From positions 1 through 39,808 of the forward strand of contig JADFDN010000013.1 of assembly GCA_018262815.1 (NCBI GenBank): a stretch of DNA of 39,808 nt. The letters run 5' to 3'. Under the pieces are notes generated by a model that was not told the origin of the DNA, made no database searches, and was given only the letters and a program-made list of their open reading frames with translations. Numbering within the stretch: position 1 is the stretch's first letter; each line of letters starts with the position of its first letter. Source of the stretch: Thiobacillus sp. (lineage in GTDB: Bacteria; Pseudomonadota; Gammaproteobacteria; Burkholderiales; Thiobacillaceae). Positions 1 through 39,808 of the stretch are shown here, piece by piece. Both the position numbers and the translations under genes were made by a program.

Positions 1-44
1 TGTTCTTCCGCAAGGTCGGCGCGCGTCCGTTGCGCGGGCCGTGA

Positions 45-566
45 TTTTGCCCGGACTCTATCCGGAGACTTGAGGACGGTCAAGCAAGCGGCATCCATTC
101 CGATGTAACGACGCGCTTGGCGCCAGACCTGCCATGGCTTGACCGCGCAAAAAACGCCGTGCTAAGTTCGCGCCCATAATAAATTCCGGCGCTCGTAGCC
201 GGAAATGTGCGGAAAACAACTCGTGTTTGTTACGGATGCAGCGGAGGGGCTGCGTGTATGACCGTGTGCCGCCGACTATCTTCCGTATTCCGAAGCCCCG
301 TGCGCGGGCATTCGCATGTTCTCGGGCCGTTTTTCCATTTCGCTCGGAAACCGAAAAACGGCGTGTTCATGCCTTCCAGCCTGTCGTCCGATCGGCGCAC
401 CTATTCAGAATTCGCGAAGCTGCCCCCGCTTCAATCAATATGTAACATGCGTCTGGTTCAATGCAGTTCTGTGACAACTGGCATAGCCCGCCAAGTGTCG
501 GGCTATACATATTCGTCCGTGGCAGTCCTTCTGCCCGCCGACGTACCATCACCTAGAGGTCTGATC
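45..566. other. Non-coding leader upstream of the secretion operon
   Basis: About 520 bases with no convincing gene. An open frame runs through 207-566 into gspG, but its translation is rich in Cys, Ser and Arg and resembles no leader of a pseudopilin, so I treat it as untranslated. A perfect 8-bp inverted repeat (ATAGCCCG / CGGGCTAT, 8-nt loop) lies at 483-506, about 60 nt before the gspG start. A weak sigma70-like pair, TTGACC at 139-144 and CTAAGT at 162-167 with a 17-nt spacer, is visible, but I do not rely on it. The operon promoter presumably lies here. Confidence 0.5.
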
Positions 567-1001
567 GTGTTTTCATCCCAATTGACGACAAGCCGGAACC
601 GCCACAGCGGCTTCACCCTGCTCGAATTGCTGGTGGTGCTGGTGATCCTCGGCCTGCTGGCCGGCTATGTCGCACCGAAGTATTTCTCCCAGGTCGGCAA
701 ATCGGAAGTGACGACGGCCCAGGCCCAGATCGGCGCGCTGGAAAAGGCGCTCGATCAGTACCGCATCGACACCGGGCATTACCCCACGACCGAGCAGGGG
801 CTGGCGGCATTGAACGCCAAGCCCGCCGAGGAGCCGCGCTGGGGTGGCCCCTACCTGAAAAAGGCCGTGCCGAACGACCCCTGGGGCAAACCCTATCAAT
901 ACCGCATGCCCGGCGAGCACAGCGAAGTGGACGTCTTTTCCATGGGCCGTGACGGCGCGCCTGGCGGCAGCGGCGACGGCGCCGACATCGGCAACTGGTA
1001 G
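567..1001 (+). CDS. gspG: Major pseudopilin GspG
   Basis: Major pseudopilin of a type II secretion system, forming the periplasmic pseudopilus that pushes substrates through the secretin. The chosen start is GTG at 567, preceded by AGAGGT at 555-560. It gives a 144-aa protein with a 15-residue basic leader, a prepilin peptidase site Gly15/Phe16, Glu at mature position 5 and the hydrophobic helix LLVVLVILGLLAGYVAP. The C-terminal half has the GspG signature: a TGHYPTTEQGL segment, a PNDPWGKPYQY segment and the acidic loop ending DGADIGNW, which binds calcium in this family. It is the first gene of an 11-gene operon; gspF starts 9 nt after its stop. No prepilin peptidase gene (gspO/pilD) is in the window, so processing must come from elsewhere. 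The upstream frame continues open to 207, but only the GTG start gives a normal leader length. Confidence 0.93.
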   Translation: MFSSQLTTSRNRHSGFTLLELLVVLVILGLLAGYVAPKYFSQVGKSEVTTAQAQIGALEKALDQYRIDTGHYPTTEQGLAALNAKPAEEPRWGGPYLKKAVPNDPWGKPYQYRMPGEHSEVDVFSMGRDGAPGGSGDGADIGNW

Positions 1002-1010
1002 ATAGTGTAG

Positions 1011-2195
1011 ATGCGCTATCGGATCAAAGCCCTGCGTCCCGGCGCCGGCGTCACCGCGCTGACGGTGGAGGCGCTCGACGAGGCCGAGGCGATGGCACGG
1101 CTGAAACGCGAAGGCGCGCAGATCCTGTCCATCGTTGCCGAACGCGGCACCTGGCTGGCTACTCGGCGCACCCGGTTTCCGCTGCTGCTGTTCACGCAGG
1201 AACTGATCGCGCTGCTCGACGCCGGACTCACGCTGACCGAGGCGCTGGAAACGCTGGCCGAGAAGGAAAGCCGCGCCGAATCGCGCCAGCTGATCGAACG
1301 CCTGCTCGCCACCATGCGCGAAGGGCGCCCCTTCTCGGCGGCACTCGCGGCGCAGGGCGACGCCTTTCCCCCGCTCTACGCCGCCACCGTGCGCGCGGCC
1401 GAAAGCACCGGCGACCTGTCGCCTGCGCTGGCCCGCTATGTCGGCTATCAGAACCAGATCGACGCGGTGAAGAAGAAGGTCGTGTCGGCGTCGATCTATC
1501 CGATGCTGCTGATCGGCGTCGGCACGCTGGTGATCGGCTTCCTGCTCGGCTATGTGGTGCCGCGTTTTGCCACGGTGTATGCCGACTCCGGACGCGACTT
1601 GCCGTGGATGTCGCGGATGCTGCTGGCCTGGGGCGAAGCGGTCGAGGCGCACGGCGGCTGGATCGCGCTGGGGGCGGTGGCGATCATTGCCGGCATCGTG
1701 CTGGCGCTGGCCCAGCCCGCCACCCGCGCGGCGCTGACCCGGCTGGCCTGGCGCATCCCCGCGATCGGCGAACACCTGCGCACCTTCGAGCTGGCCCGGT
1801 TCTATCGCAGCCTCGGCATGCTGCTGGTCGGCGGCATCCCGGTCGTGCAGGCGCTCGGCATGGTGTCCGGCCTGCTGTCCGCACAACTGCGCCACGGCGC
1901 CACGACGGCGATGGACGCGATGCGCCGCGGCGAAACCATTTCGGCTGCCTTCGCACGCGGCGAACTGACCACGCCGGTGGCGGCGCGTCTGCTGCGCGTC
2001 GGCGAGAAGAGCGGCCGCATGGGCGAGATGATGGAGCGCATCGCGATCTTCCACGACGAGGAGATGGCGCGCTGGGTCGACTGGTTCACCCGCCTGTTCG
2101 AGCCGCTCCTGATGGTGTTCATCGGCCTGACCATCGGCCTCATCGTGGTGCTGCTCTACATGCCGATTTTCGAGTTGGCGGGGTCGATCCAGTGA
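1011..2195 (+). CDS. gspF: Type II secretion inner-membrane platform protein GspF
   Basis: Polytopic platform protein of the GspF/PilC family (394 aa, close to the usual 400), which docks the assembly ATPase and helps extrude pseudopilins. The sequence shows two repeated cytoplasmic T2SSF domains (about residues 60-185 and 260-385). These are separated by hydrophobic segments around 165-195 (MLLIGVGTLVIGFLLGYVVP) and 215-240, with a last membrane helix at the C-terminus (MVFIGLTIGLIVVLLYMPIF). The first domain carries the typical FTQELIALLDAGLTLTEAL start, and the second repeats it as LGMLLVGGIPVVQAL. The start is ATG 1011 with only a weak ribosome site. The stop overlaps the GTG start of gspE, indicating translational coupling. 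The gene order G-F-E differs from the usual enteric C-D-E-F-G order. Confidence 0.95.
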   Translation: MRYRIKALRPGAGVTALTVEALDEAEAMARLKREGAQILSIVAERGTWLATRRTRFPLLLFTQELIALLDAGLTLTEALETLAEKESRAESRQLIERLLATMREGRPFSAALAAQGDAFPPLYAATVRAAESTGDLSPALARYVGYQNQIDAVKKKVVSASIYPMLLIGVGTLVIGFLLGYVVPRFATVYADSGRDLPWMSRMLLAWGEAVEAHGGWIALGAVAIIAGIVLALAQPATRAALTRLAWRIPAIGEHLRTFELARFYRSLGMLLVGGIPVVQALGMVSGLLSAQLRHGATTAMDAMRRGETISAAFARGELTTPVAARLLRVGEKSGRMGEMMERIAIFHDEEMARWVDWFTRLFEPLLMVFIGLTIGLIVVLLYMPIFELAGSIQ

Positions 2196-3868
2196 ACGCG
2201 CCGAGTCCCGCTCTTGCCGCCGACACCCTGGCCGGCCTGCGACGCGAAGCGCTGGCTGCTGGCCAGGCTGTGTTGCTGCGGGTGCAGGAGCAGTTCGGCC
2301 TCGATGCCGAGACCGCGCTGCACATGCTCGCTGCGCACAGCCGCCTGCCGGCGTTCGACATGGCCGCGCTGAACACGTTGACGCCCGATTTCGGCAGGCT
2401 CGGCTTCAGCGAGGCGGCGCGCCGCCACTGCCTGGTCGCGCGCGACGCCGATGACCAGCTCTGGTTGCTGCTGACCGACCCGTGGGACAACTCCAGTCGT
2501 GCCTATGCGGCGCACGTGCTCGGCGTGCCGTTTCAGACCGGCCTTGCCCACCCTGCTGACCTGGCGGCGCTGTTGGGACGCCATGAGGAAGGCCTGCGCG
2601 CGATGGAGGGCATGGGCGGCAGCAGTGTGCAAGCGATACCCGACGCCGGCGTGGAATCGCTGTCGTTCGCCAGCATCGCCAAGGATGCGAGCCCGGTGGT
2701 GCGGCTGGTGCGCTCGACGCTGTACGACGCGCTGAAGGCCGGTGCATCCGACATCCACCTGGAGACCGACGCGCGCGGCCTGACGGTGAAGTACCGCATC
2801 GACGGCGTGCTCTCGCACGTCGCGCAGATTCCGGGGACCGACGTCGCCGAGCAGGCGGTGTCGCGGATCAAGGTGATGTCCGAGCTCGACATCGCCGAAC
2901 GCCGGGTGCCGCAGGACGGCCGCTTCAAGGTGGCGATGCAGGGACGCGAGGTGGACGTGCGGGTGTCGGTGATGCCGAGCGTGTTCGGCGAGGACGCGGT
3001 GCTGCGTATCCTCGACCGACAGGCGCTGTCGGAGGAGCTCGCCGGACTCACGCTCGAAGGCCTCGGTTATACCGGTGCGCCGCTCTCGCGCATTCGCAAG
3101 CTGGCGGCCGAGCCCTACGGCATGCTGCTGGTGACCGGCCCGACCGGCTCGGGCAAGACCACCACGCTGTACGCGGCGATTTCCGAAATCAACCACGGCC
3201 GCGACAAGATCATCACCATCGAGGACCCGGTCGAATACCAGTTGCCGGGGGTGCTGCAGATCCCGGTCAACGAGAAGAAAGGCCTGACCTTCGCGCGCGG
3301 CCTGCGCTCGATCCTGCGTCACGACCCCGACAAGATCATGGTCGGCGAGATCCGCGACGCCGATACCGCACAGATCGCGGTGCAATCGGCGCTGACCGGC
3401 CACCTGGTGTTCACCACGGTACACGCCAACAACGTGTTCGACGTCATCGGCCGCTTCATCCACATGGGGGTCGATCCCTACAGCTTCGTCTCGGCCCTGA
3501 ACGGCATTGTTGCGCAGCGCCTGCTGCGGGTGAATTGCTCGCACTGTGTGGCGCCCGCCGAACCGTCGGCCGAGCTGCTGGAACTGTCTGGACTCACCTT
3601 CGATAAAACACGCGACTACGCATTCTGTCAGGGCACCGGCTGCGGCCATTGCCGTGGCAGTGGCTACAAGGGTCGCCGCGCGGTCGCCGAAATCCTGTTG
3701 CTCACCGATGAACTACGCGAACTGATCGTCGCCCGCGCACCGATCGGCCAGGTCAAGGAGGCCGCGTCGCGCGGCGGCACACGCAGCCTGCGCGACGCCG
3801 CGCTGGCACTGGTGAAGGCTGGCGACACCACGTTGGAGGAGATCAATCGTGTCACGCTGGTCGGCTGA
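2192..3868 (+). CDS. gspE: Type II secretion assembly ATPase GspE
   Basis: Cytoplasmic hexameric ATPase of the GspE/PilB family that powers pseudopilus assembly. Starting at GTG 2192 (overlapping the gspF stop) it is 558 aa, the usual size. The N-terminal part (about 15-140) is an MshEN/T2SSE-like domain that would contact the PilM/GspL-like partner. The catalytic part shows Walker A GPTGSGKT at 316-323, the Asp box ITIEDPVEYQ, Walker B KIMVGEIRD at 381-389 and the His box HLVFTTVHAN. A four-cysteine zinc site, C449-x2-C452 and C484-x2-C487, is intact, as in GspE/PilB rather than PilT. The frame is open far upstream of 2192, but that stretch is gspF read in another frame. The 3' end overlaps the next gene by 20 nt. 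Confidence 0.95.
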   Translation: MNAPSPALAADTLAGLRREALAAGQAVLLRVQEQFGLDAETALHMLAAHSRLPAFDMAALNTLTPDFGRLGFSEAARRHCLVARDADDQLWLLLTDPWDNSSRAYAAHVLGVPFQTGLAHPADLAALLGRHEEGLRAMEGMGGSSVQAIPDAGVESLSFASIAKDASPVVRLVRSTLYDALKAGASDIHLETDARGLTVKYRIDGVLSHVAQIPGTDVAEQAVSRIKVMSELDIAERRVPQDGRFKVAMQGREVDVRVSVMPSVFGEDAVLRILDRQALSEELAGLTLEGLGYTGAPLSRIRKLAAEPYGMLLVTGPTGSGKTTTLYAAISEINHGRDKIITIEDPVEYQLPGVLQIPVNEKKGLTFARGLRSILRHDPDKIMVGEIRDADTAQIAVQSALTGHLVFTTVHANNVFDVIGRFIHMGVDPYSFVSALNGIVAQRLLRVNCSHCVAPAEPSAELLELSGLTFDKTRDYAFCQGTGCGHCRGSGYKGRRAVAEILLLTDELRELIVARAPIGQVKEAASRGGTRSLRDAALALVKAGDTTLEEINRVTLVG

Positions 3869-4598
3869 GTCTCTGCGCATCGCGCTCACTCCCGGCGAAG
3901 TGGCGCTGCGACGTGGCGAAAGGCAGCTTGTTCTGACCGCGCCCGAGCGCGGCGCGGCCAGCCTGCTGCCGCTGCTCGACGCCGCGTTCGCCGATGCTGA
4001 CTGGCGCAGTCGTCGAGTGGAGGTGGTGCTGTCGCAGCATTTCGTGCGCCATGTGTTGACGCCGCCGCCCGGCCAGGCACTTTCGCGCACCGAGGAGCAT
4101 GCGCTGGTGAAGGCCGCGCTGCGTGAAATCTACGGCGACGAAGTCGATGGTTGGGAAATCGAGGTGCACAGCCAGCCGCCGCAGCATGGTCTGTTGGGTG
4201 CAGCGGTGGACGCCGTCTTCATACAGCAGCTGGATGCGCTGCTCGCCCGCCATGGCTTTCGTGACGTGGCGATCCGACCCCTCGCCAGCGTCGCCGCGCC
4301 GCGCCTGTCAAGCAAGCTCGAAGGCTGGTGGGCACTGGTCGAGCCGGGCTGGCTGAGCCTGTTCGGCGCGAGCCGCGGCATCTGGCAGCATGTTTCCGCC
4401 CAGCCGGTCGACGCCGGCTGGGTCGCACAGCTGAGCGAGCTGATCGCGCGCGAGGCTGCCGTGGATACGCTGCCGAGGGTATGGGTCCAGGCGTTTGGCG
4501 TCGGCACGGTCGCTACGCCGGCATCCGACCATGCGCGCTGGGAGATTCTTCCGCACGACAACCGCGTAGGCGGCGCATTGGCGCTGACGGAGGCGTAA
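3849..4598 (+). CDS. PilM/GspL-like cytoplasmic platform component
   Basis: A 249-aa protein in the position normally held by gspL or pilM. It starts at GTG 3849 inside the end of gspE. Its N-terminal segment (SLRIALTPGEVALRRGERQLVL) and the following RVEVVLSQHFVRHVLTPPP stretch resemble the actin-like cytoplasmic domain of GspL/PilM. I see no transmembrane helix, so unlike GspL it should be entirely cytoplasmic, like PilM. The next gene supplies the membrane-anchored partner, as PilN does. The likely role is to recruit GspE to the inner-membrane platform. The family assignment rests mainly on gene position, length and weak sequence resemblance; an alignment to PilM (ATPase fold, Pfam PilM_2) would settle it. 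Two bases separate it from the next gene. Confidence 0.6.
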   Translation: MSRWSAESLRIALTPGEVALRRGERQLVLTAPERGAASLLPLLDAAFADADWRSRRVEVVLSQHFVRHVLTPPPGQALSRTEEHALVKAALREIYGDEVDGWEIEVHSQPPQHGLLGAAVDAVFIQQLDALLARHGFRDVAIRPLASVAAPRLSSKLEGWWALVEPGWLSLFGASRGIWQHVSAQPVDAGWVAQLSELIAREAAVDTLPRVWVQAFGVGTVATPASDHARWEILPHDNRVGGALALTEA

Positions 4599-4600
4599 GG

Positions 4601-5119
4601 ATGGCGCGGCTCGATTTTGATTTCCACGCGCGGCCTCGGCATCCCGGCAAGCTTGGCGTCATGCTGGCACTGGCCGGTCTGGTGGCGCTGGGCTGGGCAT
4701 GGAATACGCTGCAGGCAAGCCGTGCGACCGAGGCCGGTCTGGCTCTGCAGATCGACGCACTCGAACGAGCCCGTCCGCGTGCGGTTGCCCCGAGTGCAGC
4801 CAGCAGCGCCGACACGCATCGCGACGATGCACACAAGCGTCTCGCCGCACAACTCGCCTATTCCTGGCAGCCGGCGTTCGACGCGCTGGCTGCCGCGCGT
4901 AACGACAAGATCGCGCTGGTCTCGCTCGATGCGCTGCAGGCGAAGTCGCAGCTGAAGCTTACGGCCGAGGCGCGACAGCTGGCCGATGCCGTCGATTTCA
5001 TCGACGCGCTGCAGCAGCAGCCGGGGGTCAAGCGCGCTGCCCTCTTCCAGCACGAGGTTCAGGCCGACGCCGACCAGCAGCCCGTGCGTTTCAATATCGT
5101 GGTGGAGTTAAATCCATGA
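4601..5119 (+). CDS. PilN-like inner-membrane platform protein
   Basis: A 172-aa bitopic protein. A short N-terminal stretch MARLDFDFHARPRHPGK is followed by one membrane helix at about 19-36, then a periplasmic part with a predicted coiled coil (about 37-90) and a compact C-terminal domain ending FNIVVELNP. This layout matches PilN (Fimbrial assembly protein family) and the periplasmic half of GspL. Together with the soluble PilM-like gene upstream it would replace a single GspL. ATG 4601 lies 2 nt after the previous stop with AAGG just before it. The frame is open further upstream, but that overlaps the preceding gene. The stop overlaps the next start as ATGA, so the genes are translationally coupled. 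The name is inferred from topology and order rather than a diagnostic motif. Confidence 0.6.
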   Translation: MARLDFDFHARPRHPGKLGVMLALAGLVALGWAWNTLQASRATEAGLALQIDALERARPRAVAPSAASSADTHRDDAHKRLAAQLAYSWQPAFDALAAARNDKIALVSLDALQAKSQLKLTAEARQLADAVDFIDALQQQPGVKRAALFQHEVQADADQQPVRFNIVVELNP

Positions 5120-5646
5120 ACGCACTGGTCTGGCAGCTTCGGCAATGGGCGCGCCGCCTGGGTGCCGCCGGCCTCGCCGGCCTGGGACTGCTGGTGGCGG
5201 CGCTGCTCGTGCGGCTGATCGCGGTCGAACAGGCGGAGGATGTGGCCGCCGCGCAGCATGCCCGCCTGGCCGAGCTTCGCCTCGCCGCAGCTACGCACGC
5301 CGTCAAGCCTGTGCCGCCGCCGCTCAACCCATTGGCCATGCTGCCGCCCGGGGGGACCGCCTCGCAGCAGATTGGCGAACTGGAACAGCTGGCGCGCGCG
5401 CATGGACTCGATCTGCCGCGCGGCCAGTACAGTGTGGCGCCGCTGGCGGGCACGTCGCTTTCCCGCTGGCAGCTGGTGCTGCCGGTCGAGGCACCCTACC
5501 CGGGCCTCCATGCCTTTCTCGCCGCGAGCCTTGAGCGCCTGCCCAATCTGACGCTGGACGAGCTGAAGCTCAAGCGCGAACGCATCGAGGAAAGCGAACT
5601 TCAGGCCGAACTGCGCATGAGCCTGTATGTGGAGTCCGCGCCATGA
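5116..5646 (+). CDS. PilO/GspM-like inner-membrane platform protein
   Basis: A 176-aa bitopic protein with a basic N-terminus (WQLRQWARRLG), one membrane helix at about 16-36, a coiled-coil-prone segment (about 38-60) and a periplasmic ferredoxin-like-sized domain. PilO and GspM share exactly this plan and pair with PilN/GspL in the periplasm. The segment around 84-100 (QIGELEQLARAHGLDL) resembles the GspM/PilO helix that begins the periplasmic domain. The gene overlaps both neighbours by the ATGA junction, so it belongs to a coupled M-N-O-P-like block. Which of the PilO or GspM names fits better cannot be decided by eye. Confidence 0.6.
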   Translation: MNALVWQLRQWARRLGAAGLAGLGLLVAALLVRLIAVEQAEDVAAAQHARLAELRLAAATHAVKPVPPPLNPLAMLPPGGTASQQIGELEQLARAHGLDLPRGQYSVAPLAGTSLSRWQLVLPVEAPYPGLHAFLAASLERLPNLTLDELKLKRERIEESELQAELRMSLYVESAP

Positions 5647-6164
5647 CCGCAAACAAGCGACGCGCGATCATCTTTTCTGCGTTGGCAGGTGTGGTCGCAT
5701 GGTCGGCCTGGCTCGCCGTCAATGACGGCGCCACTGAGGCGGATGGCGACGCCATCGAGTTGGCCAGGCCGGCCGCGCGTGCGCCTGCGCCCGCCCGCGC
5801 CGTGGTCTCGCGACCCGCTGCTCCGCCGGCCGGCTCCGGAGAAGAGACACCGCGGCTGGCGCTAGCTCGCGGCAATCTGTTTCCCGAACAGACCTGGTAT
5901 GTGCCGCCACCGCCCCCTCCTCCTCCGCCCCCACCCCCGCCCCCTCCGCCGCCACAGGCTCCTGCGCTGCCGTTCACCTACATGGGGCGCTGGCAGGATG
6001 CAGGCGAGACCACGTATTACCTCGCGCGCGGCGGCACGCCGCTGAGCGTACGCGCGGGCCAGGTGCTTGACGGCGTATGGCGGCTGGAGCCGGTATCCGG
6101 CGGCCAGTTGAATTTCACCTATCTACCGCTGAATCAGACGCGCAGCCTGCGCACAGGAGAATGA
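5643..6164 (+). CDS. PilP/GspC-like protein with a 17-proline tract
   Basis: A 173-aa protein with an N-terminal membrane helix (about 8-26), an Ala/Pro-rich linker and then an uninterrupted run of 17 prolines at residues 88-104 (bases 5904-5954). The C-terminal domain (about 108-173) begins FTYMGRWQDAGETTYYL and contains LSVRAGQVLDGVWRLEPV, which resembles the homology-region domain of GspC and PilP that binds the N-terminal domains of the secretin. It lies directly before the secretin gene, where gspC or pilP is expected. The role would be to link the inner-membrane platform to the secretin. The proline run probably forms a stiff polyproline II rod across the periplasm; it would also need EF-P for translation and is prone to length change. 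Confidence 0.65.
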   Translation: MTANKRRAIIFSALAGVVAWSAWLAVNDGATEADGDAIELARPAARAPAPARAVVSRPAAPPAGSGEETPRLALARGNLFPEQTWYVPPPPPPPPPPPPPPPPPQAPALPFTYMGRWQDAGETTYYLARGGTPLSVRAGQVLDGVWRLEPVSGGQLNFTYLPLNQTRSLRTGE

Positions 6165-6165
6165 G

Positions 6166-8178
6166 TTGTCGCCCCTTCGTCCCACCCTATTGATCGCCAC
6201 GCTCGCCGCCCTCAATCTGGCCGGCTGCACCGGCGTCGGCCTCAAGGAAGGCCGCGAACTGATCGCCGCGGGCAAGCCCGAAGCCGGCATCGCCCGCCTG
6301 CGCGCAGAGCTGGCGAAGGAGCCTGACAACATCGAGCTCAAGGCTTATTACCACACGCAGCGCGAACGTCTGACCAGCCAGCTCCTGACCCAGGCCCAGC
6401 TGGACCTGGATGCAGGCCGCCACGATGCGGCTGAGGCCACGCTGAAGAAAGTGCTGGGACTTCACCCCGAGAATCCGCGGGCCGGCACGCTGCTGTCCAA
6501 TCTCGCCGCAGTGCGCCAGCACCAGTTGAACCTTCAGACAGCGAATCAGTCGCTGGCAGCCGGCCGGCCCGACGAAGCGGAGCAGGCCGCGCGTTTGATT
6601 CTGGCGCAGGCGCCCGGACACGCCGGGGCGTTGGCGCTGCTGCAGCAGATCCAGTCGGCACGCAGCGCCGACGAACTCAATCCGCGCGAACTCGGTGCGG
6701 TCTATCGCAAGCCGATTACGCTGCAATTTCGCGATGCGCCGCTGCGCAATGTGTTCGACATGATCGCGCGGCAGTCGGGCATCAATTTCATTTTCGACAA
6801 GGACGTGCGGCTGGATGCGAAAGCCACCTTGTTCGCGCGCAACACGCCGATCGCCGATGCGGTGGACATGCTGTTGATGACCGGCCAGCTGGCGAAGAAG
6901 GTGGTCAACGCCAACACCCTGCTGATCTATCCCGATCAGCCGCAAAAACAGAAGGCATATCAGGAGCTGATGGTGAAGAGCTTCTATCTGGGCAACGCCG
7001 ACGCCAAGTCGACCATGGCGATGCTGCGCACGCTGGTCAAGGCCAAGGACCTGTACGTAGACGAGCGGCTGAACCTGCTGGTGATGCGCGACACGCCTGC
7101 CGCCATCCGCCTGGCGGAGAAGATCATCGCGGTGCAGGACCTGGCCGAGCCGGAGGTGATGCTCGAAGTCGAAGTGCTGGAAGTGAAGCGCGGCCGCCTG
7201 CTCGACCTGGGGGTGCAGTATCCCAACCAGTTCTCGCTGCTCAACACCATCACCACCGAAACCGCGACTTCGTCGACCGTGGGGGCGCCGGTGGTCACCA
7301 CCAACACCACGCTGTCGCCATTGCCGCTGACGGTGGACAAGCTGCGCCACATCACCGGCGCCGACATCACGATGAACACGCCGCAGGTCAACCTGAAGAA
7401 AGAGGACAGCGACGTCAATCTTCTGGCCAATCCGCGCATCCGCGTGAAGAACCGCGAGAAGGCCAAGATCCACATTGGCGACAAGGTTCCGGTGATCACC
7501 TCCAACACCACCTCGACCGGCGTGATCTCGGAATCGGTGTCGTATCTGGACGTGGGCCTGAAGCTCGACGTCGAGCCCAGCGTGCTGATGCGCGACGACG
7601 TGCAGATCAAGGTCGGATTGGAGGTGTCCAATATCGTGCGCGAGATCCGCAGCAACAGCGGCACGCTGACCTACCAGATCGGCACCCGCAACACCGGCAC
7701 CACGCTGCGCCTTAAGGACGGCGAAACCCAGGTGCTGGCCGGCCTGATCTCGGACGAGGATCGCAGCACGGCCAGCCGCGTGCCGGGGCTGGGCGACCTG
7801 CCGCTGCTGGGACGGCTGTTCTCCAGCCAGCGCGACGAACGCAACAAGACCGAGATCGTGCTGCTGATCACCCCGCGCGTGCTGCGCAGCGACGCCACCC
7901 GCCAGCCTGCGCTGACCGAGTTCCGCGGCGGCACCGAGAATTCCATCGGCAGCGGCCTGCCGTCCCAACCCCAGGTATTCGATGCGCCCCCATCACCACC
8001 CGACGGCGTGCCCCCTCCTGTTGACGGGATTCCCTCGCCATCGCCAATTCCCGACGTCACGGGGCCAACGCTCAACATGCCGGGCCAGCCGGTTCCGCCC
8101 TCACCGCCAGCCGTTGGCATACCGGTGGAGCCGCTGCCGCTGCCACAGATTCCCGCGCCGCCGGAAACGGACAACTAG
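6166..8178 (+). CDS. gspD: Lipoprotein secretin GspD with TPR-like N-terminus
   Basis: Outer-membrane secretin channel, 670 aa, starting at TTG 6166 with AGGAGA at 6155-6160; the ATG at 6161 is out of frame and ends after ten codons. A lipobox LAGC puts the lipidated Cys at residue 21, so no separate pilotin may be needed. Residues about 25-165 are helical with TPR-like repeats (EAGIARLRAELAKEPDN, DAAEATLKKVLGLHPEN, EAEQAARLILAQAPGH). A secretin short N-domain follows (LRNVFDMIARQSGINFIFDKDV), then one N-module and the secretin core with the conserved VPGLGDLPLLGRLFSS and KTEIVLLITPRVLR segments. The last 75 or so residues are proline-rich and low in complexity. TPR-bearing secretins of this kind differ from enteric GspD, which has N0-N3 modules and no TPRs. 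Confidence 0.92.
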   Translation: MSPLRPTLLIATLAALNLAGCTGVGLKEGRELIAAGKPEAGIARLRAELAKEPDNIELKAYYHTQRERLTSQLLTQAQLDLDAGRHDAAEATLKKVLGLHPENPRAGTLLSNLAAVRQHQLNLQTANQSLAAGRPDEAEQAARLILAQAPGHAGALALLQQIQSARSADELNPRELGAVYRKPITLQFRDAPLRNVFDMIARQSGINFIFDKDVRLDAKATLFARNTPIADAVDMLLMTGQLAKKVVNANTLLIYPDQPQKQKAYQELMVKSFYLGNADAKSTMAMLRTLVKAKDLYVDERLNLLVMRDTPAAIRLAEKIIAVQDLAEPEVMLEVEVLEVKRGRLLDLGVQYPNQFSLLNTITTETATSSTVGAPVVTTNTTLSPLPLTVDKLRHITGADITMNTPQVNLKKEDSDVNLLANPRIRVKNREKAKIHIGDKVPVITSNTTSTGVISESVSYLDVGLKLDVEPSVLMRDDVQIKVGLEVSNIVREIRSNSGTLTYQIGTRNTGTTLRLKDGETQVLAGLISDEDRSTASRVPGLGDLPLLGRLFSSQRDERNKTEIVLLITPRVLRSDATRQPALTEFRGGTENSIGSGLPSQPQVFDAPPSPPDGVPPPVDGIPSPSPIPDVTGPTLNMPGQPVPPSPPAVGIPVEPLPLPQIPAPPETDN

Positions 8179-8181
8179 GCT

Positions 8182-8658
8182 ATGCAGCACCGCAACACCG
8201 GATTCAGCCTGATCGAGCTGATGGTCACCCTGGCCCTGCTGGCGTTGTTGGCCAGCATGGCGGTGCCGTTCGCCCAGTTGATGCAGCAGCGCCACAAGGA
8301 AAGCGAACTGCGTGATGCGCTGCGGCAGATCCGGGGCGCGCTCGACGCCTATCGACAAGGCGTGAAGGAAGGTCGCGTTGAGGCGGCTGCCGACGCCAGT
8401 GGCTATCCGCCGAATCTCGACGTTCTTTGGCAGGGTGTGGCCGACAAGACCAAGCCCGATGCCAGTAAGCTCTATTTTCTGCGCCGACTGCCGCGCGATC
8501 CGTTCTATCCCGACGCCGCTGCGTCGCCCGCAGAAACCTGGGGTCTGCGCAGCTACGCCAGTCCGCCCGATGCGCCGGCCGCTGGCCGCGACGTGTACGA
8601 CGTCTATTCGCTGTCGCCCGCGACCGGGCTGAACGGCGTGCCCTACCGCCAGTGGTGA
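8182..8658 (+). CDS. Pseudopilin (GspG/H/I-like)
   Basis: A 158-aa type IV pilin-like protein with a six-residue leader, cleavage site Gly7/Phe8, Glu at mature position 5 and the helix LMVTLALLALLASMAVPFAQL. The rest resembles GspG-type pseudopilins: a long helix ending in AYRQGVKEG, a YLP-like LRRLPRDPFYPD motif and a final YRQW comparable to the GspG C-terminus. It lies 3 nt after the secretin gene. It is probably a minor pseudopilin. I cannot assign it to GspH, I or J; the DP motif makes a GspG paralogue more likely. Confidence 0.85.
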   Translation: MQHRNTGFSLIELMVTLALLALLASMAVPFAQLMQQRHKESELRDALRQIRGALDAYRQGVKEGRVEAAADASGYPPNLDVLWQGVADKTKPDASKLYFLRRLPRDPFYPDAAASPAETWGLRSYASPPDAPAAGRDVYDVYSLSPATGLNGVPYRQW

Positions 8659-8662
8659 CGAG

Positions 8663-9034
8663 ATGAAGTTGCGCGGATTCACTCTGGTCGAGCTGATGGT
8701 CGTGATGGCGATCATTGCTCTGCTGCTGACGCTTGCTGTGCCGCGCTACTTCAACCACCTGGAAAGCTCACGCGAGACCATCCTGAAGCAGGACCTGGCT
8801 GTCATGCGCGACGCCATCGACAAATACCACGGCGATACCGGCAGCTATCCGGACAGCCTCGAAGCACTGGTCAACGCGCGCTACCTGCGTACGCTGCCTG
8901 TGGATCCGATCACTGAACGGGACGACACCTGGCAGGTCGTGGCGCCCTCCGGCGACGAGACGGGTGCCGTGTATGACGTCAAAAGCGGCGCGCCGGGCGT
9001 CGCGCGAGACGGCAGCAGTTATGCGACGTGGTAG
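8663..9034 (+). CDS. Pseudopilin (GspG-like)
   Basis: A 123-aa pseudopilin starting at ATG 8663, 4 nt after the previous stop. The five-residue leader ends in Gly5, followed by FTLVE with Glu at mature position 5 and the helix LMVVMAIIALLLTLAVPRYF. The remainder (IDKYHGDTGSYPDSLEALV, YLRTLPVDPITERDDTW) closely parallels gspG at 567-1001, including the TGxYP and DP motifs, so it looks like a diverged gspG duplicate. It ends in GSSYATW, again like the GspG tail. Its 3' end overlaps the next gene by 14 nt. Confidence 0.87.
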   Translation: MKLRGFTLVELMVVMAIIALLLTLAVPRYFNHLESSRETILKQDLAVMRDAIDKYHGDTGSYPDSLEALVNARYLRTLPVDPITERDDTWQVVAPSGDETGAVYDVKSGAPGVARDGSSYATW

Positions 9035-9551
9035 GCCGGCTCAGTCCGGCTTTACTTACCTGTTCGTGCTGATGCTCGTTGCGCTCGTCGGCATGGGCCT
9101 CGCTGCTGCGGGAACGCTGTGGGGTACCGAGTCGCGGCGCGCGCGCGAAGCCGATCTGCTGTTCGTGGGCGAACAGTACCGCCAGGCGATCCGCAGTTAT
9201 TACGAACTCGATCCCGCCCAGCCGCGACTGCCCCAGAGCATCGACGACCTGCTGGAGGACAACCGCCGCGCAGAGGTTGTGCGTCATCTGCGGCGCGCCT
9301 GGCTTGATCCCATGACGGGTAGCGAACTCATGCTGATTATGGCGCCTGATGGCCAAGGCATCGTCGGTGTATACAGTCGGGCGACCGAGCGCCCTTTCAA
9401 GACAGCGGGTTTCACGCCGGCAAACGAGGCGTTTTCCGGTGCGGCCAGCTACGCCGACTGGCGCTTCGTTTTTATTCCCCCGGCTACCGCGTCCCCTCCG
9501 GGGCAGACGTCACCATCAAGCGCGGAGGCTAGCGTTCGCGCAGCACCTTGA
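9021..9551 (+). CDS. Pseudopilin lacking the conserved Glu5
   Basis: A 176-aa protein starting at ATG 9021 within the end of the preceding gene. A basic leader MRRGRPAQSG precedes FTYLF and the hydrophobic helix VLMLVALVGMGLAAAGTLWG. The cleavage Gly10/Phe11 is good, but mature position 5 is Phe, not Glu. The only standard pseudopilin without Glu5 is the tip protein GspK, yet the soluble part (SYYELDPAQPRLPQSIDDLLEDNR, WLDPMTGSELMLI) again looks GspG-like and is much smaller than GspK. I infer a tip or initiator pseudopilin. Its last 23 nt overlap the end of the ATPase subunit D gene on the other strand. Confidence 0.8.
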   Translation: MRRGRPAQSGFTYLFVLMLVALVGMGLAAAGTLWGTESRRAREADLLFVGEQYRQAIRSYYELDPAQPRLPQSIDDLLEDNRRAEVVRHLRRAWLDPMTGSELMLIMAPDGQGIVGVYSRATERPFKTAGFTPANEAFSGAASYADWRFVFIPPATASPPGQTSPSSAEASVRAAP

Positions 9552-10140
9552 TCTGGAACAGGGTGTTGCGCTCGTCTTCCTCCAGCGCGGCGCGGATGTG
9601 CTGCACCGTGGCCCGGTAGCGCGGGATGATGTTGTACTTCAGCGCGTTGACCCGCTTCTGCGTCTTGCGGCTGGCGGCGAGCAGGCGCCATAACGCATTT
9701 TCCGCCTCGCCCAGCCGTGCCAGCGTCACTGTCAGCTCGCGCAGGCGCAGCCGAGCCTCGTCGAAGCTGACGTCGGTCCACATCAGGCCCACCGGCTGCA
9801 AAGGCAGGGGCTCGGCGGTCACACTGGGATATTCCACGCCGACGCTGGAGCGCGCCACCACCCGAATCTCCACCGCCGGTTTCAGGCCCACCGACGCCTG
9901 GTGCAGCATCTGACCGCCCATGCGCATCTGCACGATGCCGAGCCAGCGGTAGGCCTCGGCGAGTTCGCGCTGGGTCTGTTCGCGCAATTCGCGGTATTGC
10001 GCCAGACGCTCATAGACCAGCCGCGTCAGCAGATCGCGTTTCTTCTCCAGCATTTGCCGGCCCTGCTCCAGAAAGCGGGCCTGGCGCCCGACCTGGAGCA
10101 GCGCGCTTTTTGTCGGCGGAACGGACAGGCGCTTCTTCAT
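9529..10140 (-). CDS. atpD: V/A-type ATPase subunit D (central rotor shaft)
   Basis: Central-stalk subunit D, 203 aa (usual 200-215). The N-terminus (PPTKSALLQVGRQARFLEQGRQMLEKKRDLL) has the family hallmark: a long antiparallel coiled coil whose first helix starts with the PTK/TKS motif and reaches LEKKRDLL. The second long helix (RRLAASRKTQKRVNALKYNIIPRY-like region, about 160-185) carries the conserved KTxxRVNALKYxxIPR motif. It couples ATP hydrolysis in the A3B3 head to rotation of the K ring. It is the last gene of the ATPase cluster, 106 nt downstream of subunit B, and the gap holds a large heptamer-built inverted repeat. The ribosome site is GAAAGG. Its stop overlaps the tail of the convergent pseudopilin gene. 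Confidence 0.95.
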   Translation of the reverse strand: MKKRLSVPPTKSALLQVGRQARFLEQGRQMLEKKRDLLTRLVYERLAQYRELREQTQRELAEAYRWLGIVQMRMGGQMLHQASVGLKPAVEIRVVARSSVGVEYPSVTAEPLPLQPVGLMWTDVSFDEARLRLRELTVTLARLGEAENALWRLLAASRKTQKRVNALKYNIIPRYRATVQHIRAALEEDERNTLFQIKVLRER

Positions 10141-10163
10141 TCGCCGGCCTTTCGGGCGGCAGT

Positions 10164-10241
10164 TTCAAGTCTCAAGTTGCAAGTTGCAAGGAGGACGCAA
10201 CCGCCTGTTTTTTCTTGCAACTTGCAACTTGAAACTTGCAT
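10164..10241. repeat. Inverted array of TTGCAAG heptamers between atpB and atpD
   Basis: The left array (10164-10191) reads as 7-nt units TTCAAGT, CTCAAGT, TGCAAGT, TGCAAGG. The right array (10214-10241) reads CTTGCAA, CTTGCAA, CTTGAAA, CTTGCAT. The arms 10166-10190 and 10214-10238 are complementary over 25 bp with one mismatch around a 23-nt loop, so the mRNA of this gap can form a long hairpin. There is no T-run after it, so it is not a standard terminator. It could instead lower or protect expression of the downstream subunit D. Confidence 0.9.
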
Positions 10242-10246
10242 CTTTC

Positions 10247-11632
10247 TCACGCCTCCGCGCCCTTGTGATACTTCGCCAGCTCGTCTTCCGAGACGCGGAT
10301 CAGCGATTCGGCCGGCAGCATCGACAGGAGATCCCAGGCGAGGTTGAGCGTCTCGTGGATGCTGCGGTCCTCGTCCTCGCCCTGGCCGATGAAGCGGCGC
10401 TCGAAGGCGTCGGCGAATTCGAGCGTGCGGCGGTCGGCGTCGGACAGTTCCTCGGCGCCGATGATGGCGGCCAGTCCCCTGACCTCCAGCGCCTTGGCGT
10501 AGCTGGCGAACAGCTGGCTGGCGACGTGGGGATGGTCCTCGCGGGTGAAGTTTTTGCCGACGCCGTCCTTCATCAGGCGCGACAACGACGGCAGCACCGT
10601 CACCGGCGGGTACACGCCCTGGTTGGCGAGCTCGCGCCCGAGCACGATCTGGCCCTCGGTGATGTAGCCGGTGAGGTCGGGAATCGGGTGGGTGATGTCG
10701 TCGGACGGCATCGACAGCACCGGAATCATCGTGATGGAGCCGCGCCGGTTCTTGATGCGCCCCGCGCGTTCGTAGATCTCGGCCAGATCCGAATAGAGGT
10801 AGCCGGGATAGCCCTTGCGCGCCGGCACGTCACCGCGCAGCACCGCGACTTCGCGCAGCGCTTCGGCGTAGGCGGTCATGTCGGTCATCACCACCAGCAC
10901 GTGGTAGTCGAGATCAAAAGCTAGGTATTCGGCGGCGGTGAGCGCGGCGCGCGGCGTCAGCAGGCGTTCGATCACCGGCTCGTCGGCGAGATTGAGGAAC
11001 ATCACCACCTTGTTGAGCACGCCGCTCTCCTCGAAGCTTTCCTGAAAGAAGCGCGCGTCGGCATGCGAAGCGCCGAAGGCGGCGAACACGACCACGAACT
11101 CGGCGGCCTCCTCGCCCAGCAGTTTGGCCTGACGCACGATCTGCGCCGCCACCCGGTTGTGCGGCAGGCCGCCGCCGGAAAAGATCGGCAGCTTCTGCCC
11201 GCGCGTCAGCGAATTCATGCCGTCGATCGCGGAGATGCCGGTCTGGATGAATTCGCGCGGATACGCGCGTGCGGCCGGATTGAGCGGCTCGCCGTTGACG
11301 TCGCGGCGGTCGGCGGAAACGATCGGCGGTCGGCCGTCGCGCGGCAGGCCCGAGCCATTGAAGATACGGCCCATGATGTCGCGCGAAACCGGCAGCTTGA
11401 ACGGCTCGTCGAGAAAACGCACCCAGGTGCGTTCGAGGTCAAGCTCGTCGGTGCCCTCGAACACTTCCACCAGCACCGCGTCGTCGGCGGCGCGGATCAC
11501 CAGTCCCGAACGGATGCGCCCGGCGTGGTCGCGCAGCTGCACCCGCGAGCCGGCCGCGACGCCGGGCACGCCGCCCATGACGACGAGGCCGCCCTGGGCG
11601 GAGGTGGCGGTGCGGAATTCGATGTTTTTCAC
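10247..11632 (-). CDS. atpB: V/A-type ATPase subunit B (non-catalytic)
   Basis: Non-catalytic subunit B of the A3B3 head, 461 aa (usual 460-470). It starts with GTG overlapping the subunit A stop as GTGA. The sequence shows the N-terminal beta-barrel (about 1-70), then the nucleotide-binding fold with the degenerate P-loop region FIQTGISAIDGMNSLTRGQKLPIFSGGGLPHN typical of B subunits. A clear GxxxxGKT Walker A is absent. Further conserved blocks are LNLADEPVIERLLTPRAALTAAEYLAFDLDYHVLVVMTDMTAYAEALREV and the C-terminal SLSRLMKDGVGKNFTREDH. It forms catalytic sites at the A/B interface. It is coupled in translation to subunit A. Confidence 0.96.
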   Translation of the reverse strand: MKNIEFRTATSAQGGLVVMGGVPGVAAGSRVQLRDHAGRIRSGLVIRAADDAVLVEVFEGTDELDLERTWVRFLDEPFKLPVSRDIMGRIFNGSGLPRDGRPPIVSADRRDVNGEPLNPAARAYPREFIQTGISAIDGMNSLTRGQKLPIFSGGGLPHNRVAAQIVRQAKLLGEEAAEFVVVFAAFGASHADARFFQESFEESGVLNKVVMFLNLADEPVIERLLTPRAALTAAEYLAFDLDYHVLVVMTDMTAYAEALREVAVLRGDVPARKGYPGYLYSDLAEIYERAGRIKNRRGSITMIPVLSMPSDDITHPIPDLTGYITEGQIVLGRELANQGVYPPVTVLPSLSRLMKDGVGKNFTREDHPHVASQLFASYAKALEVRGLAAIIGAEELSDADRRTLEFADAFERRFIGQGEDEDRSIHETLNLAWDLLSMLPAESLIRVSEDELAKYHKGAEA

Positions 11633-13422
11633 GGTGTGGCCTCCCGCAGGGTCGAGAGGGGCACGGTGTACTCCTGAATCAAGGGTTCGAAGCTATCCGG
11701 GATCGCGGCGATCTTGGCCTTGAGCGCAGCGAGATCGTCCGAGCCGTGCTGGCTTTTCCAGCGCCTTGCCTGCGCCAGCAGCGGCAGCTGGATCAGTCTT
11801 CTGGCAGGCGCGCCGAGCTTCACCAGCCTCATGCCATGACGATAGATGTCGAGCAAGGCAGCGAGCAGCGCGTACTGCTTCTCAGGTGAAGCAAAACTGT
11901 CCACGTCGTCGGTGGCCGACTGCTGCAGCAGGCCTTCCTTGATCAGCCCTGCCGCTTCCAGCGTCCAGCGCTGTTCGCTGGAAAGCGCCTCGACGCCGAC
12001 GAGGTTGACGATGCGCTGCAGTTCTTCCGAGGCCGCGAGCAGGTCGAGCGCTTCGGCGCGCGCGCTTTCCCAATTCGGATCAACGGTTTCCGCCCACCAT
12101 TTCGCAGCCGACTTCACATAGCCCGAAAAGCTTTCCAGCCAGTCGACCGCCGGGTAATGGCGCGCGTCGGCGAGTTCCTTCGACAGCGCCCAGAAGGTCT
12201 GGATGATCTCCTTGGTGTGGCTGGTGACCGGTTCGGAAAAGTCGCCTCCGGGCGGCGACACCGCGCCGATCAGCGTCACCGAACCGTGGTCGCCTGCGAA
12301 GGTTTCGACTCGCCCGGCGCGCTCGTAGAAGGCGGCGAGACGCGAGCCGAGGTAGGCCGGATAGCCCTCCTCCACCGGCATCTGGCCCAGCCGGCCGGCG
12401 ACTTCACGCAGCGCCTCGGCCCAGCGGCTGGTCGAGTCCGCCACCATCACCACGTCGTAGCCCTGATCGCGGAAATATTCGGCCAGCGTGATGCCGACGT
12501 AGATCGACGCCTCGCGTGCGACCACCGGCATGTTGGAGGTGTTGGCGACCAGCAGCGTGCGCTCCATCAGCGGGCGTCCGGTATGCGGGTCTTTCAGTTC
12601 GGGCATGAATTCGAGCACGTCGGTGAGCTCGTTGCCGCGCTCGCCGCAGCCGACGTAGATGACGATCTCGGCGTTGCACCAGCGCGCGATCTGCTGCTGC
12701 AGCATGGTCTTGCCGGCGCCGAAGGGGCCGGGGATGGCCGCCTTGCCGCCCTTCAGCAGCGGATAGAAGGTGTCGAGGATGCGCTGCCCGGTGATCAGCG
12801 GCGCCACCGCGTGGTCGCGCTGTTTGAATGGACGCGGCGTGCGCACCGGCCAGCGATGGAACAGGTGCAGCTTCTCGATGCGGCCGTCGGCGAGCTTGAC
12901 CCGACCGATCGCTTCGTCGAGCGTGTAGTCCCCCTCGGGCGCCAGCTCCAGCAGTTCGCCCTGGATCAGCGGCGGGGTCAGGATGCGGTGCAGGATGGAT
13001 TCGGTTTCCTGCACGCTGCCGAGGACGTCCCCGCCCGTCAGCATGCCGCCGGCCTGGCGTGTCGGGTCGGGCACGAAATGCCAGGCCTTGTCTCGCGGCA
13101 GCGAGGGCACCGCGACGCCGCGCGCGATGCGGTCGCCGCTCTGTTCCCGCACCGCCTGCAGCGGCCGCTGCACGCCGTCGAAGATCGCGCCCAGCAGGCC
13201 AGGGCCGAGTTCGACCGACAGCGGCCAGCCCAGGCCTTCCGCCTCTTCGCCGGGGCGCAGGCCGGCGGTGTCTTCGTAGAGCTGCGCCAGCGCGGTGTCG
13301 CCGTCGCGGCCGATCACCTCGCCGACCAGGCCCATGCGCCCGACCCGAACCTGCTCGCCGATCACCGTCTGCGGCAGTTCGAGTTTGACCAGGGGGCCGT
13401 TGATTTCCAGAATCGCACCCAT
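11629..13422 (-). CDS. atpA: V/A-type ATPase catalytic subunit A
   Basis: Catalytic subunit A, 597 aa (usual 580-600), from ATG 13422 with AAGGAAA upstream; the open frame continues to 13668, but that overlaps subunit E. It has the N-terminal barrel, the A-specific non-homologous insertion (about 110-190), Walker A GPFGAGKT at 232-239 and the catalytic Glu in GCGERGNELTDVLEFMPEL. It also has MVADSTSRWAEALREVAGRLGQMPVEEGYPAYL and SPPGGDFSEPVTSHT. The Walker A has Ala where most V-ATPases have Ser (GPFGSGKT), a small variation that also occurs among P-loops. It hydrolyses (or makes) ATP in the cytoplasmic head. It lies between subunits E and B. Confidence 0.97.
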   Translation of the reverse strand: MGAILEINGPLVKLELPQTVIGEQVRVGRMGLVGEVIGRDGDTALAQLYEDTAGLRPGEEAEGLGWPLSVELGPGLLGAIFDGVQRPLQAVREQSGDRIARGVAVPSLPRDKAWHFVPDPTRQAGGMLTGGDVLGSVQETESILHRILTPPLIQGELLELAPEGDYTLDEAIGRVKLADGRIEKLHLFHRWPVRTPRPFKQRDHAVAPLITGQRILDTFYPLLKGGKAAIPGPFGAGKTMLQQQIARWCNAEIVIYVGCGERGNELTDVLEFMPELKDPHTGRPLMERTLLVANTSNMPVVAREASIYVGITLAEYFRDQGYDVVMVADSTSRWAEALREVAGRLGQMPVEEGYPAYLGSRLAAFYERAGRVETFAGDHGSVTLIGAVSPPGGDFSEPVTSHTKEIIQTFWALSKELADARHYPAVDWLESFSGYVKSAAKWWAETVDPNWESARAEALDLLAASEELQRIVNLVGVEALSSEQRWTLEAAGLIKEGLLQQSATDDVDSFASPEKQYALLAALLDIYRHGMRLVKLGAPARRLIQLPLLAQARRWKSQHGSDDLAALKAKIAAIPDSFEPLIQEYTVPLSTLREATP

Positions 13423-13442
13423 TGCTTTTTCCTTGTTGTTAC

Positions 13443-14093
13443 TTATCCGTGGACCAGCGTGCCGAGGTCGGGCGCGCTGGCGAACAGGCGTTCCATCGAC
13501 ACCCGCGCCAGTTCGTCGGCGAGGCGCGCCTGTCGGGCCTCGAAGGTCTGGTCGAGCTGGGCACGTAGGTCGGCGAGGCGCACCCGCATGCCGCCTTCGC
13601 TCGGCCCGCTGTGGCTGGCGAGCGTGACGGTGCGTCCCGGCGCGGCACGCGCCGTCAGCTCGGGCCAATGCGGAGCCAGCCGCTTTTCGTCTTCGGGCCG
13701 CACTTCCGCCACCAGATCGCCCGGCGGCAGCGCCTGGGCTGCCGCCGCCAGCCAGGATTCGAGCACGTCCAGATAACGCGTTTCGTCCTGCACCAATTGG
13801 CGGAACGCCGTTTTCACCCCGGCCAGCGTGGCTTCGGTCAGCGCCCAGCGCAGGCGGTCGAGGTCTGCGGCCAGCCGCGTCTCGGCCGCCTGACTGTGGC
13901 GCCTGACCAGCCGCTCGGCCTCGACCTTGGCAAGCAGCACTTCGCGTTCCCCGGCCAGCTTCAGTTTTTCCGCCGACTCGGCGAGGATGCGGGCGCGTGC
14001 CGACTCGGCGTTCTGCAACGCTTCGCGCGCCAGCGTCTCGGCCTGCAGCAGCAGTGCCTGTTCGAGTTGCGAAACCTGTGCGTCCGATTCCAT
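13443..14093 (-). CDS. atpE: V/A-type ATPase subunit E (peripheral stalk)
   Basis: Peripheral-stalk subunit E, 216 aa. The N-terminal half (about 5-110) is a long charged helix rich in Ala, Glu and Arg (LARSALQNAESARARILAESAEKLKLAGE-like) that pairs with the G/H subunit as a right-handed coiled coil. The C-terminal half is the globular domain that binds the top of the head, ending VSMERLFASAPDLGTLVHG. GGAG precedes the ATG. The assignment rests on architecture and position between F and A, as in other bacterial V/A clusters; sequence identity in this family is low. It is 20 nt upstream of subunit A. Confidence 0.85.
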   Translation of the reverse strand: MESDAQVSQLEQALLLQAETLAREALQNAESARARILAESAEKLKLAGEREVLLAKVEAERLVRRHSQAAETRLAADLDRLRWALTEATLAGVKTAFRQLVQDETRYLDVLESWLAAAAQALPPGDLVAEVRPEDEKRLAPHWPELTARAAPGRTVTLASHSGPSEGGMRVRLADLRAQLDQTFEARQARLADELARVSMERLFASAPDLGTLVHG

Positions 14094-14120
14094 TTTTGCT
14101 CCGGATTCAAACCCTTAAGC

Positions 14121-14203
14121 TGCAAGATTCAAGTTGCAAGATTCAAGCAGATTCTCAACATGGGTCATCTTGCATCTTGCATCTTGCATCTTGTTTCTTG
14201 CAT
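14121..14203. repeat. Inverted arrays of CTTGCAT-type heptamers between atpF and atpE
   Basis: Four 7-nt units at 14121-14148 (TGCAAGA, TTCAAGT, TGCAAGA, TTCAAGC) face five units of the opposite sense at 14169-14203 (CTTGCAT three times, CTTGTTT, CTTGCAT). The right array ends at the base before the atpF stop codon (14204-14206). The two arrays are largely complementary, so the 110-nt gap can fold in mRNA. The unit is nearly the same as in the atpB-atpD gap. Confidence 0.9.
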
Positions 14204-14548
14204 CTATTTCAACGCATCCGGCCCCAGCACCGCCCGCACCACCTCGTCCACCGCCGGTGCGTAGTCGTGCGGTGCAGGCAGCGGGGGCAGTTCGGTGATG
14301 ACGATGCGACCGCCTTCGTTGCGCAGGCGGTTGAGCCAGTAGCCGCGGCCCTGGGCGAGCGGGGTTTCCAGCAGAACCAGCGCCGCATCGCCGCATTTCG
14401 CCAGTTGCTCGAGCACGCTTTCGACGGTCGTCAGGTCGGCGTCGGCGTGCACCTCGGCGCCGATCAGGCCGAAGCCGCTGGCGAGACCTGCGCTGCCCAG
14501 CACCACCAGCCGTGCGTTGCCGTGCGGGCATTCGGTGTCGGCCGGCAT
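14204..14548 (-). CDS. atpF: V/A-type ATPase subunit F (rotor)
   Basis: Small Rossmann-like subunit F of the central stalk, 114 aa (usual 100-115). The pattern LVVLGSAGLASGFGLIGAEVHADAD near the N-terminus corresponds to the family GDxxTxxGFxLxG motif, followed by DAALVLLETPLAQ and the C-terminal IVITELPPLPAPHD. In other V/A-ATPases F binds D and regulates hydrolysis. The gene lies 5 nt after the K subunit stop. Its 3' end abuts the heptamer array. Identity is supported by length, the GFxLxG-type motif and cluster position. Confidence 0.82.
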   Translation of the reverse strand: MPADTECPHGNARLVVLGSAGLASGFGLIGAEVHADADLTTVESVLEQLAKCGDAALVLLETPLAQGRGYWLNRLRNEGGRIVITELPPLPAPHDYAPAVDEVVRAVLGPDALK

Positions 14549-14553
14549 CGGGT

Positions 14554-14991
14554 TCAGATCTTGCCGAGCAGCAGGATGGACATGACGAGGCCGTAGATCG
14601 CGATCCCTTCGGCCAGCCCCATGTAGATCAGCGTACGGCCGAACATTTCCGGCTTTTCGGCGATGACCGCGAGCGAGGCCGAGCCGATCGGGCCCAGCGC
14701 GATGGCCGCGCCGATTGCGGCAAGGCCGGTCGGCAGCCCGACACCGAGCAGCGCCAGGCCCTGACCCACGGTGATGCCTGCGGCCGCGGCGCCGGCCGGC
14801 TCAGCCGCCAGCACGTCCTGCATGCCGAGCAGGGTGACGCCGAGCAGCCCCAGGCCGAACAGCGCCAGATTGGCGAACAAGCCGCCCTTGAGCCAGCCTG
14901 CCGTCACACGGCGCGGCTTCAACTCCAGCCAGATGCCCGCGGCCAGCGTGGCCGCCACCGGTAAAACCATCAATGCGATCAACCCGGTCAT
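14554..14991 (-). CDS. atpK: V/A-type ATPase membrane ring subunit K
   Basis: Proteolipid subunit K of the rotor ring, 145 aa from ATG 14991, preceded by a strong AGGAGGGG site. Four hydrophobic segments are visible: about 3-22, 37-57, 72-98 and 119-143. The second hairpin is typical (GLAAIGAAIALGPIGSA, then MGLAEGIAIYGLVMSILLLG) and carries the ion-binding Glu at residue 128, 17 residues from the C-terminus, the same distance as the single Glu in Enterococcus NtpK. The first hairpin has no membrane carboxylate. The residue after Glu128 is Gly, not Ser/Thr, and the hairpin lacks the Gln expected of sodium-binding rings, so I infer proton coupling. Upstream in this frame is subunit I in another reading frame. 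Confidence 0.92.
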   Translation of the reverse strand: MTGLIALMVLPVAATLAAGIWLELKPRRVTAGWLKGGLFANLALFGLGLLGVTLLGMQDVLAAEPAGAAAAGITVGQGLALLGVGLPTGLAAIGAAIALGPIGSASLAVIAEKPEMFGRTLIYMGLAEGIAIYGLVMSILLLGKI

Positions 14992-15014
14992 GTCCCCTCC
15001 TTTTTGAAATTCGA

Positions 15015-16910
15015 TCAAACCCTGACCTGTTGCGACTCCAGTCGCAGCGGCACGAACTCCCTGCCATCTGCGCTGAAGAAGCGCGAGAACCCTTCGTAAT
15101 ACATCAGACGCAGCGCCTGGATCGCGACGATGCCGCCTTCCAGAACGATGATGACGATATTGCCGAACACGATGGTGAGCCAGTGGCCCGTCGCATCGAG
15201 TCCGTTCGCGAGCGTGAACACTGCCAGCGCGAGCGCCACGTGGTTGAGGCTGAAGGCTGCCACACGCATGAACGAAAGCGTGTTGGAAAACAGGTTGATG
15301 GCGGTTTCCAGCGTTTCGATCAGCGTCACCAGGATGCGCTCGCCCAGCCCGGCCCTGGCTTCGAACCACTTGAATGCGGCCACGACGACGATGCCCAGGC
15401 CGGCGAGCATCGCGGCCGGTTGCGCGAAATCCGCCGCCCCGGCCACGCTTGCCAGCACGCCGACCGCACCCAGATAGAAGACCAGCCCGGCCAGCCCGCC
15501 GGAATCGAACAGGGCTTCGGCGGCACGACCGGCCACGCCCCGGTTCCAGGCGTTGGCCAGCAAGGTGAAGCTGATGAAGCCGACCCCGAAGCCGACGGCA
15601 AGGGTCAGCACGCGGATCGGATCGTGCAGTGGCGACAGCCACAGCGGTTCGATGAGGGTCTCGTAGCCGAAGAGGCTGCCGTAGAACAGGCCGAACAGCA
15701 TCGACACCGCACCGGCTGCGATGCCCACCCAGGCCATGCGCCCGAGCCGACGGGCCAGTGCGGCGGACAGCAGCAGGATCACCGCGCCGTGGCCGATGTC
15801 GCCGAACATGGCGCCGAACAGCAGCAGATAGGTGACGGCGAACGGCAGCGCCGGGTCGAACTCGCCGTAACGCGGTACGCCGTAGCTTTTGACCAGCGGA
15901 ACGAAGGGAGCCAGCCAGCCCGGATAGCGCACCAGCGAGGGGACCTCGGCGACTTCGCGGGGGGTCGGCTCGCGCACGTCGAGCCAGGTGCGTCCGTGGA
16001 AACGTTCGTCCAGCGTGGCGCGCAGCGCATCCAGCCGACGTTTGGGAACCCAGCCCGACAGGGCTGCCAGCCCGCCCTTGCCGCGCACGCCGGCCAGCGC
16101 GGCCTCGGCCAGCGGGCGCGCCAGGGCGAGACGCAGTCGCGCTTCGTGCAGGCGCGGGCCGAAGCGATCGCGCAGGCCGTCCATGACCCGGCATGCCGCA
16201 CCGGATTGCGACGCCAGCCGGGCGCGCTCGGCCTCCAGCCAGGTGCGTGCCGCGTGCGGATGGGTGCGCAGTTCATCCGGCACCGGCAACTCGCGCCAGC
16301 CGGCCTGAGCCAGCACGCCACGCACTTCGTCGTGGCGTGCGCGCGGGCCGGCAATGACCGCGAACACCTGCTCGCCGACCTGATCGAAGCGCGACACTAG
16401 GTGCCCGGTCATGGCGAGCGCCTCCGTGACGCGCCTGAAACCCGCCGCCGGCAGGCTGCCGATGTCGACCGCCAGCAGGCTGTCGGCGCGCAGCAGGCGG
16501 GCAAGGTCGACGTTGAGGCGTTCCAGCCTGGCGAGCGTGTCTGCCAGCGCGTCGAGATGGCTGCGTGCCTCCGCGATCCGCGTTTCGTTCTCGTGACATT
16601 CCAGGCAACTGATCCACACCTCTTTCAGCCACGCATTCAGTTCCTGCAGGTCGGCAAGCGCCGGTGCCTCGGCATCGGCCGGAAGGTTCAGGGGACCGCT
16701 GTCACCGCACTGCTCCAGCAGCTTGGACAGGCGGGACCCGGCTTCCAGCCAGGCTTCCCGATACGCGGCGGCCGGCGATTCCGCAAGCGCGTCCACCGTG
16801 CACGGTGCCGGGTTGAACACGCCGAAGCGGGCCAGCGCGAGCGCGGCATCCTGCACTTCGGACGCCAGCATCAGCAGTTGAACCCTGACGAGCGGCTCGG
16901 CGCGCAGCAT
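15015..16910 (-). CDS. atpI: V/A-type ATPase subunit I (membrane stator)
   Basis: Stator subunit I (equivalent of eukaryotic subunit a), 631 aa. The N-terminal 320 residues are cytoplasmic and helical and clamp the peripheral stalks (coiled-coil at about 80-130). The C-terminal half has about seven to eight membrane helices, opening with FAVTYLLLFGAMFGDIGHGAVILLLSAALARRLG. This FGxMFGDxGHG block is the family hallmark. Further helices end with FVRLAAFSLNHVALALAVFTLAN-like and IVFGNIVIIVLEGGIVAIQALRLMYYEGFSRFF, which holds the conserved LEG and RLxYYEFFSKFF-type motif. The proton half-channels lie here. ATG and the subunit C stop share a base (TAATG). The length is close to the usual 640-660. 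Confidence 0.95.
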   Translation of the reverse strand: MLRAEPLVRVQLLMLASEVQDAALALARFGVFNPAPCTVDALAESPAAAYREAWLEAGSRLSKLLEQCGDSGPLNLPADAEAPALADLQELNAWLKEVWISCLECHENETRIAEARSHLDALADTLARLERLNVDLARLLRADSLLAVDIGSLPAAGFRRVTEALAMTGHLVSRFDQVGEQVFAVIAGPRARHDEVRGVLAQAGWRELPVPDELRTHPHAARTWLEAERARLASQSGAACRVMDGLRDRFGPRLHEARLRLALARPLAEAALAGVRGKGGLAALSGWVPKRRLDALRATLDERFHGRTWLDVREPTPREVAEVPSLVRYPGWLAPFVPLVKSYGVPRYGEFDPALPFAVTYLLLFGAMFGDIGHGAVILLLSAALARRLGRMAWVGIAAGAVSMLFGLFYGSLFGYETLIEPLWLSPLHDPIRVLTLAVGFGVGFISFTLLANAWNRGVAGRAAEALFDSGGLAGLVFYLGAVGVLASVAGAADFAQPAAMLAGLGIVVVAAFKWFEARAGLGERILVTLIETLETAINLFSNTLSFMRVAAFSLNHVALALAVFTLANGLDATGHWLTIVFGNIVIIVLEGGIVAIQALRLMYYEGFSRFFSADGREFVPLRLESQQVRV

Positions 16911-17977
16911 TACATTGCCTCCGCAGAACCGCGTTGCAGCGCCTGCCGGATGTCCGCATCCGGCAGGCCGAGATGACGGCCGCGCAGCACGGCGCGGACG
17001 GCGCGCAGGTCGCGTTCGCGGAGAATCAGATAGGCGAATGCGCGGGTGATGGCGGGTGCGCGGGAACGCAATACATGCCGCGCCTGTTCGGCAGCGGCGG
17101 ACTCCATGCGGCCGAACACGCCGGGAATGTCGGTCGCGCCGGCCAGCCGGCTCTGGAAGGCCGCCGGCAGCGCAGCCAGCACGGCCTCGAAGCTGTCCAG
17201 CGCAGCCAGCTCCTGTAGGCGGGAACTGGGCAAGCCGTAATGCGAGCCCACCAGCAGGTAATACACCTGGGCCGGCGGCAGCGTGTAGTTGAACCGGTAG
17301 CGCAACAGCCAGACCAGATTGATGCGATCGATGAGATTCGCCATCAGCGTGCGGAACGGATTGCCCAACGCGTCTTCCCGGGGACGCGCGCGCTGGATCA
17401 GGCCTTCGTAGTAGCCATGATCCAGCGCAGCATCCAGGTTGAACGGATCGTGGCTCTGCTCGAACGCGCGCCGGGCGTGCCCCACGATGCCGGCAAAGGG
17501 ACCGGCTTCCAGCCGCCGCAACAGTTCGCCGAGATCCTCGGCATGCGCGAGATCCTGGTGGTCGAGTCGACCGAAGGTGCCCATCGGGGTCAGCCGGGCG
17601 AGGACGACGGCGGGGCGTTCGTCGCGCATCTTGCTGCGCAGCAGCGTCTTCACGTTGGACATCTCGAAGCGCGCGGTCCAGAAGGTCAGAAAACTGCGTG
17701 CCTCGCCCGACAGCGGACGGATCAGCACTCGCGTCTCGTCGAGGATCTGCGCGATGATGCGTTGTTCCAGCGAGCGGGCATTCTCGCGGCTCGCCTCCTC
17801 CGCGGAGCCCGCCGCCAGGGACGGAAAGCCGCGCCGCTTCAGGGCATCGCTCATCGCGTCGTCCGGCGCGCCGACCAGCGCGACGAGCGCCGTGTCGTGC
17901 CAGAGACGGCCGGAAAACAGGCTGACGCGAGTATCGAGATAGGCGGACATGGTGGCTGGGCTGTGCGGTTGAGTCAT
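16910..17977 (-). CDS. atpC: V/A-type ATPase subunit C (AC39 family)
   Basis: Socket subunit C that joins the central stalk to the membrane ring, 355 aa (usual 320-350). The protein is largely helical, with the AC39 features SAYLDTRVSLFSGRLW at the N-terminus, FLTFWTARFEMSNVKTLLRSKM (compare the family FDxxNLKxxLR motif) and a late ERDLRAVRAVLRGRHLGLPDADIRQAL (compare ExxxLRxIxxGK). The start could also be ATG 17950 (MSAYLDTRV), nine codons later and at the first conserved residue; neither has a good ribosome site. It overlaps the start of subunit I by one base and lies 37 nt after the G/H gene. Confidence 0.9.
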   Translation of the reverse strand: MTQPHSPATMSAYLDTRVSLFSGRLWHDTALVALVGAPDDAMSDALKRRGFPSLAAGSAEEASRENARSLEQRIIAQILDETRVLIRPLSGEARSFLTFWTARFEMSNVKTLLRSKMRDERPAVVLARLTPMGTFGRLDHQDLAHAEDLGELLRRLEAGPFAGIVGHARRAFEQSHDPFNLDAALDHGYYEGLIQRARPREDALGNPFRTLMANLIDRINLVWLLRYRFNYTLPPAQVYYLLVGSHYGLPSSRLQELAALDSFEAVLAALPAAFQSRLAGATDIPGVFGRMESAAAEQARHVLRSRAPAITRAFAYLILRERDLRAVRAVLRGRHLGLPDADIRQALQRGSAEAM

Positions 17978-18014
17978 CGCCTCGCCCGCTGTCCCCGTCA
18001 GGGGCTGGGCGGCA

Positions 18015-18332
18015 TCATGCGGTCGGATCGAGCAGCACGCTCAGGGCCGCATCCACCGCCTCGGATTCGTGGCGCGAGGCCAGTTCACGCAGGGTACGCT
18101 GCCGCTCTCCGTATTTGCGAGAAAGCTCGGCCACGGCCTGGTCGGCCCGGCCCTGTGCCTCGTCGAGGAAAGGCACTCTGAGCCCGGCTCGGCTGGCCTC
18201 GAAACGCGACTCGGCTTCGCGCGCCATGGCCAGGGCCTCGTCGATCATGCGCTGGCGTTCGTGGGAGGCGGCATCGATCAGCGCCTGCGCACGCGCTTCG
18301 GCGGCCAGCAGGCGTTGCAGCGTATCGTCCAT
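18015..18332 (-). CDS. V/A-type ATPase subunit G/H (peripheral stalk helix)
   Basis: A 105-aa, almost entirely helical and charged protein. The start, LQRLLAAEARAQALIDAASHERQRMIDEA, matches the first helix of V-ATPase subunit G/H, which pairs with subunit E in the peripheral stalk. It is the first gene of the ATPase cluster, as in several bacterial V/A operons, and lies only 4 nt downstream of hupE. The assignment is by length, coiled-coil character and position, since this family has little conserved sequence. Confidence 0.75.
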   Translation of the reverse strand: MDDTLQRLLAAEARAQALIDAASHERQRMIDEALAMAREAESRFEASRAGLRVPFLDEAQGRADQAVAELSRKYGERQRTLRELASRHESEAVDAALSVLLDPTA

Positions 18333-18336
18333 CCGC

Positions 18337-18912
18337 TCACAGGGCGAAGATCAGCGCCAGACCTGTGGCCGCGATCCCCGCTCCTGCCAGTTCGACTGCA
18401 CGGCGTCCGGCCAGATGGCCGAGGATGCCCGCGCCATGCAAAATCACCGTGGCCAGAACGAAACCCAGCGCATACGGCATCGGCGACGCCGCCAGCGGCA
18501 TTTCCAGTCCGTGTGCATGACCGTGGAACAGCGCGAAGCCGGCCGCGAGCGCCATGCCGGCCGTCAGCGTCCACTGGCGCCGGGTGGCGATCAGCAGGCC
18601 CAGCACCAGCACCGAAGCCGCAATGCCGATCTCGAGTTGCGGCAGCGCGATGCCGGACCCGGCCAGGCCGCCCCCCGCAAGCATCGCGCCTACAAAGGCC
18701 GCAGGCACCGCCCACAGCGCGCGTCCGCCCTGCTGCGCGGCCCACAGGCCGATCGCAAACATGGCGAACAGATGGTCCAGTCCCATGAAGGGATGCGCCA
18801 GGCCGCTGGCAAAGCCGGTCACGGCATGATCGCCGGGGTGCGCGGACGCAGTTCCGGCAAACAGGAGCAGACCGGCGGGAACGATCCAGCGGGGTAGCGT
18901 GTGTGGGGTCAT
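18337..18912 (-). CDS. hupE: HupE/UreJ-family membrane protein, probable nickel transporter
   Basis: A 191-aa membrane protein of the HupE/UreJ family with an N-terminal signal peptide (WIVPAGLLLFAGTASAHP) and about six membrane helices. The motif HPFMGLDHLFAMFAIGLWA is the family signature, with histidines thought to bind Ni2+. A second His-rich block, FALFHGHAHGLEMP, is also typical. In hydrogenase operons it supplies nickel for the NiFe site. Here it is sandwiched between hynL (47 nt upstream) and the first ATPase gene (4 nt downstream), so it links the two modules. GGAGAG precedes the ATG. Confidence 0.93.
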   Translation of the reverse strand: MTPHTLPRWIVPAGLLLFAGTASAHPGDHAVTGFASGLAHPFMGLDHLFAMFAIGLWAAQQGGRALWAVPAAFVGAMLAGGGLAGSGIALPQLEIGIAASVLVLGLLIATRRQWTLTAGMALAAGFALFHGHAHGLEMPLAASPMPYALGFVLATVILHGAGILGHLAGRRAVELAGAGIAATGLALIFAL

Positions 18913-18959
18913 TGCATGCTCTCCAGATACGAATGGTTACGGCAGACGGGCGCTGCGCA

Positions 18960-20750
18960 TTACTTGATCTTCACCTGAACCAGTTCCTCGCCATCCGGGT
19001 CGGTCACATGCACGGCACAGGCAATGCACGGATCGAAGGAATGGATGGTTCGCAGGATCTCGATCGGCTGCTTGGGGTCGTGCATCACGTGATTGTCCTG
19101 CAGCGCCGCCTCGTAGGCGCCCGGCTGGCCTTGCGTGTCGCGCGGGCCGGCGTTCCAGGTGCTCGGAACCACCGCCTGGTAGTTGCTGATCTTGGCGTCG
19201 TCGATGACGATCCAGTGGGAGAGCCCGCCGCGCGGCGCTTCCATCAGGCCGACGCCCTGCATGTGGCTGGGCCAGGTCGACGGATCCCAGTACTGGTCGT
19301 TGAAGGTGCGGACGTCGCCGGCCTTGATGTTGGCCATCAGCTGGTCGAACCAGCCCTGCATGGCATCGGCGAGGATCTTCGATTCCAGCGTGCGCGCGGC
19401 GGTTCGGCCGAGCGTCGAGAACAGCGCGTCGACCGGCACATCGAGCGTCTTCAGCGTCAGCCCCACCAGCTCCTTCGCCTGGGCGTTGCCGCTGGCGTAC
19501 AGCATCAGCACGCGGGCGAGCGGGCCGACTTCCATCGAGTGGCCCTTCCAGCGCGGCGATTTCAGCCAGGAGTATTTCTGCTCGACATCGAGGTGTTCGT
19601 AAGGCGGCTTCGGCCCCGTGTAGTTGAGTTCCGTCTCGCCCCTGAAGGGGTGCAGGCCGTGCGCATCGCCTTCGCTGTACTTGTACCAGGAGTGGCTGAC
19701 GTATTCCTGGATCTCGTTGTCCGCATCCAGATCGATGGGATGGATGGTCGACAGGTCGCGGTTGAGGATGACGCCGCGCGGGATGAGATAGGAGTCGGTG
19801 TCCCAGAAACCTTTCGACGGCAGATCGCCGAAGGTCATGAAGTTGCCCAGGCCTTCGCCGCGTCCGCCCCAGTCCTTGTAGAAACCGGCGATGGCCAGCG
19901 TGTCGGGCACGTAGACCTGGTCGACGAATTCGCGCATCTGGCGGATGACGTTCTGCACCATCTGCAGGCCCACCATGTTGAGCGCGGTGGCATCCTGGCC
20001 GCCGCGGTAATGCGGCCCCTTGCCCGGACCGGCACCGGTCTGCACCGAGATGGCCGAGGGCACGCCGCCCACCACGAAGTTGGGGTGCGGGTTCTTGCCG
20101 CCGAAGATGGTGTGCAGCTTGACCACGTCGCGCTGCCAGGCGAGCGCGTCGAGGTAATGCGCCACCGCCATCAGGTTGGCTTCGGGCGGCAGCTTGTAGG
20201 CGGGATGGCCCCAGTAGGCGTTGGCGAAAATGCCGAGCTGGCCCTGCTCGACGAAGGTCTTCACCTTTTTCTGCACGTCGGCGAAGTAGCCCGGCGAGGA
20301 CTTCGAATAGCCCGACAGGCTTTGCGCCAGCGCCGAGGTGGCCTTGGGATCGGCCTTCAGTGCCGACACCACGTCGACCCAGTCGAGCGCGTGCAGGTGA
20401 TAGAAGTGCATCACGTGGTCGTGCACGAACTGCGCGGCGATCATCAGGTTGCGGATCAGCTCGGCGTTCTGCGGAATACCGTAACCGGGGATGGCGCGAT
20501 GCAGCGCGTCCTCGACCGACCGCACCGAGGCGATGCCGTGCACCAGCGTGCAGACGCCGCAGATGCGCTGGGCGAAAGCCCAGGCATCGCGCGGGTCGCG
20601 ACCCCTGAGGATGATCTCGATCCCGCGCACCATGGTGCCGGCGGAATACGCGCTGGTGATCTTGCCGTCGGCGTCGGTTTCGGCCTCGATGCGCAGGTGG
20701 CCCTCGATGCGGGTGATGGGGTCGACGACGACGCGTTGTGCTGTGGTCAT
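18960..20750 (-). CDS. hynL: [NiFe] hydrogenase large subunit HynL
   Basis: Catalytic large subunit of a membrane-associated [NiFe] hydrogenase, 596 aa. The N-terminus VVVDPITRIEGHLRIE, the L1 motif RICGVC at 62-67 and the L2 motif DPCIACAVH ending at 581 supply the four nickel-binding cysteines (C64, C67, C575, C578). A 15-residue tail after His581 should be removed by the protease HupD once nickel is in place. The gene order hynS-isp1-isp2-hynL matches the Isp-type (group 1e) enzymes of purple sulfur bacteria such as Thiocapsa and Allochromatium. The ribosome site is GGAGA; isp2 ends 4 nt upstream. The protein has no export signal and is carried by the Tat signal on HynS. Confidence 0.97.
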   Translation of the reverse strand: MTTAQRVVVDPITRIEGHLRIEAETDADGKITSAYSAGTMVRGIEIILRGRDPRDAWAFAQRICGVCTLVHGIASVRSVEDALHRAIPGYGIPQNAELIRNLMIAAQFVHDHVMHFYHLHALDWVDVVSALKADPKATSALAQSLSGYSKSSPGYFADVQKKVKTFVEQGQLGIFANAYWGHPAYKLPPEANLMAVAHYLDALAWQRDVVKLHTIFGGKNPHPNFVVGGVPSAISVQTGAGPGKGPHYRGGQDATALNMVGLQMVQNVIRQMREFVDQVYVPDTLAIAGFYKDWGGRGEGLGNFMTFGDLPSKGFWDTDSYLIPRGVILNRDLSTIHPIDLDADNEIQEYVSHSWYKYSEGDAHGLHPFRGETELNYTGPKPPYEHLDVEQKYSWLKSPRWKGHSMEVGPLARVLMLYASGNAQAKELVGLTLKTLDVPVDALFSTLGRTAARTLESKILADAMQGWFDQLMANIKAGDVRTFNDQYWDPSTWPSHMQGVGLMEAPRGGLSHWIVIDDAKISNYQAVVPSTWNAGPRDTQGQPGAYEAALQDNHVMHDPKQPIEILRTIHSFDPCIACAVHVTDPDGEELVQVKIK

Positions 20751-20754
20751 GTAT

Positions 20755-22017
20755 TCAGTTCTCCAGATGTTCTGCCAGCAGCTCGGTCATGCCGAGCAGT
20801 TTGGTATTCATCTCGTAATGGTCGAAGCCCTCCTCCATCACGATGCGGCAGTTGGCGCAGAAGGTCACCATGGTGCTGACGCCCGCTTCCTCGATCTGGC
20901 GCTTCTTGATCTGGAAGACCTTGGCGCGCAGCGCTTCCGCCTCCTCGGTGTGGATCGCCGACGCACCGCCCCCGCCGCCGCAGCACCAGTTCCATTTCTG
21001 CTTGTCGACGATCGGGATATAGTTTTCCGCGACCTGCTGGATCAGCGGTTCGGGCGCCTGCAGCACGCCGCCACGGCGCACGATCTGGCAGGGATCGTGC
21101 AGGATCAGCGGATCCTTGAGCTTGTCCTTCATTTTCAGCACGCCCTTCTGGCGCAACTCGTCGAGCAGCTCGAGCACATGCACGACCTCGAAGCCGAAGG
21201 GCCGGCCGATCAGGTTGGGGCCTTCCCAGCGGATCGCCATGTAGGCGTGGCCGCACTCGGGCGACAGCACCTTCTTCACCTTGAGCTTTTCGGCGGCGTC
21301 GACGATGCGCGAGACGATCACTTTCGCCAGGTCCGAGTTGCCGATCTGGATGCCGGCGTTGGTCGCCTCGAAAGCATCGGACGCCAGCGTGAAACTGATG
21401 CCTGCCTTGTGGAAGATTTTCGCCAGTGCCTCGATGTACTCGGGATAGTTGACGATTTCCATGGACGACAGCAGCACCAGGTACTCGGCACCGGGCTGGT
21501 CGACCGGGATTTTCAATCCGGTGGCCTCCTCGGCCTTTCTGAGGACATTGGCGACTGCAGGCCACTTCAGCCCCATCGGTCCGCCGAGTTCGACGGTACG
21601 CTTGGTGGCGGACCGGATGCCGTCGGGCACGTGACCGGACACCGCCATGCCTTCCCTCAATTTGCGCACCATGTAGACGATGTCGTTGCCCACAGGGCAG
21701 ATCAGCGAACAGCGTCCGCACATCGTGCAGCTGTCGTAGACCAGTTCCTGCCATTGATCGAGCTCGGCGTCGGTTACCGGTTTCGACAATCCGACCATTT
21801 TCTTCAGGCGTCCGAGCAGCGTGTATTCCTGTTCGTAGACGCGGCGCAGCGGCTCCAGCTTGTGGATCGGCGTGTACTTGGGGTCGCCTGTCTCGGTGTA
21901 GAACAGGCAGGCCTCGGCGCACAGGCCGCAATGTACGCAGCTTTCGAAGTAGCTGGCGATGGGAGCGTCGATGACTTCCTTCAGGGCATGGATGCCTTTT
22001 TCCAGTGAGACGCTCAT
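20755..22017 (-). CDS. isp2: Isp2: HdrD-like iron-sulfur protein of the hydrogenase
   Basis: A 420-aa cytoplasmic iron-sulfur protein from ATG 22017 (site GGGAG). Two [4Fe-4S] motifs lie near the N-terminus (CVHCGLCAEAC and CTMCGRCSLICP). Two cysteine-rich CCG-type domains follow, the second with HDPCQIV, WNWCCGGGGG and FCANCRIVMEEG. This is the layout of heterodisulfide reductase subunit HdrD/DsrK. In Isp-type hydrogenases Isp2 sits with the cytochrome Isp1 and passes electrons between HynSL and the quinone pool or a cytoplasmic acceptor. The open frame continues upstream to 22128 without a start that improves on 22017. It is followed by hynL after 4 nt. Confidence 0.93.
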   Translation of the reverse strand: MSVSLEKGIHALKEVIDAPIASYFESCVHCGLCAEACLFYTETGDPKYTPIHKLEPLRRVYEQEYTLLGRLKKMVGLSKPVTDAELDQWQELVYDSCTMCGRCSLICPVGNDIVYMVRKLREGMAVSGHVPDGIRSATKRTVELGGPMGLKWPAVANVLRKAEEATGLKIPVDQPGAEYLVLLSSMEIVNYPEYIEALAKIFHKAGISFTLASDAFEATNAGIQIGNSDLAKVIVSRIVDAAEKLKVKKVLSPECGHAYMAIRWEGPNLIGRPFGFEVVHVLELLDELRQKGVLKMKDKLKDPLILHDPCQIVRRGGVLQAPEPLIQQVAENYIPIVDKQKWNWCCGGGGGASAIHTEEAEALRAKVFQIKKRQIEEAGVSTMVTFCANCRIVMEEGFDHYEMNTKLLGMTELLAEHLEN

Positions 22018-22057
22018 CGTGATTTCTCCCTGACGGTGCGGAACGCCTGATGCATGC

Positions 22058-22717
22058 TCATACCGGCACTCCTCTCTGCGCATTGGCCCTGCCGTTGTAC
22101 CAGCGCGAACCGAACAGCGTGAAGGCATGGAACAGTTTGGTGAAGGGCAGCACCACCAGCAGGATCTCCACCGACAGGATGTGCAGCGCCAGCATCGTGG
22201 TGTAAGGCAGCAGCAGATGCTGCACCGCCATCCAGCCGGTCAGCACCGGCAGGAAGGTCACCGCCCAGGTGAACCAGTCCTCGAACGTGCTGAGGAAGCG
22301 CTTGGCCGGCTTGTTGATGCGGTCCACCAGCACCACCACCATCGCCGCCATCGTCACCACCGCCACCAGGTCGACGAACTGGGACGGCAGGCCGGGCCAG
22401 GACAGGCCGGTCAGGTTGGTGACCAGCAGGATGTGCGGGGCGAACCCGAACACGACGATCGCCAGGCCGATGTGGAAGATGTAGCCGCCGATGTAGCTCA
22501 CCGGCGAGCGCTTCAGCATGCCGGGCGGGGGAAGCGATCGCCGGAACACGGTGTGCAGGCCGGATGCGCCAGCCGCATGGCGCGGCGTGGACAGATCTTT
22601 CTTGCGGCCCAGCGAATAGATCTCGAACAGGCGCCACACCACTCCCAGCACGAAAATCCCCACGGCGATGTCGAGCCCCGGTCCGCGCACCCATGTCAGA
22701 AATTGCAGTTCGTTCAT
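22058..22717 (-). CDS. isp1: Isp1: NarI/HdrE-like cytochrome b subunit
   Basis: A 219-aa integral membrane protein of the NarI/DsrM/HdrE family with about five helices: about 12-30, 78-98, 114-134, 152-172 and 178-200. Histidines that could hold b haem are visible in YIGGYIFHIGLAIVVFGFAPHILLV and in LALHILSVEILLVVLPFTKLFHAF. It anchors the hydrogenase and exchanges electrons with quinone. The ATG immediately follows a TGA belonging to a short open frame in the repeat element upstream, and its Shine-Dalgarno GGAGG is the end of that element. It lies 40 nt upstream of isp2. Confidence 0.92.
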   Translation of the reverse strand: MNELQFLTWVRGPGLDIAVGIFVLGVVWRLFEIYSLGRKKDLSTPRHAAGASGLHTVFRRSLPPPGMLKRSPVSYIGGYIFHIGLAIVVFGFAPHILLVTNLTGLSWPGLPSQFVDLVAVVTMAAMVVVLVDRINKPAKRFLSTFEDWFTWAVTFLPVLTGWMAVQHLLLPYTTMLALHILSVEILLVVLPFTKLFHAFTLFGSRWYNGRANAQRGVPV

Positions 22718-22720
22718 TCA

Positions 22721-22859
22721 GGAGCCTCCGATTGCTTTGCCTGTGGCCGCGACGTTGCGTGCCTCGGCTTCGTATGCTCGATACGACCTTCGTCGTGCGC
22801 CTTGCAGCTGAGCATTCTTCGTGTCAACGCGATCCATGGATAAAGCAATCGGAGGTTCC
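22721..22859. mobile_element. 139-bp element with 26-bp imperfect terminal inverted repeats (MITE-like)
   Basis: The ends read inward as GGAACCTCCGATTGCTTT (from 22859) and GGAGCCTCCGATTGCTTT (from 22721). The match continues to 26 positions with 21 identities, and all five differences are transitions; 14 bp (22725-22738 / 22842-22855) are perfect. An internal hairpin ACGAC-CTTC-GTCGT lies at 783-796 of the 22-kb block (22783-22796). The element fills the hynS-isp1 gap except for single flanking bases. TCA occurs on both sides (22718-22720 and 22861-22863), a possible 3-bp duplication. No transposase is encoded. An alternative is a simple intercistronic hairpin. Confidence 0.6.
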
Positions 22860-22860
22860 A

Positions 22861-23940
22861 TCATTTCTCCAGATCTTCCACGGTCAGGGTCTCGTGCGTT
22901 TGCCTGGCCACGTTTTTCTTGGCCCGGTTGGCGAAGCTCACTGCCACCCCTGCCCCTGCGCCTGCGATGGCCGCGGCGGCGCCGATCCTGAGCGGGTCGG
23001 CCGGCACCGACAGTGCCTTGTAGAAGCCGCCGGCGTCCCAGAAATCCGGTTCGGAACAGCCGAGGCAGCCATGCCCGGATTCCACCGGCCACGATGTACC
23101 GCCGTTCCATTTCACCGTGGCGCAGGCGTTGTAGGTCACCGGCCCCTTGCAGCCGAGTTCGAACAGGCACCAGCCCATGCGTGCGCCTTCGTCGTCGAAG
23201 GTCTTGGCGAATTTGCCCTGGTCGTAGAACGGGCGACGGTAGCAGCGGTCGTGGATGGTTTCGCCGAAGAAGGCCTTCGGCCGGCCCTTCTCGTCGAGTT
23301 CCGGCAGGCTGCCGAAGGTGAGGTAATGCGCCAGCACACCGGTCATCACCACCGGGATGGGCGGGCAGCCGGGGATGTTGACGATGGGCTTGTTCGTGAC
23401 GATGTCGGACACCGAGACCGCGCCGGTCGGGTTCGGATTGGCCTTCGGGATGCCGCCGTAGGACGCGCAGGAACCCATGGCGACGATGGCTGCCGCGCCT
23501 TCGGCGGCCTCCTTCAGGATGTCCACATTGGAACGCCCGCCGATGCAGGAATAGGCACCGTCGCGTCCCAGCGGGATCGAACCATCGACGACCAGCAGAT
23601 ACTTGCCGGCATTCTCCTTCATCGCGGCGTGCCGGGCTTCCTCAGCCTGGTGTCCGGCCGCCGCCATCAGCGTCTCCTGGTAGTCGAGCGAGATCATGTC
23701 GAAGATCATGCCTTCCAGGGTCGGCGAGTGCGAGCGCGTGATCGACTCGGTGCAGCCGGTGCATTCCTGGAACGGCAGCCAGATCACCGAGGGCCGCCGC
23801 GCGGCCGCCATCGCCTCGGCCATCGCGCGCCCCGCCGCGGGCGGCAGCGCCATCATCGAGGCCAGCGTGGCGCAATACTTCAGGAAGGTACGGCGGGTGA
23901 TGCCCTGCCGTGCGAGCGTGTCGATCAACGGACCCTGCAT
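22861..23940 (-). CDS. hynS: [NiFe] hydrogenase small subunit HynS (Tat-exported)
   Basis: Electron-transfer small subunit, 359 aa. A twin-arginine signal ITRRTFLKYCATLASMMALPPAAGRA (R16 R17) directs export of the folded HynSL pair. The proximal [4Fe-4S] cluster starts at C60-T-G-C63-TES; GSCASYGGIP, NIPGCPPIP, IHDRCYRRP, WCLFELGCKGP and GHGCLGCSEPDFWD supply the other ligands. Gly62 and the Gly in SYGGIP stand where oxygen-tolerant enzymes have two extra cysteines, so a standard proximal cluster is expected. The C-terminus has a hydrophobic anchor (IGAAAAIAGAGAGVAVSFA) and a basic tail. The ribosome site is GGGAGG. Upstream, a 13-bp palindrome lies at 23955-23967. Confidence 0.96.
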   Translation of the reverse strand: MQGPLIDTLARQGITRRTFLKYCATLASMMALPPAAGRAMAEAMAAARRPSVIWLPFQECTGCTESITRSHSPTLEGMIFDMISLDYQETLMAAAGHQAEEARHAAMKENAGKYLLVVDGSIPLGRDGAYSCIGGRSNVDILKEAAEGAAAIVAMGSCASYGGIPKANPNPTGAVSVSDIVTNKPIVNIPGCPPIPVVMTGVLAHYLTFGSLPELDEKGRPKAFFGETIHDRCYRRPFYDQGKFAKTFDDEGARMGWCLFELGCKGPVTYNACATVKWNGGTSWPVESGHGCLGCSEPDFWDAGGFYKALSVPADPLRIGAAAAIAGAGAGVAVSFANRAKKNVARQTHETLTVEDLEK

Positions 23941-23954
23941 GATGCGTGCCTCCC

Positions 23955-23967
23955 GATGTTTAACATC
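23955..23967. promoter_or_regulatory. Palindrome before hynS
   Basis: GATGTT-T-AACATC is a perfect 6-bp inverted repeat around one base, just upstream of the hynS ribosome site in the 76-nt hupH-hynS gap. It could be a small operator or an mRNA hairpin near the ribosome site. Nothing ties it to a known regulator, and a 13-bp palindrome can occur by chance. Confidence 0.3.
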
Positions 23968-24016
23968 ACAGCCTTACATTTCGTCGTTTTGATAGCGTGC
24001 CGGCGCTCAGTTCACT

Positions 24017-24433
24017 TTAGAGGTCGGAAATCAGCAATTCAAGATATTCCTGTCCGTTTTTAACATCCTCGGGATGTGCTTTCACCAGTTCGGGCACGAA
24101 CGCCACTTCGATGAACTGCGAGGTGACCGCGCCCTGCTCGTTGCGATGCGTGACCCACCAGATTCCCGGACAGGCCGTCTCGTTCAGCGTGGATTCGCCG
24201 TTGGCCTGCAGGCTGACGCTGATTTCGCCGGCGCCGAGCGTGTCCTGCAGCCACGCCAGGTCGGCGGGCGTCAGCGGCAAGGCGGACAGATCGATGGCCG
24301 ACGTTTCGCCGGACGCCAGCAGGCGCTTCGCCAGTTCGGACAGTTCGCGCAGCAGGGGCGGCGCATTGCCGCTCAGGCCGGGTTCGGCCGAGGGCGGATC
24401 GATGACGTGTATGGGAATGGCGTCAAGCGACAT
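24017..24433 (-). CDS. HupH/HyaF-like hydrogenase assembly protein, short form
   Basis: A 138-aa protein matching the C-terminal half of the HupH/HyaF family. Typical segments are IDLSALPLTPADLAWLQDTLGAGEISVSLQANGE, NETACPGIWWVTHRNEQGAV and FIEVAFVPELVKAHPEDV. Family members in other bacteria are about 280 aa and act in maturation or electron transfer of the small subunit, probably as a scaffold. This one begins directly at the C-terminal domain and is a natural short form rather than a truncated gene, since an ATG start and an 11-nt overlap with hupD are intact. It lies 76 nt upstream of hynS. Confidence 0.85.
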   Translation of the reverse strand: MSLDAIPIHVIDPPSAEPGLSGNAPPLLRELSELAKRLLASGETSAIDLSALPLTPADLAWLQDTLGAGEISVSLQANGESTLNETACPGIWWVTHRNEQGAVTSQFIEVAFVPELVKAHPEDVKNGQEYLELLISDL

Positions 24434-24896
24434 GCTGCCATTCCCGGATCAGTTCGCGGATGGCCGCGCAGGCCGGCGGAATGGCGGCCGCGACGGCAGG
24501 GGTCGGCTGTTCGCCCCAGTCGACGACATCGGGCCGGATCGCCAGCATGGCGCGCTTGTCGGGCCAATGACCGGCCAGCAGCGCGATGGCACGCAGATCG
24601 GTCAGCCCCACTTCATGCACCGAGGCCTTGCGATTGCTCATCAGGAATGCGTCCATTTCCTCCCCTTCCAGCAACGCCCATTCGCCTGCTGTGTTTTTGA
24701 TATTGGCGGCATCGACGACGATCAGCGCATCGGCATCCTCGATCGGCCCCGCCAGGGTGAAAGACAGCGTGCCGCCATCGAGCAGGGTCACATCGGGCCA
24801 GTTCGCCAGCTCGGGTTCGAGTGCCTGCAGCACATGAATGCCGATGCCTTCGTCGGTGAGCAGGGTATTGCCGATGCCGAGCACGAGCGTTTTCAT
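24423..24896 (-). CDS. hupD: Hydrogenase maturation endopeptidase HupD/HynD
   Basis: A 157-aa protease of the HyaD/HupD family that removes the C-terminal tail of HynL after nickel insertion. The start LVLGIGNTLLTDEGIGIHVLQAL holds the metal-sensing Glu (DEGIG). IVVDAANI provides the Asp ligand, and HEVGLTDL the His ligand. It is the first gene of the minus-strand hydrogenase unit and is divergently arranged with hypC across a 149-nt AT-rich region. HynL is the only substrate seen in the window. Confidence 0.95.
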   Translation of the reverse strand: MKTLVLGIGNTLLTDEGIGIHVLQALEPELANWPDVTLLDGGTLSFTLAGPIEDADALIVVDAANIKNTAGEWALLEGEEMDAFLMSNRKASVHEVGLTDLRAIALLAGHWPDKRAMLAIRPDVVDWGEQPTPAVAAAIPPACAAIRELIREWQHVA

Positions 24897-25045
24897 GGAC
24901 CCAATCTACCAGCCTGCAATTCGAATAACAACCAAGCAATTAACTCAAGCTTCTGATTCTTAATCACAATTTTGTAATATTCGAATTCAGCACCCCGGCA
25001 TCCGATCACATATACTGATCCCTGAGTTGTTTCCGGTCGCCGCCC
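24897..25045. promoter_or_regulatory. Divergent hupD / hypC promoter region with twin TTCGAA palindromes
   Basis: This 149-nt region is clearly more AT-rich than its surroundings. AATTCGAATA at 24918-24927 and its reverse complement TATTCGAATT at 24978-24987 are 60 bp apart centre to centre. Between them lies TGATT-CTT-AATCA (24953-24965). A good -10 box TATACT lies at 25011-25016 for hypC, but no -35 box is present at 16-18 nt, so hypC transcription probably needs an activator. The minus-strand hupD promoter must also lie here. No NtrC/sigma54 -24/-12 pair was recognised. Confidence 0.6.
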
Positions 25046-25276
25046 ATGTGCCTTGCCATTCCCATGCAGATCGAATCGATCGAAGGCTATACCGCCCGCT
25101 GCCAGGCCAAGGGCGTATGGCGCGACGTCAGCCTGTTCATGATGCAGGATGAACCGCCCGCGGTGGGCGACTTCGTCATGGTGCACGTCGGTTACGCCAT
25201 CCAGAAAATCGCCGAGTCCGACGCCCGCACCACCTGGGAGCTGCTCGACCAGATCCTGGAGGAAAGCGGTGCATGA
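25046..25276 (+). CDS. hypC: Hydrogenase maturation chaperone HypC
   Basis: A 76-aa chaperone that carries the Fe(CN)2CO unit with HypD and delivers it to the HynL precursor. The N-terminus MCLAIPMQI contains the essential Cys2, and DFVMVHVGYAIQKI contains the conserved His. It is the first gene of the plus-strand hyp operon. Its stop overlaps the hypA start (GTGCATGA). The order C-A-B-D-F-E is unusual compared with A-B-F-C-D-E in many proteobacteria. Confidence 0.97.
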   Translation: MCLAIPMQIESIEGYTARCQAKGVWRDVSLFMMQDEPPAVGDFVMVHVGYAIQKIAESDARTTWELLDQILEESGA

Positions 25277-25637
25277 ACTCGCCGTTGCCCAGGCGCTCGT
25301 CGAGCAGGTGGATGCCGTGATCGATCAGCATCGGGCGGGCAGTGCCACCGCCATCCGCGTCCGCATCGGTCCGCTCGCAGGCGTGGTGCCTGAACTTCTG
25401 GCCACTGCCTTCCCGCTCGCCGCAGTCGGCAGCCGCATGGAAGGCGCCGAACTCGAGTTCGTCCACGCGCCGATCCGGGTGCGCTGCCAGACCTGCGGCG
25501 CGGAAACCGAAGCCGTGATGAACCGCCTGATCTGCGGCGCCTGCGGCGACTGGCATACCCAGATCATTTCCGGCGACGAACTGCTGCTCGAAAGCGTCGA
25601 GCTCGAAACGATCCCTTCCCTGACCCCTGAATCCTGA
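25269..25637 (+). CDS. hypA: Nickel metallochaperone HypA
   Basis: A 122-aa nickel-insertion protein. GTG 25269 gives the required MHEL N-terminus (His2 and Glu3 bind nickel). The zinc site CQTCG ... CGACG is intact at about 74-77 and 90-93. It works with HypB to load nickel into HynL. The last codons (SLTPES and stop) and the gap to hypB are built from a CCCTGRM heptamer repeat, so the C-terminal tail has probably been altered by repeat growth. It overlaps hypC by 8 nt. Confidence 0.95.
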   Translation: MHELAVAQALVEQVDAVIDQHRAGSATAIRVRIGPLAGVVPELLATAFPLAAVGSRMEGAELEFVHAPIRVRCQTCGAETEAVMNRLICGACGDWHTQIISGDELLLESVELETIPSLTPES

Positions 25638-25659
25638 CCCCTGGCCCCTGGCCCCTGAA
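25618..25659. repeat. Six CCCTGRM heptamers across the hypA end and hypA-hypB gap
   Basis: Consecutive 7-nt units are CCCTGAC, CCCTGAA, TCCTGAC, CCCTGGC, CCCTGGC and CCCTGAA, with no interruption. The array supplies the last codons and the stop of hypA and ends 2 nt before the hypB ATG. As a result hypB has no recognisable Shine-Dalgarno sequence. Seven is not a multiple of three, so unit gain or loss would shift the hypA frame at its extreme end. Confidence 0.9.
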
Positions 25660-25661
25660 AA

Positions 25662-26468
25662 ATGTGTGACACCTGCGGCTGCAACCTCACCCCCGGCAAC
25701 AAGCACCTCGCGTTCAAGCCCGCTGCCAAGGGCGCGACCGCGGTATCGGTGCTGAAGGGCCTGCTGCAAAAGAACGACGACCAGGCCGGCCACAACCGCG
25801 AGCATTTCGACAAACGCGGCATCCTCGCGATCAACCTGATGTCCTCGCCCGGGTCCGGCAAGACCGCGCTGCTGGAAGCCACCCTCACCGCGCTGAAGGA
25901 CGAATTCACCTGCGCGGTGATCGAGGGCGACCTCGAAACCGAGAACGATGCCGAGCGCATTCGCGCCAAGGGCGTGCAGGCGCACCAGATTGTCACCGGC
26001 ACCGCCTGCCACCTCGATGCCCATCTGGTGCACGACGCGCTGCACCACATGGATCTCGACGGCGTCGACATCCTGTTCATCGAGAACGTCGGCAACCTGG
26101 TGTGCCCGGCGAGCTTCGACCTCGGCCAGCACCTAAACGTCACCCTGCTCTCGGTCGCTGAGGGCGACGACAAGCCGGCCAAGTATCCGGTCATGTTCCG
26201 TGCCGCCGACGCCATGCTGCTGACCAAGACCGACCTGCTGGCGGTGCTCGACGATTTCGATCCCGCCAAGGCGGAAGCGCACCTGCGTGATCTGGCCAAT
26301 CCGGCGCCGGTGATGCGCCTGTCTGCGCGCAAGGATCTCGGCATGGATGCGTGGCTGGCCTGGCTGCGCGATCAGCTCGCCGCCCAGCGCGCTCGCGTTG
26401 CGATCGGCCAGTCGCGCCGCCCCGCGATCCAGGGCGACGGCATGAAATATCACAGCGTGAGCGCCTGA
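25662..26468 (+). CDS. hypB: Nickel-loading GTPase HypB
   Basis: A 268-aa SIMIBI-class GTPase that drives nickel insertion with HypA. It has the N-terminal metal motif MCDTCGC, Walker A SSPGSGKT, the EGDLETENDAERI switch region, the metal site GTACHLDAHLVHDAL (Cys-His at the dimer interface), ENVGNLVCPASFDLG and the TKTDL base-recognition motif. It lacks the polyhistidine stretch found in HypB of rhizobia, so it is unlikely to store nickel. No ribosome site is visible, because the heptamer array occupies that position. The stop overlaps the hypD start as TGATG. Confidence 0.97.
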   Translation: MCDTCGCNLTPGNKHLAFKPAAKGATAVSVLKGLLQKNDDQAGHNREHFDKRGILAINLMSSPGSGKTALLEATLTALKDEFTCAVIEGDLETENDAERIRAKGVQAHQIVTGTACHLDAHLVHDALHHMDLDGVDILFIENVGNLVCPASFDLGQHLNVTLLSVAEGDDKPAKYPVMFRAADAMLLTKTDLLAVLDDFDPAKAEAHLRDLANPAPVMRLSARKDLGMDAWLAWLRDQLAAQRARVAIGQSRRPAIQGDGMKYHSVSA

Positions 26469-27565
26469 TGAGCGAGGCCCGCGCCTGGCTGGACAAGATC
26501 CACGCCCTCGAATTCGACCGCACGATCAAGATCATGAACGTGTGCGGCGGCCATGAGCGCTCGATCACCCAGGCCGGCCTGCGCGGCGCGTTGCCGAAAT
26601 GGGTCGAACTGGTGCCCGGGCCCGGCTGCCCGGTGTGCGTGTGTCCGGAGGAAGACGTCTATCAGGCGATGCAGCTCGCGTTGCAGGACAAGGTCATCCT
26701 GGTCGCCTTCGGCGACATGCTGCGGGTGCCGGTCAACGTGAAAAAGGGCGAGGTGCGTTCGCTCGCCGAGGCGCAGGCGGCCGGCGCCGACGTGCGGCCG
26801 ATCGCCAGCCCGCTCGATGCGAAGAAGATCGCGCTGGAGAATCCGGATCGCCCGGTGGTGTTCTTCGCCGCCGGCTTCGAGACCACCACCGCGCCGACCG
26901 CGGCGATGCTGGCGGAGGGCGTTCCGGACAATCTTTCCATCCTGCTGTCCGGCCGGCTGACCTGGCCGGCGGTGGCGATGCTGCTCGATTCGGGTGCACC
27001 CGGCTTCGACGCCCTGGTCGCGCCCGGCCACGTCTCCACCGTGATGGGGCCGGAGGAATGGAATTTCGTCGTCGACCGCCACGAGATTCCCGCCGCGGTC
27101 GCCGGCTTCGGCACCGAGTCGCTGCTGGCGTCGTTCTATTCGGTGCTGAGGCAGCTGAAAAGCGGCGAGCGCTTTCTCGACAACTGCTACCGGGAAGTTG
27201 CGCATCCCGGCGGCAATTCCACCGGTCGCCGGCTGCTCGATGGCACGCTCGATGTCGTCGACGCCAACTGGCGCGGTATCGGCATCATTCCAAATTCGGG
27301 CTACGCGCTGAAACCTGCGTTTGCTCGACATGACGCCCGCCTGCTGTTCCCCGATCACGCCGATCCCGACCGCCGCCGCGCCGGCGAAATGCCGCCCGGC
27401 TGCGACTGCGCGCAGGTCGTGCTCGGCAAGATCTATCCCAACCAGTGCCGCATCTACGGCCGTGCCTGCACCCCGCGCAATCCGGTCGGCCCCTGCATGG
27501 TGTCGGACGAAGGCGCCTGCCGCATCTGGTGGGCCGGCGGCGTGCGCGTAGCCGTCGATGCCTGA
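26468..27565 (+). CDS. hypD: Iron-sulfur maturation protein HypD
   Basis: A 365-aa [4Fe-4S] protein, the scaffold on which the Fe(CN)2CO group is assembled together with HypC and HypE. Conserved blocks are MNVCGGHERSITQAGLR (Cys that holds iron), GPGCPVCVCP, FAAGFETTTAPTA and the C-terminal cluster ligands PPGCDCAQVVLG, NQCRIYGRACTP and GPCMVSDEGACRIWW. ATG 26468 shares bases with the hypB stop. The open frame further upstream is hypB read in another frame. It overlaps hypF by 8 nt. Confidence 0.97.
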   Translation: MSEARAWLDKIHALEFDRTIKIMNVCGGHERSITQAGLRGALPKWVELVPGPGCPVCVCPEEDVYQAMQLALQDKVILVAFGDMLRVPVNVKKGEVRSLAEAQAAGADVRPIASPLDAKKIALENPDRPVVFFAAGFETTTAPTAAMLAEGVPDNLSILLSGRLTWPAVAMLLDSGAPGFDALVAPGHVSTVMGPEEWNFVVDRHEIPAAVAGFGTESLLASFYSVLRQLKSGERFLDNCYREVAHPGGNSTGRRLLDGTLDVVDANWRGIGIIPNSGYALKPAFARHDARLLFPDHADPDRRRAGEMPPGCDCAQVVLGKIYPNQCRIYGRACTPRNPVGPCMVSDEGACRIWWAGGVRVAVDA

Positions 27566-29822
27566 GCGCGTCGCCCGGTTCATCACCATCGGCGGAAGGG
27601 TTCAGGGCGTGGGCTTCCGGCCCTTCGTCTATCGCCTCGCCCATCGACACGACATCACCGGCTGGGTGCGCAACGCCAACGGCGCGGTGGAGATTCACGC
27701 CGAAGGCTCGCCCGCGCAACTCCAGCGTTTCAGCGACGGACTGCTGGCGGAAGCGCCCCCCTTGTCCGCGCCCGGTCCGCTTGCCGTGGCAACCTGCGAG
27801 ACCGCACACGCCAAAGCGTTTTCCATCCTCGACAGTGCGGCGGAAAGTCATGCCTGCTTGAATGATGCATCGTCAAAAATGGCCGATGCACGGTCCATTC
27901 ATCTGCCTCCCGACGGCTTCGTCTGCGCCGACTGTCTCGCCGAATTGCACGACCCGGCCAACCGCCGGCATCGCTACCCTTTCATCAACTGCACCCAGTG
28001 CGGCCCGCGCTACACCCTGATCACCGCCCTGCCCTACGACCGGCCCAACACGGCGATGCGCGCCTTCGCGCTGTGTCCGGATTGCCGTGCCGAATACGAG
28101 AATCCGCTCGACCGCCGCTTCCACGCCGAGCCGATTGCCTGCCCGGTGTGCGGACCGCATCTGCAATTCGTTTCCGGCGATGAGACGCATGCGGGCGATG
28201 AGGCGGCGCTGGCCGCGACGGTCGCTGCGCTGCGCGCGGGAAAAATCGTCGCGGTGAAAGGCGTCGGCGGTTACCACCTGATGTGCGATGCAAGGGACGA
28301 TGCGGCGGTTGCCGCGCTGCGCGCACGCAAGCCGCGCCCGGCCAAGCCGCTGGCGGTGATGTTCCGCGATCTCAAAGCCTTGGGCGAAGCCGTTCACACG
28401 ACGCCTGAACAGGAAGTCCTCCTCGCCTCGCCCGAACGCCCCATCGTGCTGCTGCCGAAGCGTGCCGATCTGCAACTGTCCGACCTCGTTGCCCCAGGCC
28501 TGGCGGAAATCGGCTGCCTGCTCCCCTACTCGCCGCTGCATGATCTGCTGCTGAATGACTTCGGCGGACCGCTGGTGGCGACCTCGGGCAATCTTTCCGG
28601 CGAGCCGGTGCTGACCGACACCGACGAAGCGCATACCCGGCTCGCCCACATCGCCGACGCCTTCCTGCATCACAACCGCCCCATCGTGCGACCGGCCGAC
28701 GATCCGGTGTATCGCGTCATCGCCGGCGTGCCACGCCCGCTGCGCCTGGGGCGCGGCAGTGCGCCGCTGGAATTCGAATTGTCCTCGCCGCTTGCCGAGC
28801 CCGTGCTGGCGCTCGGCAGCCACATGAAAAACACCGTGTGTCTTGCGTGGGGCACGCGCGCCGTCGTCTCGCCGCATATCGGCGAACTCGACACCGTACG
28901 CAGCCTGGATACGCTGGCACAGGTGGCGGCGGACCTGCAGCGCCTGTATCAGGTAGAGGCCTCGCGTGTGCTGGTGGACCGGCATCCCGGCTACGGCTAT
29001 CGCCGCTTTGCCCGCGACAGCCGTTTGCCCCTGACCGAGATCTGGCATCACCACGCCCATGCCTCGGCGCTGGCCTGGGAATGCCCGGATGCGGATGAAT
29101 GGATCGTGTTCGCCTGGGACGGCGTCGGCCTCGGCGAAGACCAGACCCTGTGGGGCGGCGAAGCCTTCACCGGTTCGCCCGGTCGCTGGCAGCGCGCCGC
29201 TTCGTTCCGGCCGTTCCGTCTGCCCGGCGGCGACAAGGCCGGACGCGAACCCTGGCGCGCCGCCGCGGCGCTGCTATGGGAGACCGGCCAGTCCGCGCCC
29301 TTCGCCCCCGCAGCCCTGCATCAGGCCTGGTCGGCCCGGCTGAACAGTCCGGCCAGTTCGGCGGTCGGCCGCCTGTTCGATGCCGCGTCAGCCCTGTGCG
29401 GCATCTGCACCCAGGCGCGTTTCGAGGGCGAAGGCCCGATGCGGCTGGAGGCCGTGGGCGCGACGGCCGGGGGGACGGCGATTGCACTGCCGCTGGAACG
29501 CGACCCGTCCGGCATCTGGCGCAGCGACTGGGCGCCGCTCTTGCCCATGCTCGCCGATGCAGCCCGTTCCGTAGCCGAGCGCGCGGCGAGCTTCCATTTC
29601 AGCCTGGCGCAGGCGCTGGTCGATCAGGCGCAGCGGCTCCGCGAGCAAACCGGTATTCGGTCGGTCGGCCTCACCGGCGGCGTGTTCCAGAACCGCCTGC
29701 TTGCCGAAGCCGCGCTCGGCCGCTTGCAGGCTGCCGGCTTCGACGCCTGTCTGCCGCAACGTGTTCCCGTCAACGATGCCGGGTTAAGCTTCGGCCAGGT
29801 CATCGAATTTCTGCACGCCTGA
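27558..29822 (+). CDS. hypF: Carbamoyltransferase HypF
   Basis: A 754-aa multidomain enzyme that makes thiocarboxamide on HypE from carbamoyl phosphate, the source of the CN ligands. The order of domains is: acylphosphatase-like (GRVQGVGFRPFVYRLA, about 10-90), two C4 zinc fingers (CADC / CTQCG and CPDC / CPVCG, about 115-200), a YrdC-like nucleotide-binding domain (about 210-390, PRPAKPLAVMFRD, ATSGNLSGEPV) and a Kae1-like domain (about 400-750, HHAHASALAWE, FAWDGVGLGEDQTLWGGEAF, GLTGGVFQNRLL). All are intact, and the length is normal. It starts inside hypD and ends 6 nt before hypE. Confidence 0.97.
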   Translation: MPERVARFITIGGRVQGVGFRPFVYRLAHRHDITGWVRNANGAVEIHAEGSPAQLQRFSDGLLAEAPPLSAPGPLAVATCETAHAKAFSILDSAAESHACLNDASSKMADARSIHLPPDGFVCADCLAELHDPANRRHRYPFINCTQCGPRYTLITALPYDRPNTAMRAFALCPDCRAEYENPLDRRFHAEPIACPVCGPHLQFVSGDETHAGDEAALAATVAALRAGKIVAVKGVGGYHLMCDARDDAAVAALRARKPRPAKPLAVMFRDLKALGEAVHTTPEQEVLLASPERPIVLLPKRADLQLSDLVAPGLAEIGCLLPYSPLHDLLLNDFGGPLVATSGNLSGEPVLTDTDEAHTRLAHIADAFLHHNRPIVRPADDPVYRVIAGVPRPLRLGRGSAPLEFELSSPLAEPVLALGSHMKNTVCLAWGTRAVVSPHIGELDTVRSLDTLAQVAADLQRLYQVEASRVLVDRHPGYGYRRFARDSRLPLTEIWHHHAHASALAWECPDADEWIVFAWDGVGLGEDQTLWGGEAFTGSPGRWQRAASFRPFRLPGGDKAGREPWRAAAALLWETGQSAPFAPAALHQAWSARLNSPASSAVGRLFDAASALCGICTQARFEGEGPMRLEAVGATAGGTAIALPLERDPSGIWRSDWAPLLPMLADAARSVAERAASFHFSLAQALVDQAQRLREQTGIRSVGLTGGVFQNRLLAEAALGRLQAAGFDACLPQRVPVNDAGLSFGQVIEFLHA

Positions 29823-29828
29823 AAACCC

Positions 29829-30833
29829 ATGGACGACACCCGCATTCTTCTCGCGCACGGCAACGGCGGTCGCCTGATGCGCGAACTCATCACCGACATC
29901 TTTTCGCGGCATCTCGGCAATCCGCTGCTCGATACCGATGCTGACGCCGTGACGCTGCCCCATGTGGAGGGCGACATCATGGTCACCACCGACGGCTTCA
30001 CCGTCGAGCCGCTGGAGTTTCCCGGCGGCGACATCGGCTCGCTGGCCGTGCACGGCGTGGTCAACGACCTGGCGGTGGCCGGGGCCGACCCGCTCTACTT
30101 CACCGTGTCCGCGCTGATCGAGGAAGGACTCGACGTCGCCGCGCTCGATCGCTACATCGCCAGCTTTGCGCGGGCCGCGCGGCAGAACCACGTTGCCGTG
30201 GTGGCGGGCGACACCAAGGTGGTGCGGCGCGGCGAAGGCAGCGGCCTGTATCTCTCCGTCGCCGGCATCGGCGTTCGCCGCGCGGCCACCCGATTCGCCA
30301 TGGATCGCATCGCACCGGGCGACGTGGTGCTGGTGTCCGGCCCGGTCGGCGACCACGGCATCGCGGTGATGCTGGCGCGCGAGCAGTTCGGCCTGTCGGG
30401 CGAGCTGCGTTCCGATTCGGCCTCGGTGCTGCCGCTGACGCGCGCCGTGCGCGACTTTCCCGACCTCAAGTTCATGCGCGATCCGACACGCGGCGGACTC
30501 GCCACCGTCGCCCACGAAATCGCGCGTGCCAGCGGCCACAGCGTGGCGCTCGACCAGAACGCGGTGCCGCTGCGCCCGGAAGTCGTGTCGGTCTGTGAAA
30601 TGCTGGGCTACGACCCCTACTTCCTGGCATGCGAAGGCCGTGTCGTCGCCGTCGCCGACCCCTTCGCCGCCGGCGAGGTGCTCGCCCGCTGGCGCGCGCT
30701 GCCCGAGGGCCGCGACGCCGCCATCATCGGCCGCATCGAAACCGGGGGAGCACGGGTGATCCTGGAAACCGGCCTCGGCGGCCGCCGCGTGCTCGACGAA
30801 CTGGAAGACGATCCGCTGCCGCGCATCTGCTGA
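29829..30833 (+). CDS. hypE: Maturation dehydratase HypE
   Basis: A 334-aa PurM-like ATPase that dehydrates the thiocarboxamide to thiocyanate on its own C-terminal cysteine. It has the N-terminal LAHGNGGRLMRELI block, the NDLAVAGADPLYFT and GDTKVV nucleotide-binding segments and the essential C-terminal PRIC with Cys334. It is the last gene of the hyp operon. A possible weak terminator stem follows within 25-40 nt, before the convergent diguanylate cyclase gene. Confidence 0.97.
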   Translation: MDDTRILLAHGNGGRLMRELITDIFSRHLGNPLLDTDADAVTLPHVEGDIMVTTDGFTVEPLEFPGGDIGSLAVHGVVNDLAVAGADPLYFTVSALIEEGLDVAALDRYIASFARAARQNHVAVVAGDTKVVRRGEGSGLYLSVAGIGVRRAATRFAMDRIAPGDVVLVSGPVGDHGIAVMLAREQFGLSGELRSDSASVLPLTRAVRDFPDLKFMRDPTRGGLATVAHEIARASGHSVALDQNAVPLRPEVVSVCEMLGYDPYFLACEGRVVAVADPFAAGEVLARWRALPEGRDAAIIGRIETGGARVILETGLGGRRVLDELEDDPLPRIC

Positions 30834-30856
30834 GAAGGCGCGCGGCCAGCGTCGAT

Positions 30857-30877
30857 CCGGCGGGTCGCGCCGGGTTT
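30857..30877 (+). terminator. Possible weak terminator after hypE
   Basis: CCGGCG (30857-30862) and CGCCGG (30868-30873) form a 6-bp GC-rich stem with a 5-nt loop, followed by only GTTT. It lies in the 73-nt gap between the convergent hypE and diguanylate cyclase genes. The T-run is too short for a confident call. Confidence 0.35.
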
Positions 30878-30906
30878 GCGACGATTACCGGCGGCTCATC
30901 CCGCGC

Positions 30907-32157
30907 TTATACGACTGAAGCGCCGGCCTCGCGGTAGGTGTGCTTGCCTTCGCGTTTCGCAGCGTAAAGCGCCGCGTCGGCTTTCTTCAGCAGGTCATCC
31001 AGCGTCTCGCCGTCGGTGCAGCACATGGCGATCCCCACCGAGGCCCCGATGTGCGCGGTCTCCCCTCCGCCAAGCGGTATCGGCTGGCTCAGGCTTTCCA
31101 CCACGCGGCGCGCGACCTCCCGCGCAGCCTCCGCGTCGTCGACCTGCCCCAGCACGATGACGAATTCGTCTCCGCCGAAACGGGCGATCACATCCGATTC
31201 GCGCAACAGACGCTTCATCCGTTCCGCCGACGCCAGCAGAACCGCGTCGCCTGCCGCATGCCCGTAGCGGTCGTTGACCGGCTTGAAGTCGTCCAGGTCG
31301 ACGGCCAGAACCGCCATCCGGGTGCGCGAGCGTTTCGCGCCGGCGATCAGGTGCTTTTCGTTTTCCTGCAGGAAGCGTCGATTGGCCAGGCCCGTCAGCG
31401 GGTCGTGAAGGCTGAGCTGCCTGATCGTCTGTTCGGCATGGATGCCCGCCTTGATCAGGCGATGCGTTTCCCGGTACAGACCGAGCAGCGCCAGTCCCGT
31501 CCACATTCCGGCCATGCCCAGCAGCGCCGATGACAGGCTCTGATCCTCGACGCGCGTCTTCTCGCGCGCTTCCAGCTGGTTCAGTTCTTCCCGGCCGACT
31601 TCGATCAGGATGCGGTGGATCTGCTCGATGGCGGACTTGTCGAATCCGGAGAGTTCCTGTTCCGGCGCGCTGGCGTCGCTTCCTGCCTCGGCGCGCTGCT
31701 GCAGCGCGCTGAATCCGGTCTCCAGCGCCGATTGCAGCGCCGGCAGCGGTTCCAGCCGTGCGGACTGGGCGCTGTCGGCATTGAGCAGGACGATCAGCTG
31801 TTCGGCACTGGGACACTGCGATCGGCGGCAAATCAGATTGGCATCAAGATAGGCCGGGTCCTGCGACTCGACGTATTTGCGAGCCGCCGTGTCGAGGTTG
31901 AGCAGATAGGTTCGCAGCGAATCAATGTAGGCAATGACCTGGCGTGTATGGTCCACCGAACGCACCGCCTCTGCCGAACGCTCGTACTGATACAGAATCA
32001 TGACGAGCAGAGCCACGATGATGAGCGCGAAGATCAGCGTGCCCTTGTTGAGCACGCGCTTGAAGCCGGCAAAGACAGATCCGTCGGTTTTGGTTTGTGC
32101 CTGTGGTGTATTCAAATTCATGAAATTCATATCGTGCGCAACACTCGAGTCGGCCAT
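30907..32157 (-). CDS. Membrane diguanylate cyclase (GGDEF)
   Basis: A membrane-bound enzyme making cyclic-di-GMP. From ATG 32157 it is 416 aa: an N-terminal membrane helix (TLIFALIIVALLVMILYQY, about 37-55), a helical periplasmic sensor with two cysteines (CRRSQC), a second helix (about 205-222) and a GGDEF domain. The last begins HDPLTGLANRRFL and has the active-site RFGGDEF. RESD five residues upstream is the RxxD inhibitory site, so product inhibition is expected. No EAL or PAS domain is seen. The start is uncertain: other ATGs at 32184, 32130 and 32121 are possible, and none has a good ribosome site. It is separated from hypE (convergent) and lies downstream of the CBS gene beyond a terminator. 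Confidence 0.9.
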   Translation of the reverse strand: MADSSVAHDMNFMNLNTPQAQTKTDGSVFAGFKRVLNKGTLIFALIIVALLVMILYQYERSAEAVRSVDHTRQVIAYIDSLRTYLLNLDTAARKYVESQDPAYLDANLICRRSQCPSAEQLIVLLNADSAQSARLEPLPALQSALETGFSALQQRAEAGSDASAPEQELSGFDKSAIEQIHRILIEVGREELNQLEAREKTRVEDQSLSSALLGMAGMWTGLALLGLYRETHRLIKAGIHAEQTIRQLSLHDPLTGLANRRFLQENEKHLIAGAKRSRTRMAVLAVDLDDFKPVNDRYGHAAGDAVLLASAERMKRLLRESDVIARFGGDEFVIVLGQVDDAEAAREVARRVVESLSQPIPLGGGETAHIGASVGIAMCCTDGETLDDLLKKADAALYAAKREGKHTYREAGASVV

Positions 32158-32230
32158 CGCGGCCAGTCTGCCGGGGGGCATGAATAAACTAGCGGTTGAA
32201 TATTTTTGCCATGGGTGCGGATGGCATGGC

Positions 32231-32260
32231 AGAAGAAAAATTCCGGCAACGGCCGGAATA
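32231..32260 (-). terminator. Rho-independent terminator after the CBS-domain gene
   Basis: Read on the minus strand, ATTCCGGC (32259-32252) pairs with GCCGGAAT (32247-32240) around a 4-nt loop and is followed by TTTTTCTTCT. This ends the narX-narL-CBS transcript about 75 nt after the CBS stop and separates it from the diguanylate cyclase gene. Confidence 0.8.
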
Positions 32261-32334
32261 CTAACTGGCATTTGCACCACAACAACAACTCACACACTTG
32301 ATCGGCCAGTCGGATCAGGTCTGCATTTCGGTTT

Positions 32335-32784
32335 TCAGCGACGAGCACTCGCCTCCCGCTGCCGCTCATGCGACACCAGCCTGGCGAGCTCCATCATCTC
32401 CTCCGCCAGCAGGCTCAGCAGGTCGTCGAGCGTGAGGATGCCGACCAGGCCGCCGTCAGGGTCGACCACGGGCATGCGCCGCACGCCCTTGTCGCGCATG
32501 TAGCGCAGCGCCTCGAACAGGCCTTCGCTCTCGCGCACGGTGGCCACTTCCGGTCCCATGATGTCGCCCACCTTGAGCGATTCCGGATTGACCCCGGCTG
32601 CCACCACTTCGACCACGATGTCGCGGTCGGTGACGATGCCGACAGGCTGCGTGCGCCCCCCGTTTTTCTCGATCACGACCAGATCGCCGACGTGATGGGT
32701 GCGCATCAATTGCGCAGCCTCGGTGACGGGAAGTGACTTTTCCGCGATGACGACTTCGCGGTTGCAGATTTCGCCGACTGGCAT
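32335..32784 (-). CDS. Two-CBS-domain protein
   Basis: A 149-aa protein made of a tandem pair of CBS domains (about 8-70 and 75-135) with typical motifs: VTEAAQLMRTHHVGDLVVIE, PVGIVTDRDIVVEVVA, ALRYMRDKGVRRMPVVD and VGILTLDDLLSLLAEEM. Such pairs bind adenosine nucleotides and sense energy state. GAGGAGGG precedes the ATG. It lies 63 nt downstream of narL in the same direction and ends at a terminator, so it may be co-transcribed with narXL. No partner domain is fused, and the target is unknown. Confidence 0.92.
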   Translation of the reverse strand: MPVGEICNREVVIAEKSLPVTEAAQLMRTHHVGDLVVIEKNGGRTQPVGIVTDRDIVVEVVAAGVNPESLKVGDIMGPEVATVRESEGLFEALRYMRDKGVRRMPVVDPDGGLVGILTLDDLLSLLAEEMMELARLVSHERQREASARR

Positions 32785-32847
32785 GATGCCCTCCTCGCTT
32801 CGATGCGCTTCAATTTCATTGAAGAGCGCGACTCCGAAAAAGCAAGT

Positions 32848-33507
32848 TCAGGGCTTGGTCTGGCGGCGGCAGCGGTCGGCCCACACCGCCGCTTCCACGC
32901 GCGAGCGCAGGTTGAGCTTCTTCAGCAGATGCTTGACGTGGACCTTCACGGTGCCCTCGGCGATGCCCAGGTCGCGGGCGATCAGCTTGTTGCTCTTGCC
33001 GTCGACCAGGTGCTCGAGGATGCGGTTTTCCTGGTCGGTGAGGCCGGCCTCGGCGGGGCTGGTGGGGCGATTCTTCTCGCGCAGCGAGGCGACCAGCAAT
33101 TGCGTCAGGCGCTCGCTGATGGTGATCTTGCCGCGCGCGGCCTCGGCCAGCTGCTGCATCAGGTCTTCCGGTTCCATGTCCTTCAGCAGATAGCCGTCGG
33201 CGCCGGCCTGCAGCGCGGCCATCAGGTCTTCCGCCTGGTCCGACACGGTCAGCATGATGATGCGCGAATCGAGGCCGTCGTCCTTCAGCGTTTTCAGCAC
33301 CTCGACCCCGTTCATGTCCTTCATGTTGAGATCGAGCAGGATCATGTCCGGCTGCAGGCGTTGCGCGAGCGCGATGCCTTCGCGGCCGCTGGCCGCCTCG
33401 CCGACGAAGCGGAATCCGGGGACCGCCTGGATCAGCTGGATCACGCCCTTGCGGAACAGCGGGTGGTCGTCGACGATGAGTATGGACTGGGGTTCTGCCG
33501 TTGGCAT
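32848..33507 (-). CDS. narL: Nitrate response regulator NarL
   Basis: A 219-aa response regulator with an N-terminal receiver domain (phosphorylated Asp59 in MILLDLNM, acidic pair Asp13/Asp14, Lys near VLLKDME-like) and a C-terminal LuxR-type HTH (LTDQENRILEHLVDGKSNKLIARDLGIAEGTVKVHVKHLLKKL). It lies 7 nt downstream of narX and is transcribed with it. Candidate NarL heptamers are present in the adjacent narX-narK1 region. Identity as NarL rests on pairing with NarX and on the nitrate genes next door. The start has a weak ribosome site. Confidence 0.93.
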   Translation of the reverse strand: MPTAEPQSILIVDDHPLFRKGVIQLIQAVPGFRFVGEAASGREGIALAQRLQPDMILLDLNMKDMNGVEVLKTLKDDGLDSRIIMLTVSDQAEDLMAALQAGADGYLLKDMEPEDLMQQLAEAARGKITISERLTQLLVASLREKNRPTSPAEAGLTDQENRILEHLVDGKSNKLIARDLGIAEGTVKVHVKHLLKKLNLRSRVEAAVWADRCRRQTKP

Positions 33508-33514
33508 GGCGATT

Positions 33515-35455
33515 TCAGTTCTGTGGGACGGAATGGATGGGGGGGACGGGTTCGCGCTGCTTGTCCGGCATGAAGTGTAGCGTGACGCGGGTGCCGAGCG
33601 TGGGCAGGTTTTCCGCCGTCAGCTGGCCACCCAGATGCCGGGCGCGTTCCTCCATGATGGTCATGCCGTAATGATGTGCGCCGGCGGGCTGCCGGATGCC
33701 GGTTCCGTCATCGGTGACGGTGGCCGACACCGAGCCGTCGCTGTTGCACAGGACCCTGACCTCGGCCCGGCTGGCGTGGGCGTGGTTGAGCACATTCGAC
33801 AGCGCCTCGCGCACGATCTGCAGGGCGTGGATTTCCTCGTTGGGGCTGAGCGTGCAGCCGGCCAGGTGTACTTCGAGCGCGATCGGGATATTGCCGCGTG
33901 CGGAGAACTCGGTCACCGTGGTCTGCAGTGCCGCGGCCAGCCCCTCGCCTTCGATGCGCAGACGGAAGGTGGTGAGCAGTTCGCGCAGCTGGCGGTAGGC
34001 GCTGTTGAGGCCTTCGCGCAGTTCGGCCAGCACCTCGCCCGCCTCGGGACCGTCGCCCGGACGCGGCCCCGCGTCTGCCGCAGGCAGCAGCGGCTTCAGG
34101 CGGCTGACCTGGATCTTCATGTAGGAGAGCGATTGCGCCAGCGAATCGTGCAGTTCGCGCGCCAGCGCCGCGCGCTCCTCCAGCAGCGACAGCCGCCGGC
34201 TCTGTTCGATGCGGCGCGCGGTGCCGATGGCGATGCCGATGTGGCGCGACAGCGCTTCCAGCAATTGGGTCTGCCAGGCTTCGAGGCTGCGCCCCGGCGG
34301 CATTTCCAGCTGCAGCACGCCGTATTGGTGCTCGCTGTCCGACAGCGGCAGCGACAACACGCGCGTGCCGCCCTTCAGCGGGTGCACCGACAGCGCGCGA
34401 TTGGCCAGGCATTCGCTGCAGGAGGTGAGTCCGCAGACGTCGATATCGCGCGCCGGATCGAGCGTGCTGGCGATCACCCGCCCCTGCGCGCCGCTGGTAT
34501 CCACCAGGCAGGCCAGCCCATGCCCCACGCCCAGAACGTTTTCCAGATCCTTCAGCAGAATGGCGTAGGTGTCGTGCGCCACCGGGCCGCTGTAGAGCCG
34601 GGCGATCGAGTGATAGAGCAGCTCCAGCGAGCGGTTGGCGATGGTGAGCTCGGCGGTCTTCTCCGCCACCCGCGCCTCCAGATTCTGGTACAGCTTGGAG
34701 AGATCCTCCGCCATGTGATTGAAGGCCTGGCCGAGCCGCCCGATCTCGTCCTCTCCGGTCAGGTCGGTGCGCATCGCCAGATTGCCCTGGCCGATCCGGT
34801 CGGTCATTTCCAGCAGGTCGCGTAGGGGATGGACGAGGATGTTGTTGACCAGATAGATGGACAGCGCGACCACGAGCAGCGTGGCGATGACCGCCGCGCC
34901 GAGGATGACGCGCATGACCAGGATTTTCGCTTCGGCGGCCTCCTCGATCTGCTTGACCAGATCGTTGATGCGGGCGACGAACTCCGGGATGTCGTCCAGC
35001 ACGGCCGCATCGGCGGCCGCCGTGGCCGGCAGCCTGACGAGGCCAGGCCTGATCTGCTCGTGCCAGCTGCGCTCGACCTGCCGGTAAACCCGATTGAGCG
35101 GGGCGGTTTCATCGGCGGGCAGGACGGCCAGGATGGGTTCGGCTTTGAGGTCGCGATCGAACCGGCTGATGGCCTCCCCCAGGCTGGCACGGTGTTCGGG
35201 CTTGCCGTCCTGCAGCAGGCGCTGGTGGATCGAAGCCATCCGCCAGCTCTGCATCCGCAGGCTGCCCGCAAGATTGATGGCCTGTCCGCTGCCCTGGGTG
35301 GTCTCCGCCACCATCCATGAGGTGGACATGCTGGCCACCGCCAGCACGGTGATGGCGACGAACATGCCGCCCAGCCGCAGCAGCAGTGAATTCTGCAGTC
35401 TATTTCCCAGCAAGCGGCGCACCTGTTCCCTCCATGCCTCAGCGATGTGTGCCAT
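33515..35455 (-). CDS. narX: Nitrate/nitrite sensor kinase NarX
   Basis: Sensor histidine kinase, 646 aa from ATG 35455. A first membrane helix (about 30-48) is followed by a periplasmic helical bundle whose first helix carries the nitrate-binding P-box AINLAGSLRMQSWRMA. A second helix at about 190-215, a HAMP domain, a central GAF-like module with a cysteine cluster (CGLTSCSEC) as in NarX, and a HisKA_3 kinase with phospho-acceptor in ARELHDSLAQSL follow. The HATPase_c domain has TVTDDGTGI and YGMTIMEERARHLGG. It signals to NarL, 7 nt downstream, and is divergent from narK1. The open frame continues upstream to 35551, but the added residues are not NarX-like. Confidence 0.95.
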   Translation of the reverse strand: MAHIAEAWREQVRRLLGNRLQNSLLLRLGGMFVAITVLAVASMSTSWMVAETTQGSGQAINLAGSLRMQSWRMASIHQRLLQDGKPEHRASLGEAISRFDRDLKAEPILAVLPADETAPLNRVYRQVERSWHEQIRPGLVRLPATAAADAAVLDDIPEFVARINDLVKQIEEAAEAKILVMRVILGAAVIATLLVVALSIYLVNNILVHPLRDLLEMTDRIGQGNLAMRTDLTGEDEIGRLGQAFNHMAEDLSKLYQNLEARVAEKTAELTIANRSLELLYHSIARLYSGPVAHDTYAILLKDLENVLGVGHGLACLVDTSGAQGRVIASTLDPARDIDVCGLTSCSECLANRALSVHPLKGGTRVLSLPLSDSEHQYGVLQLEMPPGRSLEAWQTQLLEALSRHIGIAIGTARRIEQSRRLSLLEERAALARELHDSLAQSLSYMKIQVSRLKPLLPAADAGPRPGDGPEAGEVLAELREGLNSAYRQLRELLTTFRLRIEGEGLAAALQTTVTEFSARGNIPIALEVHLAGCTLSPNEEIHALQIVREALSNVLNHAHASRAEVRVLCNSDGSVSATVTDDGTGIRQPAGAHHYGMTIMEERARHLGGQLTAENLPTLGTRVTLHFMPDKQREPVPPIHSVPQN

Positions 35456-35553
35456 GCCCCGAGGGTAAACCACCCCGTTTCGGACAGGTCGGATAAAAGG
35501 GTATACCTCTTCTGGGCCGAAGCCCCCCCGCCGGGTGGGCGGATTTGCCAATC

Positions 35554-35567
35554 ATCATACAAATCAA
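35554..35567 (+). promoter_or_regulatory. FNR/ANR-like box upstream of narK1
   Basis: ATCAT-ACAA-ATCAA matches the FNR consensus TTGAT-N4-ATCAA at 8 of 10 positions; the right half is perfect. Its centre lies 26-45 nt upstream of the two candidate -10 boxes, so class II activation near -41.5 is possible. This is expected for an anaerobically induced nitrate locus. Confidence 0.5.
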
Positions 35568-35582
35568 AGTGTTGTCATGTAC

Positions 35583-35610
35583 CCCTTATACCTCCAAAGA
35601 GGTATAAGGG
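35583..35610 (+). promoter_or_regulatory. Palindromic NarL 7-2-7 site candidate
   Basis: Twelve-base arms CCCTTATACCTC and GAGGTATAAGGG flank CAAA. Within it, 35589-35604 has the NarL 7-2-7 arrangement: TACCTCC, two bases, AGAGGTA (the right heptamer fits TACYYMT on the other strand; the left differs only in its last base). A third heptamer, TACCCCT, touches its left edge. The palindrome covers both candidate -10 boxes. Confidence 0.6.
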
Positions 35611-35638
35611 CTGCTTTTCGCGTCCCACACCCTATGGT

Positions 35639-35681
35639 AAAGACCTGCGCCATGGCGTAAAAAACACACCAAGGTCTTTTT
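35639..35681 (+). promoter_or_regulatory. Leader stem-loop before narK1
   Basis: AAAAGACCT (35639-35647) and AGGTCTTTT (35673-35681) are a perfect 9-bp inverted repeat, and the loop contains a 10-bp palindrome CGCCATGGCG (35649-35658). The right arm ends in a short T-run, TTTTTAT. In the untranslated leader, 28 nt before the narK1 start, it may be an attenuator-like or stabilising structure. Confidence 0.45.
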
Positions 35682-35709
35682 ATCTCCTCGGCCCATCTGG
35701 GGGTGGATT

Positions 35710-36975
35710 ATGGCAACCCAACAATACAAGGCATGGTCGGTCGTCATCATGAGCACGCTGGCGTTCACGGTGTGCTTCATGATCTGGATGATGTTCGCCG
35801 TCATCGGCGTTCCCATCAAGCAGCAGCTGGGGCTGAACGAGACCGAGTTCGGCATCCTGGTCGCCACCCCGGTGCTGACCGGTTCCCTGATCCGCGTTCC
35901 GCTGGGGATGTGGACGGACAAATTCGGCGGGCGCGTCGTCTTCTTCATCCTGATGCTCTCCACGGTCGTCCCGATCTGGCTGATCTCCTACGCGACCGAG
36001 TTCTGGCACTTCCTGGTGGTCGGCCTGTTCGTCGGCATGGCAGGCGGCTCGTTCACGGTCGGCATCGCCTATTGCGCCCGCTGGTTTCCCAAGGAACGGC
36101 AGGGGCTGGCGATGGGCATTTTCGGCGCCGGCAACACCGGCGCCGCGGTCACCAAGCTGCTCGCGCCCATCATCGTGGTCGGCTACGGCTGGACCATGGT
36201 CCCCAAGGTGTACGCGGTGCTGATGCTGGTGACCGCCATCGTGTTCTGGTTCTTCACCTACAGCGACCCGGGACACAAGGTCGGCAAGTCCGTCACGATT
36301 CGCGAGCAGCTTGCCGCCTTCAAGGACCCGAAGGTATGGCGCTACAGCCAGTACTACTCCATCGTGTTCGGCGGCTACGTGGCGCTGGCGCTGTGGATGA
36401 CCAAATACTACGTCAGCGAATACGGCTTCGACCTCAAGACGGCCGCTCTGCTGGCTGCCGCCTTCAGCATCCCGGGCGGGGTGCTGCGGGCGATCGGGGG
36501 CCATTTCTCCGACAAGTTCGGAGCCCACACCATGACGTGGTGGGTGCTGTGGATTTCGCTGGTCTGCCTGTTCTTCCTGTCCTATCCGCAGAGCGACATC
36601 ACCGTTCAGACCATCAACGGCCCGATGACATTCCACTTCGGCCTGAACGCGACGATGTTCACCGTCATCATGTTCACGCTGGGCATCGTGTTCGCCCTCG
36701 GCAAGGCCTCGGTCTTCAAATACATCTCCGACGATTACCCCGACAACATCGGTGTGGTGTCCGGCGTGGTCGGCCTGGCCGGCGGCCTGGGCGGCTTCCT
36801 GATGCCGATCATGTTCGGTGCGCTGGTGGATCTGACCGGGATACGTTCGTCGGCCTTCATGCTGATGTTCGGCGTGGTGTGGGTGTCGTTGATGTGGATG
36901 TACTGGACGGAAGTGCGCCCGATGGACGCGGCCCGCGAGCTGAAGCGGATGCAGCTTGCGGACCGGATGGAGTAG
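35710..36975 (+). CDS. narK1: Nitrate/nitrite transporter NarK1
   Basis: A 421-aa major-facilitator protein with 12 predicted helices, of the NarK1 branch (probable nitrate/proton symport). Conserved features are GILVATPVLTGSLIRVPLGMWTDKFGGR (nitrate-binding Arg and the motif between helices 2 and 3), the nitrate-signature glycine-rich helix GMAGGSFTVGIAYCARWFPKERQGLAMGIFGAGNTGAAV and its C-terminal counterpart GVVSGVVGLAGGLGGF. It is first in narK1-narK2-narG. A 7-bp hairpin follows in the gap to narK2. Confidence 0.95.
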   Translation: MATQQYKAWSVVIMSTLAFTVCFMIWMMFAVIGVPIKQQLGLNETEFGILVATPVLTGSLIRVPLGMWTDKFGGRVVFFILMLSTVVPIWLISYATEFWHFLVVGLFVGMAGGSFTVGIAYCARWFPKERQGLAMGIFGAGNTGAAVTKLLAPIIVVGYGWTMVPKVYAVLMLVTAIVFWFFTYSDPGHKVGKSVTIREQLAAFKDPKVWRYSQYYSIVFGGYVALALWMTKYYVSEYGFDLKTAALLAAAFSIPGGVLRAIGGHFSDKFGAHTMTWWVLWISLVCLFFLSYPQSDITVQTINGPMTFHFGLNATMFTVIMFTLGIVFALGKASVFKYISDDYPDNIGVVSGVVGLAGGLGGFLMPIMFGALVDLTGIRSSAFMLMFGVVWVSLMWMYWTEVRPMDAARELKRMQLADRME

Positions 36976-36985
36976 CAAAGCCTGG

Positions 36986-37002
36986 GCCGGGCGATGCCCG
37001 GC
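36986..37002 (+). other. Hairpin between narK1 and narK2
   Basis: GCCGGGC and GCCCGGC form a 7-bp stem with a 3-nt loop (GAT) in the 58-nt narK1-narK2 gap. No T-run follows, so it more likely protects or modulates the mRNA than ends it. The narK2 ribosome site AGAGGA lies about 20 nt downstream. Confidence 0.6.
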
Positions 37003-37033
37003 TCCGTTGGTCAACTTATAAGAGGAATACGCC

Positions 37034-38644
37034 ATGCCTGCCAACATCAAGGAATGGAACCCGGAGGATCCGACGTTCTGGGAGACGACCGGCAAGAAGA
37101 TCGCCTACCGCAACCTGTGGATCTCGGTGCCGGCCCTGCTGTGCGGCTTTGCCGTGTGGCTGATGTGGGGAATCATCACGGTGCAGATGTCCAACCTGGG
37201 CTTCCCCTTCACCAAGGACGAGCTGTTCACGCTGACCGCGATTTCCGGCCTGGCCGGCGCGACGATGCGGATTCCGTCGTCCTTCTTCATCCGGCTGGCG
37301 GGCGGGCGCAACGTCATCTTCCTCACCACCTCGATGCTGCTGGCGCCGGCGATCGGCACCGGCATCGTCCTGCAGCATCCCGACTGGCCGCTGTGGACTT
37401 TCCAGCTGATGGCGCTGTGGTCGGGCGTCGGCGGCGGCAATTTCGCCAGCTCGATGTCCAACATTTCCACCTTCTTTCCGAAGCGCCTGCAGGGCACCGC
37501 GCTCGGTATCAACGCGGGTCTCGGCAACTTCGGCGTCACCACCATGCAGATCCTGATCCCGTTGGTGATGACGGTCAGCGTGTTCGGCGCGCTCGGAGGC
37601 GACTCGATGACGCTGGTCAAGGACAGCGGCTGGATCCTCGGCAAGATCACCGCCGGCACCGAGACCTTCATCCAGAACGCCGGCTTCACCTGGGTGCTGT
37701 CGCTGGTGCCGCTGGGCATCCTCGCCTGGTTCGGCATGAACAACCTGCTGCCGGTCTCGCCGGATGCCGGCAATGCCATCACCGCCTTCATCAAGGTGAC
37801 CTGGCTCTACACCCTGGCCTTCGTGCCGGCCATCGGCGGCCTCTATCTCTACCTGCCCGCCCCCACCGGCCTCGGCCTGCTCAACATGTGGGTGGCGATG
37901 CCGCTAATCATCGTCAGCACGCTGCTGATCCTGAAGCTTGCCGCCTTCGGGCCAATGAAGGAAAACATCGCCAAGCAGTTCGCCATTTTCAGCAACAAGC
38001 ACACCTGGTCGATGACCGCGCTGTATCTCGTCACCTTCGGTTCCTTCATCGGCTTCTCGATGGCACTGCCGCTGTCGATCACGGTGATCTTCGGCGACAC
38101 GCACACCCTGGATGCCGCCACCGGCCTGTGGACGCACGCCAAGAATCCCAACGCCCCCTCCGCACTCACCTACGCCTGGATCGGACCCTTCGTCGGCGCG
38201 CTGATCCGTCCGGTGGGCGGCTGGATTTCCGACAAGGTGGGCGGCTCCATCGTCACCCAGATCATCTCGGCGGTCATGGTCGCGGCTTCGACCTACGCCG
38301 GCTGGATCATGATGCAGGCCTACCAGTCGGCCACGCCGGAAATCTTCTTCACCCAGTTCCTGGTGGTGTTCGTGGTGCTGTTCGCCGCCACCGGCATCGG
38401 CAACGGATCGACCTTCCGCACCGTCGGCGTGATCTTCGACCGCGTGCAGGCCGGTCCGGTGCTCGGCTGGACCTCGGCAGTCGCCGCCTACGGCTCCTTC
38501 ATCGCCCCCGAGGTGATCAAGGAACAAATCAAGGCCGGTACGCCTGAATACGCCATGTACGGTTTCGCCATCTTCTACGCCGTGTGCCTGGTGCTGAACT
38601 GGTGGTTCTATCTGCGCAAGAACGCCTACGTCAAGAATCCCTGA
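37034..38644 (+). CDS. narK2: Nitrate/nitrite transporter NarK2
   Basis: A 536-aa major-facilitator protein of the NarK2 branch (probable nitrate/nitrite antiport). The N-half has FTLTAISGLAGATMRIPSSFFIRLAGGRN with the binding Arg and the nitrate signature GVGGGNFASSMSNISTFFPKRLQGTALGINAGLGNFGV. The protein is longer than narK1 because of central inserts (about 180-260), as in other NarK2 proteins. The C-terminal signature FAATGIGNGSTFRTVGVIF is intact. It is paired with narK1, as in the narK1K2GHJI operons of Pseudomonas, and is 30 nt upstream of narG. Confidence 0.95.
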   Translation: MPANIKEWNPEDPTFWETTGKKIAYRNLWISVPALLCGFAVWLMWGIITVQMSNLGFPFTKDELFTLTAISGLAGATMRIPSSFFIRLAGGRNVIFLTTSMLLAPAIGTGIVLQHPDWPLWTFQLMALWSGVGGGNFASSMSNISTFFPKRLQGTALGINAGLGNFGVTTMQILIPLVMTVSVFGALGGDSMTLVKDSGWILGKITAGTETFIQNAGFTWVLSLVPLGILAWFGMNNLLPVSPDAGNAITAFIKVTWLYTLAFVPAIGGLYLYLPAPTGLGLLNMWVAMPLIIVSTLLILKLAAFGPMKENIAKQFAIFSNKHTWSMTALYLVTFGSFIGFSMALPLSITVIFGDTHTLDAATGLWTHAKNPNAPSALTYAWIGPFVGALIRPVGGWISDKVGGSIVTQIISAVMVAASTYAGWIMMQAYQSATPEIFFTQFLVVFVVLFAATGIGNGSTFRTVGVIFDRVQAGPVLGWTSAVAAYGSFIAPEVIKEQIKAGTPEYAMYGFAIFYAVCLVLNWWFYLRKNAYVKNP

Positions 38645-38674
38645 GCACAGAACAACCCCGCAAGGAGAAATGCA

Positions 38675-39808
38675 ATGAGTCACTTCCTCGACCGACTGAC
38701 GTTCTTCAAGAAGACCGTCGCCGAGTTTTCCAACGGCCATGGCGCCGTCAGCGATGAAGACCGCAGCTGGGAAAACGCCTACCGCAGCCGCTGGCAGCAG
38801 GACAAGGTGGTGCGTTCCACCCACGGCGTGAACTGCACCGGTTCGTGCAGCTGGAAGATCTTCGTCAAGAATGGCCTGATCACCTGGGAAATCCAGCAGA
38901 CCGACTACCCGCGCACCCGCCCCGACCTGCCCAACCACGAGCCGCGCGGCTGCCCGCGCGGCGCCAGCTACTCCTGGTACGTGTATTCGGCGCAGCGCGT
39001 GAAATACCCGCTGATCCGCGGCCGCCTGATGGAGATGTGGCGCGAGGCGAGGAAGACGATGGACCCGGTCGAGGCCTGGCGTTCGATCAGCCAGAACCCC
39101 GAAAAAGCCAAACGCTACAAGTCGATCCGCGGCCAGGGCGGCTTCGTGCGCGCCAAGTGGGACGAGGTGACGGAAATGATCGCCGCCGCCAACGTCACCA
39201 CCATCAAGGACTTCGGCCCCGACCGCATCTACGGCTTCTCGCCGATTCCTGCGATGTCGATGGTGAGCTACGCGGCGGGATCGCGCTACATGTCGCTGAT
39301 CGGCGGCGTCTGCGGCTCCTTCTACGACTGGTACTGCGACCTGCCGCCCTCCAGCCCGCAGGTGTGGGGCGAGCAGACCGACGTGCCGGAATCGGCCGAC
39401 TGGTACAACTCGACGTATCTGATGGTGTGGGGCTCCAACGTGCCGCAGACCCGCACCCCCGACGCCCACTTCTACACCGAGGTGCGCTACAAGGGCACCA
39501 AGACCGTGGCGGTGTCGTCCGACTTCGGCGAAATGGTCAAGTTCGGCGACATCTGGCTCGCCCCCCGCCAGGGCACCGACGCCGCGCTGGCGCTGGCGAT
39601 GGGCCACGTGATCCTGTCCGAATTCCACGTCAAGAACCGCAGCGAGTATTTCGACCAGTATTGCCGCCAGTACAACGACATGCCGATGCTGGTGATGCTG
39701 AAGGAACACGAAGGCACGCTGATCGCCGACCGCTACCTGCGTGCGTCCGATCTCACCGGCAACATGGGGCAGGACAACAATCCGGAGTGGAAGACGGTGA
39801 TCTACGAC
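38675..39808 (+). CDS. narG: Respiratory nitrate reductase alpha subunit NarG (5' part)
   Basis: The first 378 codons of the molybdenum catalytic subunit of the membrane-bound nitrate reductase; the gene runs off the window. AAGGAG at 38662-38667 precedes ATG 38675 (the ATG at 38670 stops after two codons). The sequence starts MSHFLDRLTFFKK and has the FS0 cluster ligands HGVNCTGSC (His plus two Cys) and GCPRGASYSWY. IGGVCGSFYDWYCDLPPSSPQ and ESADWYNSTYLMVWGSNVPQTRTPDAHF follow; the Asp of the latter is the expected Mo ligand (Asp222 in E. coli). There is no Tat signal of the periplasmic Nap type. About 870 codons and narHJI should follow downstream. Confidence 0.97.
   Translation, partial: MSHFLDRLTFFKKTVAEFSNGHGAVSDEDRSWENAYRSRWQQDKVVRSTHGVNCTGSCSWKIFVKNGLITWEIQQTDYPRTRPDLPNHEPRGCPRGASYSWYVYSAQRVKYPLIRGRLMEMWREARKTMDPVEAWRSISQNPEKAKRYKSIRGQGGFVRAKWDEVTEMIAAANVTTIKDFGPDRIYGFSPIPAMSMVSYAAGSRYMSLIGGVCGSFYDWYCDLPPSSPQVWGEQTDVPESADWYNSTYLMVWGSNVPQTRTPDAHFYTEVRYKGTKTVAVSSDFGEMVKFGDIWLAPRQGTDAALALAMGHVILSEFHVKNRSEYFDQYCRQYNDMPMLVMLKEHEGTLIADRYLRASDLTGNMGQDNNPEWKTVIYD

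Follow-up and report, generated by a model that had tools for sequence, protein, structure and literature searches.

V/A-type ATPase genes in the apparent operon of an Isp-type [NiFe] hydrogenase in Thiobacillus sp. and its relatives

Isp-type (group 1e) [NiFe] hydrogenases, encoded in the order hynS-isp1-isp2-hynL, are known from Allochromatium and Thiocapsa, and the Isp-type operons that we know of hold hydrogenase genes only. The locus described here, from Thiobacillus sp. (assembly GCA_018262815.1, contig JADFDN010000013.1, positions 1-39,808 of the forward strand; this whole stretch of 39,808 nucleotides is called the window), shares these four structural genes and their order, with maturation genes alongside, but differs in that nine V/A-ATPase genes come after the hydrogenase genes. 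The V/A-ATPases of Thermus and Enterococcus hirae are likewise built of subunits A, B, D, F, E, G, C, I and K, and the solved relatives of A and K belong to the V/A type; in the window, however, the genes follow the order G-C-I-K-F-E-A-B-D, lie inside a hydrogenase gene run and belong to a host that also has an F-type ATPase. A functional analogue is found in the formate and H2 systems of Thermococcus with an A-type ATPase, where an A/V-type rotary ATPase and H2/formate redox chemistry draw on one ion circuit; these systems differ in being archaeal, in their energy-converting class of hydrogenase and in their Mrp-type ion modules.

The hyn operon of Thiobacillus denitrificans, which encodes the same hydrogenase as the window, includes Tbd_1380 (hynD) and Tbd_1375 (hynL), and its protease gene hynD is transcribed first (PMC3753534). 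In the co-expression network of the Riftia symbiont, Candidatus Endoriftia, Hyd1e clustered with the V-type ATPases, F1-ATPase clustered with the other carbon-fixation pathway, and Hyd1e expression was up under limited sulfide and oxygen (PMC11636981). The same two enzyme kinds thus share one expression group, although this is co-expression in a symbiont, and the accessible portions of that paper do not mention gene adjacency. A Sideroxydans contig carries a V-type ATPase, with no tie to a hydrogenase stated in the portions available (PMC5178258), and Achromatium has both V-type ATPases and an Isp-type hydrogenase, which the accessible text treats separately (PMC4530308). The arrangement of hydrogenase and V-ATPase genes is undescribed in the available portions of these four papers and of PMC12596165, a sample of the open-licence literature.

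A sequence-only reading of the window had proposed that V/A-ATPase genes form part of the hydrogenase operon. All 16 genes were found, co-directional on the minus strand and arranged as it had stated, with the hydrogenase genes first, then hupE, then the ATPase genes (9529-24896). The features are as follows, the starts of the hyp reading frames in 25149..30833 being taken as mechanically listed.

25149..30833, plus strand, maturation genes hypA, hypB, hypD, hypF and hypE (PF01155, PF01924, HypF domains, AIRS)
inside 25149..30833, plus strand, hypB (PF02492; TIGR00073)
25046..25276, plus strand, head of the divergent hyp cluster, a maturation gene that we take from its translation to be hypC-like
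24897..25045, no strand assigned, divergent hupD/hypC intergenic region of 149 nt, putative place of the operon promoter
24423..24896, minus strand, hupD/hynD, hydrogenase maturation protease (PF01750, 61.6 bits; TIGR00072, 127.5 bits)
24017..24433, minus strand, hupH-like gene, HupH C-terminal domain (PF04809, 115.9 bits)
22861..23940, minus strand, hynS, [NiFe] hydrogenase small subunit (TIGR00391, 443.7 bits)
22058..22717, minus strand, isp1, membrane cytochrome b-like subunit, TmcC/HmcE-like (NF045723, 141.7 bits, under the cut-off of 240)
20755..22128, minus strand, isp2, Fe-S subunit with CCG domain, DsrK/HmcF/TmcB-like (PF02754 and Fer4 matches)
18960..20750, minus strand, hynL, [NiFe] hydrogenase large subunit (PF00374, 767.8 bits)
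18913..18959, minus strand, hynL-hupE junction, 47 nt, without a terminator-like site
18337..18912, minus strand, hupE, HupE/UreJ family membrane protein (PF04955, 184.3 bits)
18333..18336, minus strand, hupE-atpG junction, 4 nt
18015..18332, minus strand, atpG, stalk subunit G/H (PF03179, 23.9 bits, under the cut-off of 28.6; position conserved)
16910..17977, minus strand, subunit C, AC39 (PF01992, 163.1 bits)
15015..16910, minus strand, subunit I (a) (PF01496, 99.2 bits)
14554..14991, minus strand, subunit K, rotor ring (PF00137, 63.3 bits on 14554-14961; aligned to solved rings)
14204..14548, minus strand, subunit F (PF01990, 26.7 bits)
13443..14093, minus strand, atpE, subunit E (PF01991, 23.7 bits, under the cut-off of 24.2; position conserved)
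11629..13422, minus strand, atpA, catalytic subunit A (PRK04192, 804.7 bits)
10247..11632, minus strand, subunit B (PRK04196, 709.3 bits)
9529..10140, minus strand, subunit D, central shaft (PF01813, 144.3 bits)

The hydrogenase has the features of an exported Isp-type enzyme. HynS carries both marks expected of an Isp-type small subunit, a Tat-type motif (RRTFLK, at residue 16) and a C-terminal hydrophobic anchor (319-337), and HynL carries both CxxC motifs (RICGVC and DPCIAC). Isp1 has four hydrophobic stretches; Isp2 has no membrane stretch, scores 218.8 bits against the DsrK model (cut-off 400) and probably starts near 22017. The isp1 and isp2 genes sit between hynS and hynL, as the Isp-type requires, and the solved chain nearest to HynL is 3myr (947.7 bits); the enzyme is probably of group 1e.

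The core V/A set of nine subunits is complete. Its weakest calls are atpE and atpG, whose identity rests on position and conservation in addition to Pfam scores below the cut-offs. The start of atpA is most likely the ATG at 13422 rather than the upstream TTG at 13668. A P-loop (GPFGAGKT) is present in subunit A, and none was matched in B. An F-type or N-type ATP synthase was ruled out, as A and B both score best as V-type; the genome's own F-type AtpA and a partial AtpD are located elsewhere. In the alignment to the E. hirae ring, E128 of subunit K falls on the ring carboxylate. Of the residues that we take to be the Na+ ligands of that ring, Y68 is retained together with the carboxylate, while Q110, T64 and Q65 are replaced by L99, G129 and I130, so that the Na+-pump signature was not found in this alignment. 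The coupling ion is presumably the proton, not Na+.

The junctions are as tight as had been claimed, 47 nt for hynL-hupE and 4 nt for hupE-atpG, and the asserted absence of a terminator there also held, since our scan of 8500-26500 placed none in either; the closest minus-strand candidate (18888-18868) lies within hupE. The scan gave seven terminator candidates, fewer than in shuffled sequence (mean 10.7), and searching for promoters and terminators together yielded no excess over chance. The widest gaps within the run are those of hynS-isp1 (143 nt), atpF-atpE (110 nt) and atpB-atpD (106 nt), and all twelve genes tested are under purifying selection (dN/dS 0.04-0.38). The operon promoter is likely to lie in the 149-nt hupD-hypC region. 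Neither an FNR nor a sigma-54 consensus was found there within two mismatches, and neither Rfam nor tRNA scanning of the window gave a match; FNR-like sites (0-1 mismatch) were seen in 7 of 46 hypC-hupD regions, including those of the V-linked loci L168 and L096.

We compared the arrangement across the window's family, in raw counts that include shared ancestry. The window's kind of V-ATPase is present in 66 of 117 genomes, 64 of which also have the hydrogenase. Both parts lie on one contig in 56 of these 64, in every case on the same strand with the ATPase downstream, and hynL is within 1.3 kb of subunit C in 54 of the 56. Among 34 named loci whose upstream sequence is long enough to judge, 33 show the linkage, the exception being L033, where other genes precede the V-ATPase. 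The hupE-atpG distance is 60 nt or less in 25 of 26 loci, a set that takes in the window itself (L009) and one duplicate pair. A lack of conserved linkage in related genomes had been named beforehand as evidence against the operon; instead, linkage is conserved (56/64; 33/34).

The two parts can nevertheless be separated. Nineteen of 83 hydrogenase-bearing family genomes have no V-ATPase, some of them being incomplete or ending at hynL; the single-contig, Thiobacillus-type G444 has hynL-hupE and no V-ATPase. In the single-contig genomes G542 and G549 the parts lie far apart, and within genus g164 they are adjacent in G431, 4.9 kb apart in G433, 7.7 kb apart in G429 and on separate contigs in G427 and G432. 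In G201 (99% complete) the V-ATPase contig is cut near subunit C, and no HynL was found in the genome.

In the wider class, bacterial V/A-ATPases fit their earlier description as usually stand-alone, as only 1 of 20 V-ATPase genomes outside the window's own has a [NiFe] hydrogenase beside the V-ATPase. G950, a single contig from another family, shows the identical order from hypDBA through atpD. In the class sample, 19 of the 22 genomes with a V-ATPase also have a [NiFe] hydrogenase, versus 58 of the 347 others, again as raw counts, and lifestyle could explain this co-occurrence. Enrichment of the Isp-type among class V-ATPase genomes was not seen (12/16 versus 17/20 in comparison genomes chosen by score, two of which have a V-ATPase of the second subfamily described below). 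Not counted among the 16 are G950, whose Isp-type hydrogenase is linked, and G929, whose hydrogenase sequence was not retrieved; G879 and G673 are undecided, and G981 and G848 are not Isp-type.

Two further genomes of the class (L228 and L229) have a divergent V-ATPase (46-50% identity) next to a hydrogenase of the window's kind; in L228 it begins only 4 nt past hynL. A single origin for all hydrogenase-linked V-ATPases was rejected (AU test, p 9e-6) because these two loci carry another subfamily; the group held together in the test included L121, L135 and L162, which are nested among linked rows and have no adjacent hydrogenase, and the trees were quick searches with some long branches, including L228 and L229. 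For the main subfamily alone, a single origin of linkage was not rejected (AU p 0.25 and 0.26). In G725 and G848 a formate dehydrogenase replaces the hydrogenase ahead of Isp1-Isp2-V-ATPase; both belong to one genus and so count as one event. From these comparisons, evolution appears to have assembled the partnership more than once.

The proposal that the ATPase genes belong to the hydrogenase operon is well supported by their spacing and orientation, by conservation in several genera and by the repeated assembly, and co-transcription is likely. Isp1, a membrane cytochrome b, would connect the periplasmic, group 1e-like HynSL with Isp2, the Fe-S protein on the cytoplasmic side, and the genes of the complete V/A-ATPase would most likely share the hydrogenase transcript, which would start in the promoter region ahead of hupD. 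With H2 handled outside and Isp2 inside, electron flow through HynSL-Isp1-Isp2 should couple to the membrane potential, which inward H2 oxidation would build and outward H2 evolution would spend. A shared transcript would mean that the ATPase is made whenever the H2/electron circuit is made. Its job would most likely be to balance this circuit when respiration with the F-type ATP synthase is limited (by little O2, nitrate or sulfur donor); under such limitation it would most likely act mainly as an ATP-driven proton pump upholding the proton motive force, with a possible reversal when H2 is abundant. We judge the functional coupling of the two enzymes to be fairly probable, and slightly favour as a whole the reading of the run as one bioenergetic gene module in which the ATPase, mainly as a pump, balances the H2/electron circuit. 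The predominance of ATP-driven pumping, a direction that we infer, taken by itself falls a little short of an even chance.

Alternatively, the same module may run in reverse, the V/A-ATPase serving mainly as an ATP synthase fitted to the small proton motive force that oxidation of H2 or formate yields at low H2; the different proton-to-ATP ratio of its ring would be the reason for its replacing the F-type enzyme there. Such a force would be built by oxidising H2 outside and delivering the electrons inside, the V/A-type enzyme of Thermus, a solved relative of the window's subunits A and K, makes ATP, and formate dehydrogenase can substitute for the hydrogenase, as in G725 and G848. The genome, however, has its F-type enzyme, hydrogenase-only relatives manage without a V-ATPase and ring size is not readable from sequence, and we regard synthesis as rather unlikely, even though the co-expression with Hyd1e, whose own expression was up under limited sulfide and oxygen, speaks for it too (PMC11636981).

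The V-ATPase could also be a mere neighbour, inserted behind hynL/hupE with its own promoter and with an unrelated role, for example in pH balance or stress. This would agree with the separability of the parts, with the variable flanks past atpD, with the hynL-atpG spacing of 34-415 nt in loci without hupE (two loci, with kilobases between, excepted) and with the AU test not rejecting one origin in the main subfamily (p 0.25). It is hard to reconcile with the 4-nt junctions of the window (hupE-atpG) and L228 (hynL-V-ATPase), the repetition of the placement by a second subfamily, the formate dehydrogenase in the hydrogenase's place, the near absence of the V-ATPase without hydrogenase in the family, and a conserved 86-aa same-strand gene ahead of atpG or hupE in eight distinct loci, and we consider it improbable. 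Nor do we give more credence to a gene island, in which the genes would be linked more because useful energy genes were transferred together than because they work together: presence is indeed patchy in the family, V-linked and V-less loci are interleaved in the hydrogenase tree (10 changes) and flanks differ between species, but joint transfer leaves unexplained both the fixed order and the occurrence of another V-ATPase subfamily at this position.

Beyond the pump-centred module that we favour for the window, we tentatively suggest, as a broader possibility with the odds against it, that in many proteobacteria the V/A-type second ATPase often regarded as redundant, is the dedicated partner of Isp-type oxidoreductases for low-potential donors such as H2 and formate. 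In this reading the two were joined at least twice, and HynSL-Isp or Fdh-Isp with the V/A-ATPase might form a reversible circuit, complete in itself, that links H2 or formate to membrane potential and ATP and runs independently of the main respiratory chain and the F-type enzyme.

Why some bacteria keep a V/A-type enzyme in addition to a normal F-type ATP synthase is, to our knowledge, an open question. A partnership apparently put together more than once suggests that the extra V-type pump is tied to life on hydrogen, and a conserved arrangement with such a history would give a specific answer to why the second ATPase is kept. Thiobacillus-type bacteria, with natural relatives that have or lack the ATPase module, allow this to be tested, and the module would offer a genetic handle on energy conservation by Isp-type hydrogenases in subsurface and sulfur-cycling bacteria.

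Sixteen minus-strand genes run through the window from hupD (24896) to atpD (9529), all of them present and in the order given by the sequence-only reading, which had placed V/A-ATPase genes in a [NiFe] hydrogenase operon. The junction lengths it reported were exact (47 nt from hynL to hupE, 4 nt from hupE to atpG), and its failure to see a terminator at these junctions was borne out: the terminator-like string closest to them falls within hupE, and shuffled sequence holds at least as many such strings. The genes are arranged as follows.

24896 to 9529, minus strand: hupD, a HupH-domain gene, hynS, isp1, isp2, hynL, hupE, then V/A-ATPase G, C, I, K, F, E, A, B and D
Plus strand, divergent from the hupD run with a common 149-nt intergenic region: hypC-A-B-D-F-E
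25046-25276, plus strand: hypC-like gene (76 aa) at the head of the hyp cluster, which we take to be hypC

HynS carries a Tat-type motif (RRTFLK) and, C-terminally, a hydrophobic stretch; Isp1 has four membrane stretches and Isp2 none. The A subunit of the V-ATPase should start at ATG 13422. The incomplete assembly (2.5 Mb, 82% complete, 168 contigs) encodes one [NiFe] large subunit and also an F-type AtpA and a partial AtpD; the nearest named relatives mostly carry the label Thiobacillus. The isp2-hynL spacing is 4 nt in the window, and a conserved protein of ~148 aa, absent from the window, lies between these genes in L093, L094, L039, L049, L047, L031, L124, L132, L133, L108 and L016. Near the hyp genes, 32848-38644 encodes a response regulator with LuxR-type output, a PilJ and HAMP histidine kinase and two MFS transporters, which may together form a group for nitrate sensing and transport. 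Plus-strand genes at 207-9034 run towards the last V-ATPase gene and encode a T2SE ATPase, a secretin and pilin-like proteins, resembling those of type II secretion systems or type IV pili.

Linkage of the two parts, whose absence from related genomes the sequence-only reading had named among its refuters, proved to be conserved. Within the window's family (117 genomes), the AC39 subunit (V-ATPase subunit C) was found in 66 and HynL at ≥70% identity in 83; 64 genomes had both parts, 2 only the V-ATPase, 19 only the hydrogenase and 32 neither (Fisher p 3e-13, kinship ignored). Both V-ATPase-only cases end at contig boundaries: in G201 (99% complete) the contig stops 124 bases past subunit C, and in G502 a contig of 3.5 kb has hupE adjoining atpG and stops there. 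One contig carries both parts in 56 of the 64 genomes, always on the same strand with the ATPase downstream (56/56), and hynL lies ≤1.3 kb from subunit C in 54 of these. In the remaining eight the parts are split between contigs, in several cases at contig ends; in G427 the two appear truly unlinked. No V-ATPase was seen in G444, a single-contig genome of Thiobacillus type, which may be the reason that the arrangement drew no notice. A separate, partly overlapping collection comprised 77 named loci: among the 48 with an A subunit ≥75% identical, 33 were linked, all on one strand (33/33), 1 was unlinked and 14 were cut by contig ends. The unlinked locus is L033, which carries the label Rhodocyclaceae and shows no hydrogenase in the 5.2 kb upstream of its V-ATPase. 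None of the 29 more distant loci was linked, six of them having ≥2 kb upstream of atpG to judge by.

The junction itself is tight: hupE-atpG spacing is ≤60 nt in 25/26 loci (a set that counts the window and one pair of duplicates), and the median hynL-hupE spacing is 48.5 nt. HupE is optional (15/33 linked named loci); where it is absent, the median hynL-atpG spacing is 108 nt (30 rows, about seven duplicates). Eight distinct loci have, on the same strand before atpG or hupE, a conserved 86-aa protein with a CxxxCxxC motif (CEYGCPICTRA) that has no match in the window.

L019:5056-5313 (duplicated by L093), with similar places in L085, L079, L023 (contig begins after hynL), L037, L039 and L047: 86-aa protein before atpG
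L171: 86-aa protein before hupE

Since hynL is followed by hupE in eleven V-ATPase-less loci of the window's genus (L108-L118; not in L107), the ATPase looks like a module gained at, or lost from, the end of the hydrogenase operon. Flanks past atpD vary between species: L027 (13900-18157) and L047 have genes for an HbpS-like protein, a MauG-type cytochrome c peroxidase and a GGDEF-EAL protein, and other loci, e.g. L049 and L085, one or two of these. In L138 (G399), which has no V-ATPase, an HbpS-like gene directly follows hynL.

At the level of the order, AC39 was found in 12 of 399 genomes, with HynL adjacent in 9. The remaining three are G201; G132, whose V-ATPase opens a contig and whose HynL-like gene (59%) lies elsewhere; and G365, a single contig with a V-ATPase and no HynL match. 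The family of G170 has the V-ATPase in 2/4 genomes, one linked (G170). That of G365 has it in 9/150, six of the nine with a HynL of 78-82%; G531 is linked, with 4.3 kb from hynL to subunit C and a 963-aa GGDEF-EAL gene between hupE and atpG (L157:11572-14463), and the single-contig genomes G542 and G549 are unlinked. In the class sample AC39 was found in 22 of 369 genomes, 21 above the curated cut-off. Twenty of the 22 were checked for the place of the hydrogenase, leaving out the window's own genome and G854 (match under the cut-off), and of these G950 alone was linked; its single 4.0-Mb contig, from another family, has the full order hypDBA, hupD-hupH-hynS-isp1-isp2-hynL-hupE-atpGCIKFEABD. 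In G774, a fused NuoE/NuoF-like flavoprotein gene (L169:6244-8103) is divergent from a V-ATPase operon without an adjacent hydrogenase.

The two enzymes also co-occur across the class. A [NiFe] large subunit (E up to 1e-50) was found in 77/369 genomes, comprising 19/22 with a V-ATPase versus 58/347 others (p 1.5e-11), or 17/20 versus 50/252 by genus (p 5e-9), both with kinship and lifestyle ignored; genome lists were compared by eye, and the AC39 search undercounts V-ATPases. The Isp-type hydrogenase was not specially enriched with the V-ATPase (12/16 class genomes versus 17/20 others picked by high score).

We fetched hydrogenase loci from 20 class genomes lacking a V-ATPase by the AC39 search, and found in two of them, beside Isp-type hydrogenases, a divergent V-ATPase subfamily missed by that search.

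L228:340-10052 (G880): V-ATPase run beginning 4 nt after hynL in the order G-like (weak), C, I, K, F, E, A, B, D, where the genes in the C and E positions are unassigned
L229:1-12215 (G964): V-ATPase genes divergent from hupD, between the structural genes and hypA-hypB

Their A and B proteins are 46-50% identical to those of the window and 58% to each other. A single origin of hydrogenase-linked V-ATPases was rejected by a tree test (p 9e-6), the nearest row to L228 being the unlinked V-ATPase L187; within the window-type subfamily only, a single origin was not rejected (p 0.25 and 0.26). V-linked and V-less loci are interspersed in the hydrogenase tree, with 10 changes. Rejection of a single origin, together with this interspersion, argues that the partnership was assembled at least twice and separated or rejoined several times.

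In G725 and G848, two species from a single genus of the class and thus counted as one event, a different set of genes lies ~0.3 kb upstream of atpG.

L163:2426-9082 and L176 (G725, G848): molybdopterin enzyme, FDH3-type beta subunit, cytochrome b561-like subunit, Isp1-like and Isp2-like proteins, then the V-ATPase

The Isp2-like protein is 58% identical to Isp2 of the window. Judged by these gene assignments, a formate dehydrogenase occupies the place of HynSL before the same kinds of electron-transfer pair and ATPase.

Purifying selection acts on all twelve genes analysed (hynL, hynS, hupE and the nine ATPase genes), with dN/dS of 0.04-0.38 versus four relatives. Aligned to the Na+ ring of E. 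hirae, subunit K matches the second half with no gaps; it keeps the carboxylate and has other residues in place of Q110, T64 and Q65, which we take to be Na+ ligands. The coupling ion, thus, is likely protons, although Thermus retains one ligand glutamine, so that replacement is not strict proof.

We read the cluster as one module, probably co-transcribed, in which H2 (or formate) chemistry would take place at the outer face, electrons would reach Isp2, at the inner face, via Isp1, and the V-ATPase would share the proton circuit as a second rotary ATPase. Given that the genome also has an F-type enzyme, we lean towards an ATPase that would mainly pump under acceptor limitation; that it mainly synthesises ATP seems to us rather unlikely. 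For T. denitrificans, hynD has been described as the gene transcribed first in its hydrogenase operon (PMC3753534). The nearest experimental support we found for one functional unit comes from another bacterium, the Riftia symbiont, for which a published network groups rTCA genes with V-type ATPases and hydrogenases 1e and 3b, and the Calvin cycle with F1-ATPase, with higher Hyd1e expression under sulfide and oxygen limitation (PMC11636981). Both enzymes are known, and their co-expression in one symbiont is already in print; in the open-licence literature, as far as its texts were available, we found no description of a joint, conserved gene arrangement that evolved more than once. With this arrangement, the role that V/A-ATPases play in bacteria can be tested directly.
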